Below are positions 1 through 64,000 of a stretch of DNA of 64,000 bases, piece after piece; position 1 is the stretch's first letter, and every line of letters starts with the position of its first letter. The notes under the pieces were generated by a model. The model had not been told where the DNA came from and ran no database searches. It saw nothing but the letters and a program-made list of their open reading frames with translations. The stretch spans positions 14,322,001-14,386,000 of the forward strand of contig OZ020244.1 in assembly GCA_963971285.1 (NCBI GenBank), written 5' to 3'. The stretch is from Astropecten irregularis (lineage: Eukaryota; Echinodermata; Asteroidea; Paxillosida; Astropectinidae). The translations under genes were made by a program, and so were the position numbers.

Positions 1-490
1 CACCCGATGATGACATCACGTGTTATCTTGCGACGTTTGAGCGCATGGCGACGGCAGCGAACAAGCCGAGGGACCAATGGCCCCGCCTCTTAGAACAATA
101 TCTTACGGGGAAAGCTCAGAAAGCATTCCATGCGCTAGCGAAGAAGATAAGAGCAGTATGATAAAATCGTTCAGATCATTCTACGTCATTTTCAGTTGAC
201 TCCAGAGGCGTATAGAATCAAATTCCGTACAGCTACAAAGAATCCAGAGGAGACTTTTGAGGAGTTTTCCACACGCCTAGAGCTGTATTTCCGACGCTGG
301 TTGGAACCTAATGAAGGTATGTGTGTGTCGCCTGATTTTAAGCGAATGATGCACCTACTTCTGATAGACCAATTCTTATCATCGATTGCTAATGATAATC
401 TTCGTACAAAAGCTTCGAGAAAAGAAGGCGGTTTCTATTAGGCTATAGCACGCATTGCCGACGAGCATGTTTTGAATCGCAGAGCTGAAG
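1..490 (+). pseudogene. gag remnant with SCAN-like capsid segment
   Basis: Conceptual translation from base 1 gives an ATFER...LTGKAQ-type capsid stretch, then two adjacent stops near 157-162. A second open stretch (196-441) contains TPEAYR, KFR, ETFEEF and RRWL in the order seen in the SCAN domain. SCAN is known to derive from a gypsy-type gag capsid, so the resemblance fits. Here it sits upstream of protease and reverse transcriptase, so it is retroelement capsid and not a zinc-finger host gene. The segment ends in a TAG near 440 and shifts frame before the nucleic-acid-binding part. Function in a live copy would be particle assembly. Confidence 0.7.
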
Positions 491-553
491 CGGCAGCGAA
501 GCCTTTCCAAACCAAACATTACTCTCCACAGAGTAATAAAACTTCGAGCAGTA

Positions 554-1987
554 GTGATAGACATGACAAACGCCAGGAAACAAAACCAGAGGACAGACAC
601 CAGAGCCGACCATCTGGAACGAACAACAGTGCGAAACGCACTGGTAGGTTCGAGGCAGTTTGTTTGCGGGTGTCGTCAGTTAGGACACAAAGTCTATGAT
701 TGTCCTTATCCTGCTCCGGATAAGGGTAACAACACTGGATCTTCTTCCAGTACCAAGCCAGTTGTCGAAATCCGACAGTCTCCTGGTATTAAGCCAGAAA
801 AATCGTTGAAGCCCACTGAAGGCCCTCGTGTGAGCCTCATCCAGTCTCCTGTATCCAGGGAGTGTGCTGATGACAGCAGTGGCCCCTACATCATCGCTAG
901 AGTTAATGGTCAAGACGTGAAAGCGTTGCTGGACACCGGTTCTGCCATTTCTCTCATTGATGCTGAATGTCGTGAAACATTAGGGTTAGCTGTAACCCCT
1001 GAGTCCTCCATAGGACCTCTGACCACAGTTAATGGGTCTGTGTTCCATACATTTGGAATTGCTGCGGAAGCAATCGAGGTTGCGGGTGTGGATGTAGACA
1101 TTGGTCTACATCAGGTACAGAAGCTACCAGTGCCAGTGCTGCTGGGTAGGGATTTTGCTCAGAGAGCAAAGCCAGTGATAGATTTTGTACATTACTCCTA
1201 CTGGTTGGAAACAAGTCCAACAGAGCCTCGAATCAAATGGCCTTTACTTGGCCTTGAGACGGAAACCTTCCCAGAGGATGATGTTCCACTTGGCCCTTCT
1301 TCGCCTGCTGACCAGGTGAACAGAAGGATGGACCCTGCTTTGACTGAGGATGTGGTATCGCAATTGGAACACCTTCATGAGGAGTTCCCAGCGGTGTTCT
1401 CAGACAAGCCGGTCTGTACAGAATTCCTCCTTCATGGTATTGACACTGGAGACTCACGGCCAGTCCGTGTTCCTGTGTATCGCCTCTCATCTGAGAGACG
1501 TAATTCGCTTCGTCAACAGATAGATAAAATGTCGGAGGATGGTCGCATAGTGCGATCACATTCATCTTGGGCCTCACCAGTCGTGATGTTTCCCAAGCCG
1601 CAGTCGGGACAGTACCGACTATGCGTCAATTATCGAAAACTCAACCGTGTCACCAAACTCGACGCATATCCTATGCCAAACATTGATGCCATTCTAGACT
1701 CGCTCCATGGTGCCATGATCTTTAGTTCGTTAGATCTGAAGAGTGGCTATCACCACATGGTGCTTAAACCCGAGGATAGAGAGAAGACGGCATTTATCTG
1801 CGAGGATGGCCTATTCCAGTTCACTGTGCTACCGTTCGGGGTTGTGAATGGCCCTGCAAGCTTCCAACGCTTGATGGAAATTGTTCTGGATGGGTTGATT
1901 GGCAAGATTTGCTACGTCTACCTAGACGATATAGTGTGTTTTTCATCGTCACAGAGCCAACACATGGATGATGTGCGACAGATTTAG
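554..1987 (+). pseudogene. pol: gag-pol remnant: zinc knuckle, protease, reverse transcriptase
   Basis: A 477-residue open stretch. Residues 38-50 hold a zinc-knuckle-like motif whose first two cysteines are spaced C-x-C instead of the usual C-x2-C, then C-x4-H-x4-C. Residues 127-129 are the DTG of a retropepsin protease. From about residue 330 comes the reverse transcriptase: a YRLCVNYRKLN block, a SLDLKSGYHH block (first catalytic Asp), an LPFGV block and a YLDD active site near the end. The frame then meets TAG at 1985 and shifts. Protease runs directly into reverse transcriptase with no integrase between, so the element does not have the Gmr1 order despite its SCAN-like gag. Confidence 0.88.
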
Positions 1988-2115
1988 AGCAGACTCCAAG
2001 AGGCAGACAAGTGTGCTTCCGGCCGTAGTTCCATGCGCTATCTTGGTAATGTTATCGGGAGTGACGGGGTCCGCACGAAAGTCCAAGGCATCGTGGAGTA
2101 TCCGACACCACGAAT

Positions 2116-2640
2116 GTGAAACAGCTGGAAAGATTCCTCGGCATGGTCACATGGTATGCAAGGTTTATTCCAAACCATGCTGAAATTTGCGCACCACTCA
2201 ACCAACTCCGTAGGAAGGGTACAGAGTGGACATGGACACCAGAGCACTTCAAGGCTTGCGAGGAGTTGAAGCGATCTCTAACAACAGAACCGGTTCCCCA
2301 GTATCCTGACATGAGTCAACCATTCGTCGTCCACACGGATGCCAGTAACACTGGTCTGGGCGCAGTTTTGCTCCAGAAGTCATCTGGCCACCTACATGCC
2401 GTTGCATATGCCAGTCGCTCTCTTTCCCCTCCCGAGCGGAGTTATAGTACAACAGAGAAGGAGTGCCTAGCGGTTGTGTGAGCCATGGAGAAGTGGAGAT
2501 ACTTCTTAGAAGGGACAAGATGCCAGGTGGTGACGGATCATCAGGCCCAGACTTGGCTGTTCAGGAAGACTAGCTTGACCGGACGTCTTGCTAGGTGGGT
2601 CTTGCGTCTTTGCAGTCTTCCGAATAATTTATTGTGTAAC
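2116..2640 (+). pseudogene. pol remnant: RT connection and RNase H
   Basis: The open stretch 2116-2481 carries the RT tether (RFLGMVTWY), a VVHTDAS RNase H motif with the first catalytic Asp, and TTEKECLAVV with the second acidic residue. A TGA at 2479-2481 interrupts the frame, which then continues in phase with WRYFLEG and a VVTDHQ motif (third acidic residue). The family resemblance ends after LARW near 2625, before the spacer and integrase. The element was therefore cut off here by truncation or by the boundary of another sequence. It cannot make an active enzyme. Confidence 0.85.
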
Positions 2641-3354
2641 TACCCGTTACAACTACTGTTCTCTGATATAATGCGGCCCTTTACGCTGTCAATTTGAAAA
2701 TAAGAAAGAGTGTACTGTACCTATATTGATGCTAAAGAATATCCCTTTTATTCACTTTGGATAAGAAAATAGACAGCCTCGAATTTAACGACGTCCACTG
2801 GCCGCCGTGCCCTACTGCACTGGCCTTAGTGCCCTCAAAATCAGATATTTCTTACGGCCACTACTGGCCGACGTGCCTTTTGCTAATGTCCAACGTGCCC
2901 TCGGCCGCAAGTACGGAAAATTCTTCCCGATACCGTGCGAAAACATCGACAAAACATCGTGCGAATAGCGGTAACCTACCTCACAACGTTTTCGAGTTGC
3001 GTGCGTGCATGTAACGTAATGCATCGTGGCATCATGAATTGAGAGCATGGTGCTCAGCGCGGAAGTGTTATAATACATGTATACTGCACTGTAGAGTTGG
3101 TTACTAAGCATAAACTAGGAAACGGTCTCTCGCGCAGTGAAATAGCAAGGTGTTTTTCCGGTGACACGGCTGATGCGTGGGCCGCGGGGTAAAGCTTGCC
3201 GAATCAATTTTCCTTACGCTGTATTCCAAGTTAAAGTCTATTTTTTTTTTACTTGGCGGGGCATTGAACGTATGCTATATTTAGAACATTTTCGCGCGAT
3301 GAAATCAATCTCTGTGACGTCATGCCATAACTTTTTTATGAATGGAATTTAACC
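2641..3354. other. Non-coding spacer
   Basis: No gene, recognisable repeat or RNA is evident. The sequence passes from an AT-rich stretch into a moderately CpG-containing stretch around 2790-3190. The latter could be the promoter side of the ancestral gene whose first exon starts at 3355, but no promoter element can be named. Confidence 0.4.
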
Positions 3355-4450
3355 ATGCCTCGAAAAGAACGAGCAATTAAGCGTAAAAGGGAGGTATTCT
3401 CCTCAATTGCGGGGAAATGTGTGAAATTGACTTCATTCTTTTCCAGGTCAGTGAATATTAATAATGATAACTGTTTAATATAAGAATAATTTCCATACAT
3501 TTTTTTTTGTATTTTTTTATGTACTTTAAAATAGGCCTAGTCTTATTAACTTTAATTCTAATAGATTCAAAATTAAAAAAAATATTATTATAGTATTTAC
3601 AAAAGTTAAGACTAGGCCTACTTTGAAATAAGGGCATAAAAGGGAAATATAAACATATCAATTTTTTGGCTAATGCTGATGCAGTTTTTTCCATCTTCTT
3701 CATTAAACTACATCTTACAGAAAGTGTCATCGCTCTTTAATATGAAGTTTACTTTTTAAATTATGGAACCAAGTTCATTGAAGGCATTTTTTTATTTGAT
3801 GCTGCCAGTAAATATTTTTTTTTTGAGAAATGATTTTTATACAATTATATATGCAAAATGTATAACCCTTCACTCTTTACTGTTTTTTTTTAGTGTTAAT
3901 GAATTTTAATAAAGAATTGAGCTATCAATTTAAATTGCTCTGTTCTCAATATTTTCAGAGAGAAGACCAATGATGTTGATGATCATGATGGTGAGACTCA
4001 TATGACATCATCAAGTCCAAGTACATCATGCTCTGGCCAGCCAAATCCGAGTTCTTCAACGCCGGCACCGACTACAACTCCAAGACGCACAAAGACTGCG
4101 ACTTTAAAGTCGTGGGATTTCTCCTGGCTGAAATTTGAAGAAGTTGATGGATACATCTCTTCCATTTGGTGTGATGTATGTCGGAAGCAAAGCAACCACA
4201 CCCAACGCATGCCAGTCTCCGTCTGCTAAGAATTCGATGCGTTCATTAAAGGAACAAATAACATCAAGAAAGACACAACAAAATGTCCTGAGCAGACTAG
4301 AAGTCACATACAAGCAGTGCAGGGGTCAGCACCACTATTTCCAGCCGTAACAAGTGTTAGAAGGATGTGGCACACCAATGGTTTTAGACTGGTTCTCATG
4401 GCTGTGACTAAAATGTTGCAGCTGCCGTATGAGAATTCCAGGAACTCGAT
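3355..4450 (+). pseudogene. hAT-derived, ZNF862-like gene, N-terminal part, broken
   Basis: A short first exon begins at ATG 3355 (MPRKERAIKRKRE) and ends at a GT donor near 3448. An acceptor TTTTCAG at about 3957 opens the second exon, a Ser/Thr/Pro-rich linker followed by a WDFSWL...IWCDVCRK block. That block resembles the start of the BED/TTF-type zinc finger of ZNF862-like hAT-derived proteins. An in-frame TAA follows at about 4227, after which the same frame continues with EFDAFIKGTNNI and a later SHIQAVQ, which also fit that finger. The gene is therefore broken by a stop and cannot fold a complete finger. A later portion of the same kind of gene lies at 16215-16970. Whether both come from one locus is inference. 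Confidence 0.55.
3532..3620. repeat. Small foldback in an intron
   Basis: Arms 3532-3553 and about 3599-3620 are near-perfect inverted copies beginning with TAGGCCTAGTCTTA. The AT-rich loop is roughly 45 bases. It lies in the intron of the broken hAT-like gene and looks like a short MITE. Target-site duplication was not resolved. Confidence 0.6.
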
Positions 4451-4566
4451 ACACGTACGTTCAAGCCGTACACGATGGAAAAATCATAGGCAAAACATAA
4501 ACAATAACTGAATTAGGCAAATCCATCTGTCTGTTGAAAACATAAGACTTTTCAGAATTATTCACA

Positions 4567-4962
4567 AAATGTTTGTGAGTTGATGCAATGTTTGCGAGTT
4601 GACGTAATGTTTGCGAGTTTACGTAATGTTTGCGTGTAGATGCAATGTTTGCGAGTTGACGTAATGTTTGCGAGTTGACGTAATGTTTGCGAGTTGATGC
4701 AATGTTTGGGATTTGACGTAATGTTTGTGAGTTGACGTAATGTTTGCGTGTAGATGCAATGTTTGAAAGTTGACGTAATGTTTGGAAGTTGACGTAATGT
4801 TTGCGAGTTGACGTAATGTTTGTGAGTTGACGCAATGTTTGCGAGTTGACATAATGTTTGCGAGTTGACGTAATGTTTGCGAGTTGACGCAATGTTTGCC
4901 AGTTGACGCAACGTTTGCGAGTTGACGCAACGATTGCGAGTTGACGTAATGGTTGTGAGTTT
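4567..4962. repeat. 19-bp tandem satellite, about 21 copies
   Basis: The unit is close to GAGTTGACGTAATGTTTGC. Variants such as GTGTAGATGC recur exactly 114 bases apart (4632 and 4746), as does GAGTTGATGC (4575 and 4689). The first half of the array is therefore organised in six-unit blocks. Because 19 is not a multiple of three and the minus strand lacks stops, long open frames appear in all three minus frames; these are not genes. Confidence 0.92.
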
Positions 4963-5042
4963 ACGGCTTGGATGCAAAGAATTTTGAGGGCATGTTCGAT
5001 GAAACAATTTTCGAGGGACCAAAACGATTTCCACATATACAC

Positions 5043-6768
5043 ACAATATAATTGTGAGAATCACACAAAAAGGTTTTGATGGCATAAAATGATTTTCATG
5101 TATGACAAGAAATAATATATCTCGAGGCTTTCGATTCTTGCTCAGCGGCTCGAAAATCCCCCCCCCCCCCCAAATGCAACGGAGACCGGGTGAGTGACTC
5201 AACGCACGGTCTCGCATCAAAAATGCTACACGTACGGGGTGCGTGGACCGCACTGGCACTACACGGGCCCATGCCTCGGGCCGAATGCGTCGCAAGACTC
5301 CATGGGCTGTGTTTGCAGAGGTGGTAGGGCACCCGCAGTTACCGGCCTTTTTTAAATTCTAAATTTGGCATGTAAATGTTGCTTTATCGCGTTGGAAATT
5401 CTTAATTCTAAAGAGGAAATACCCAGGTCGAACAGTTCAGGTTTGATTAAAAGAAAACCAGCGATTAAACAAACAGTTATACTAAACTTTGTATAGTATA
5501 GTAAAACAAGCTTTTAAACGACTAGAAGTGAAACTAACACATGATCACGTTTGAACTTACGGTTTTTCGTATTTATCATGAAAACGGCTACATTTTACCG
5601 TTTATTTGTGTGGAATGTTCTATTCTACTTTTGGAAGACCTTTCAAGTCATGATAAAGGCATGCATTAGCGCCAAAAAGCGCCCAAAAAAGCGCAACGAG
5701 GCCGGCGTGTACCTTTAAGCATAAAATCATTTCACAATAAAATCTAGTACGACAGGCTTTTTTTTTTATTGGGCCTTTTGTTTGTGATAGCATGTGGATT
5801 TAGAACCTTTCGGAACAGAAAAAAAAAATGTAAAATATTTAACAAACAAACAAACTATGGAAGATGGTAATACACAGATGTTTTTAACTCACAATATTTC
5901 TTTTCTTTTATTCTTAAAATTTTCAGGACATTTGTTACAATTACTCAGAAAGCAGCGAAGGCATGAAAAGCCATGTCAATTTGCAGATGGGATCATTGCT
6001 CGAGTCAGCTTTTCAAAACAAACTTATTCCTTCCACCTTGCATAGCCTGAAGTCTCATTGAAACACAGCCTTGATTGATTGAATACAAGTTATTAAGGAA
6101 TGCAAATCATATCACAATTATTTAATTAAAGATTTAAATTCTTTCCAACTCCTGCTGAAACTCTTGAAGTTAAAATTCATGTTGTGTTGTTTTAATTAAA
6201 TCGTACAACACAACAGGCAAAGACACAGTAGACCAACCATTGTGAATAAAAATTCAATAATAAATAATTCACAAAACAATTTCACCTGAAGTAGACTTTT
6301 AAGGCAAGATCCATGTCCAGTTCACTTAAAACCGCTTTGCAACAATAAATTCAAATTGTAGTTGCTAAAACATTTGATAACAATTAAATCCAATACAATA
6401 TTGCAATATTTGGCAAGAATTTGCATGTAAAGTTTCATACTTCATGAACAACAGGTATTAGTGATGCAAACAATAGAAACGTGCTGTTTTCCAATTGCGC
6501 AGCAATTTATGTAAGGTTCATTTTCACATGAAGCATGATCCTCACACAATACTTAGGTAATATGAAGATAAAATTACCATGCTCATCCAAAAACTAAACC
6601 TTTTTTCTAAACTTTTAACGAATATATAAATTTGATTTGGTTTGGAAAGTATGACTCATGTTTAACGCGAAAACTTTTGCTATGCTATAGACATGACAAA
6701 TCAGGAAAGTTTGAAGCAAAGTGTGCGAGAACACAGGAATAGCATCTTTTATCATATTAATAACACTG
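5043..6768. other. Non-coding spacer
   Basis: AT-rich sequence with a C12 tract at about 5159-5170 and a GC-richer patch at 5170-5340. No coding region, RNA gene or paired inverted repeat was recognised. The short open frames have no family resemblance. Confidence 0.45.
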
Positions 6769-9644
6769 TTACCACAAATCATCATTTTGTTCCACGGTGG
6801 CCACATCCTCACTATCAGAGGCATCCTCTTCTTCTTGCTCTTCAGGACTTAGAGTCTCACATATGGGCTTATACAAAAGCCCAACAGATGCTTGGTAGGT
6901 CATGGGCCCAACAACTGTGTGAGGCTGTTGAGCATTAATGGCCACTCCTATTGAGTTCAACAGCTTCAAAACATCTTGCTTCTTGGCTGGCTTCACATAA
7001 TTGGTTTCATTTAGTTTTTCAACTGTTAAACCTTTCCATGATTTGCCTCGCTTTAGCAAAGTATGTTCGCACCCAACAGCACAGAAGTAATTGAACACCT
7101 TGATGCTTGACGTGGGATTAATCTCGAGTAATTTCTTCCATTAACATGCACATGACCAACTTTTTCATATTCAATGAAGTTTTCAAAAGGCAAGATAATT
7201 GTTTCTTTCTTTTTCAGGACGCACTGAACTCTTCCAAATGCACGGTCGGCTGGCATGTAGGAATGACCGCGAACAGGACATATGTGCCTGAAAGTTACTT
7301 AGTGTTGTGTAGCTAGCATTTTCAGTGTTGTGACCATTGTAAAATTCTTGTTTAGTCCAATACAAGAATCACTGAACAGTATTACCTTATTGATTCCATG
7401 ACCTGGTGTTAGGCGGTTATTGATGAAATCGGTCAGTGCACTGGCTTATTGGAGCCTCTTTCCATCTGGTGTTCCCCCCAAGTATAGAAATGAACATCCT
7501 CTCTTTTTTGCTCACCGGGTTGGTTATTTTCAGGAGCCTTGTGCTCAATTATTCCCAGAAAGTACACCCAGAGTTGTCTGGCATAGTACGCTTCCCCAAC
7601 AGATGACTTTGGAAGGGCCTGGTTCTGCATTAAGTCAAAGGACAGAGTCAGAACTGTTTCATTATGTTGCATGTTAAGTAGCTGATAGAATTTTTTGGCG
7701 CGATGCTTGTGCAACAACAGTTCTGTTACTAGTTCTCTTTGCTTGTTATTATCAGTGCTGTTCATTATCTGGAACTTGTGGCCTTCACAGTATGAACACA
7801 CATTTCTTCTGGCATTGCCAAATCCAAGATAAAAGTTAGATACAAATACCTTGTAATAGAAGTCATACTTGACATCTATTTGACCTTCGTATCGACTCTT
7901 AAACAACATCCACATGGAGCGGATGCTAAGTGTACTTGGGACGTATTTCTTGTGCGGGGTCTTGTTGCGGCCATAGTGAGATGAACGACATCGAAATGAC
8001 TTAATGTGGTCACAGATTTGCTCTTGAAGTTGGAGGTATTCTGGCCGCAATTGCTGCCCACCACGTTCTCTGGCCTTATGGTGTGTGATGTTAGCCCATT
8101 CATATTTTTGAAGGTTTCCGACACGCTTTCTTCCTACAACCAAAATAGACAGAAATGTCTTCTGTTTTCTTGCCACTGACTTCCGTCACCTAGGTACGCC
8201 TTTCAATGAAAAGTAAGTGTATTGAAGTATGATTTGAAGCTTTGCATGGTGGAGGTAACGTAATAAAGGTTAGCGGAGACACCATGTATGATCTCTTAAT
8301 TATAGATGTGTGGTTCTCACATGGAGACCTCCACACACAGAGATCTTACTCACCGGTTCTTTTCAGAACCACACATCTATAAAAGAGATTATACATGGTG
8401 TCTCCACAAACCTTCCTTAAGTGTATTTAAGTTGAAACTTATAATACATTGCTGGATGTCATAAATTCAATGGTCCTATGGCTTTAGAGGCTTATGATGT
8501 AATTGAGACTATTTGTTTTTATTAAAAAAATGACATAAAAAGATATTTTTTTATCTGCTCGCCCAAACAAATGGTTGAGCACAGGGAGTGCTTCTTTTGA
8601 ACATGTTATGCTTACAAAATAGGTAGCTGAATACTCTCGTTGTCTCTGTACTGGAGCATGTCCATGCCTCTATCGACGATTAACTGGAGCGAGAAGCATG
8701 TGGGACCTGATGAAGGCATCTTGCCGAACTTTATCAGAGTCCTTGGAATATGCATTGAACATCTCCTGTATGTCCTCATCGCCGAGTGTTGATGCCTCGC
8801 AATAACTATGGGCTGGATGCTGACAAGCGACTCTTAGTTGTTTACTTTTGCATAAAATAGAATGTCAAGAATGAAAAAATATTTATATTAAACTTTCCAC
8901 AAAAGAGAAAACATTTAATTACAGTCACTGACATTTTATTCATGGATATGTTCAACATGCCTCTGTATCCCGTGTAAATTGTTGCTCCCCTTTTCCCAGA
9001 GCATAAGTGCAGCAGATGAATTAACTCCAACCTCGAAAAAAAAGTTCAACTTATCGGCTAAAACTAATGGGACCGTGGTATTTTATAAACTAATAAGTAA
9101 TAACTTCTTACAGTACAGTATGCGGGAAGAATTCCACTGACGGCCATCACTTGTGTACAAAACGCGCGGATCGACAGAGGGTGTTTAAAAAAAAGGCTGC
9201 CGCCCCCATTCGATGTGTACTATTATTGTAGGCCTAGGTCAAAAATAAACCGTAAAATTCGCTTTTCAGACATGATACCCCAGTCATCAGTGGCAGTGTT
9301 ACACAGCTGAATATGAAGTTTTGTAGTGAGCCTACTTACTGTCAAGTACTAAGTAGGTTTCCTTCCTCCATGGCCTAAAATTAGTAATAAGATTAGGTAC
9401 TAGTACTACTACTAGTACTAATTTAATTTCTAATTAATTGTGGTAATGGTAGGCCTGGCCTAAGTAATGGTAGGCATGGCCTGGCACTAGGCAACTTAAT
9501 ACGTTATTTACACTGAAAGTTGATGAACAACTTACCCCGTCCAGAATTCCGGTCAAGTTTTTGCACATTCTTGCGCCACGTTGATTCATTTCTTTTCCGT
9601 CTTCTTGCATGAATTGTAACATTAATTTCTTCATCATCATTCAT
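6769..9644 (-). pseudogene. Transposon-associated uncharacterised protein (DUF7869-like), three exons, disabled
   Basis: Read on the minus strand, a first exon (9644-9536) carries RRKRNESTWRKNVQK and ends at a GTAAGT donor. A second (about 8833-8616) carries GDEDIQEMFNAYSK and DAFIRSHML. The main exon (about 8170-6769) carries SILVVGRKRV, CSYCEGHK, a LTLSFDLMQNQALPK block, ARQLWVYFLGI, FSDSCIGLNKN, CPVRGHSYMPADRAFG and an acidic tail. Order and motifs match, from recall, a widespread animal family listed as DUF7869 and often found among mobile DNA; its biochemical role is unknown. Damage includes an in-frame TAG in exon 2, a frameshift near 7435, an in-frame TAA near 7300 and a frameshift near 7130. 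A foldback sits in the second intron (8266-8414). Confidence 0.65.
8266..8414. repeat. Foldback element (MITE-like)
   Basis: Left arm 8266-8317 and right arm 8365-8414 are inverted copies with few mismatches, starting AAGGTT and containing GGAGACACCATGTAT. They enclose a 47-base loop. It lies in an intron of the pseudogene at 6769-9644. As RNA it would form a stem of about 50 base pairs. Confidence 0.85.
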
Positions 9645-9739
9645 TATAGATTCGGATGCTATTGCCTGTGATCATGTGGCATAGAAATGGAGTGTTGTTT
9701 GTCCACGTACGTACACTGTACGTACACTACTGTATTGTA

Positions 9740-10617
9740 CTATTTATTTATTTTTATTTTTTTTTATGAAAAATCGCCAATCACAAGGCCCAAAACAGGC
9801 CACTCCAGGTGATGGCTAAAACGAGGAGAAAAGGGAACAAAGAAGAAATAATGGGGTAGAAAGATATATATTGATGTTGCACTTAAATTGAGACAAATTG
9901 TAGTGGGAAGCATGATGCAGGGAGTGAATTCCACAGCAAGGGGGTACGCGGGAAGAAACTGGATGAGTATCCCCGAGTATTTGACTTGGGGACCACCACA
10001 GTGTATGAATGTGACTGAGCAGAGAAACGTGTGGTGCAACCAAAGGTACGGTTGGGTGGAACAACCAGTGGGAGTCCATTGGAGCACCTACCAAAAAAGT
10101 ATCTGTAAAAGAGGCTCAAAGAGGCTACAGAACGACGGAGAGATAGGGGTTCCAGAGTTGAAGCCAAGTCATCTCCAACTAGATGAATTTTATCAAGCAG
10201 GGACAGACTGCAAGCTGGGGCACCAGCCTATTATGACAGCAGTACTCCATGACATGACGTATTGTGGGTTTGTACAAATAAAGCAAAGCAGCTGGGGGAA
10301 GATATTACCTCACACGATACAAGCAGCCTACCCGCTGCGAAGCCCTTTTGGCAATGCTACGAATGTACTTATCCCAGGATAAGTTAGAGGTGAAATCAAG
10401 ACCCAGCAGCCGGATGTCAGCAAGCTCCTGTAGTGGTATTGAATTCATCTCCAAGGTAGAAAAGTGAGGAGATCTGGACCTGGACAAAGACAACAAATGA
10501 GTCTTCTTTTGATTGAATGTGACAAGCCAATCGTTACTCCAGCTAATGACATTCTCAAGGTCCTGGTTGAGAACAATCCTGGCCTGTGTACATGATGGAG
10601 CAGACAGGGGACCAGGG
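9740..10617 (-). pseudogene. LINE, 3' part (post-RT and 3' UTR)
   Basis: On the minus strand this continues the reverse transcriptase reading frame broken by the Harbinger insertion. It shows a LENVISWSNDWLV block, a KTHLLSLSRSRS block, RLLGLDFTSNLSW, and after frameshifts EPLSLRRSVASLSLFYRY, FFPRTPLLWNSLP and a terminal PLQF. These are typical C-terminal motifs of Jockey/CR1-type non-LTR retrotransposons. The element ends in an A-rich, AAAT-like tail at about 9740-9768 (T-rich on plus). The frame is broken more than once after 10305, so the copy is inactive. Confidence 0.85.
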
Positions 10618-10620
10618 TAA

Positions 10621-10658
10621 GGCCTAGACTATACGCCGTGCTACTGCCGTGCCGAACT
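10621..10658 (+). repeat. Harbinger left terminal inverted repeat
   Basis: 38 bases identical to the reverse complement of 14671-14708. Just inside, GCACGGCGATG is repeated at 10685-10715, and further GCCGTGCC motifs extend to about 10850. Confidence 0.95.
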
Positions 10659-10973
10659 CAAATAATTTTATTTTTTCAAGTTTGGCACGGCGATGGCACG
10701 GCGATGGCACGGCGTTTAGCGTGAATTTGGCGCGACAACTTGAGTTTGGCTCGGCAAGCTCTTTGGCTCGACAGGGTCTGCCGCGCTATCGGTATTCGGT
10801 ACGGCAGTGGCACGACACTGCACTAAACGCCGTGCCAATTTGCCGTGCCGAATATAAATGCATTCGAAGTTGGTGCCAGTTGTGCCCAATTTCGGGCCAT
10901 TATATACTTGTGCGCATGCTCAAATCATTGAAGGAATGAATTGCAAACAAACACACTTCACTTTCCAACAAAG

Positions 10974-11807
10974 ATGGCGACACAGTCAAGCGTGTATAGC
11001 TCCTCTGATCGAGACGACGGTGCAGGCTTCCCAGACGTTGAAGATGCAACTTTTGCAAGTAGTGTGACCGTGAGTACCGATTCTGAGTCTGATGAGGAAG
11101 TGCCTCTAACTGTAACTAGACAAGCAGCTACAAAAAAGGGTCGCAAATCGTCTTGGAAAGAGAAACACATCAATGACATGGTCAACGTCATTTGTAGCAG
11201 CGAAAGGTACAAACAGAGATTGATTTTCACCAACACCAAAAACACAAAAAACGCGGAGGTATACACACAGGTACTGGAGGACATCAAGGGCTCCCAAGGC
11301 GATGATTTCCCATACAGTGTATGCCAGATGAGAAACAAATTCAAAAAACTTGTGGCTGAATGCAAGAAATTGGCTCTCACAGTAAAAACTGGAACAGGAA
11401 TAAAAAGAATCCAGGATGAGAAGAACTACGGAGCATGGTTTAACCAACTCTTCGAACTCGTCAAAACGCGAGACTCTTGCAAACCAGAAATGGCTATGGA
11501 ACCCTCTGTCAGACCATGTAACAGGAAAAGACAAGGAGATGATAATGAGCATGATTGGGATGTACCTGGTCCATCAACCTCCTTTGGTAGTACCAGCAGG
11601 GGCAATTGCAAAGAAAGGGATACGGATACACCTGAACCTGATGACACATTTTTCATACCTGTAAAAAAGGCCGCTAGGAAATCCACCAAAAAGGATGGAC
11701 AGGTTGGAAAAGCTCTGGACCTCATCAAATCCATTGTAGAAAAGGATTCCACCCAAACCATGATCGAATTTTTCCATAAAGAAAATGAGATGGACGAGGG
11801 CTCATGA
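10974..11807 (+). CDS. Harbinger accessory protein, MYB/SANT-like DNA binding
   Basis: I start at ATG 10974 because its context (AAGATGG) is better than the upstream ATG at 10941. After an acidic Ser-rich leader comes a basic GRKSSWKEKHINDMVNVI helix and a region ending in QMRNKFKKLVAECKKL and GAWFNQLFELV. This is the trihelix/MYB-SANT arrangement seen in PIF/Harbinger second proteins, which bind subterminal DNA and help import transposase. Lysine-rich stretches near the C-terminus may be nuclear signals. The frame ends in TGA at 11805-11807. A different frame immediately downstream (to 12057) reads AHELQMMQLV and a Gln-rich tail that suits the family. A single-base insertion in GAGGGCTC near 11800 would explain this, so the protein is probably truncated. 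Confidence 0.8.
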   Translation: MATQSSVYSSSDRDDGAGFPDVEDATFASSVTVSTDSESDEEVPLTVTRQAATKKGRKSSWKEKHINDMVNVICSSERYKQRLIFTNTKNTKNAEVYTQVLEDIKGSQGDDFPYSVCQMRNKFKKLVAECKKLALTVKTGTGIKRIQDEKNYGAWFNQLFELVKTRDSCKPEMAMEPSVRPCNRKRQGDDNEHDWDVPGPSTSFGSTSRGNCKERDTDTPEPDDTFFIPVKKAARKSTKKDGQVGKALDLIKSIVEKDSTQTMIEFFHKENEMDEGS

Positions 11808-12057
11808 GTTGCAGATGATGCAGTTGGTCCTGTCCAGTCAAAGACAAAACCCAGACTCCAGACCGATGCAGCAGGAAAACCAGAGCTCCCACTCTCAGCA
11901 GTACCAACTTCAAAACGACTTCCAAGCAAATATTGGACAATACGGGAGACCTTACCAAAGTGCGTACCATCCGGCCTTTACTCCTGGTGTTCAGAACATG
12001 GAACCCAACTCAACGCAGAGCCAAGGAGAAAATGCACCAAGATATCACCAGCTATGA

Positions 12058-13251
12058 TTTCATCATTGAAATATTGTTAATCTTGAACAGTCAATCGACA
12101 TTAATTTTGTGATTATTGTGTGAGCTCAACCTGATAACTGTTGTGTACATTTCAGTATTCCTGCCAAAGTTTGAAGTTGTTCTGAAATATTTGTTTTCAA
12201 ATGAAACTGAACCAGAACCCCTGCTTCAAGGGCCATGCTGATAACCCATAATTTTTTGAAAAAACCGTCACAATTGAAAGGTGTTGCTGTTCGAAAACTA
12301 ATTGAAATTGCAAGTTTTATTCAGTTACCTGTTTATAGGACTTTTCAATTACCAACTGGTGCGATTACATATTTTAGAAAGTCGTTTTCAAGTTCAGTCA
12401 ACAGTTTCTTCGGATAAAAGATGTGTTTGATTTTCCTTGACAACTTTCCTGGAAAATTAGTTACCGTTTGATTAATCAAATGAATCACTGAGGTTGGTCT
12501 TTATTTATTTTCATGCGCAAAATATCTAGTTGGGAAGTACATTGCATTACATAAATCCCAATTTCATAAGATTACCAAAACAACAGGCTTAAAGAGAAGG
12601 AAGATATTACATTGAAAGCAGATTTGTGATTTATTATGATTATTAAACCTGTACATCAATATGATTGTTCTTGTTTGCAAAAAGTGGTTGAAAACAAACA
12701 ATTAAAAAAGAAAAGAAAATAATAGTCATGTCCTTTGTGTCTTTAATGGGAGGATATAATTTTTTAAAACCTTATTTTGAACAGGGTTAAAACTCTGAGG
12801 ATTGGCTTAATTTTGTGCTACAAAAAGGTCATACCTTAAAGCTGAAAATGTGGAAAAAAAATTGAATGGATAGAATCTTTTTCCAAGGACAATTTAAACC
12901 CGTGTTTTCAAATAAATAATATTAAAAGTTGTTTAGGTCAGATTATAATTGGCAGTCATCATGTATGTTTAATGGGCCCTTTGGTGGTTTAGAGTAGATT
13001 TTCTCATAAAACAAAAAATGAATTTCTGGGAAACTCTTCAATGTAAATGAATAGAGTTTACTCTTCCTATAAGTATACTAAATGCAGGTAAACTGGGTAC
13101 TGACTTTCTTGACTTGCATGAGAAAAAATGTCCTGCAATAGCAGATGCAGCCGGGAGAGTCATCTTAATTTAGTATAGAAAGATGGAGAATGAGTAATGC
13201 TATGTTCATTTTCCATATGAAGTTATTTTTGTCGGTGTCCCTTGTTTCAGT
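12058..13251. other. Spacer between the convergent Harbinger genes
   Basis: AT-rich, about 1.2 kb, inside the transposon. It must hold both 3' UTRs and polyadenylation sites. No further open frame with family resemblance is present. Confidence 0.6.
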
Positions 13252-14556
13252 CTACTGAAGACTTTGTTTCTCCCTCCAAAACAAATCAGTGAGGCCCTTC
13301 CGTACACTCTCTGCGGCTTTGCCTGTCTGTCTTGATGGTGGAGAGAAACCCATGTGTAGTAGCTGTCTGATTCTCTCCCTGTTTCGCCTCTGTCCTGTGA
13401 TGGGGTCAATTGTGAGGTCCAGCTTTCTCCAAATTACGTCGTTCCTGTCTATACAGATGTTGTGAAGTACGATGCAACTTAAGGTGACTGTACGGACAAG
13501 CTCTGGGGTACTCTCACTTTTACGGTGCAAGATCCTCCATCTACCTTTCAGTTGCCCATAAGCTGCCTCTGTAATCATGCGCGCTCTGCTGAGTCGGTAA
13601 TTAAAGTATTTCTGTTCAGGTGTGAGAACGGCGTGAGTATATGGCTTCATCAGCCATGTTTGCAAAGGGAAAGCAGAGTCTCCAAGAATTAATGGTGGAA
13701 TATTCACTCCCCTAACGTTTTGTGCAATTGGTGGAAGTATTTCATCTTGACCCAACTCTTTCCATAGTTTGGTCGATTGAAGGATAATGGAGTCGTGAGA
13801 GTTTCCAGGGAACCCGCAACTGGCCCAAATGAAGCGGTATCTTGCATCTACCATCCCCATGAGAACAATAGAGTAGAAATTTTTGAAGTTGTGATACTCC
13901 TTGCATGCTTCTAGCCCACCAGCAGGACATTTGATAGGGATGTGACATCCATCTATCGCTGACCAGCAATACGGGAATTGCCACAGTTCTTCCATATCCA
14001 ATATTTTGTCTGTGAATTGCGTTTCGTCGACAGGAAAATGATTCGCAACTGAGACGTCCCAAAGGTTTTCAACGATTGATGCAGCCACTTCCCTAACAAT
14101 GACTGAAACAGTTGATGGTGCAATCCCTGCCATTTCGGCAATAGTGTAATGGTAATCGCCACGTCCGAGACGATAAAGGCAGATACCGAGTCTGAAGTCC
14201 GGTGAAATGGGAACTTCTGCTGTGGTCTCGCGTTCAAGATCATGCCTTATATGGTCCAGGATATACTGAAATGTGTCCTTGGAGACCCTAAATGTTTTTT
14301 TAAACCTCTTATCAGAATATGTGTCTTTGATAAATTCAAACCACTTACTGGTATTCCTTTTTAGGCGCCGGCAAGACCGGTGAACCACTGTTTTTTCTTT
14401 AGATAAGAGCAGAAGAACGATAAGACAGAGTACGACTGCGTTTTTTTTGTGAAGCATACTAGTCAAGACGGTTTGCTGCAGGAAAGTCCGCCTTCTCCGG
14501 GCTGCTCTAATCAAGTTCAGCATTACAAAATCACGCTTCCGGGTTCTGTCGGCCAT
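13252..14556 (-). CDS. PIF/Harbinger DDE transposase
   Basis: An uninterrupted 434-residue frame starting at ATG 14556 (context ACATGGC). A helix-turn-helix-like segment lies at residues 139-154 (IAEMAGIAPSTVSVIV). The DDE_Tnp_4-type nuclease core shows SAIDGCHIPI (D202), FPGNSHDS (around 255), LGDSAFPL (D293) and ARMITEAAYGQLKGRWRIL (E330). The D293-to-E330 spacing of 36 residues fits the family, as does the conserved VLHNICI near 363. The enzyme would cut and join the 38-bp terminal repeats at TWA targets. All catalytic residues are present and the length is normal, so the gene looks functional. The partner gene 10974-11807 is convergent. Confidence 0.95.
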   Translation of the reverse strand: MADRTRKRDFVMLNLIRAARRRRTFLQQTVLTSMLHKKNAVVLCLIVLLLLSKEKTVVHRSCRRLKRNTSKWFEFIKDTYSDKRFKKTFRVSKDTFQYILDHIRHDLERETTAEVPISPDFRLGICLYRLGRGDYHYTIAEMAGIAPSTVSVIVREVAASIVENLWDVSVANHFPVDETQFTDKILDMEELWQFPYCWSAIDGCHIPIKCPAGGLEACKEYHNFKNFYSIVLMGMVDARYRFIWASCGFPGNSHDSIILQSTKLWKELGQDEILPPIAQNVRGVNIPPLILGDSAFPLQTWLMKPYTHAVLTPEQKYFNYRLSRARMITEAAYGQLKGRWRILHRKSESTPELVRTVTLSCIVLHNICIDRNDVIWRKLDLTIDPITGQRRNRERIRQLLHMGFSPPSRQTGKAAESVRKGLTDLFWREKQSLQ

Positions 14557-14670
14557 GTTGCGTTTCTGTTTGTTGCACTCGACTGTGACATGACGTAATT
14601 TACAATTAAGTTCGACGTCTAGCGCAACTGCCGCGCTATTGCCGTGCTACTGCCGCACTCAAATGAATTA

Positions 14671-14708
14671 AGTTCGGCACGGCAGTAGCACGGCGTATAG
14701 TCTAGGCC
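14671..14708 (-). repeat. Harbinger right terminal inverted repeat
   Basis: Perfect 38-base inverted match to 10621-10658. Inside it (14627-14670) lie extra copies of GCCGTGCTACTGCCG-like sequence, mirroring the left subterminal motifs. Confidence 0.95.
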
Positions 14709-14711
14709 TAA

Positions 14712-15950
14712 GTAGTATACACTGGTGAGTCATCAGCATACATGGCTAACTGTGATGAGACAGAGTCGGGCAGATCATTAATATATAGAAGAAATAATGA
14801 TGGGCCCAGAACAGAGCCCTGAGGAACACCTGCATTAATACGATGAATGGAAGAGGAATAGCCCTCGAGCACCACAGAGAACTGACGTTCAATGAGAAAG
14901 CTAGAAATTAGATTTAACAGATTGCCAGATATGCCATAAGACTTCAATTTATGGATGAGCCCTCTGTGCCAAACTTTGTCAAAGGCCTTTGATATGTCAA
15001 GGGCAACAAGCCTAGCTTCACCACGTCGATCTAAAGCTCTATTGATGTGTTCCGTTATCAGGGATATGATGTCTGCTGTTGACCGTGAATGACGGAAGCC
15101 ATACTGAACATCTGTCAGGAGCTCGTGTTCTTCAAGATAATCTATGAGTTGCTGGTTAATAAGGCTTTCAAAAACCTTACTCATAATGGAAGAAGGCTTA
15201 TGGGCCGATAGTTGGAGGGGTCAGACTTCTCACCCGAGCCCTTGAAAACAGGAACAACAGAGGCCAGCTTCCAATTAGATGGAAACACTGAATGTGTTAG
15301 GCAAATATTGTACAGTTTGGAGAGGATAGAGGAAAGTTCTGGTGAACACATCTTCAGTACAATTGCAGGGATTCGTTCAGGTCCTGAGGCTTTTGAGGTG
15401 TCAAGATGATTGATGACTTTAGCTACCATCTTAGGTGTGATGTTAATCCTAGATAAACTGCTGTCGACACGAGAAGGACAGTCGGGCAGGTTTCGGCCTT
15501 GGTCATCAAGTGTGGAGTTTGCTGCAAAACGATCAGCAAAAAGGTTGATTTTATCAGAGGGAGAGGTGAGGACTTCAGGCCCATTAAAGAGAACAGGAAT
15601 AGTGGACTTGCTTCTATTAAGGACGCTATTTGCAATTCTCCAAAAATCTCTGGAGCCAAGACGTTGAGTTGAGATGGACTCATGAACAGAATCTGCATAA
15701 TGACGTTTGGCGTTTTCCAATACCTTCTTGCAGTTGTTTCTAACAAGGCGAAATTGATGGAGGGTCTCCCTTAATCCATCTCTATGAAATTGATGGAAAT
15801 AATGGTCTCGATGGCAGATAGCAGCAGCACATGCAGGAGTGAACCATCATTTCCATTTCTATGAAATTGATGGAAATAATGGTTTCGATGGCAGATAGCA
15901 GCAGCACATGCAGGGGTGAACCATGGCTGGGAGTGTACTGCTGTGTGTGC
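14712..15950 (-). pseudogene. LINE reverse transcriptase, 5'-truncated part
   Basis: On the minus strand from about 15945: HSQPWFTPACAAAICHR, then a linker with NAKRHYADS and DFWRIANSVL, then the reverse transcriptase with SKASGPERIPA, NYRPISLLPL, YGFRHSRSTADI, ALDISKAFDKVWH, AGVPQGSVLGP and the YADD active site near 14725. Typical of the Jockey/CR1 group of non-LTR elements. There is no endonuclease upstream, so the copy is 5' truncated. A one-base loss around 15183 shifts frame between SLLPL and SKVFESL. The domain is cut after YADD by the Harbinger insertion and resumes at 10617. Confidence 0.9.
15781..15934 (-). repeat. 77-bp tandem duplication inside the LINE
   Basis: 15781-15857 and 15858-15934 are near-identical direct copies starting TCTATGAAATTGATG. 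The duplication is not a multiple of three and so adds a further frame break to the LINE coding region. Confidence 0.9.
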
Positions 15951-16214
15951 TTCATACATGCTGCTCTGTGATTGGTCAGTTAATATTGAGGGCGCTGTGC
16001 TTGGAGTTTGCCTCTTGTGGAAACAAAGTAAATTTGATTTTGGGCTTTTTGGAACAGAAGCAATTTTTATAGACGGGATTTCGAAGGGATATAGTTCTTT
16101 TTGAAAACCATCAGTAACAGACAATATACCTCTGGGGTAGAGCTGATGTTTTTTGCTACTAACTCAAAATGAGGAAAAAGTGGATTTAGTCCCTTTTGGA
16201 AATGACCTCTTCAC

Positions 16215-16970
16215 ATGCCCATGTATAAACAACTGGCCCAGATGGATGAAGCAACATTCAGCCGACTATCTAAACTAATGGATTGGGCGTACACCATTGC
16301 CTACACAGAGCCGCCCTTCTCAATATTTGAAACACTTCTACATGGTGTTGATGTTGGTAATTCTTATGCGAATGACAAAGCTTGCCGAATGTTTAATGCA
16401 GAGATTGGTGGCACCATGAGAGATGACCTCATCAAAGTCTTGACAAAGGAGCCATGCTATTGCTCTGTGATGTTTGATGGGAGCACAGATAAAACACTTT
16501 CTGAGAAAGAGATCATCAGCGTAAAGGTGATTGACGATGGATTGCCAACAATTAAACTTGTTGGTATAACTGAACCAGCAAGAGGCAATGCTGAGGCAAT
16601 ACTGAATTCAATCAAAATTTGGATATTCACAACTGTCTTGTAGCATGTGCAACTGATGATGCATCAGTGAACTTTGGAAAGAACAGTGGGGTTTTAACCA
16701 GGCTTCAGAAAACTGCTCCATGGATGTTGACTTATGAGCATCTATTACATGTACAAACGTTCTGCAAAACGATGGAAAGAGCTCAAAGATACTGGAGACG
16801 CCCTGGATGAGCATATCCTGAAACCAGTCCGTGCCCAGGGCACCCGCTGGGTTGACCACCGGAGAAAGGCCCTAGCTGTTCTATCCAAAGATAACAGCTG
16901 CCTTGTTCACCAATTTGAGGAGGCGGCATCTAGTCTGAGGAAAGACATACACTGTAAAAAATTGCTGTAA
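16215..16970 (+). pseudogene. hAT-derived ZNF862-like gene, middle portion, broken
   Basis: The frame 16215-16643 reads DWAYTIAYTEPPFS, NDKACRMF and a CSVMFDGSTDKTLSEKEI block with a first catalytic-type Asp. This matches the transposase-like region of ZNF862-type, hAT-derived proteins. After a frame shift near 16615 it continues as HNCLVACATDDASVNFGKN and LLHV, and after another as SAKRWKELKDTGD and GTRWVDHRRKAL. No introns are needed across this stretch. At least two frameshifts make it a pseudogene. It ends where a short repeat beginning CACTGTAAAAAATTG starts (about 16950), and the gypsy 5' LTR follows. Confidence 0.75.
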
Positions 16971-16982
16971 TTTTGACAGTAT

Positions 16983-17877
16983 TGTAGCGAAAATGTGTTT
17001 ACTCTTATGTATTTTGTTTACTCACGTTCGTCTCCTAAGTTGTGCTAATGCTTAATGCGCAAGTGCATGCTTTGCTGCCGCACGGAGCACTATTGGGCGC
17101 TATTATTGTTTGTTATCGTGGGAAGTTATATTTCGCTTACGCTTAATGCACAGTTGGGCGCTTTTAGGCGCGCGCACCTTTGGGCGATATTTATCCTATC
17201 ATTGGGCGCGTTGCTCATAGCCTCTGCGTTCACGGCGCACACTTTTCACTTCTTTGTAGCCCAAATCGCCGCGGGAAGTTCAAGTTCAATAAGTTTGTTG
17301 CTAGGGACGGGGCTTGCCAAATTGCTGTCGTGGGATTCGGACGTATAATTATTCATTGCTGCTACATTTGTTGATCACTTTTAGTCTAATTCGCCTTTAT
17401 ATTCCGAATTGATCAGCTAGGAGGATTTGTGGGTGAGTGATTTATCTTTATTTCATATCAACTGAACTAGATTGCTATTTGCGGGTTTTTAGAGGGATAA
17501 ATTGGGGGTTATTTGTGGTCATTAATTGGACACCTTCAACCGGAGGTCCGATCAGTTAATTGCACCTCCATAAAATTATTGAGAGTGCTTATTTTTCAAG
17601 GTGTCAAGTCTGATTAAATTTGTTGCCTTTATAACTGTGTTCATTATTAGCTGTTCCCTTGATTCAGGGTTGGCATTTAAAAAATAAATTATTAATTGCT
17701 CCTTTGAATTTTACAACTTGTGTCTCGTTGTTGCTTCTTACTTGGTCGTCCATTTATCCCATAAATGAGGATATTTTTTCCTTAAACGAATTGTCCCCGC
17801 AGGTTATGCTTAGCCGCTCGAGTGTAGCCTGTTTATTTAGAAAAAAAATATTTCTACTGGACCTCTCGGCTGTTACA
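16983..17877 (+). repeat. 5' LTR of the gypsy element
   Basis: 895 bp, beginning TGTAGCG and ending GTTACA. Homologous along its length to 50841-51669, with indels, the largest near 17690-17770, which is missing from the 3' copy. A TTGGGCGC motif recurs in its first 250 bases. Confidence 0.93.
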
Positions 17878-17879
17878 AA

Positions 17880-17897
17880 TGGTGTCAGAAGTGGGAT
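17880..17897 (+). other. Primer-binding site (tRNA-Leu type)
   Basis: TGGTGTCAGAAGTGGGAT lies two bases after the LTR end and is complementary to the CCA-tailed 3' end of an animal leucine tRNA (from recall of tRNA-Leu-CAA). It would prime minus-strand synthesis. Confidence 0.8.
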
Positions 17898-18277
17898 TTT
17901 TATGGGAATAAATTCGGACGAGACTAAGAAAGAGGAGCAACAATTTTGGGGGAATAATTTCACCTTCGATATATTGAGAGCGTGAGTGAGTTTTTATACC
18001 TCCGTGGTGGCGCTGTCCGGCCGGTGAGGCGCCATTAGAGAGCGTGTAATCCCCATTCGTTGTGTGTGTGTTATCAATAAAATAATTTGTAGAGGGTTAT
18101 ATTATAATTAAGTTCAGTTGTCTGCGATTTATTTATTTTGTGCATATGGCCTAAACCTTTCTTGTGTCTTTTGTTGGAGGCGCTATCACCGTGTTAGATA
18201 TTGAACACGAATAGTAAAAATAACTATAATAATAATCTTGCTGTGGTTACGGCAAGTGTGAGTGAGTGTTCAATATT

Positions 18278-19578
18278 ATGGAAGATAAGGCGATAGCCGT
18301 TACGTCCTCTCCTTTGAGTGGTGAACCCACCAAGGACGAGGTAGAGTTAAGTAAGCTCTTGCGGCAGATGAAATTGCAAGAAAAAGATCTGCAACGTTCC
18401 CTAGATGAATTATCGAGGAAACGGCAGCAATCTGGCAAGCCCCGAGCAGAAGACACAGAAGATCTGCTCGGTTCATTTTTACAACCGGATGAAGAAGATC
18501 CGGAAAGGGAGCAGAAAGTGCACGCTGGAGGGACGCCTCCGGGTGGTGAAGAGGGGAGGGAGGAAGCGCCTCCCACTCCGTTACCAGTAGTTGGAGCTCC
18601 GGGGTATGCAAATGCAGATTTACATACAGAAAAGGGCAAAGGCCCTTGACCCTTGTGTAGGGTTGGACAGGGTTTTATGGATCAACCAGTGGATGCGGGC
18701 TTGAATGGGGCGATAGGTCGCCCCAATATAATGCCCGATCGGTTTGATGGTAAAGCCCCTTGGAAGGATTACCGTCGCCATTTTGAGGCTTGCAAGTTAG
18801 CCAATGGTTGGAACGGAAATCAGGCCGTTGTGTTTCTGGCCGCTAGTTTGAGGGGCACCGCATTGAGCGTGCTCGGAAGTTCTAATAGGGAAGGGGGGCA
18901 ACCATCACTCAAGTATGGTAAGTTGCTTGGGTTACTGGAGGCCCATTTTGGGCCGGGCCAGATGGCCGAAAACTACCTTATGGAACTTCGGTCTCGCAAA
19001 CAGGGTGTAAACGTGTCCCTGCGAGATCTTGGACAGGCAATACGAGAACTTGTGGTTCTTACCTATCCAGAGTTTGATGAAGAAGGCCGAGATCGCTTAG
19101 CGCGAGGCCACTTCACCGATGCCATTACGCGTCAGTCAGTTCGAGAGGGTATTTTCAGGGGACAGCCCCGAACCCTCGATGAGGCCATCAGAGCCGCCTT
19201 GGCCACTGAAACTTCGAAAAAATTGAATCTATGAGGGAAGATCCAAAGAAATCGAAGTATTGCAGGGCGAGCGAAACTAGTGGGGAAAAACAGCTTATGG
19301 ATAAAATAATGCAAGCTGTTTCTGTACAACTAAGGGAGTTTCATGATACCAATAACTCAGCGAACATGACTAAAACCGCAAAAAGGGGGATTATTGGGAA
19401 GCAGGCGAGGTTGATCTGCTATGAGTGTCAAGGAGTAGGCCACTTTGCTAGAGAGTGCCCTTTTACTCCCGCCCGTAGTGTCGGAAAGACGCAGGGAAAC
19501 GATCTCCGGTCGACTCTGGGCCCAGAGAGAAGACCGCAAGACAAGGACGCGGGCCACAGGGGAAATTTCCCCGCATAG
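18278..19578 (+). pseudogene. gag: gypsy gag, broken
   Basis: Starts at ATG 18278 (MEDKAIAV). The N-terminal part is charged and predicted coiled-coil (LLRQMKLQEKDLQRSLDEL), then Pro/Gly-rich. A TGA at 18647-18649 interrupts, and the same frame resumes with the capsid (PDRFDGKAPWKDY, WNGNQAVVFLAASLRG, LREL-type helices, ARGHFTDAI). It ends at TGA 19232-19234, and a shifted frame (19231-19578) carries the nucleocapsid with a canonical CCHC knuckle, CYECQGVGHFAREC. Gag would form the particle and bind RNA. The internal stop and the frameshift disable this copy. Confidence 0.85.
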
Positions 19579-19652
19579 AAGAAAATCATCAAGCCGCAAA
19601 TAGGACAGAAGAACGTCTTAAATGCAATTAATTACCGAAACGGGGCCTTTAT

Positions 19653-21160
19653 GTGGAAGGTACTATCCTGTCGACTAATGTTCCATTTCTGGTTGACACG
19701 GGGTCAACCGATACGATTATTTCTAGCTGGGTGTATGACCAAATACCTAAAGAAAAACGTCCCATACTAAAGGAAAAAGATATTCGTGTTCGGCAAGCAA
19801 ATGGAAGCCCTATGGGAAATATACTTGGCACCGCAGAAATAGAAATACAAATTGGTCACACGACCGTTTCGGTGTGTGCAGTATTTGCTGACTTACCAGT
19901 ATCTGCAATATTGGGCATGGATTTCTTATTGCCCGTTAAAGCAGAGTTAAATCTCTGTTCGCTTGAACTCAATATTGACGGAGAGCGAATACCATATGTG
20001 GATCAGAACTGCATTCCATTCTGTTTCCGCGTTATAGTTGAAGAAACTACGACAATACCAGCCGGTCACGAAGCAATAGTGCCAGGCTGCATTAAGACAA
20101 AGGGAGAAGAAATAACCCTGGGCTTAATAGAACCAGTGGAAAATGGGGGTGAGTTATTGAAACAAGGATTAGTACTTGCCAGAACACTTGTTCGTGCAGA
20201 ACAAGATGTGGTAGGTTTGCGGGTGTATAACCCGGGGACAAATGAGCGTGTGCTGCGCTGTGGTGTAACAGCTGGCAAGCTGACAGAAGTAGAGGCCAAG
20301 GACATAGGCCAAGAAGAATATCAACGGATTCCCAAGGAGGTGACGGAATTAAAAGAGGGAGGGGTTCCGTCACACCTCAGGGATTTTTTCGAACGAGCCA
20401 CTACCAGCCTACCGTTACACCATCATGGTGCGGTTAGGAAATTGTTGTGTGATTTTGAAGACATTTTCTCCAAGGGCGATGACGATATTGGCCGAACCGG
20501 GTTAGTGAAACGTCCAATAGAAACGGGCAATAACCGACCAATTAAACAAAGACTGCGAAGGCAACCTCCATGTCACCAAGAGGAAATTGCCAAACAGGTT
20601 GACAATCTGCTGGATAGGGGGATAATAGAGAGATCAGATAGTCCGTGGGCCTCTAATGTCGTTCTTGTAACCAAGAAGGACGGTTCCAAGAGATTCTGTG
20701 TCGATTACAGAAATTTGAACTCAGTGACAATTAAAGATGCATATCCCGTCATTTTCCCGTGCCTAAAAATGACGACACCCTTGATGCTTTGTCAGGGGCA
20801 AAGTGGTTTACAACCCTAGATCTTGCTTCGGGCTACTGGCAAGTTGAAATCGAAGACGAAGCCAAACAGAAGTCGGCATTTGTGGTGAGAGGGGAACTGT
20901 ACATTTGGAAAGTTATGCCTTTCGGGTTGTGCAATGCTCCAGCCACTTTTGAAAGACTTATGGAACGAGTGGTCACTGGTCTTCAGTGGCAAACACTCCT
21001 AGTGTACCTGGACGATATAATCGTCTATAGGAAAACCATAGAAGAAGAGCTAACCAGATTGAGGGAAGTGTTAAACAGATTGCGGGGGGCGAACCTTAAA
21101 TTGAAACCCGCGAAATGTCACCTGTTTAAGAAGAGAGTCAAATACCTTGGTATTGTATGA
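19653..21160 (+). pseudogene. pol: gypsy protease and reverse transcriptase, broken
   Basis: The first frame (19653-20819) has the retropepsin DTG at residues 15-17 and the AILGMDFL flap-region motif, then a linker and the reverse transcriptase fingers (LLDRGIIERSDSPWAS, KRFCVDYRNLN). A frameshift near 20755 moves the palm into the next frame (20759-21160), which shows LDLASGYWQV (first Asp), MPFGLCNAPATF and the YLDD site near 21010. A short insertion around 21159-21185 (an ATGTATCATGACATGTATC-like stretch) then breaks the connection domain. Catalytic residues are conserved but no single frame can produce the enzyme. Confidence 0.9.
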
Positions 21161-21185
21161 AAATGTATCATGACATGTATCTGAA

Positions 21186-21868
21186 AATGGTATCGCAACT
21201 GATCCAGATAAGGTTGCAGCAATAAAAGACTGACCTACACCAACCAATGTAAAGGAGGTCAGAAGTTTTGTAGGCCTTGCTTCTTATACTCTAGAAGGTT
21301 TATAAGAGGGTTCGCTGACATAGCACGACCCCTTCATCGACTGACAGAGAAATCCCGAGACTTTGAGTGGGACGAAAATTGCGAGAGGTCTTTTCAGACT
21401 CTCCGCGGTTGTTTACTAGAGGCACCAATTCTTGCCTATCCCCAACCAACGGCACAGTATATTCTTGACACAGACGCAAGTGGGGTTGGAATAGGCGCCG
21501 TACTCTCCCAGATCCAAGACGGGATGGAACGGGTAATTGCCTATGCCAGTCGAGCCTTGTCAAGGCCTGAACGCAATTATTGTTTAACTCGTAGAGAACT
21601 GCTTGCTGTAGTGTTCTTTCTCAGATTTTTCAGACAGTACCTATACGGGAATAAAATTACCATCAGAACCGACCACGGATCTCTTCGTTGGTTGACAAAC
21701 TTCCGTAATCCCGAAGGCCAGCTTGCTAGATGGTTGGAGGTTATTGGGGAGTACGATTATTCCATTATCCACCGACCCGGACTACGGCATTCTAATGCTG
21801 ACAGCCTCTCAAGGCAGCCCTGCCGCCAATGTGCATGGTATGGGAACAGACGAAGCATTAGAAAATGA
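21186..21868 (+). pseudogene. gypsy RT connection and RNase H
   Basis: After the break the sequence reads VKEVRSFVGLASY and, across another shift, IARPLHRLTEKS. The RNase H domain then shows ILDTDASGVGIG, RRELLAVVFFL, IRTDHGSLRWL and RHSNADSLSR, which supply the expected D-E-D-D set. An in-frame TGA lies near 21230. The RNase H frame ends at 21868 and overlaps the start of the integrase frame (21723). Confidence 0.88.
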
Positions 21869-22834
21869 TAGTCAAGGGTTGCCTGCTAATGATGTCGTGT
21901 CAATTGTTAGAGTTGTGACGGCACAACCAACTATGACGAGGGCAGTTGTCAGGCAAGCACAATTGAATGATCCCTTGATGGCGTGGATTATCAAAGCCAA
22001 AGAGGAGACAGCGGTTAGACCAGAATGGAATACACTGGCCCTAGAACCTAGAGTAGCAAAGTCGTATTGGTCCCATTGGGATCAACTGGAGGTCATAAAC
22101 GGTACACTCAAATACCGATGGGAAGACGATAACGGCAAAACGGTGAACTGGAAAACAGTCTTGCCGAAAGAGTTACGGGCAGGTATAATGACTGAGTTGC
22201 ATGGAGGCTCCACTAGTGGCCACCTGGGATTCCGGCGGACATATGGCCGATTAAGAACCCGATATTTCTGGTTTGGGATGGGGGCTGACCTCCGTTCTCA
22301 AGTACGGAAATGTATTAGGTGCGCAAAGAGAAAGTCATCCCCTAAGAAAGCTAGGGGCCCCCTACAGCAGAGGCATGCAAGTTATCCAATGGAGAGAGTT
22401 GCCTTAGACATTGTAGGTCCCTTGCCTGAAACAGCCGCAGGGAATCGTTGGATACTGGTAGTGGGAGACTATTTTACCAAATGGGTGGAAGCATACCCAC
22501 GTGCCAACACCTTGGCCGAAACAGTTGCTAAAACGCTAGTTGCGGAATTTATCTGCAGGTTGGGTATTCCAAGGAAATTACACTCTGACCAAGGCAGGAA
22601 TTTTGAAGCGACCGTGTTTTTGGAAGTATGTGATATGTTGGGCATACGAACAACGAGAACGACCCCCTATAACCCTAAGTCAGATGGGTTTATTGAAAGA
22701 TTCAATCAAACCTTGATAAATATGGTTGCTACCATGATCGAACCAAACAAACGACAACGCGATTGGGATGACCAGTTGCCATTCGCGACTTTTGCGTATC
22801 GTTCAACTCCCCGGGAGAGTACGGGAGAAACCCC
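21723..22834 (+). pseudogene. gypsy integrase, 5' part, cut by insertion
   Basis: Within the open frame beginning at 21723, residues 160 and 167 (His) and 197 and 200 (Cys) form the HHCC zinc domain. The catalytic core shows ALDIVGPLP (D229), HSDQGRNFEA (D289) and GFIERFNQ (E325), with the canonical 35-residue spacing of the last two. The family resemblance stops abruptly at STGETP (22834) and resumes at 49136 with the next expected integrase block (GRETFLPIDL). This shows that the intervening DNA is a later insertion. Confidence 0.92.
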
Positions 22835-22849
22835 CCCCCTTCCTGGAAC

Positions 22850-25192
22850 AGTCATTATGTGGCCCGTTTGTCAGTAAAGCTGGCATGATCTTTTCGCTCA
22901 TTCTGTGGCTTTCGCGTAGTGATATATATTGATGCGTAAGAAAAATTAATCCCTTTTCCCAAGTGCATGCGTACTTTTAGTAATACAACGTTCACTTTTT
23001 AGTGTTCATGAAACAAAAAGATAAACATAAATGTTATATAAAAAAATGTTCTTTATCTGTTCTCACACGATTCAACGGTAGAATTTATTGATAAATGCTT
23101 TATGAAATAATTGTCACTAGTATTTCTTAAAATTAAACGCTTAAACTCTCGATTTAACGTTTGTAAAGTATGCTTGATGAACAGCTCTGAGAAATTGACC
23201 TAACGATCGATTTTGAAATCGCCATGCATGTGATTTGTTTCTTTTTCATGTATAGTTGATAACCGTAAACACATGCGTGCGCCTCGAGTATTATTATATA
23301 GGGCATGTAAACAGCTGGCTGATTCCTGAGCGATTTCGTAGCGCTGGTATATTATAGTAAAGGTTTAGTGAGCGATGAATCTCTGTTTACTTCCACAAAT
23401 AATTACGCACAGTAAAATTAATGTCCTCTGTAAGTTTTGGTGCATGTAGGGCCGGCCCCACGTGGTAATTGGCAATAAAGGAACGTTCAAACACACTGAA
23501 AAGGTGCGATTAAAAGCCTTTTCACACGATAAAAACCTCGCAAGGCTTGCGAGTTTCTCTCATGCTTGAGAAATCTTACAACATTTTCATCATGTAGAAA
23601 AAAAAGACACGAATGTTTGAGAGTGACCGACGTCCCTGGTGAATCCTTGAGAAATTTGCGAGCCTTTCGAGATTTTTTTTTTAAGCCCGCGCGATTCAAG
23701 AGGCAATTTTGTTTTTCTGGCGTGTTCACACAGGCCGAAGAGTCACGACACAAAATAATCGTATGGGCTCGAATACTTGATAAAACTGTTTGACCTGCAT
23801 TTTGAACGGTAAGTTGATTACATTTATACATTTCTGTACTAAACACTATTAATCAGCGTAACGAAATGGAAATCGATCGGGAATAATATAGATCAGGTGG
23901 TTAAACAGTGTTTACTGTGGCAGAAACATTTTGCTTTCTCGTATTAAACATGCAGGCCGCTTTGTACAATTAGAACTCCATCGTTCAGGACCGTAAGAAA
24001 TCGCGTGCTTAATCAGCTCTGCAAACTTGCCTCCATGACTATATGATGAGTCTATCCCCTAAGTAAAACTGAACAGAGGCCAATTTCATAGAGCTGTTTA
24101 AGCACAAAGTTTGAGCATGAAGGTCTTCCCCGATCAAACAGAATAACCAAAATAATGTTCATGTGATGTTTACTGCTTTTGACTTCTATTTGGCCACTGT
24201 TTGATGAGCACAACATTCACAAGGATTTTTTGCTGCAGTTTTGTTGACCAACTTTGGTGCTTAAGCAGCTATATGAAATTGGCCCAAGGTACAACGGCGG
24301 ATCTGCGTTAACTAAATACTGAGCCACATATTAACAAAATGGCAGGGAAGGGAGGCGGGCGAGAATTTTCTCAATGTGTGGTTCAAGCTCAAAAGAAAGC
24401 CAAATGTTTCCATTCTAATCTAAAAAATACAAAAAGGAGGGCGGAATAACACAAAGGAGCAAATTCCAATAGGAAAATGTGCATTTTTCACAATTTGATG
24501 TAAAAAACATCGGTACAAAAAATGCCCGAAACCACTATGCAACCCTTGCCCGCAGTTGACTTGTGCTAGTACACAAATTGTATACGCACAGTGCTATTGC
24601 ACAGTGGATGCTACAATTGTTTAGATTTGTATTTTTTCGGGCAATAACGCATCCCCAAAGATAAAACAAACATCCAGGAAGCGACATATTTAAAAAATGA
24701 CACTTCAGGTGTATTATTTTCAATTTTATAAGGAATTTTTATGCATCATTTTGACAGGGCAAATTTACAATTTCGATGGTTATTATGTGGCTCCCTAAAA
24801 CTAAGTCCTTCGGTTTTTCATCGGTTTGTTGTCCATGGCATCTGGATTAAGTTTGATTGTATTAAATTGTGTCTATTTTATCTATATCCCTAAAAAAATG
24901 ACCTCCGAATTACACGTGGATTTTATTTTCCACTGAAATGTATTACAAAAACGTCATTATGTGGCTGGCAAGATGTTTTTGAAGGCATTGAAAAAATAGG
25001 TTCCTGTCAAGAAACCGAACAAAATGTTATTTTTATGCAAAGTATACCTTATTGCAAGTGTTAATGGGAAAGACCAATTAAGAATTATGCTGTTTTATTT
25101 CAAAAGTGCTATTTCTCCTTTTTGACAACTTCTTGCCCCTGACCAAATCGCGTCAAACGAGGGCGCATTATTTTGGTTATTCTGTGGCTCGG
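22850..25192 (+). repeat. Left subterminal motif cluster of the giant element
   Basis: The motif ATTATGTGGC or ATTCTGTGGC occurs at about 22853, 22899, 24781, 24955 and 25180, all in plus orientation. One inverted relative (GAGCCACATATTAA) lies at 24321. Similar motifs in mainly minus orientation cluster at the right end (48755-49095). They are candidate protein-binding sites for the recombinase or BEN protein. Confidence 0.6.
24077..24284. repeat. MITE-like foldback, GGCCAATTTCAT family, copy 1
   Basis: Ends are inverted: AGGCCAATTTCATAGAGCT at left and TATGAAATTGGCCCA at right, with GCTTAAGCA-like motifs inside each arm. Two relatives lie at 33164-33406 and 41894-42133. Confidence 0.75.
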
Positions 25193-25447
25193 GAATGAAA
25201 CCAAAAATCATCCTCTTTCATTTAAATCCTTTTGCATTAAATTAATGTCAGCAATTGTATTATTTGTAAATTGCTGGCTCAAATTTTAGAGCTCTTTAAA
25301 TCCTTTTCAAAACTTCATTTTTTTAAGAATATTTTTCATATAAAAAGATATTTTAAAATCATTCTAATATCCATACATGGTTCCAGTGATTGATTTACCC
25401 TGCACTTGACATAAGGACAAATAATTGATGTGATGATTACACCCCGG

Positions 25448-25870
25448 GTTTTTTATTATTATTATTATTTGTGGTTTATTAAAACACTGCTTATAGCAGC
25501 CCACAGGCTGAATTGCAAGTCAGTTTACATACAAATTTCAATAAAAATTCGTTGAGGTTTAAATCACAAAGAGTAAACGGTAAAAATAAAGGAGAATTGT
25601 AAGTACAAAGAATATAGTATAATATACATATCAAAAATTGCACAAGAATACAATACATGCATGTACTATGCTAAAAAGGACCGGCAATTTCATTGGGCTG
25701 GTGGGAGTGAAATGAGTGCGCTATTAACAAGTCTGGGGAAATATGGGACTGGACTATTATAAAAACGGGTTGTTTTTCAAGATGGAACATGAAGTCTGAA
25801 TGAATGAACTTGCTTTGTCTGAAAACTATAAAACTTCCTAGAATATCTTTGCTGACGGGATGATGACGTC
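25448..25870 (-). repeat. Probable LINE 3' end fragment
   Basis: A TTA-repeat tail (25452-25469) is followed by TTGTGGTTTATTAAAACAC and sequence resembling a LINE 3' UTR read on the minus strand. There is no coding part. The assignment is weak and rests on the simple-repeat tail and the AT-rich UTR character. Confidence 0.35.
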
Positions 25871-26828
25871 AAAATGGCCGAATAATACACAATCATACTT
25901 AGGGCCTACGGAGTGTCCAGTGGACTTGCAGTCTATTTCACAAAGATTTACGACTCATCTTTTACATGAGTTGATCCTTTTTCTATAGCAACTAGTACTA
26001 TGACATCACACTTTGTTTAGCAATAAAGATTGATATGCATGTTACGATCTGTCTTATTAGCCTTTCGTGAAATCAAGCCCTATATTATTAAGTCCATAAA
26101 CTACCAGGAAACAAAAAAACTAAAAATACCAACCCAAGTATTTATGTTGGGCTTTAAACTTCGTCACCTTTTCCTTCCACAGCTTTATGTTATAATTTTT
26201 GTTTACGATACACATCTTGGGCCTATTCTTATCTTCTTATCAGCTTAGGGGCCGTCCATTAAGTACGTAGGCCTACGCACGAAGGGAGGAGGGGGCGCGG
26301 TTGGTACCGAGGCGTATACGCCATGGGTACAGGGGAAGGGTGGGGGGGGGGGGTGTTCAGGCCAGCTTTATGAAATCGGCCCCAGATTATTACAAGTCAA
26401 CCAATCAGAGCTGATGACAAGTTGTGTGGGCATGCATGATATAAAACAAATAGGGGCCTAACAAAACGTTAATGGCATGAAATTATTTTTACCATTGTAC
26501 TCAATTCATTCATTATTTTGTATATTATTGACAGCATGGAGGTAGTTACCGTTAGCAAAAAATCTTCGAATTTTTGTTTATGGTATTATGGTATTTATTG
26601 CTGATTCCAATGATGAAATTGGGCAGGCCTGATCATACAGCATTTTTTGCAAACTTTCTGTAGCTGTACAAATATCATGTTGCACTACCCTTTCTTGTAG
26701 TTTTGTTTCTTTTATATTGAACATTATTGTTTGAATAATTTTATGGAACAAATTTTTGTTTTTTACAAAATAATGGTTTCACATAAAATATATATCCAAT
26801 GATGGCTCAACAAAGTTTGCACCCTAAG

Positions 26829-27300
26829 GGTGCAGACCAGTAAATAGGCCCAAATCGGTCCGCGGAGCTCATTAATTTTTTGTATACCCTCAAAATCTTT
26901 TCTCTTAAAGTGTCTGGTAAGCCCTACGTGGTAAGTCTTGTAGACAAAATGGATGGAACCCGATCACCAGAGTTTGGACTTTCACCTTTGAGCCGTTTGG
27001 ATGAAATCAGGCCATAAATTCGCTCTATTTTTGCCCTGTAGTTGAGGGGTACTATTTTTGGTCTGGCACCGGTCAATTCGGCCGTTTTAGGGGTATTTTT
27101 CTTTGAATGTACTTTTCGGCAAAAAGTCATCGGTTAACCTATAGGAAATTGAAAAGAAAATGAAAATTTAAGTGTTCACCTTTATTTTGCCGTATTGGTC
27201 GATTGCCTCAGAAACTTCTAAGTATTTTTAATAATTTTTTGAAATTGGCCATTTTGCGTGGGAGCCTATGGGAATTTATTTACTGGTCTGCACCCATAGG
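26829..27300. repeat. Inverted-repeat element (MITE-like)
   Basis: GGGTGCAGACCAGTAAATA at the left and TATTTACTGGTCTGCACCC (27275-27294) at the right are exact inverted copies about 470 bp apart. The interior is non-coding. Confidence 0.75.
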
Positions 27301-29130
27301 CCTATTTAAAAAAAACTTTTGCGCGCGAATCGTAACGGTTAGACAGTGTCAACAAAAATACATAGCGTCCTTAGCAACGCCGTGACCTTGACGTCATTAG
27401 GTGTAAGCGTACGCGCACGCCTACTATACTACAGACTACGATAAAGTACTTCCAAGGTCAAGGTCACGTCAAGCCACTTACGTACGTGTACGCGTACTTT
27501 CTATACTGACGCGTCGCCTTGTGCATGTGACGTGACATCGACTGTATACTGTACTGTTTTGTTACGTACAAAAGTCAAGGCCACGGCCGTGCTGTTTGTA
27601 CTCTGTCAACTTTTCATCAGCAAAGGTAGGCAAACTTTCCCACAGGTAACTAAGTAGGCCTACGGTCCTTTTAAAGATGCCCCTGCAAATATTAATGTTT
27701 GGTATTGGGCCTATGTCATGATATTGTAGGAAAGACTCGATTACTGAAACACGGAGAATTGTTTCAAGAAAACCCAGTGGACCGGGCACGGCTGTCGAAA
27801 ATACATAACATTAAAAACATTGTAACGTTAGGCCTATTTGTTCTAGGTACTTGTACATGTACATGTATGATGTAGCCTAGTAATAGTGGAAGGTGAGGGG
27901 ATTGAGGTTAGGGTTAGATGTGAAGGGGAATGGTAATATGATGATGCTTAGAGTTTCAGTAAAGTTAGGGTTGTGCTTAGAGTTAGAAATAAGCACCGAT
28001 TACATACATAGACTCAGTCAGAGGTGTGCAGAATTATGTTATTTTAATCTTTTTGTATTTTTTGTTTTTGCTAACGTCATCATGCAGTAAATTCGCCTTG
28101 ACGAATGTAGGCCTAACTGTAGTAGGCCCTATACGTACGTCGTGGCGTTTGCGGTATTATAATGGCTCCGCTGTTCGCGGACTTATTCTGATAAGTGTCA
28201 TTTTTAGTGAATATTCTTGTCGAAACTTGTATATTAATTGTCGACTTTTAGTCCTTGACCTTGTACTGTGTAATCCACCGGAGTTAATTTACGGTAGGCC
28301 TATGTAAATATTAAAATATTATGTAGGCCCTATGCCAGTATCACAAATTCTGAAAGATCCACAGGGTTGATTGTTTTTTTATTTTACTTTATTTATTACC
28401 ACTTCTATACAGACAACATATGCATGGGATAGGGGTACGAAGGTTTGAGCTAGGGTCAGGATTAAGACTTAGGTTTGGGGTGAGGGCTTGGGCTATTTAC
28501 GCTTGCGGTAGTTCGGAAAGCCGAACGTTGTTTTGCTTATTAACTATCGTTTAATCATTCTGTTTTCCCTTAGGTTAACAGCAGGCCTACGTGAAAGTTG
28601 CATCGAAACGTAAGTCCCCCATGAACTATAGTTGTCATTCAAATTCTTGCACATTGTCAACTTTGTATAATTTGCAGAAATAATTTGGATGCCAAGTGAA
28701 AATTGACTGAAGTGCTGCAAAGGTGACTAAAGTGAGGTTTACATTGCCTAGGCCATTTTGATTCCACCTATCTAGGGGCATTTGTATAAAAAATAACATT
28801 AAATGAAAGGCACACAGTCTTGTTTGTAGCTTAAACATGTTTGCACAAAAACAATGAATGTCATGCCAATACAGATATATCCATACAAGAATCATTAAGG
28901 GTTCTGCGTGCATTTACCACCCAAATACATGGATGCGGTAGTGTAGACACGTTCCTCAGACCTGGGGGGGGGGGGGGGTTGATCGTATAGCTGGGCGTAC
29001 TTCCATATACGTTTGTGCACAAAATCATTTTATATAGGCCCCCTATATATAAAAAGTCACAATCAGGGGGGGGGGGGGGGGGGGGGGGGGTTGCAACCCC
29101 CCTAGCCCCCCCCCCCCCGGATCTACGCCC
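27301..29130. other. Spacer upstream of the recombinase gene, with poly-G tracts
   Basis: No coding region was recognised. It contains CpG- and TACGTA-rich stretches (27380-27560, 28120-28200), degenerate GGTTAGGGTTAG sequence (27895-27925) and long G or C homopolymers at about 28963-28978, 29067-29090 and 29107-29118. Part of it should be the promoter and 5' UTR of the recombinase gene, but no promoter element can be assigned. Confidence 0.4.
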
Positions 29131-29220
29131 ATGCATGGATGATCCAGACAAAGTACCGGTATACATAACACACCTTCAATTTGTTTTCCCCTACCACAGG
29201 CGACCTGGTATTTCAAAAAT

Positions 29221-32200
29221 ATGCAGGGCGAGGTCAGCGATGATGATGAGGTGACTATAGTTCATGAGTAATTCCACTCTTAATGTGAATGCATCTTTTG
29301 ATAGTACAAATAAATACATGTTTCAATTTATATTAACCGAGCCTGTTTTTTTTTTTTTAGACTTATTCAGAGTCCGATGACGAGTGGGTTCCAGAGGACG
29401 ATCAAGACAACGACAGTTCCACTGCAGAAGATGTGGCATCTGCAGAAGATGTGGCTCACTTCGAATCAGAGAACAATGATGGAGACATCGAAAGTGATCC
29501 CGATGTCGACGTGGCAACGAAGGATGGCCCTGATAACGCACTGGTGGATGGTGCTGATGACCCACAGGTGGATGGCGCTGATGACGCACTGGTGGATGGT
29601 GCTGATGACCCACAGGTTGATGGCGCTGATGACGCACTGGTGGATGGTGCTGATCATAATACCCCGGAGGTGCACTTGAGCAAGACAAGACCCAAGAAAA
29701 GAATAACATATAAGCCAGTAAATATCTCTTATTATGAACTTCTCATAGTTATTTAATCTTAGTTTTCAATCTTAGTTGTCCATCATAATTAAAGTACTAC
29801 ATGTAGTACAGCTTCTTGGTAATTTAGCATTTGAGTGGAAATAAGATTTAATGTTTGAACCTCACTATTACAGCTAGGTTTCCGATAAACAAATGGATTA
29901 TTAACAATTTTTTCAGCATTTGTTTCAGCAGGACGAAAATTGCTATAAACAAAATAATGTTGGCATTTGGGTGCGAGACATACCTGCCAGTACTGGAAGA
30001 AATCCTTATTGTTCATTAGCTTAAAGTAAATTAATTTGCATACTGAAGGTATTATCACTTTAAATAGAGGATGTAATATGTTTCTGTCTTCATTTGTAGA
30101 GTAAAAAATGCAAGACCAATGTAATCACAACCCACATTATTATGTTGTTCTCATGTCACTTTCAGGGAAAAAGAGCCTCGAGAAAGTGCACTTTGTGCAA
30201 TGGATCCTACATGTACTTGTCACAGCACCTGAAACGTGCGCACAGTGTTGTAAACCGAAAAAAAAAAGGCTGGAGGAGCTTGGAAAGGCAAGAGAGAGGT
30301 AATAAAGGGAAAAATTGTAAACAAACATGTAGGCCTAACCCCTCCTCCCCATGTGCACCATGTTTTGGTGCTTTGGGTTTAAACATTTTGCTAGGGGCCA
30401 ATATACAGGGTGTCCCAGAAAAAACGAAAGCGAGATTTATCAATGTATTTTGAATAATAAATGAAACATAATCTGAAAAGCTTAGTTTTTCAGCTTTCAT
30501 TGCATGCTTATGATGCACACTTTATGCATGAATGAATAAAGACAATATGAAGAAAGGCTATCAAACTGAGACGTGTAATTTATTATTCACAAGTGATATT
30601 AATATATGATAAAACAATGATAAATCTCGCTTCCGTTTTTTTTCTGGGACACCCTGTACACTTGTGATGGGCCATACACCTTGATTGCACAGGTGCACTA
30701 TACATGCTATACGTGCATTACGACAACAGTAAAATCTCTACATACATTTTCTAAAATTGTTAAGTTTAATTTGTGTTACTTCAGGCAGCCAATAGTCCAC
30801 CAAAAGACGTCATCCAAACCCGCCAAGAGGGCTACGCACACCTGTCCCTATCCTGAGTGCCCAGGACGTGGACTAAAAAGAATTGATGTGCACCTACGTA
30901 CACAACATAACTTGAAGGTTTGTGTGAACACTAAACAAGCTTTGTTCCCTGTTGCACAGTAAGATATTCTTGTCGAACAATACTTTCTTCCGGGAACCAT
31001 TGTTAACCCCATTATAAACCCAGTTGTGTGGAAACCAATGTTAAACCAACTTTAAGCCTTGCAAAATTCAATAAAAATGAATAAAAATAAAAGCTTTTCG
31101 CTGACGCGGAAACGCGGAAACTGAAAAATCAGAACAAAAAAAAACTTTTTCCGTTGAACAGGGAAAAGCAAAAAATCAGAACAAAAACAATACATTTTCC
31201 GTTACTCACGGAAAAGCCAATAAAGTCAGTTCTGATTTCTATTCCAACAGCTTGGATCAGCAGCATACAAAAGCATGCTGGTGAAGGCCAAAAATTCCTC
31301 CAAAGTGCAACCTGAGCGCAGTGAGCCTTTGTCTTCAAGGCCTTCTTCACTGTCTGGTACTGAAGGTAAGTAATGATGAGTAGACATTGTATTGAATCAC
31401 TTGTGACGTTTCTCCTCATTGTCTGAGTATAAGTATACTATCTGAAATTCTCTCTTGTTTGGTGAAACGAAATAATTATATGGTCCCATACCCCCTAGGT
31501 TCAATCATCCAGGTATGCCTTTGTGAAACTTGAGATTAAAATCTGAATTCCGATTTGTTTTTGTTTAGATTCTAATTCAGAATTTCAGCTTTGTATAGGA
31601 ACTTTAAAATTTCAGCTTTTTCCTCAGTGTTTTTAGATTTTTTTTTGAGTGGCCTCTCACAGCCCTGATCAACTCACTGACTTACATAATAAAGGTTTTA
31701 TAGGTTCGAACTGTGAGATGTCATATTACCCATTAATTTTTAGGTGTTGAAATATTCCATGTGGGGTCTGGCGTAGAAATTGGTTGGATGAACGTGTTTC
31801 GTTACAGTTAAAATTCTCCACTTTCTGACAGCCAGTGCTTGAGCATAGCGAAACTGTTTTGTTGAGTTGAAATACAAAATAGAGTTTTTCTCCATAAATA
31901 TCCCTACCCCTTTTCCTTTTCTCAAATCTTGAGAAGGATCCTGCAAAGATCAAAACGCGCCAGGCCCTCCTAACTCCAAGCATTTTATTTTAAATTTCAG
32001 GTGATTATATTGGCCGATGAGCAGTTTATTACTTGTTTTAAATTTGGATTTGGTTTAAAAACAATGTCCCCACGGAGCTATTTTTCTAAGCTGAACGTCC
32101 ACGCTTCATAAGGGGTATACTTACTGTCAATGACTTTAAATATGTATTGTATTCTAAGCACATGATATGTAAGAAGCCAACGTGGCAACAGAATTGATCA

Positions 32201-35200
32201 CAAGCTGATAGCTGATTGTGCACAGAATACGGGGAGTGTTTGTGTATCTTCCTTGCTCATTTCTGTACATAAAATGCCTTCTTTTTCTTCCACACAGAAA
32301 TCATCAAGAACTTCGGGGAATATGTTTTTGCGTACAATGGAGCAACATCTGGGGCCAGGCGCACAGCTAATAACACCGTTAGCCAGCTTAAATTGGTGTC
32401 TGCCTGCCTGGGTGCTGCTATTCCTCAGTTGGTAAACCGCAATGTTCCAAAGAAGTAAGTTAATAAGGTTTGTCATAACGGTATCGTTACCTCCACTTCC
32501 GCATAATATGCACTAAGACCTGAATTTGTTTTACATTTTGCATCATGGCAAGTTGCAATTACATAGCCTGTAGCCTTTTTTTAGTGTGAAACCTTATCTC
32601 CAATTGCACGCCTTTTTCCGGTATCTTGGTTCAGCTGTATCTCCTTTGCTTTCCCGACAAAGACACTTTTGCATTTTGTACTAGACAAGGCCATTGTAAC
32701 TTTAAGGTTGAAGACACCTTCACTATGACTTAAAATTGTGTATTTTTGTCCTGTTTTGTTTCTTTTACGGTAACAGACTGGTGCTTTGTCTTAGAAAAAC
32801 AAAGAAACAGCCACAGACCATCTACAAGTACATACTAAGCCTGAAGCGCTTTTTAGAATTTCTTCAGCTTGAGGAAGACCAAGCGGACTTCCTCAAGCTG
32901 AAGCAATCAGAAATAAAAGGGACGCTCAAACTCGCAATGCATTTTGCGAAGTCTGTTCAGCCAGGCATAGCCCAACGAAAAAACGAGATCAAATCCCGCA
33001 TCAATGGTATGTATCATTTTACAAATGCCCATTTTCATTAGGTAAATCAGAAAATCAGAATGCTTTTTGTCTGTTCTTTCAGTCCCATCATCTATAAAAA
33101 AAAAAATTGACAAGACATAACCACTTAATTAAGCAGTAGTAGCCAAAAAAATGCTTCTGACCTGGGGCCAATTTCATGGAGCTGCTTAAGCACCAAAATT
33201 TGCTTAAGCACTAAAAACCTTGGTAAATAAAGTCAGTATGCCAGCCAAAACTCCTTGTGAATGTTATGCTCAGCAAACACTGGCCCAATACAAGTCAAAA
33301 GCAGTAAACATCACTTGAACATTTGGTTGGTAATCCTGTTTGATCAAGGAAGACTTTTCATGCTTAAGCAAATGTTGTGCTTAAGCAGATCTATGAAATT
33401 GGTCCATGGCTAATCACTCTCTACTAACAGTACTTTCAGCATTTATTCACGTAAGAATGACTAAACGTATTATTTTATTCTATTACAGACCAACTTCTAC
33501 AGGCCAAACACATCCGGCTTTTTCACAATAGGGCTGCAACTGAGTTGCAGTCTCTGACGAACCCTAGTAAGACTTTTTGCCAACTTACTAACGTTGATTC
33601 AATTACATAATAGGATAGGAAATTGTGTTGATACACATTTTACATATTTACAAACTGAATCTTCAAACGTTTTTTACAAACATGAACAAATACCATTTGA
33701 CATTAGTAAAATACATGTACAACTACTTGTCTGTTGCGCAGGAACAACACTCAACAGTTCAACGGCTGATAGACTACGAAATTTAATCATCATGAAAATA
33801 CTCCTTAACCAGGCCCCCCGCGCGGGCGTCATTGAGAATGCTAACCTTGGCGAGTACCGTCAAAGAAAGCATACTACAATGCCAGAGACATTTGAGGAGG
33901 TGATGTATTTCCAGGTATGTACTACCTTTGCAGTGATTGTTTTAGGCAGTTAACCTATATAACTTTGTGAGTTGAAATGTAATGTGCATGAAATATTCGT
34001 AGAGAATGTCACAAAGAGAGTTTAAATAAAGTGCAGGAATAATTTGAATAATCTATTAATCGTGACGTATAAAAATGTATCTCAAACAAAAGGTTTACAG
34101 ACACAAAACAGCCAAGATGGGACCAGCAACAGTCTTCCTCAAATCGGAGTTGGCACGAAGCTTAGAGTATTACGTCCAGAATGGCAGACCACTATCTGGA
34201 TGCAAAGGTAACCTATGCTGTAAAAAGGTTGGCAAGTGCACAAACATTTGGCTTATTCTAAACAATAAGGCCGAAGACACGTACGTAAGACTTGAAGCTA
34301 TTGACACACTTGAACTTTATATTTTTGACTTCCTGGTTATCCAAAATCGCTGCAGCAACAAACACGTATATCTCCAAAAAATGTGTTACGTTAGCAGCAC
34401 CTTTCTATTTGGGTAGTTTTGCCACTGTGAAATTCGGTTTAACTCATTTTGGGGACAACTTCATACCTGTTATAATTAATTGATACCTTATATAATTATT
34501 GGAAGTTAATGGTGATGACTAAGCTTTTTTTATTTGCAATGTTAATGCACATGCAGGAGTACACATCAAAGATGACGCAAGCCCTTTGTTTTTGATGTCA
34601 AGAGGACGACCAGTCACAAAAGTGGCAAGCATCACAGCCAGGACTTGGCAGTCAATGGGGCTAGCAGGTGTTTGCACTCCAACCATAGTACGCAAAACTG
34701 CTGCAACCATGGTAAATGAATATCATAGCTTTATGAGATATCAATGACAACTGTAGAATGTTTCTTTTTTGAAGGGTAATTTAAAATACAAAGAATTTCG
34801 TACTTTTTGTTCCTACAGGCTGTCCAAACCCTACAACCACAACAAGCAGATGGTGTTGCACAACTCATGGACCATGACCCACATACCCAAAGAGCATATT
34901 ATGTCGCGACACAGACCATGAGGGACAAACTTCTGGCATGGGGCAAAATAAGTCAAGTCATTGCATCGGTTAGTTCTGAATGATAGGATAAAATGGTACA
35001 CTCAATCAATGTATGGTTACACAGAAGAGAAACTTGAAATGAACAATTAACGACATTCCTTTACCAAAACAATTATACGAGTGTACACACATTTTTGCAA
35101 GTAGCATACATTTATAAAAAGTAAATATTGTAGGCCTAAGGAATTTGGAAAGACCTAAACATTTTTAGCAGTGATGATATTTTTTCTGGATCTGAGAAGG

Positions 35201-38200
35201 CATTGATTTCAGTCATGCAACTTTCAAAAGTAAATCGTAGCACACAGTAACCTGTAAAAGTTTAATGTTTTAGAGAAAATTAAGTTTGCTCTCTTTTCTC
35301 TTTTGGTCACCAATTATGCACTGTACCCTTGCCTAATATTATGTGACATTCTCTTTTTCTGAAAGCCTACAAAGTGTTTCAGGGCGCCCTAATTGTTTTC
35401 TTACTGCGCACACTCTTACTTTCTTTTATTCCCAGACTGACACTCCAACTCATATTCCCAATGATGCTCCAACTGCTATCCCCACTGGTACTGATGCTCC
35501 AAATGATGCTCCTATTGACACAGATGCTGAAATTGTCGATCAGGCACAGACTTTGCCCACAGTCCAAGACAATCAACAACAGGTAAACTGCAAAATATAG
35601 ACTGCTGTTGGTGAACAAATTTGAAAAAAAAAAAAAAAACCAAATGGGCAAATACATAACTAATGGCTAAATAAAAAAAATAAAAATGGCTAATGTGTAC
35701 CAAAAAAAAAAACAATAACAAATGTTGGCCCTTTTTCTGTTAATCGGAGCGCCTCACAGCCATGCTGTTGTTTTGAGATCACATTTAGTTTTTGCAGAAA
35801 GATGACCTTGCATGTACAAAAATAGAATGTACATTTTACCACTGCTGCTAGTATTAATATTGTAACTTGGACCATTTGATGCAAATAATACTACATGTAT
35901 GTATTACTATGACCTGTGGTCGATTTTACCCCCATTATAATAATGGAGGTCAATGGAGCACTCAGTGGACACGACTCACAAATTTTCGGTGCCTGTCTTC
36001 ATCACTATCCTTGTCATAAAAATGCAATGAATCTAATATGCATTTATCTTAAACTTTTCCACAAAGGACGCTGAACAAGGTGGGATAGATGGGGGTGTTG
36101 CATCACATCACTTTGGGGTGAGTACACAGGCAATTTAAGTTGTACATACATGTGCACATGGATGCCCTTTTTAACAGTAGTTTAAGAAAATACTGAATAT
36201 AAAAAATGGAATCTTGGACCTTTCGCAAAAAACAATGCCTCCACCAACTGTACACACTTGAACAGAGTTGGTAAAATTAAAGCAAATTAAAGGCAAATCT
36301 TTCTATAAGAATGTAGACTACATTCGTACAACACATGAAAAATCACAAATTTCACCAGAAAACCTTTAATCTGTTACATAACTCTATGCATAGGCCACAG
36401 ACTTCTACACCCAGTCTTCCAGCCAAGGCGTCCGAGAAAACGTGTACAAAGTTTACAGCAAAGATTTACAGGATGCCATGATGAGGACGTATATCGAATT
36501 CAAAGCTATGAGCCCAAAGTGCACATACACAGAAGCTGTGAGTATTTAGAGTTGTTTCTTTTAATACACAGAGTATGTGAGTGGCCATACACACACAAAT
36601 CTGAAAACACCGAGGAAAAAGTTGACATTTTCAGGTTATGATAATTTTGTACTAAACTAGTAAGGTGTAAAAAAAAAAGCTGAAATTCTGAGTTAAATTC
36701 TCAGCCAAAATAAATTTGAATTCAAATTAAAAACTTAAGTTCCACATCCCCCCCCCAAAAAAAAAAAATGGAAACCTGGGTCACACAAAACCTTGAAAAC
36801 TAAATGCATTTGTGAAAAAATGTGATTATTTATTACTATTAGGGTCAAAACTCAAAATTGTATTACAAAAAAATGTAATCCATAGGTATGCAAAGTGTAC
36901 TGTACAGTACTGTTTTTTCATTTGGCACGCCATTTTTTTTTTTTTTTTAATGACTTGTTTCTTGGAAATTTCTTGCACATAAACAGTCCCGCTACATCAA
37001 GAAGAAGTTGCGGGACACGTCCAAGTATAGTGTAAAGCAACTGGCCGACAAGCTCCGACATTCAAGTCAAAACAATAAAGCAGGTAAAACAAATTAATTT
37101 CCAGATTGAACTGAAATTGCAAACAAACAAACAACCAGAGACCTTGGTTACCATTTTTCATGGAATTAAATATGCTATTCGATGGTGACTCTGGGGCTGT
37201 TGTAAACATGGCATATCCATGCATTCTTATGCACATATTGATAAATTCTCATGTCATGTACCCTACAGAGATCAAGAGACTGGGTGTGAACAAAAGGTAA
37301 TTCATTTCATCATTATATTATAATCATCAAATAACCACAAGGGAAACTGTCATTAAGTCATTGAAAGGTGAACAAAGACTAAAATTTACTGGAGTGGGAT
37401 TCGAACCAGCGACCTCCTAAAGTACAGTACAGGCACTCTACCAAGTGAGCCATCCAGCCCTACATTGGTGGTGTTCCTAAGAATTGACTACTCGGGACAC
37501 CACCAACATAGGGCTGGATAGCTCAGTTGGTAGAGCGCCTGTGCGGTATTCATGAGGTCGCTGGTTCGAGTCCCGCTCCAGTGAATTTGTCTTTGTTCAC
37601 CTTTCATTATTTCATTTTACCCTCTTTTCCCATTATGATCGATTGATAAGTGTGGGACATCTCTCATAATTCACATGATTATCAGATTATTATTGTGTGT
37701 ACCTACACAGGAGAGCCATTCTAAATTCATCTATTATTTATTACATGACTATCCTTTAAAAAAATGATGTTTTTGCCCATTTCAGATGCCTCAGTACAAT
37801 CACAGACTCCTCGGTTAAATTCATTATGCACAAGCACATGGGTTTCTTTCGGGATATCGTAAGCGGAAAGGTAAAAAAAAAAAGGAAATAAATTTTCTTT
37901 GATTTTTCAATTTATACCTTATAAAATGTGTGTTATGCATAACTGGGGTGGAGCCACTTGTGTTAGTGTGTGTGCATTTTGTCCAATGTCTTCCTAAACA
38001 AGTATAGTTCAACGTGTGAAGTGTTATTGAAAAATTACATCTTTTCTTTGCAGATTCCTTTCGCTAAACACGACACCTATCAAATGGGTCCATTGCATAG
38101 AGGTGAGACACTGTAGAAGCATTTTTATTAGGAAAATAGAATGCCAAAGCAAACTTATGTACAACTTATGTAAATGTACAATGTAAACATGCATCATAGC

Positions 38201-39048
38201 CTGGGGTAACAACAAAGAAACCTTAAATTACAATCTCAGAGACTATTGCCACTTGTGCTTACAAGCTTGAAACCGGTTCACCAATATATTGCCTAATCGT
38301 TATTTCTTCATACTTACATAAAAATCCATGGTATTTGCTTTGATGTTCTGTCTTTCCTTCAATTTAAGCTCGAATGCCACCTCCAACATACGGGAAACTC
38401 TCCGAGGAAAACTATGAGACAGTCTTCAGAGAGCTGATGACAGAATTTGGACATGGGGATACTGCTGTAAGTATTCAAAATTCAATAAAGTGGAATTTTT
38501 CTTGAAACTCCTCCTAGATCTACCAGTTTCGATAAAGCCTCTTTGTGCGCTACGTCGTCTTTATGACACACTGTTGAACATGTATGATTACCCGCACTGG
38601 CCTGCACACTCGTACATGTACGTGCATAGAGTAAATAGGCTGCGCCTGATTCAAAAGTAACGCATGTACAGTGTGTTTTCTTCAATTTTGGGTGGAGATT
38701 TTACACGATTCCCAAGACTATGTTCCAGAGAGGTCTGTGCTTACGTGCGTGCGGATCACCCGTACGTACATGTACGGTCAGCGCGGGTAATAGTTTCGTA
38801 CGTTCAAGCGATATAACATAGTCGTGAACCAAGACTAAGTGAATCATAGCACAGAACATCAATGCAAAGCATGTACTGTGATATTATACACTATGTCTCA
38901 CTGCCTGCCTTTTATATTTATCTTTTTTTAGATGATCGAGTACATTACCAAAGTCCTCATGCATGAAGCTTTCATCTTTCTGGCAACAGACCACCTCGGT
39001 GTCAGCCGCATCGTGGCACAGAAAATCCTGCTGGTGTCAGATGATTAG
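29221..39048 (+). CDS. Multi-exon tyrosine recombinase with zinc fingers
   Basis: At least 21 exons joined by GT/AG introns: 29221-29250, 29361-29717, 30166-30298, 30785-30917, 31251-31365, 32298-32454, 32777-33006, 33489-33566, 33742-33914, 34093-34207, 34557-34711, 34819-34968, 35436-35582, 36067-36117, 36394-36537, 36987-37083, 37269-37296, 37786-37870, 38054-38102, 38369-38466, 38932-39048. Phases agree at every junction except 30298/30785, where one base is missing. The product is about 880 residues: acidic leader with 8-residue repeats, C2H2-like fingers near 137-155 and 194-215, an N-terminal core-binding segment (TIYKYILSLKRFLEFL, about 315-330), then the catalytic domain. That domain has R438 (QAPRAG), K474 (YRHKT), T550-x-x-R553 in place of HxxR, H578 (LMDHD) and tyrosines 586/587. 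About 270 further residues are unrecognised. The start is uncertain; ATG 29135 plus a 5' extension is also possible. Confidence 0.85.
29521..29652 (+). repeat. 24-bp coding minisatellite in recombinase exon
   Basis: Five 24-bp units alternate between two types, giving an 8-residue acidic repeat (DNALVDGA and DDPQVDGA). Because the unit is a multiple of three the reading frame is kept. The copy number may vary between alleles. Confidence 0.9.
30404..30658. mobile_element. Tc1/mariner-like MITE in a recombinase intron
   Basis: 30406-30656 is bounded by inverted repeats of about 38 bp starting CAGGGTGTCCCAGAAA and is flanked by TA on both sides, the target site of Tc1/mariner elements. It has no coding capacity and lies wholly within the intron between 30298 and 30785. 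Confidence 0.85.
33164..33406. repeat. MITE-like foldback, GGCCAATTTCAT family, copy 2
   Basis: Ends GGGGCCAATTTCATGGAGC and CTATGAAATTGGTCCA are inverted copies, with GCTTAAGCA motifs in both arms. It lies in the recombinase intron between 33006 and 33489. Confidence 0.8.
37362..37608. repeat. Foldback element built from two tRNA-like arms
   Basis: Each arm contains a tRNA-like sequence with an A box (TAGCTCAGTTGG) and a B box (GGTTCGAGTCC on plus at 37563-37573; GGATTCGAACC on the opposite arm). Flanking GAAAGGTGAACAAAGAC at left and GTCTTTGTTCACCTTTC at right are inverted too, so the whole unit is a palindrome with a short centre. The acceptor stems do not pair properly, so neither arm is a functional tRNA gene. 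It resembles a tRNA-derived SINE turned into a foldback. It lies in the intron between 37296 and 37786. Confidence 0.8.
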
Positions 39049-39766
39049 AATGATCACTTGGATTAGCTTGTTTGTTATATCAAGTTATGTTCATAGTAGT
39101 TGCCTGTTATGTTCATAGTAGTTGCCTGTTATGAAACAATTATCACACCTTGTTTTTTTAGAATAGAATAGAATAGAATAGAATGTGTGTCATATTCATT
39201 ATAATGTTGTAAGCCTACACTGTGCACTAATTCATAAGGTTCCCTTACAACTTGAACATTGAAATTAAAATGTTCATGCTTTTGATATGGATTTGTAAAG
39301 TTTTCATGACACACAATGACATTTTCCACGAATTTAATGACAACCTGGCTTAACCAAAAAGATTGAGAAAATTAAGTCTTTCATGGAGAAAAGGGTGATA
39401 GGAAAAACTGCTCTTCTTGGCATCTCAGTCGATTTCAAACACACTAAAACTTATATTAGACTAAAAGGGACGACTGCTAATAAAGAGACCAAGAGTGACA
39501 TATATGGGGGCGGGGCTTCAGAGTATCTGAAAACCAAGACCAGACATGTCACTCGTGTTAAAAGAAAATCAATAATAATGTGGCAACAGTGACACTTTTT
39601 TACTTAAGGTTTCATATTGTGATCAGAGGTACTGCAAAAAAACTACCTGTAGGGCTTACAAAATCAACAGTTTTTACAGGATTATACCTTCCTCTATGGT
39701 TACATTTGGGCCCCTTTTTTTGGGGGGGGGGGTGTCAATGTTGTAATATCAATTTTGTGCCACGCC

Positions 39767-40288
39767 TTTAAAGGGATGGTACAGGATTGGTATTTGGGAC
39801 AAAACTTTTGCTGACAGTGAGAGCACATTATGTAATCCATCATATACCTTAACTGACAAACCTGTAGAAGTTTGAGGTAAATCAGCCATCTGGGTCACGA
39901 GAAAATAGTGAAAACCTGTTTACACATTTCAACGAAATGTTACCGGGGTTACCGGAGATTGGTGCACTCTGGTTAGCTGGTACCCAGACCCAATAGATGA
40001 AGAGTCATATGTAGGTGAGTTAGTTTACTGTAGAAGCTGGGTACCAGCTAACGTGAGTGCACTAATCTCCGGTAACGCCCAACGAATGAATAAAACGATT
40101 TGAAGCGATTTACTCCAATCGGAAAAAAGTTAAATTTATTTCTCAATGAATATGGCATTTCAGACAAAAACATTTCATGGGATGTTTTCTCCTATCATCA
40201 CCATTATACCGTGTAAGTTTCATGTGAATCTGTGATCTAGAACTAGAAGTGTATTTTGTCTAAACCAATTCTGTACCATCCCTTTAAA
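39767..40288. repeat. MITE-like element with internal hairpin
   Basis: Terminal inverted repeats of about 25 bp begin TTTAAAGGGATGGTACAG. Inside, 39940-39985 and 40035-40078 form a second inverted pair around TTACCGGAGAT and GCTGGTACCCAG. It is non-coding and starts about 720 bp after the recombinase stop. Confidence 0.85.
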
Positions 40289-41115
40289 ATGTCTGCATCG
40301 ACTTATTTTGTTTGTCATGTACATGTATAAACAAGGCTGTAAGTGTAAGCCTACACTGTGCAACATGCCGTAAACAATATGGTTGTCCCTTAACTGACAA
40401 CCTGAAATTTGAAAATTGAGTAACGTTAGGCCCCCCTATTTTTTTTCTATTACATGTAATACTAATAGATACTGATCGAAACGTCAGGCCCTCGATTACT
40501 CTAAGCATTCTTCCTTACAATAAATTCGGGAAGTTTTCATTTAAGGAAAACGCATTGATCTTTCCCTAAAAAAAGCATTTTGCCATGGAATGGATTCCGC
40601 ATTTTCTGGATCCCAGCAACAGCTGTTACTGAGTTTTTAAATAGTAGTTAGGCCTAGGCCTACATGTAGTACAAATAAAAAGAGCGTTTGTTACCTCCAT
40701 TTGCATTTGCAATAGTTGTATAACGTGACTGTTTCCTTCACATGCGAGTCCAGTCTGTATATATTTTTCCTCTCCAAAGCAATGGTGTAAACCAAAATGA
40801 CTGATGAAGGGTACCTTGCAAAGTTTCAATGTCAATGGTGACCGATTTCCACCACAGCGAACGATTAAGACTGCAATTAGTGGACTGGTCAAGCACCAGC
40901 AAACTTATGTCAGTAGTTACAATGTCTCGGGTGTATAAACAAAGAACTGAAAGTGCCGTCCTGTACTGACATCATACAGTCATGACATTAGCAAGCGCAA
41001 GCCCAGTCTAGTCTGAGAGTGAGAGCACGCATGGATATGATCTGGAGCATGTGACCAAGTTGTGACCAAGGGTTCACGAACTTTATCGATACATACAATG
41101 TGTATACATGTATAG

Positions 41116-41545
41116 TTTGAGAGCTAGGTGGGTTTTAATCATAATGTTGAGTACAAAAGGTTTGAATTCCTTTTGCAAATGATCATTTAGTGACCTCTGA
41201 CAACAAATCCACAATTTAAGACATGATTTTTCCTGGGGTTTGTAGATCTACAAACACCCCCGTCTTATCTTCAAACCCCAGGAAAAATCATGTCTTGAAT
41301 TGTGCATTTTTAATTGTTGTCAGAGGTCACTAAAATAATGATCATTTGCAAAAGGAAATTTGGTTGTACTCAAAAGTTTGAATAAATCGATATTTGGGGC
41401 AACTTTGGTGCCCCAGGGGGCCCAAAGCCCAGGGGTGTGCAACTTAAGACGCCCCATTCTCTCATTCGTACATTAAATACAATAGAAATATGCACTCAAA
41501 CCTTTTGTACTCAACATTATGATTAAAACCCACCTAGCTCTCAAA
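41116..41545. repeat. Large foldback element
   Basis: Outer arms begin TTTGAGAGCTAGGTGGG (41116) and end with its reverse complement at 41545. An inner pair around GACATGATTTTTCCTGGGG (about 41220) and its inverted copy (about 41275) forms a second stem. Nearly the whole left half is mirrored, with an unpaired stretch near 41395-41490. Confidence 0.85.
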
Positions 41546-41893
41546 CTAATAGTTGTTTTCCATTACGCGCGCGCGAATCGCTTCGTTCGCGTTATGGTTG
41601 TATCCGTTTCTGTGGTTATGAGGGGAGCGCGAAGAAAACGGTTCGGTTGTGATTTTACTTTCGGGGGAGGGGTGTGGCTTAAAGATGATCCCTGTCTAGT
41701 AGAATTCTTGACATTTAACATAGGTCTACATAGGCCTCAAGACTTTCATTTTGGGATAAGTTCTGAAGGACGAAGAAATGCCAAATTGTTAAGTATTCAC
41801 GCCCAAAGTGACGTAGCGGAGAATCTTGGAGTAGGCCCTAGCTCCATTTTTGATGGCATTGACAAACATACATGGGGCCAATTTCACGGCCCA

Positions 41894-42133
41894 GGGGCCA
41901 ATTTCATGAAAGTGTTAAGCACCAAAATTTGCTAAGCATGACATTTCTGTCTTAATAAAAACAGGGTTAACAACCAAATTTCCACGTGTTGTGTGTCACT
42001 TGTGATTGTTCTTTGGCTGTTGTTTGCTGACCATGAATACCAAACGGGATTTTCAATGGTGGTTTGAATTATTGGGCGAGACATTTTCGTGCTAAGCAAA
42101 TCTTGGTGCTTAACACTTTTATGAAATTGGCCC
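41894..42133. repeat. MITE-like foldback, GGCCAATTTCAT family, copy 3
   Basis: Ends GGGGCCAATTTCATGAAAG and TATGAAATTGGCCC are inverted, with GTGTTAAGCACCAAAAT paired with TTGGTGCTTAACAC. Same family as 24077-24284 and 33164-33406. Confidence 0.8.
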
Positions 42134-42305
42134 TTGCTTAGCACAACAATGTACTAAGCATGACATTTCTTTCTCAATAAAAACAGGATTAAAAGCCAAT
42201 AGCGCTCCGCACTTACGCTAAAAATAGCACCGGATCTCAGAAAAACATTGCAACCATGCACGTGCGTGAGTGTGCGCGTCCATGTACACTACGCGTGTGA
42301 GACAA

Positions 42306-42802
42306 TAAGGGGTTTTCGATTGTGTCGACGAGGACGCCGTTCACGTCCACAACGGACGTTCACTCAATTAGTCAACACCCCGCGTTCACCTCATTTTGGA
42401 GGCGTTTCGTTAACAGTCGACGCACGTCAAGACGTCACGTGATGTCTTTGCAATAAATATTCATAACGTGCGCCATCTTGACAGATTGATTAAGTGTCAT
42501 GGTAAACCTCCACCGACTACGTGAAGCTCTTGTTTTGTATTATTTTGACGACGTGTTGGATGATGATGAATTTATGTTGTAGTTTGAAGTTGTTTCCATG
42601 TTGGACAATGGCACACCTTCAATGTCTGTAAATGTGAACGTGGTCACGCGTTCTCCATTGAGGTGAACGGCAAAAGGGCTGTGGACGCGTCCTAGATTCT
42701 GCCAGTGGCCGTGCCAGTGGACGTGGCGCTTGCGCAGATTGTAAAAATGACGTCATCACGTCGCAGTCCACTATGTGAACGCGTCAATCGAAAACCCCCT
42801 AA
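42306..42802. mobile_element. Non-autonomous element with Harbinger-like ends
   Basis: GGGGTTTTCGATTG follows TAA at 42306-42308, and its inverted copy CAATCGAAAACCCC precedes a TAA at 42800-42802, consistent with a 3-bp TAA duplication. A short open frame near 42499 (MVNLHRLREALV...) stops after about 28 codons and may be a remnant of an encoded protein. It is not the same subfamily as the Harbinger at 10621 because the termini differ. Confidence 0.55.
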
Positions 42803-43145
42803 TGTTTGTCTGACAGCCGGCGATTTTGTGACGTCATTAGTCTTCTGGGTCGAGAACAAGACTCTCAGTCTGGCTTCCATACAACCTAATGACAAAATGA
42901 ACGCGATATTAGTTTGCTCGAGGGCGCATACCATTAGATCTTCATTAAATGGTGCATACCGTACCGTACCAAGAAGCTGGTGTACAGACTATAATGATGA
43001 CGTAACCCAGATTTTTACATTGAATGAGAAAGTTTTACGGTATTGTCCGGCAAGTTCGTTCGACCACATTACACACAACAGTATCAGTTCCTGATATTAT
43101 TTGTTCATACTTGAAGTAGTTTAGTAGGCCGTTTGCGATCTCGTA

Positions 43146-46100
43146 ATGTTTGTGCTAGTGTTTTGGGTTGACACCAACCAAACTAGCATTCTGGATGAGT
43201 CGTTTGTCATGGACAAAACCATGCTGGATGATTCAGTGAAAGTTGGCATGGTGAAGCATGGCGATTTACTGAAGAAGGCACCCAAGCACGGGTGGAAGGC
43301 CTATGCCGCAAGAGTACTGGCAGTGAATGGTAAGTAAGGGAAAGTTTTGTCAATGGTTATTAGATACGGGTTGGGCCTAAATTGATTGATTATTTATTGT
43401 GTGTGTTTAAATTTACAATTCTGCTGTGGCATGTTTTGTATGATGTTTGGTTCTTAAATTTAAAGTTAGCCTAAGTTTATACAGTGAGTGTTATGGGTGT
43501 ATATTTTGCCGGCACCGGTAATCTTCATGCAAACGCTATTTTGCCGTTCCCTTAAATATTCTGATTGGCTAATCTAACGTCCAGCAAAAAAACTTTTAAA
43601 GAAAGAAGGCCTGCATGGCCAACGAGAAGAATGCATGATGGTGCCGGCAAAATATACACTCCAAACTTAAACTGGGCCTCTGGCTCTAGCATGCCTAGGC
43701 CCTATACAGTACATGTACATCATCATGATTGGCATAGGTCAAAGAACAGCACTCACACTAATCAAAAATGTAGACATAGGCCCAACAACACACCTAGTGA
43801 GGCTCTGAAAATTTTTTTTTTTCCGAGTCACAAGAAAATAGCGAAACCTGACTCAATTTTTCTTATACTAACAGGCCTAATTGCGATAATTATAAAACAA
43901 AAATAATAGTTTTGATCTTACACGGAGATCAAAACTTTTTTCGGTCTTTGTTTGGCTTATTTCTGGATAAATAGGGCCAAGGCCTACACCATTTCAGGCG
44001 GAAATATTTTAATGGTATATTTCTACCAGCACCGCCTTCATATATCCACTACATGTAGCGTTATCTTGGTTGTTATTGTTTTAGACCTGGTACAGTCTAG
44101 TGTTAAGTCATGTGGAATTTATTTGGGGGGGAGTTGCTCCTGATACCAGTGAAGGGGAGGGTATATTATTATTAGACTTACATAAACAAGTAGGCCAGTC
44201 CTCCGTTTACATTCATTGTGAACTTATGCCATGATGTGTTAAATTGAAGGTGTGTCTGTAGGCCTTGTGATGGCCTATACTGTGAAGTGACTTTGTTGAG
44301 TCTGCATTGTAACACAGAGGTGCTCGACTCATTAAATGTCCACTTCCAAGAAATTTGTTCCTTGATTTTCGTGCAAGTGAAGTATCATAAAATGTGAAGC
44401 GGCAACAGTTTCGCCTTTTTTACAATGCAACACAGAGGCAGGGCCAACAATCTAGGGCTTTTTGGTCAGTGTTCATGCACACGATGTACATTTTATTTAT
44501 ACTTCATTCATTTTCTCTTAATAGACAGTAGGTCAGTCCTCCTTAAGAAGGAGGACTCATTTCTCCAGGACTTGGCTGGAACAAGTGCTGGAAGTAGTAC
44601 CACTACCAGTTTGGATGACAGGACAGGCAGAGCCAGAAGAAAGAAGCGTGCGTTCTCATCGGAAGAGGAAGCCGAGACCCATGCCGAGACAAATGAAGAA
44701 AAGACAAAAAGATTTGACGGGGAGGTATTATATATTACTTAAAAAGTAATGGAGTCATTACGATGCCACATGTGGTGTTGCAGTAGAACAAGTAGTGTGA
44801 GCAAGATCCCAAAATTAATTGGATGAGTGTGCTGGCAAATAAAAGCAAATTGAGCAAAATTTATCAAATTTATTATTAACATCTCTTTTTATTGTCAACT
44901 TCCGTTGCCAATTGACAGAGGCAGCGTAAACGAAAAGCAGCAGGCAGACGGCAGATGGCAGACTTCATGAAGTCTGCTACCATTTCACTGGAATCTTCTT
45001 CGGATGATGAAGATGGGATGAGCGATGGTGCAGGCATGAAGATCTTAGCTTTGGAAAAGACTGTTGCGGAAATGAAACAGAAAATCAAGAAGCTGGAGAG
45101 GCAAAATCTTCTTCTTCAAGAAGGTAATTAACCAAAAAAAGGAGAATTGTTGAGTGCCCGCAGACAAATTAAAATAAAGGAAATCTTCAATTGTAAGGGG
45201 ACAATTTGTTGAATGATTAATTTGAGCTTCCCATGGATGGTAAACAATTAAATGTAATATTTGTTTTATGGTAAAATGTGCTGAATTTACTATTACTGCA
45301 TTATTTCCAATGTTGGTTTGTGAAAGATTGTTCATTTTATTTGTCCTTGTAAATTGAAGGAACTAATTGTGGAATACTGGAATTCATTCAATTTTAACTA
45401 TTCTATTTGTTAGGGAACTTAACCATAATTATTTGGTCATGGTTTAACCTTGTAGTTTTTGTTCCCTTCACATAATAACAAATGCAGGCTTAGGTGACAG
45501 ACTGTCAAAAGTCGTAGAGGATGCCCTTGCCAACTGTGGGAATGTTCATGCCACTTCAATCAACAGTACCGAGGTGTCAGCAGTGGCCAACCATCCCAAT
45601 GAACCAGAAGCAAAGGTATGTTGGTAATATTGGTTTGCTGTAGTTTTATTTTGCTAATTTATTTCATCATTTAGTATACTTCTGTTATGGTTTAAAACTT
45701 TAAATTGATGATTGACACTGTAATGCAAATTCCCAAGTTCCAAGACATTCTTTTGAATGATTTTTTTTTTCTGTGCCACACTGAGGGCAGATTTTACACA
45801 GAACTGCCTAAAGGTACCATGCAGCTGATGTGTCGAGCTAGTTTCAGTTCATAAAGGGTCTAAAGGAACTAATTACTGGTCACTGCCAGTGCAATTTGTT
45901 GGACATTCAAACATTTGTAGTCTTTTTGGTGTAAATGAAGAGAAATTATTACAAACCAGAGAACAAGAACACTAAGGTTGATCTTAAATGTAAATCAAAT
46001 GTTATTGCAAGGCAAAGTGTGAGGTCACAATACAAATCACTATAGTCATTCTGGCAGCTCATCTTCAGATTGATCTTAATGCTTCGTGAATCCAGCCCAG

Positions 46101-47115
46101 GTCATGAAAGGAGTGTCCTGAACTTGAGAAGATTTAGCATTAACCTCTAAATGCACTTGAAAACTGGACAATCCTGGAAATATGGTGGACTGGTATTGGA
46201 AACTATGAATGAATAGATTATCAAATGCTTTATAAATCCTATATATTACATATTTTCTATTTATTTTCAACTTCTAGTCAGAAGACAAGCAGTTCATTTC
46301 ATCGGCTATGCTACAACAAATACTTCGTGCGAAGGACATGGGCAAGATAACGTGTCAACTCATGACCTCCATCTTCTCCCCCAAAGAGATGTCAACCTCC
46401 TTGGTGACAGGAAGAAGGTTGAAACCTGAGGACAAGGACAGACCTGTGCTTGACCAGGAGAAGGTCAACTACATTTTAGGTATTTTAAAACAATGTTTGA
46501 AGCACAGATAAATTTATCTCAGCCATATTGAAGAAATAATGAATGTTTATTTTTCGCCGAATGGAATTGAACAGTCCGTCTGTCACCTCATGAAATTATT
46601 TTTACCATTCTACGAATGTGAAAACATTCATTTTATATCATGTCCACATAAATCAATTGTCATCTAATTGGTTGACTGGTAATAATCTGGTACTTCAAAG
46701 TTCTACTTTTTGACTACGGCAGTCAATTTATTCGCGTTTTATTAACCTCCGCCATGTTACAGATAATGTGGTGACATGTGATCAAAATCTGCCAATCAGG
46801 GGAGTGGGATTCATGAAGGCATGGTATAATCAAAACTATTATACATCATTCAAAAATCATTGTCATTAGACTGGTGAAACATGTGTCTTGTGTGATACTT
46901 CATTCTTTTGAACTCAATCTTAACATTTTTCCCAAAATGAAGCTCATCACACATTTTTTGTTTTGTTTGTTTTTGTTTTCAATTTTATAGCCACTGTTCT
47001 GCAAAGGTTTCCCTGTGCACAACCCTCAGAAGTGCGGTCCAAAATGGCCCAGAATTGTAAAGATTTGAGGGCTTCTCAAAAGAGACAAGCCGCCGCTGCC
47101 ACCTTGGACAACTAG
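43146..47115 (+). CDS. BEN-domain protein, six exons
   Basis: Exons 43146-43329, 44525-44724, 44919-45123, 45488-45615, 46278-46479 and 46991-47115 join with agreeing phases (1, 0, 1, 0, 1) into 1044 nt and 347 residues, ending in TAG. The first 61 residues hold KHGDLLKKAPKHGWKAYAARVL. A basic segment (RARRKKRAF) and acidic serine runs follow, then a coiled coil at about 169-196 (LALEKTVAEMKQKIKKLERQ). The BEN domain is at about 245-335, with ITCQLMTSIFSPKEMSTS, LVTGRR, PVLDQEKVNYIL and LQRFPCAQPSEVRSKMAQNC. BEN domains bind DNA or recruit chromatin proteins, and occur in host regulators, some viruses and some transposons. It lies 4.1 kb downstream of the recombinase on the same strand, inside the same insertion. 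The role here is unknown. All splice sites look intact. Confidence 0.88.
43494..43662. repeat. Short foldback in BEN-gene intron 1
   Basis: GGTGTATATTTTGCCGGCACC at left is mirrored by GGTGCCGGCAAAATATACAC (43640-43659). The spacer is about 110 bases. It looks like a MITE in the intron between 43329 and 44525. Confidence 0.75.
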
Positions 47116-47180
47116 CTTTGCAGCCATCTTTATTAGTCCGTAGTCATCCTTATCAACTGTTTTCTGATATTGTTATTTTT

Positions 47181-47186
47181 AATAAA
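47181..47186 (+). terminator. Likely polyadenylation signal of the BEN gene
   Basis: AATAAA 66 bases after the stop codon of the BEN-domain gene, followed by GT- and T-rich sequence. Confidence 0.6.
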
Positions 47187-47269
47187 TTTATCTATGAATT
47201 TTCCATTGTGGAATTTTTTTGTACTGCACTATTTTGGATTGTATGGTGATTTCTTTTTAATGTTGGTTA

Positions 47270-48045
47270 CACTGTGATCTCTGTATGGTTACACTATGGG
47301 GACACTGTGATCTCTGTATGGTCACACTATGGGGACACTGTGATTGCTGTATGGTCACACTGTGGGGACACTGTGATTGCTGTATGGTCACACTGTGGGG
47401 ACACTGATATCAGTATGGTCACACGTTGGGGACAATATGATCTCTGTATGGTCACACTGTGGGGACACTGATATCAGTATGGTCACACGTTGGGGACACT
47501 ATGAACTCTGTATGACCACACTATGGGGACACTGTGATCTCTGTATGACCACACTATGGGGACACTGTGATCTCAGTGTGGTCACACTGTGGGGACACTA
47601 TGATCTCTGTGTGGCCACACTGTGGGGACACTATGATCTCTGTATGACCACACTATGGGGACACTGTGATCTCTGTATGACCACACTATGGGGACACTGT
47701 GATCTCTGTATGACCACACTATGGGGACACTGTGATCTCAGTGTGGTCACAATGTGGGGACACTATGATCTCTGTGTGGCCACACTGTGGGGACACTATG
47801 ATCTCTGTATGACCACACTATGGGGACACTGTGATCTCAGTGTGGTCACACTGTGGGGACACTATGATCTCTGTGTGGCCACACTGTGGGGACACTATGA
47901 TCTCTGTATGACCACACTATGGGGACACTGTGATCTCAGTGTGGTCACACTGTGGGGACACTATGATCTCTGTGTGGCCACACTGTGGGGACACTATGAT
48001 CTCTGTATGGCCACACTATGGGGACACTGTGATCTCGAATTATTT
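47270..48045. repeat. 33-bp minisatellite, about 23 copies
   Basis: The unit resembles CTGTATGACCACACTATGGGGACACTGTGATCT. The later part follows a 99-bp three-unit period. As 33 is a multiple of three, one plus frame (47377-48117) stays open and encodes an 11-residue repeat containing TLWGH and DL. There is no supporting start context or splice evidence, and the array begins about 155 bp past the BEN gene stop. Confidence 0.9.
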
Positions 48046-48751
48046 ATCATTATTGAGATATTGAGGCCTATTATGCAGCTAACAAAAAATACAAATTCAG
48101 TTTTAAAATTGAATTGAGCCTATCACTCGGCTTTCTTAAGACACGTCATAGGCTGATAAGAGAAACACAACAGGCCTAAGATTTGGAGTAAAGAAACTTA
48201 TACCATGAAGCAGCTGTGGCAGTCAAATGGTGTAATTATCTTTACTCTTTTGTAATCTTCCCATAATATCCCATGATAGTGGAAAAAGTAAAGGGTGTAT
48301 AGTGTGTAGACCAGGCATGCCGGGAAAACGGTAGGCTAGCCGAAGCCGTTGGGCCTACTAATCTCATAACAATTACTTTTAAGAAAACTCCAATACAACT
48401 TCACCTGCCAAACTTGTCGTATATTACCTTCATCACAAGGTGTATCAATTTGGCATATTACTGGTACCTCGTATGGCCCTCCACAACATTCATCCTTGCT
48501 GAAAAAATTCCTTTGCACAAATTTTCACATTATGTATGAAGTGTTGTTTATTGGAATTATAAGCAGGTACTAAGAAAACAAGTGGACACAGGTGATTCGT
48601 CATCGTATTTTTTTAAAGGCGTATCGATATACAATCTTCAAGCAAGAGAAAAATATTCATACTTTCAATTTTGGGTAAAAGGAGACATTATTTTGTAGAT
48701 ACCGCAAAAGGTATAATTTTAGGGACCGCAATGATACTTCTCGCCAAACCA

Positions 48752-49097
48752 CATAATGAATTTTGAGCCACATTTTACGAAAAGATTAAAATGAAAGCAT
48801 TGTTGTCTAACCATGGAATATTTTCAGAATTAAAATAAAAAATAAAAATGCAACAAGAATCATAAACATTGGTTCGATAAAAGTAGAGTTATGATGATTT
48901 GAATTTTTAAGCGAAACTCATAGTTCTTTGCAGTTCATTCACCCTGCCTCGGTCTTCTTCAGTTAAGCCACATAATAATCAGTGTCACACACTGAGCAAA
49001 GCCACATAATGAACGGAAGATGTTGCAAAATCCACACATTAACCAAAATAATGGTTATTATGTGGCTCTCCCTACATGGTGCACAGCCACATAATGA
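48752..49097 (-). repeat. Right subterminal motif cluster of the giant element
   Basis: CCACATAATGA or close variants occur at about 48757, 48967, 49003, 49029 and 49086 in minus orientation relative to the left cluster. GAGCCACATTTTACG lies at about 48771, and one plus copy (ATTATGTGGCTC) is at 49055. The last copy lies about 40 bp from the junction, comparable with about 20 bp at the left end. Confidence 0.6.
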
Positions 49098-49135
49098 ATT
49101 AGTTTGTACACGTATATATTGGCGCGGAAAACCCC

Positions 49136-49524
49136 TTTCATGATGATGATGGGCAGAGAGACATTTCTCCCAATTGATCTCACAATGGAAAATGTTCCAA
49201 TGGAACAAAAACATGAAATCGAGTATACAGAAGAACTCCGGTATCGTATGCAAAGTGCCCATGAGCGAGCGGACTCATGTCCCTCCATGTGAGCATAATT
49301 TTGGTAGTGGAACTGAGTCTAGTCAGGAGGATGTTTCCGAACAAGTAGATGAAGGATACCCCATATCGAATGGTGAAGGAACTGAAATTCCTCCCGAGAC
49401 AAGTGGGTACAGTGTAGCAAACGGCAAAGTAAATAACCCAAATGGATTAACCCTTCGGGATGCGGTTTTGCCAAACCAGCGGTACCCAAAGAGAAATCAT
49501 AAGATGCCGCATAGGTATCGATAA
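49136..49524 (+). pseudogene. gypsy integrase C-terminal remainder
   Basis: Resumes exactly after the insertion with GRETFLPIDL, the block that follows the STGETP end at 22834 in gypsy integrases. After MQSAHERA the frame shifts, and the 49174-49524 frame carries a Glu/Ser-rich stretch ending NQRYPKRNHKMPHRYR, a usual integrase tail. The middle of the C-terminal domain appears to be missing by internal deletion. Confidence 0.85.
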
Positions 49525-49594
49525 CTCATTGATGAAAAATTCAGTGAATAAAATATGTATGTACTTTTCGTGTTTTCTTAAATTCCTGTTCAGA

Positions 49595-50535
49595 ATGGCT
49601 ATGGCCCGACAGGCACCGGAGGACCTTGACCTGGCCCGACTGTGGAAGTGTCACAGGTGCCCCAAGACCTTCATGCAGCGGCGAAGCCTCAACAGGCATG
49701 CCCAGGATAATCATGGATTCCCCCTGCTAGCGGCCTGTCAACGTTGGTCATTTAAGAGCAAACGACGTGAAAATCTCCGCCGACACTATCGCAGGGTCCA
49801 TTCTTCTTTCTTGCGTGACCTGGGAGACACTCCGATGGCGGGAGAGTCAGCAACAGACCAACCAGACCAGCGGTCACAATGGAGTTACTGGGGTTTTGAT
49901 CAGCCCAGCATGTTCTCCTGGGAACAGGACGGAAACTCGCATCCGGAGCTGGCCACCCCGCAGCCAACATTGGCCGCATCTTCGGATATCAGATCGGTGA
50001 TGTGATGAAATCTACCAGCACGGCGACATCGGTGCCAACATCGGGCAGTCTCATTGACATGAACTTCCCCACGTTGGACGAGGTATTCAGCCTTTCCCCC
50101 ACGGCCTCCATGAGGATGTTCATGGCTGACGATGATGTCCTGACTGAGCCCCCACAACTGGAGATAGCAACGGTCCCGTCCCCAGAAGCGAAGACGCCAG
50201 CTGCTACAGCAACGGCCCCGCCCCCGGTTGCACCAACACCAGCTCCTCCAACTCCTTCTGCGCCCCCCTTTCATCGCGGCAGCAAACCACTGGCTGTTCT
50301 TCAGGCCCAGGAGCCGTCTGAGTTCAGCGAGGACAGCAGCGACGAAGAAGAAGCCGACGCAGCAACGGGCTCCGTTCAGGTACCAGCGAGGGTGGCGACT
50401 AAGGTGCGGAAGACTTTTCTGGAGACGGCACTCGAGGGCAAGGTCACCAAGGTCACCGAGACAGTCAACAAATACTATCGGACTGGAACTCTTAAGCATA
50501 TCCGTCGCGTTCGTGTGTATGAAATTAGGGAATAA
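49595..50535 (+). CDS. Extra 3' ORF of the gypsy element, C2H2 zinc-finger protein
   Basis: Located where an envelope gene would be, but with no signal peptide or membrane segment. From ATG 49595 the first frame (to 50005) contains a C2H2 finger at residues 19-40 (CHRCPKTF...HAQDNH) and a second degenerate one that lacks its first Cys (CQRWSFKSKRR...HYRRVH). It ends in TGA overlapping an ATG (TGATG at 50003-50007). The next frame (50005-50535) encodes an acidic, Pro/Ala-rich protein ending in a basic NKYYRTGTLKHIRRVRVYEIRE-like tail. A pyrimidine-rich tract and CAG just before 49595 could be a splice acceptor for a subgenomic RNA. It may be one protein broken by an indel or two coupled frames. 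Function unknown; DNA or RNA binding is plausible. Confidence 0.65.
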
Positions 50536-50840
50536 TTAGGCCAGTCTGTTTGAAACCATGCATCCATATCTACATCCCAGTGACCGTTTCGATTTTTGCC
50601 AATTGTCAATGTTTTTCTTATTCAGGTTTTCTGCATTTATTATTGAAATTAACAACTTTGTATTTAGTGGTTATCTGATTATTATTATTAAGGATTATCA
50701 AAAGTTTGGAATATATTGAAAGGAAGCTGCATTGCTATCTTGTTGTTTCAGATTTTTTCAATATTTGTATGTAAACTAATTTTCCAAATTTGTTTTAAGG
50801 CCTTTTCGGACAGGGACTGTTCGGGCCTTGAATGGGGCTG
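50536..50840 (+). other. gypsy 3' untranslated segment
   Basis: Non-coding between the extra ORF and the 3' LTR. AATGGGGCTG immediately precedes the LTR and is the best candidate for a short polypurine tract, though it is not purely purine. Confidence 0.5.
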
Positions 50841-51669
50841 TGTAGCGAAAATTGGTTTACTCATATGTATTTTGTTTTCTCACGTTCGTCTCCTAAGTTG
50901 TGCTAATGCATAATGCGCAAGCGCATGCTTTGCTGTCGCAGGCACGGAGCACTATTGGGCGCTATTATTGTTTGTTATCGTGGGAAGTTGAGTTTCGCCT
51001 ACGCTTAATGCACAGTTGGGCGCTTTTAGGCGCGCGCACTTTTGGGCGATATTTATCCTATCATTGGGCGCTTTGCTCAAAGCCTCTGCGTTCACGGCGC
51101 ACACTTTTCACTTCTTTGTAGCCCAAATCGCCGCGGGAAGTTCAAGTTCAATAAGTTTGTTGCTAGGAACGGGGCTTGCCAAATTGCTGTCGTGGGATTC
51201 GGACGTATAATTAATTATTCATTGCTGCTACATTTGTTGATCACTTTTAGTCTAATTCGCCTTTATATTCCGAATTGATCAGCTAGGAGGATTTGTGGGT
51301 GAGTGATTTATCTTTATTTCATATCAACTGAACTAGATTGCTATTTGCGGGTATTTAGAGGGATAAATTGGGGGTTATTTGTGGTCATTAATTGGACACC
51401 TTCAACCGGAGGTCCGATCAGTTAATTGCACCTCCATATTGAGAGTGCTAATTTTTCAAGGTGTCAAGTCTGATTTAATTTGTTGCCTTTATAACTGTGT
51501 TCATTATTAGTTGTTCCCTTGATTCAGGGTTGGCATTTAATAATTAAATTTAATATAATATATATATTTTCCCTTAAACGAATTGTCCCCGCAGGTTATG
51601 CTTAGCCGCTCGAGTGTAACCTGTTTATTTAGAAAAGATTTCTTTCTACTAGACCTCTCGGCCGTTACA
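50841..51669 (+). repeat. 3' LTR of the gypsy element
   Basis: 829 bp, starting TGTAGCG and ending GTTACA, homologous to 16983-17877. It is followed by GTAT, which also precedes the 5' LTR, forming the target-site duplication. Confidence 0.93.
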
Positions 51670-51673
51670 GTAT

Positions 51674-53762
51674 TTTACTGTATTCATTTACAGTAGTGTA
51701 TTGTATTTTTGTTTTACAGTATCTTACTGTAAATTATCATGGGATAGTATGCAAATAATAAATTGTGGTATTATACTGTAAAACGTGCTACAGTATCGTA
51801 CTGTAAACTGTCGACCAATAGAAATGCTGCAAAATACTGACGTGGCATGACACGCCCACAATTTTCGCGCTAAAATACAGGGACACGTAAAAACGTACGC
51901 CATCGTGTTTGCGGATTGAGCTGTTGTCTGTGTTGGTAGCAGTGATGACCTGGTATTTTGTATTGATACATCGGGTAGGTACGTGAGTTTTATTGTATTT
52001 TTCTTGATCTTGTGCGTATAATCATAACGTGGTAATTTATTGACTACTGGCTGACTGATGCTCTGTAGCCTTTAGGCAAAACATATCATCGTAAGTTGAT
52101 TTGTTGTTCTAATTTAAGTTAAATCAGGCCTTGCTTCATAGGGAGCATACATGTACATGTAGGCCTACACTGTACACATGTGGGCCCTATGCAGTTTAGG
52201 CATTTGCATAACTAGACTATGGGGTTGAGGGCAGGATTTGTAACCTATGCGTTGTCTACACGGCCTTTGTGCAATGCCGTATGACTAGTCGCGAATGAGG
52301 CCTTGTACAAGGCACTAGTTAGTTGTACATTGTGTGAGGATCAGGTAAACTTAAATGATTATTGGCGAAGTGCGTGACAGCGCCCTCAAGCGGTGACTTG
52401 CCGTTCCCCGAATGTGCTCGCTCCCATGCCGCTGGCCTAGCCTGTGCACCGCTCGCTGATATCAGGTAAATATCCTCGTTGTTTTTTTAATTATGTTTAA
52501 TCAATTGTATAATCTCAGTAGTTCGGGGCCTCTTTTATTGAATGATGTTATCGGGAAATAGTCGGGTCTGGGATTTAGGGGAATAAAATGGGTTTTTCGT
52601 TCAACTTTCTGTCAGTTACAAAATATAATGAAGGCCCTCTCGTGGTGAACTTGGGAAAGGGAATGTACGTGTATTACAATTTGACCTGGGCACCGTAGTA
52701 GAATTAACACAGTTTTATAAGTCCCTCTTTTCGGTAAAATAATGGTCTTTTGTGTAAAAGTAATGCCCATGTTAAGTGTTGATTTTAATTTATTGGAATA
52801 ATAGGAACAGACAATGGGAATTTCAGATGAATTGGGTTTAATCTCTTAAATTATTTTTGGTTTAGAGAGCAATCCCTTGCAACAGTGGATGGTTGATTCA
52901 CAGTCTCTTGTCTTTACTGTAGAGTGTGATTTATGGCTGTATAATGACAGATTGATTAAATTGTCCTTGTCATCACTGCTAGTTTGGAAATTTTGAGCAA
53001 ATGTAATTCTTAAGAATATAAGTTGGGAATTGTACTGTTAAACCTCGACTGCTTCTTATGGTAATTATAACTGGGATATTAGAACAATAGGGCCTCATTC
53101 ACACGTAAATTCGATTATGCTAATTGTATTTCTTTATTTTCTTCTTTTGTCTTTGTTAATTGTTGGATTCCCCGAATGTGCTCGCTCCCATGCCGCTGGC
53201 CTGTGCACCGCTCGCTGATATCAGAATTAAAACCAATTTGGTGGAGAGAATCCTCTGGTGTGCCGTGTGGGTCACTATTGTGTTGAGTCACGCCCTGCCC
53301 GGCCCCGCCCTTACAATTGTATTAGTGGTGAATAATTTCTACTGGCCGCGTAGGCCTAACAGTAACATTTCCTAACATACATAGGGGCCTACATTAGACC
53401 CAGTAACTGGGGCGCTGAACTCCCTTTTTTGACTTTTGGGGTTGACGGTCGGTCTAGCGCCCCAGTGAATAATATTGGTTCGGGCCGGGTTTTGCAGAGT
53501 GCCCGAGCCCAGACTGATAGTCTTGGAACAAGACGTCGGGCATGTCTTTCTTACAGTGCATTCTACGCAGTCATAATCCTGCATTCTATAAAGCGTATTG
53601 AGGACTGTCAAAAGCCAGTGAGCTTATGTAGGCATACGTTTTACGTTAGGCTGCCAAAAAGGATTCAGAACGGACTCGCCAGGGGTTCACTAGTAGTAGC
53701 TAGTGTCGCCATGTTTGTCTCATCTTTTGTACTAAAATTATTACCGAAGCTGATCAACCCAC
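51674..53762. other. Non-coding region with short repeats
   Basis: 51670-51810 contains several ACAGTAT/ATACTGT-type palindromes that continue the repeat interrupted by the gypsy element (its other side is 16950-16982). 52404-52465 and 53168-53224 are direct copies of a 57-62 bp GC-rich sequence beginning TTCCCCGAATGTG. A TACATGTACATGTAGG patch is at 52150. No coding region was recognised. Confidence 0.5.
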
Positions 53763-53779
53763 CCGCGTACGTCAATCAA

Positions 53780-53940
53780 CTCGTACGCTGTTTGGTCAAC
53801 TCGTACGCCGACCAACTCGTCGGGTCAACTCGTACGCCGACCAACTCATCGGGTCAACTCGTACGCCGACCAACTCTTAGAGATAAGGCGTACGATTTGG
53901 TCGCGTCGGCGCCATACGAGTTGGTCAGCGTACGAGTTGA
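53780..53940. repeat. 29-bp tandem repeat with inverted copies
   Basis: GGTCAACTCGTACGCCGACC recurs at 53794, 53823 and 53852 (29-bp spacing). The inverted form (GAGTTGGTCAGCGTACGAGTTGACC) follows at about 53918-53942. Confidence 0.85.
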
Positions 53941-54525
53941 CCAGCATTCAATAATATTACGATCAATCGAACGTGTAGTTCGTCGAACTACAACAGTAAT
54001 CGACGAAAGCTGGGTCGACAGTATCGATCAGGGGCGGATATTGCTGAGTTGATTGAAAATTAAAAAAAAAAAAACTGAGTAGAAATCCGTGTGGGCTTGA
54101 AAAACTTATCAAGGGACTAGCTTTTGTCTTGTAATATATGAATATACCCAAGTCAACTCGTACCCCTATGCAATTGTGAATAAAATCCCGTTCGTGTAGA
54201 CCGTGACATTTTAGTTATCGTATTTTAATGTCTCTTTTAATAAAAAAAAATCACATTAACTTCAAAATTATTATTTATCCGCCTCCAAAAAATTCCTATT
54301 TCAAAATCAATTGAACAACAACCCACCCCTCACCGTCCGTATCAAAATTAACAAACTATTAAAACACAGCAAAATTAAAACAAACAGACAGTAAGCCTAG
54401 TTCAAGAGTTGTAGTTTTATATGTTCATCTTAATTCAACCTTTACATAGATGTCAATTTAATACAAGTACGTAGTATGACAGCTTCGAAGTCTGTTGGCG
54501 GCAGCCGCATGCCGCGTGCAATAAT

Positions 54526-54700
54526 GGGGTACGACTTGACTCGGGTACGACTTAACTTGGGTACGACTTAACTTGGGTACGAGTTAACTTGGGTACGAGT
54601 TAACTTGGGTACGAAATGACTTGGGTACGAGTTGACTTGGGTGTCATTTTTGGGGTACGAGTTGACTTGGGTACGAATTAACTTGGGTACGACTTGACCC
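54526..54700. repeat. 16-bp tandem repeat, GGGTACGACTTAACTT type
   Basis: About ten copies with variation (GACTTGACT, GAGTTAACT, GAATTAACT). Shares TACGAGTTGAC with the repeat at 53780-53940, so the two may be ends of one degenerate inverted-repeat element of about 0.9 kb. Confidence 0.85.
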
Positions 54701-55856
54701 ATTTCGGAATATGGGCATGACCTCCCTTATTTCCTTTGTAATTGTAAGTTACAACTTGAAAACAGGCAGAAGACGGTCGACATTTTTCTTTTATTGTATA
54801 AAACCTGGTCATTACAATTAAATCACCGGTATGAAAAAAATGGTAAAAAAAAAAATGGTTTAAAAAGCCACAAGAAAATTAACGATTGTTTAAGGGGTGC
54901 ATATTTTGTCTTTTCTCCATTTTATCATAAATACCCCCCTCGATAGGTGTCATGATCATGGCCTAGTACGAGCGTGACTACAGTAATAATTTCTATTTCT
55001 ACCTCCATATGGTTTAAGGGGTGCACATTTGGTCTTTTTGGCTCGAATTTCAACAAGGCCTTATCATTGTACTAGTAAGTCTAGTATTTTAGTAGTGGCA
55101 CGATTTGTAGGCCAAACACTGCGAACAGTGGCTCTGGCCGTAGGCTTGCAGTGGGGCGTGGAGTTTTCCCCGGACGTCTTGTTGCAAGACTATCAGTTCT
55201 GGGCTCGGGCACTCGGCAAAACCCGGCCCGAACAGGGTCAAAAGTTTCGGATGCTTTTCAGAATCGGATGAAATGAAAACTCGGATGAAATTACGTAAAC
55301 CTAACACACACTCTACGGCTGTTTTATGCCTACGGCTGTTTTGTGGGCATTCGGAAGTTGAAAATGCATTTGAATCGAAAAACATGTTAGGTTTTTGGAA
55401 TTGCATCCGATTCGGAAACATGTTCGATGTTTGAAAAATGATCGGATTCGCAAAAAAATCCGAAACTTGAATATGTTCGGTCGTTAAATTTGATTAGGTT
55501 TTTGAAAATACATCCGAGTCTTAAAAAATATGTTCGATTTTTCAAAACATTAGTTTTCAAAACATGTTAGCTTCTCTAAAATTCATCCGATTCCAAGTAA
55601 TGTGTTCCAATCTTTTTGACCCGATTTCTGCTTCGTACACCGGTCCCTACATAGCGAACACGCGGTCTTGTACGCACGAAATAGACTGATATGCCTTCAC
55701 TGGTTCGCGCGCGGATCCCTGCCTAAATGTATTCACTGCCGTGAGGCTGTAACCAGCGTTCCGTTCGTGACACACGTGCATGGTGCATTTGAGATCAGCG
55801 GTGTTTGGTGGACTTGATCGAATAATTTTGAACAACTGGCCGCAGAGGAATTCTTT
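54701..55856. other. Non-coding spacer
   Basis: Contains several TCGGATG/TCCGA-rich phrases (55250-55620) that look like degenerate short repeats. No gene was recognised. Confidence 0.4.
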
Positions 55857-56446
55857 TCGACATTTATTTATTTATTTATTTCTGATATTTATCCAGGGTA
55901 CTTATTCACCAAAGGGTGGTCTTCCATAAGGCCCTGACATAGTTTTAAAATAAAATCAGATTACATACAGACATTTACAAGAAAACCAATAAAAATAACA
56001 ATTAAACCAATTAAAAGGAGAAATAGTAAAAGACAAAACAGTCACGTAAAATAAAAAGTGCAAACAGGAGAAATTATAGGTAAAACACGTTACGCAATCA
56101 GCACTACACAAAAATTAATAAATGTATTAAGATAATTATAAAACAGGGAAAAACTACGGTAAAAGCAAAACAGTGATAAAAAGCTGCAGTAAAAACATTG
56201 CATCATACAAATAAAACAACATAATAGACATTAACAAGAAAGTAATACAAATTTCAATTACATGTAAACCAATTAATTAAAAGGAGAAGTATTAAAAAAC
56301 AAAACACTCTCTAAAAGTTATAACGTGCAACCAAAAGCATCTGGAAGTAACATACAATTAAACCATCATAAAAGTTAATATAAAGAAATAATTACTTACA
56401 GAGAAAAACTATGCTTAAATCAAAACATTGATATAAGACAGCAATA

Positions 56447-57894
56447 TTACATAAAATATTCTTTAAGAGAAAATTTAAAACTAGCTAAAGACGATTCATT
56501 TCTTAAAGACTGATCAAGACTATTCCAGACATTGATCCCAGTAATAATCGGGCTTTTTCTAAATTTTTCCGTCCTAATCTTTGGCACAGCAAGTGATTTC
56601 AAGGCATGTCTGGTATTGTAATTATGCATTTGATTAATATGTATTAAGCCATCTGATAAGTAAGCTGGTGCTAAGTTGTTTAAGCATTTAAACATCAACA
56701 TGGCTCGGTGATACATAAAACGCTTTTTTAAGGGCATCCATTTCAACTCACGAAGAAGCTCAACAGTCGGGGTGCTATAGTTCTTGTTAAGTATTATTCT
56801 ACCAGCCCGCTTTTGGAGTTTTTCAAGTTTGATGGTTTGCATATGAAATCTATCAGACCAAACTTGGCAACAATAATCGTAATGCGGTTGAACAAAGTTG
56901 AGTTGTAGAGCATAGTCAAGCATTCTGTGGGTACAAAAGGTTTGACCCTTCGAAGCATGCCAAGCTTAGCCTGTACTGTTTTAGTAACTTTCTCTACTTG
57001 GTCGTTCCAATGTAACTCTTCGTCTATTAAAACACCAAGACACTTGGTCACTCTAACACGTTTTAGAAGATTACCACTAGCAACTATATTCACACTCTCA
57101 ATACGGTTTAGTTTACCACGCGACCCAATTACCATAACAGTAGTTTTGTCAAGATTGATGACAAGGCGATTTGCACTGATCCAATTCATAACCTGATTTA
57201 CACCATTAGTCAGTTTTTCTTCTATTTCATTTACATCTGTTCCACTCACAGTAAATGTAGTTTCATCAGCATACATTTCGATGGATCCAATGCTCACTGA
57301 ATTAGGCAAACTGTTTACATAAATTGAAAACAGCAAGGGTCCCAAAATCGAGCCTCGGGGAACTCCAGTCTTCACAGCTTTGGCCTGTGAGATAGCACCC
57401 TTATAGTTGACGCTTTGCGTGCGGTCAGCCAGATAGGACAGAAACCAGTTTAACGATGATTTAGAACATCCTAGCTCGCGTAATTTGGTGAGCAACAGAT
57501 CATGGTTGACTGTGTCAAAAGCCTTTCTCAGATCAATAAAAGCAACACCTGTTAATTTACCTTCATCAATATTACTAGACCAAACATTAACAAGCTTCAT
57601 AAGAGCGGTAGTGGTAGAGTGCATTGGCCTAAAGCCAGGTTGATTAGCATGTAAAAGATTATGGTCGGAAATGAATTGAAATAGTTGATTGTGAACAGCC
57701 CTTTCTAGAATTTTACTTAAAACCGGTAACACCGAGATAGGCCTGTAATTTTTCAAGCACGATGTGTCACCTGATTTGTGAAGTGGCAAAACTTTAGCAC
57801 TCTTCCATAAATGAGGAACACACCCCTTTTTAAGAGACAAGTTAATAATCCTTGTTAAAGATTTAGCAACACAGGGACAAGCACCGGGAGACAA
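56447..57894 (-). pseudogene. LINE reverse transcriptase and C-terminal domain
   Basis: Shows LPLHKSGD, NYRPISVLPVLSKILE, GFRPMHSTTTAL, FIDLRKAFDTVNH (first Asp), TGVPRGSILGPLLF and MYADETTF. The last is the active-site block, where YADD has become YADE, so the third catalytic Asp is replaced. Downstream are WISANRLVINLDKT and LGVLIDEELHW. A frameshift near 56920 leads to a C-terminal part with YDYCCQVWSDR, LQKRAGRIIL and MYHRAMLMFKCLN, ending LKEYFM at 56447. Both the substitution and the frameshifts disable it. Confidence 0.9.
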
Positions 57895-58367
57895 CTGATA
57901 TTATTATCACCCGTTGCTTTGTTCGAGTCCATCTTAGATATTTCATTCTTAACAAAATGTTCAGACACCGGTTGGAGATAGAAGGTAGCCCCGGTGTCAG
58001 CCATATCCTCACGATCTATAATTGGCTCATGCCTCGACACATTGGAAATGATATCTTTAACTGAGGAGATAAAATATTCATTGAACGCATTGGCAATATC
58101 TCCCGGTGAAGTACATTCGTCATTACCAGATTTAATATTATCGGGCTGAACCTTTCCTGAAGTGGGAACAATGTCCTTCAAGCAGCTCCAAATTTTCTTA
58201 TGGTTGTGACCAGTATCACGAATGATTTCACGATAATAATTAGCTTTACACATCTTCAACATGTGGGTAACCCTATTACGAAGTACTTTATATTCTCTAC
58301 ATGCATGATAGTCGTTATTGTTAACAGCTAATCGGTGCAGGTGATCACGTTCATTCATCAACTGCAC
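57855..58367 (-). pseudogene. LINE linker between endonuclease and RT
   Basis: Contains LRNRVTHMLKMCKANYYREII and KKIWSCLKDIV, which commonly join endonuclease to reverse transcriptase in CR1/L2-type ORF2, then EISKMDSNKATGDNNIS, the start of the RT domain. The frame shifts at the 3' end near 57890 and at the 5' end near 58390. Confidence 0.8.
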
Positions 58368-58524
58368 AGCCTCGTTAGTGATCCAAGGACAAGTTTTTTT
58401 TACGGACTCTCTTAGTACGAACAGGTAAATGGTGCTCTACCACATTCATAAACAAACTGACCCAAGTATCAAGTGCCACATCAATATCATCAATGTCATT
58501 AAGAATATCCCAGGGAATCTTCAT

Positions 58525-59310
58525 TTAATCGTCTTTAAAAAGCTCTTCGTCCAATTGGTTAAATGGGCGATACGTAATACAGTCATTAAAAGTCTTACGA
58601 TTTAGTTTAAAACTCTTTATTGCATAAATTAAAAAATGGTCACTAACATCAGTTAAAAACACGCCACAGTCCCGATACAAAGCTGGATTTGATACAAATA
58701 TTAAATCAATAATGGTTCTGCTGTGACTATTTACCCTAGTGGGTAGGTCAATTAGCTGAGTAAAACCGTTAGATTGAGTTTGGAACAATAATTCAGAGCA
58801 CTGACCACTTACAATCTGAGGGGTGACATCATAATTAAAATCACCGAGGACAATACAGTCAACATTATCTGCAGACGCACAACTGATGTTTTTTTCAAAC
58901 TCGTCTAAAAAATCATAGGCACAATTAGAGGGTCTATAAAAGGAACCGACAAGAAAGGGGGACTTATGCGGATAGCGTACTTCCAACCATATATTCTCTA
59001 ACACAGATGATTCAAGATCGTGTCTACGTTGAACATTAAAAACATTGTAAACAAAAATAGCCACTCCGCCCCCATGACGGTTTCTATCTCTTTTGTAGAG
59101 TGATAATCCCTCTATGCAGACCTCTGAGTTAGATATCGAATCGTCACACAAGGTCTCATTCACAGAAATTATATCAAATGGCTCATTCTTTAACAAAATC
59201 CGGAATTGATCGATTTTTTACGTAAGACTTTGAATGTTCATATGAGCGAATTTTATACCTTTAGTTCGCATGGGCGGAATAGCACAGTCAATGAGGTATT
59301 TAGTTTCACC
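58525..59310 (-). pseudogene. LINE apurinic-type endonuclease
   Basis: EEP-family motifs in order: HMNIQSL (upstream of a TAA at about 59219), SVNETL, GGGVAIFV, VGSFYRPSN, VLGDFNYD, TIIDLIFVS and VSDHFLI. These supply the Asn, Glu, Asp/Asn and Asp/His residues needed for nicking the target. The stop just after the first motif removes it from the long open frame. Confidence 0.88.
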
Positions 59311-59345
59311 TAAAAGAAGTGACTGCTGCTCCGACATTGATTTTT

Positions 59346-62112
59346 ACTTGTCATTTTACCTTAAATTCGCTATAGGAATGGAAATCTTCCACGATCCACG
59401 CACGGTGCATGGCTGCTCATTTTGCTTGCGCCAAAAACTCGCCACCGAGAGAATCCCTAGGATGGTGATTGGTTTAAAACACGCTGAGTTAATGCGTGGT
59501 TAACTTAAGCAATTTGTTAGCTACTGTTTTCGTACATGTTTCTCGAAAAGTTGTGGGTGAATTACAAAAAAGCACAGAGAATGCACAAGCATAACGGATG
59601 TATGAGGATCAGAAAACAAATAGTTTATGATCTAGGAGTTGGCCTAGAGGTACAATGTAGGTGCCGCAATGTTTCACCAGAAATTCACCTATCGAATGAT
59701 ATTGATATTAAATTGTTGTTTTCAAAACCCATAGCGTTACGGCACCCCGAAAAGTGACAGCTAGTGCTAGGCTCACCGTGATGGATCCTTATCGTTCTCG
59801 CATAGCCTACATTTTTCAAACATGTTTGGCCGACCAGACTTAAAGGTTACGAGGCGTGTCAATTCATTATTTGGTGTTCAAAATTCAATTTGTGATTAAG
59901 ACTAAGTAGGCCCTCAATTTAACACAACCTAAAGGTAAATAATAATATTCCACATGTGGACTTGTTTTTGTTTTCATTTATTTGTGTATCATTCTCATAA
60001 AAAAAAAATTCAAACAAGAATATAAGATCAGTGTTAAAAACCAATCCAAAACAAAAGCAAACATTGACATGATGTAGGTATATAAACTGAGTTCTTAAGA
60101 AGTGGGCCCTGACACCGTGCGTCAAGGGCTTCTCGCGTCAAAATTTCATTAACCACCTCATGGCTACCAGCAACCCAGGGGAAACACTGACATGTACACA
60201 CCCTGTTTTTTTTCATACACACGCTGTTCCACTAATCCTGCCTAAAAGCTTGCCTTAGGTATTCCGATTTTTAAAAAAATTGGTATGCAAGTAGGTATCA
60301 ATGAGTAATGATTGCACGCAATTTTTTAGTGGAATCCCTCCACCCGTGTGGCCAGTACGCATGCGCCAAAAAAACGGACATTTTCATGTTCTGACACTAC
60401 CTTTGGACAGGATAAAACTATAACTCGGTCATATTTCAACAAAAATATGCAATTGTGGTATCAAAATGACCAGAATTAGATGCTCTAAGTGATGCCACCC
60501 TACAAATAGAGAAAAAGTAAAAGTGGATACCCATGACCTGTGACACACGAACTTTGACCTTTGACCTAGATTTAAAAAAAAAGTATCATTCCGACATTTC
60601 ACGAAACAACGTTCGCTTGATAGAACAGGTCTTTCTCTACAAGATTCCATTGAAATTCCGCTGGGCACTTGAAAAGTGACGATTTTATGACATTTTTTCT
60701 GATTAATGCATGCGTAGTTTTGTCCCCTTTAATAACAATAGGCCACACAACTTTCTCTGTGCAGTTCCCTTTAATGTAATTTAAATTTTCCCAATTCATG
60801 TCTCATTGTCCTTTATCCTGCAGTACCTCAGACAATCAGAACGGCTGTGATTTTGTTGTTCCATCTTCTTGGTGATTGTTCTCCTGAAGAAATGGAAACA
60901 CAAATTGAAAGCAAATAAAATGTATTAGACAACGTACGACTGTAAATATCAGAGGCACTATGGAATAATTATTTGAAGACAAAAAAAAAACACTTCAGGG
61001 TCAATTTTCATTCAAACCTGGGACACGTGAGTCCTCTGCCGCATATGTAGTCTTCTATGATTCATAATGAGCTTATTTACATCCAGATCCTATGAGCATT
61101 CCCGAAGTTTATTGTAGGTCTTTTTTCTAAGCGGTTTTCAGTCATGGATCCTGTTGTTACATTGTAATTTGATAATTGAATTCATGAAAAATTAGACTAT
61201 GCAACATCTAAGTAAAAATTGAAACTTACCGAGTGAACATCGATAAAAAAAAAGTCTCAGTGAAGGATTATATGTTGTCGTACACATTTCGCCTTTCGTC
61301 GGCCAGTGATCAGAGGAAGTTGGAGAGCAGACAATTCCAAGTTGCTTTCACCTAAAGAAAATGTAAAAAAAAAAAAACCATAATTATCTTCTGTGAACAA
61401 TACTGGTTTGCACCACCACCATTATCAACTGTCCGGAAAATGGTCCAAACTAGATTCTACCAGATGATAGTTCCTTCAGAAGATGGGTTTGCCAGGATGG
61501 AATAAATTTAAGGACGAAGCTTTAATAGAAGCTTTTCAAAGACTTCTGTCCATTTTGTTTGTCCTCAAATTACTACACAGAAATCAACGCATATGAATGT
61601 CACATTTTGTAACGGACGTATAACTTCCTTGGCATAATGTATTTTCACAGGTTATAAATCCATATTTAATGTAGGTAAACCATTCACAAGTCAGCCATCC
61701 GTACCTTAATATTACACAAATTAACCTGAAAACATAAACTAAGGTTAATTACCTTCACAAGATGACCAAACCTCCAAGCCTTCAAGTTTGTTGTCCATTT
61801 CCAGGCTGTTATGTCCGTCAAGTGAAGCCACGCATATTCGAACTCCCGAAAGTACTTGTTTGTTGTGTAAATTGAATATCTGTCATGTATGTATTGTAAA
61901 ACTTACCATGACGTTATGAACTCTAATTTCTTACCACTTGATACACGTAAAGTACTTACTTCACTTATGTAAACTTTACACAATCATTGTAAACGTCTAT
62001 GTTTACTACCAAAATATGAAGAAAAAAAAATTAACAAAACAAATGTGTATAGGTTTTTCATGGGATTTTACATAAATTAAGTATTTGTTTACACAATATT
62101 CCTTACATATTT
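59346..62112. other. Non-coding spacer
   Basis: AT-rich sequence with homopolymer A/T runs. No coding region, RNA gene or paired terminal repeat was recognised in this 2.8 kb. Confidence 0.4.
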
Positions 62113-62930
62113 AGCTGTTCCGACATTTCGGATGTCGGAACAGGTTTAGTTTTTGCTTAGATTTTTATTATTATTATTATTATTATTCTTTATCACCCTA
62201 TAAGCTTGTTAACAGCTTATCTCTTCTTAGCTTCTTCTGATCAGCTTAGATGAGGTATCATATGAAAGCTTATAAGCTAAGGATCATACTGGCACTGAGT
62301 TGTAAAAATTCCTCATTAATTAGGCACGTGACAGCTCATTTGCATATTTAATTAGTCAATTTTGTTAGCAGCATATCTTGAGAACGACAAAGGCTATGAA
62401 TATGATTCTTTTTGCAAAGGCTTAGTAGCATAATGTAGTTGTGCATGCTGCCAAGAAATTTACCGTGACGTCATCATGACGTCATCAAAAAATGCTGATT
62501 TTATTATTAGCAGCATATCTCGAGAACGGTCAGTGCTACGGTAATGATTCTTTTTGTAAAAGCTTTGTTGCATCATGTAGCTGTGCATGCTGCCCCGAAA
62601 TTTACAGTGACGTCATCATGACGTCATCAAAAAAGGTAATTTTTGGTTTATAGCAGTATATCTCGAGAACGGTAAGTGCTACGGTATTGGTTCTTTTTGT
62701 AAAAACTTTGTTAGACCCTGTAGATTTGCATGCTGTTGTGAAATTAACTGTTAATTAAATTAACATCAAAAGGCATAATTTATGATTGCAGCATATCTTG
62801 AGAATGACAAAAGCTATGGTAATGATTCTTTTCACAAAAGCTTTGTTAGAAACTGCAGATGCATGCTGCTTTGTAAATGACCATGACGTCATCGGAGCTT
62901 ATAAAGCTGATCAAATAAGTCGGAACAGCT
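62113..62930. repeat. Inverted-repeat element with four internal CRE-rich units
   Basis: Ends AGCTGTTCCGAC and GTCGGAACAGCT are exact inverted copies. The left end also forms its own hairpin (TGTTCCGACAT...ATGTCGGAACA). Inside, units start at 62367, 62509, 62652 and about 62788, each with GCAGCATATCTTGAGAA-like sequence and GATTCTTTTTG. Two units carry TGACGTCATCATGACGTCA, a doubled CRE palindrome, and one has a single copy. Non-coding. Confidence 0.8.
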
Positions 62931-62994
62931 CCGTGTTCGTCCACGAACACTTAAATGTCTAGTTTATTTTTTACATTCGTTTTCTGAGTGTGGA

Positions 62995-63893
62995 TGGTCT
63001 CACTAAGATAGAATATCTCTTCCACCTACTGAAGATGCCGATGTGAGATTGCTCATCGGAAGCGACACTCCTGAAGCCTTTTGGGTACAAGAGGAAAGGA
63101 GAGGCGAGAAGAAGGAACCGTATGCTGTCCGTTCACCTTTGGGATGGACTCTGATTGGACCTGTGTCCAAAGGGACGACATACCTTCGCAGTCAACCACA
63201 TACGAGCAGAGGAAGAACTGCACACTCAAATGAAGCCGCTTCTGGCAGATGGACTTCGGGCTTGACGACAAAGATGAGAAACTCGGAGAGTCAGTCGAAG
63301 ATCGAAAGGCCAGAACAACAATGGAGAGTTCAATATCTCTGAAGGATGGTCACTATCAGATGTCCCTACCTTTGCGACAACATTCGCCATCCTTACCAAA
63401 CAAGTAGCCGAAAAGAGACTCCAGTCTTTGAAGAGAAGGTTGGAGAATGATCAAGTCTTATATGAAGGCTACAAGTGTACTATACAAGAGTACATCCAGA
63501 AGGACCATGCTAAGGAGGTCAATGAAGAGAAGGAAGCGCAGAGAGGAACAGTTTTGTACCTACCCCACCATCATGTTATCCACCCCATGAAACCAAAGAA
63601 GGTTCGGGTAGTATTCGATTCCGCTTCTACTTACCGAGGTGTGTCCCTAAACAGCCAACTCTTGCAGGGACCTAACTTCACTAACAATTTGGTTGGGGTG
63701 TTGATGCGATTTCGCCAGGAGAGAGTCGCCTTAGTAGCTGACGTGGAAGGAATGTTTCAACAAGTCTGGGTGTCGCCACAAGATACTGATGCACTGCGAT
63801 TTCTATGGTGGGAGGATGGGGAGTTGTCGACAACCCCAAAGAGTACAAGATGCTGGTTCACTTGTTCGGAGCTACCTCCAGGGCTAATACCAG
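62995..63893 (+). pseudogene. BEL/Pao retrotransposon pol fragment
   Basis: Shows [28 protein letters not shown], then after frame changes ATTFAILTKQVAEKRL, and in the frame 63428-63901 TVLYLPHHHVIHPMKPKKVRVVFDSAS, SLNSQLLQGPNFTN, VLMRFRQERVALVADVEGMFQQV (first catalytic Asp) and RFLWW. These are protease-to-RT blocks of BEL/Pao elements. The expected YKMLVHLFGATS is in another frame near 63840. Similarity stops at about 63890, before the second RT catalytic block, so the fragment is truncated at both ends. Confidence 0.88.
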
Positions 63894-63896
63894 GGG

Positions 63897-63972
63897 CGTA
63901 ATGCCGGTAGCGAAGTAACCAGTGGCGGAACACCGGTAGCGGAGTAACCAGTAGCGGAGTAACCAGCGAAGC
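63897..63972. repeat. Short tandem GTAGCGGAGTAACCA repeat
   Basis: About four to five imperfect copies of a 14-20 base unit immediately after the point where the BEL fragment stops. Confidence 0.75.
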
Positions 63973-64000
63973 AGAATAATAATAGACCACGCCCTCTATG

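Follow-up and report, generated by a model that had tools for sequence, protein, structure and literature searches.

A 26.3-kb mobile element with a many-exon gene for a putative tyrosine recombinase interrupts a gypsy retrotransposon

Introduction

What is the ~26.3-kb stretch that separates the two halves of a gypsy integrase in the window (the whole 64,000-nucleotide stretch of DNA analysed here), and what might have moved it? In bacteria and, with the Starships, in filamentous fungi, it is established that site-specific recombinases can move more than 20 kb of DNA. Both the size of this insert and the many-exon layout of its gene are unexpected for tyrosine recombinases (YRs) in animals. 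An earlier note, made from the sequence alone, had read the stretch as a single insertion whose recognisable genes are a multi-exon recombinase and a BEN-domain protein. We find that it is one mobile element and that both genes are present. Our main reading, to which we give a probability of roughly 0.75 with the full mechanism proposed below included, is that the insert is an autonomous DNA transposon with the many-exon tyrosine recombinase as its transposase. If true, animals can host self-mobile units big enough for whole genes, and a spliced 21-exon recombinase would carry out movement of more than 20 kb in an animal lineage.

Results

The integrase frame is broken in the C-run at 22831-22839 and is picked up again at 49136, and the LTRs outside the break share a GTAT duplication, both as the earlier note had described (Table 1). 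The LTR pair is identical at 792 of 822 aligned bases, with 90 gap columns. An empty gypsy target, which the earlier note had proposed to look for, was found in the same genome: a sibling on contig C23, with 98% identity to the window gypsy in the 229 bases before the break, runs uninterrupted across the insertion point (...GAGACCCC/TTTCATG...).

Table 1. Coordinates of the gypsy host, the inserted element and its features in the window.
Feature	Position	Strand	Details
Gypsy host 5' LTR	16983..17877	+	GTAT duplication 16979-16982
Mobile element	22832..49135	+	copy 2 matches over the same span; left edge ambiguous within C-run 22831-22839
Left sub-terminal repeats, ATTATGTGGCT, at most 1 mismatch	22853..25190		+ 22854, 22900, 24782, 24956, 25179; - 24322
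Tyrosine-recombinase-like gene	29221..39048	+	21 coding exons; hand-made model, phases consistent
Putative catalytic exons	33742..34968	+	R QAPRAG, K RHKTAK, R TIVRKTAAT, H LMDH, Y AYYV
Nested ~0.5-kb MITE-like insertion	42307..42815	.	inverted ends are GGGGTTTTCGATTG; copy 2 lacks it
BEN-domain gene	43146..47115	+	6 exons, 347 aa
33-bp minisatellite in element	47269..48036	.	~23 units
Right sub-terminal repeats	48746..49096		- 48747, 48966, 49000, 49085; + 49057
Right terminus, GCGCGGAAAACCC(C)	49122..49135	+	common to four copies
Gypsy host 3' LTR	50841..51669	+	GTAT duplication 51670-51673

A second full-length copy lies 486 kb from the window copy, has the same start and end points amid flanking DNA that is unrelated, and differs at 109 of 25,720 bases (0.42%), with 4 differences in 2,640 bases of YR exons and 29 in 7,164 bases of YR introns. 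It is collinear with the window copy except for an extra 6.66-kb insertion, a missing 0.5-kb piece and small indels. These two are the only full-length copies found, both on contig C1, and the left end is visible in them only. Copies 3 (C11) and 4 (C1:9.89 Mb) are degraded, mosaic or truncated; their right parts match, including the common right end, and copy 3 also has a piece of the YR gene. Neither gives support for the left end. Both ends are common to one further copy in unrelated flanks, and the right end to two more. The outcomes that the earlier note had named as refuting its reading (a composite, an assembly join, the lack of any second copy) did not occur.

One element could be mimicked by at least two independent insertions, by a segmental duplication or by a faulty join in the assembly, as the nested pieces inside the insert and the placement of both full-length copies on one contig might suggest. 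However, copy 3 is on another contig and the repeat arrays described below link both ends of the element, and with copy 2 collinear, bounded by the same end bases and set in unrelated flanks, this explanation is very improbable. On these grounds we reject an assembly join and a composite insertion.

The right end reads AAAACCC in all four copies regardless of the flank. The terminal sequences are GCGCGGAAAA on the right and TTCCTGG on the left; CCC(C) stands at both window junctions, where no terminal inverted repeat was seen, and copies 1 and 2 have different C-runs at their left edges. Within these ends lie sub-terminal repeats, mostly inverted on the right with respect to the left array. 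Copy 2 likewise has five plus-strand repeats on the left, and four of the five on the right recur in copies 2, 3 and 4 under a stricter pattern. The 11-mer occurs 11 times near both ends against 0.08 expected, and 0 times in the rest of the window, a count that covers the window and concerns a motif chosen after inspection.

Sub-terminal repeat arrays are better known from DDE transposons, and inverted arrays with a short direct repeat suit such transposons. The element could be real but moved in trans by a DDE-type transposase, with the YR and BEN genes as passengers or helpers and CCC(C) as a target-site duplication; at 3-4 bp, that repeat cannot be assigned to a recombination core as against a target duplication. 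Against this, no Pfam family, and hence no DDE match, was found in the ten longest other reading frames of the insert (minisatellite frame excluded), a search that could miss short exons; the right end is constant whatever the flank; and conservation from one subfamily to another is seen for the YR gene and not for the BEN gene. We consider movement in trans unlikely.

The protein predicted from the recombinase-like gene starts with an acidic N-terminus, followed by two C2H2-like motifs (recognised by eye in exons 3 and 4), a catalytic core (exons 9-12) and a C-terminal region. None of its splice sites is changed in copy 2. In the window copy, a frame slip in the exon 3 A-run at 30258-30267, which is open in copy 2, is either genuine or an assembly error. 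The presumed catalytic R, K and R are found in all eight aligned sequences, and H and Y in the seven that reach them, in the usual order and spacing, although the H of HxxR is replaced by T. When aligned to bacterial and phage YRs, the R, K, R, H and Y of XerD, which we take to be its catalytic residues, fall on identical residues. No YR was matched when Pfam, NCBIfam, PHROGs and the sequences of the PDB were searched, the hhalign score against YRs was 19.2, with 1 of 20 column shuffles scoring higher, and a structure model of the sea star relative described below plus four window exons reached a pLDDT of 43.8, too low a quality for comparing folds. From the register of the catalytic residues, the best reading is that the gene encodes a tyrosine recombinase, and we infer that this recombinase moves the element.

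The recombinase family comprises 16 loci in the genome by our own grouping of 50 exon matches, some being fragments and one, on C42, perhaps an allele of another. Two YR searches, which scored only the best 7,995 and 7,993 candidates and may have overlooked others, yielded a single protein relative, P0001 (LOC119732635 of the sea star Patiria miniata), annotated only as an uncharacterised protein; it has 483 aa, without the N-terminal part, and over the core its identity is 51% with the window protein and 74% with subfamily F3. A pattern search of viral contigs matched 119 stretches, none of which was confirmed as a relative. Between the cores of subfamilies F1 and F2, 33% of first, 22% of second and 61% of third codon positions differ, and the recombinase protein has therefore been under constraint.

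The second gene of the insert matches the BEN domain PF10523 with 29.1 bits against a cut-off of 23.2 (Pfam E 1.2e-6). It is whole in copy 2, matched over residues 165-347 in copy 4 and represented by two exons in copy 3. Among the recombinase family it was detected almost nowhere outside the window element's subfamily; the last 5 kb of F2 showed no BEN-like exon, and a protein search that scored 7,739 candidates gave no relative. The insert also contains nested pieces, namely the MITE-like insertion, inverted repeats and the minisatellite.

Discussion

The two closely similar copies with fixed ends, the repeat arrays and the conserved recombinase are consistent with the following mechanism. 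The recombinase would bind the 11-bp sub-terminal repeat arrays at both ends, probably via its zinc fingers, and so bound would pair the two ends of the element. Excision by the recombinase would most likely yield a circle closed at the short CCC(C) core, which may then recombine with a C-tract elsewhere, the CCC(C) at both junctions being the predicted product. The BEN protein may be an accessory DNA- or chromatin-binding factor of the window element's subfamily only. A circle junction and repeat binding are specific predictions of the recombinase reading, which, if true, would also provide a natural recombinase acting at C-tracts.

At 26 kb, with 21 coding exons, sub-terminal arrays, C2H2-like motifs and a BEN gene, the element is unlike Cryptons, whose size is a few kb. 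It resembles them as a DNA element with a putative YR and no RT seen, and the CCC(C) at its two junctions may correspond to their short direct repeats; Cryptons are described as YR-encoding DNA elements with short direct repeats, for which a circle model has been proposed (PMC3212892, in part). These features would suit a very large, divergent Crypton, nested inside a Crypton group and enlarged by introns and an extra gene. However, neither of the Crypton domains, the Crypton-derived DUF3504 and GCR1_C (CryptonF), was matched in the window element by Pfam scans up to E 1. Crypton ends have 4-6 bp direct repeats and no TIRs; the element has CCC(C) at both junctions, no terminal inverted repeat seen, and inverted sub-terminal repeats. 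Membership of a Crypton group is a minority possibility.

A YR is likewise encoded by DIRS and Ngaro elements (PMC3212892, in part), so that a retrotransposon of either type might be considered. In the insert, however, no reverse transcriptase or RNase H frame was seen, and the 20 coding introns of its intron-rich gene speak against an RNA intermediate. On these grounds we reject a retroelement and give this reading hardly any weight.

Starships of the Pezizomycotina are large YR-led DNA elements with extra gene content and a target preference (PMC12134995, in part), and the element is like them in its size, its putative YR, its additional gene and its apparent target preference. It differs in its animal host with a 475.7-Mb genome, the sole protein relative found being from a sea star, in having no large gene cargo, and in its sub-terminal repeats. 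The Starship captain is the leading 5' gene, whereas the YR gene here starts 6.4 kb inside the left end, and the captain domain DUF3435 (PF11917) had no Pfam match in the window element. The best reading is that the element works like Cryptons or Starships while matching the domain of neither.

Returning to the autonomous recombinase-driven transposon, we read it as most likely belonging to a new lineage of DNA transposons, giant and rich in introns, that a recombinase drives in an echinoderm-like animal. The earlier note knew of no described animal family with such content, and a literature search, with Repbase and most subscription papers outside its scope, is consistent with this. Somewhat more tentatively, we lean towards an undescribed echinoderm superfamily of such giant tyrosine-recombinase transposons, in which each family would have sub-terminal repeat arrays of its own, C-tracts would be the targets and the second gene would be optional. 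It would be an independent animal counterpart of the Starships that has moved recently, as the two 26-kb copies at 0.4% divergence suggest.

As to subfamily F2, its contig C42 and C1:35.199-35.207 Mb are 99.3% identical throughout their common stretch, and no F2 left edge is visible because the two match throughout. In the left stretch fetched for the F2 copy at C1:10.68 Mb there was no same-strand match of at least 100 bases; its right match ends ~340 bases before the presumed terminus, a right end that rests on one locus. A repeat variant specific to F2, AATGTGTGGA, flanks it left and right, and close to the right end F2 and F1 share a homologous stretch.

The element and its copies

The 26.3-kb insert in the gypsy LTR retrotransposon is one mobile element. 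The integrase frame of the host, which carries a GTAT duplication and has 30 differences between its LTRs over 822 aligned bases, is interrupted at 22831 and resumes at 49136, whereas a sibling gypsy on contig C23, 98% identical across the 229 bases preceding the break, is uninterrupted at the site (...GAGACCCC/TTTCATG..., against ...GAAACCCC + CCCCCTTCCTGG ... GGAAAACCCC/TTTCATG across the insert in the window). The insert thus postdates the gypsy element, and the split of the integrase described in the earlier note is borne out.

The genome (475.7 Mb in 168 contigs, the window belonging to contig C1) was searched with both ends of the insert. The left-end query (361 bases) matched one further place, and the right-end query (last 996 bases) gave three close matches and one distant match. 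The alignment of copy 2 with the window copy shows 109 differences over 25,720 bases. Gypsy matches were absent from its flanks, examined for 4.8 kb on the left and 7.5 kb on the right; the right flank matches window 59.5-59.8 kb at three repeats, each aligning over 63-85 positions. The earlier proposal of a single insertion thus stands, since copy 2 ends at identical bases and the C23 sibling is uninterrupted. As to its suggestion of copies sharing both ends in unrelated flanks, copy 2 is such a copy, while copies 3 and 4 share the right end only.

Copy 2 is without a small inverted-repeat element of ~0.5 kb and carries an additional insertion of 6.66 kb. The latter has inverted ends (CACCGCTGTT.../...AACAGCGGTG) and a GTGAC duplication, and its empty site is kept in the window copy. 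It is probably a RAG1-like transposon: a frame of 305 aa has matches to RING and RAG1 importin-binding (4.6e-5), and a second frame has one to DUF1280 (4.4e-16).

Two neighbouring features were noticed by eye: an extra frame in the gypsy element, lying after the integrase and before the 3′ LTR, in which there is a zinc-finger-like motif (CHRCPKTFMQRRSLNRHAQDNH), and two long frames resembling Harbinger-type Myb/MADF-like and DDE proteins.

Locations of the genes and copies of the element and of associated features (window positions unless a contig is named)
Feature	Location	Remarks
Gene 1 (putative tyrosine recombinase, YR)	29221-39048	21 coding exons, phases consistent; model built by hand
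Gene 2 (BEN)	43146-47115	6 exons; BEN domain exceeding Pfam cut-off
Copy 2	C1:14,831,024-14,863,523	matches window 22832-49135, same end bases both sides
Copy 3	C11	right end common with window copy; further in degraded
Copy 4	C1:9.89 Mb	right end common with window copy; further in degraded
Small inverted-repeat element	42307-42815	
6.66-kb insertion in copy 2	G000:C1 ~14,835,736-14,842,394	
Empty site of 6.66-kb insertion	~27527-27532	
Palindromic repeat	37362-37606	in YR intron
Weak BEN match	G000:C23:10321842-10321964	
Extra gypsy frame	49451-50535	
Harbinger-like frames	10932-11807 and 13252-14646	

Gene 1 and the putative recombinase family

Besides a recombinase core and a C-terminal part, the gene 1 product has an acidic stretch and, judged by eye, two C2H2-like motifs. 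None of the profile libraries detects it as a YR, and the structure model was of poor quality. Eight members of the YR family were aligned, and the core was set against XerC, XerD, FimB, FimE and lambda Int in a profile comparison; the score of 19.2 fell short of significance, being exceeded by 1 of 20 column shuffles (12.4 for the reversed profile). In a single collinear alignment of 138 columns, the window protein agrees with XerD at the catalytic R, K, R, H and Y (in QAPR, HKT, VRKTAAT, MDH and YY), the sole replacement in the catalytic set being T for the H of HxxR. All eight family sequences keep the R, K and R, and all seven that extend to the exon with the H and Y keep these two as well. 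On these sequence comparisons, the evidence that gene 1 encodes a tyrosine recombinase is good but not conclusive. The multi-exon gene claimed earlier is confirmed, with 21 coding exons in the hand-built model and residues in register with XerD.

The window copy has a frame slip at an A-run in exon 3 of gene 1, possibly an assembly error; in copy 2 this A-run has another length and the gene is open throughout, with all splice sites unchanged. The two copies differ at 4 of 2,640 exon and 29 of 7,164 intron sites in the YR gene, and at 3 of 1,032 and 11 of 2,922, respectively, in the BEN gene. The palindromic repeat, noticed via copy 2, matches its own reverse complement at ~84%.

With the YR core as query, the genome gave 50 exon matches; by our grouping of their positions these make up 16 loci, a number that includes fragments. 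In the ten loci examined besides that of the window, similarity stops near the same exon boundaries where sequence extends that far; the introns therefore seem older than the subfamilies, here named F1 (that of the window element), F2 and F3. The F2 core is 62% identical and lies at three places, one of which, on C42, is perhaps allelic to that at C1:35.2 Mb. F1 and F2 cores are 33, 22 and 61% different at codon positions 1, 2 and 3, a sign of purifying selection on the core. F3 occupies two places and shares 74% identity with Patiria miniata LOC119732635, which points to an echinoderm host, probably a sea star, and to a YR lineage that predates the species split or was shared by transfer; the two protein searches, in which the best 7,995 and 7,993 candidates were scored, found no other relative. 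The C-terminus of the Patiria protein (residues 438-482) weakly matches PWP3A-B_C (3.9e-5) and RTC4 (0.01), both under the Pfam cut-offs. C1, which makes up 39.0 of the 475.7 Mb, has ten of the 16 loci, with nine at 10.6-14.9 Mb, perhaps through local hopping or because the region retains such insertions.

Relation to known elements

Cryptons are defined by the YR domain that they encode, whereas in Starships the defining feature is a leading gene with DUF3435 (PMC12134995); neither of these domains was detected in the element. Within the main text of a review of giant eukaryotic transposons (PMC6431247), "Crypton" has 0 occurrences and "tyrosine recombinase" two, both in the section on bacterial elements. 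A literature search, with Repbase outside its scope, found such an element nowhere described. The element is taken as a YR DNA transposon, possibly of a new superfamily.

Termini and a probable mechanism

The right junctions read AAAACCC or AAAACCCC ahead of four different flanks. The left edge, visible only in the window copy and copy 2, is C-rich in both, and the C-run at the edge differs. Because the right end is AAAACCC in all four copies, the C's at the ends appear to be part of the element, with a match in the target, a pattern expected of a recombination core, although CCC(C) may instead be a target duplication at C-tracts.

Allowing ≤1 mismatch, 11 copies of the 11-mer ATTATGTGGCT are found within 2.5 kb at the left end and 0.5 kb at the right end of the element, against an expected 0.08 (300 Markov sequences, maximum 1), the 11-mer and both end zones having been picked after inspection of the sequence; it is absent from the remainder of the 64-kb window. 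Five of the six left copies are in + and four of the five right copies in - orientation, and a stricter pattern recovered 9 of the 11 repeats in copy 2. In F2, the variant AATGTGTGGA (≤1 mismatch) gives raw counts of 2 matches on the presumed left side and 6 in the last 0.35 kb ahead of the presumed right end, near which a stretch homologous to that of F1 (76% over 139 bases) is followed by a C-run. We infer that the sub-terminal arrays of the window element resemble binding sites of a transposition protein.

The YR probably binds the arrays, synapses both ends and recombines them across CCC(C), and the circle, once excised, would recombine with a C-tract at another site. This is the scheme of YR circle excision and integration modelled for Cryptons, as outlined in PMC3212892, here applied to a far larger element.

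Gene 2 and other coding content

The BEN-domain gene reported earlier is confirmed by its Pfam match; BEN domains have been described in the literature as DNA-binding. The 10 longest other frames of the insert (a minisatellite frame left out) gave no Pfam family matches. Within its own genome, the BEN gene matches the four F1 copies only, together with one weak match on C23, and is therefore taken as accessory. That lone match (64%, residues 306-344, E 6.2e-5), which lies outside the F1 copies, may be a remnant of the BEN gene or the place from which it came.
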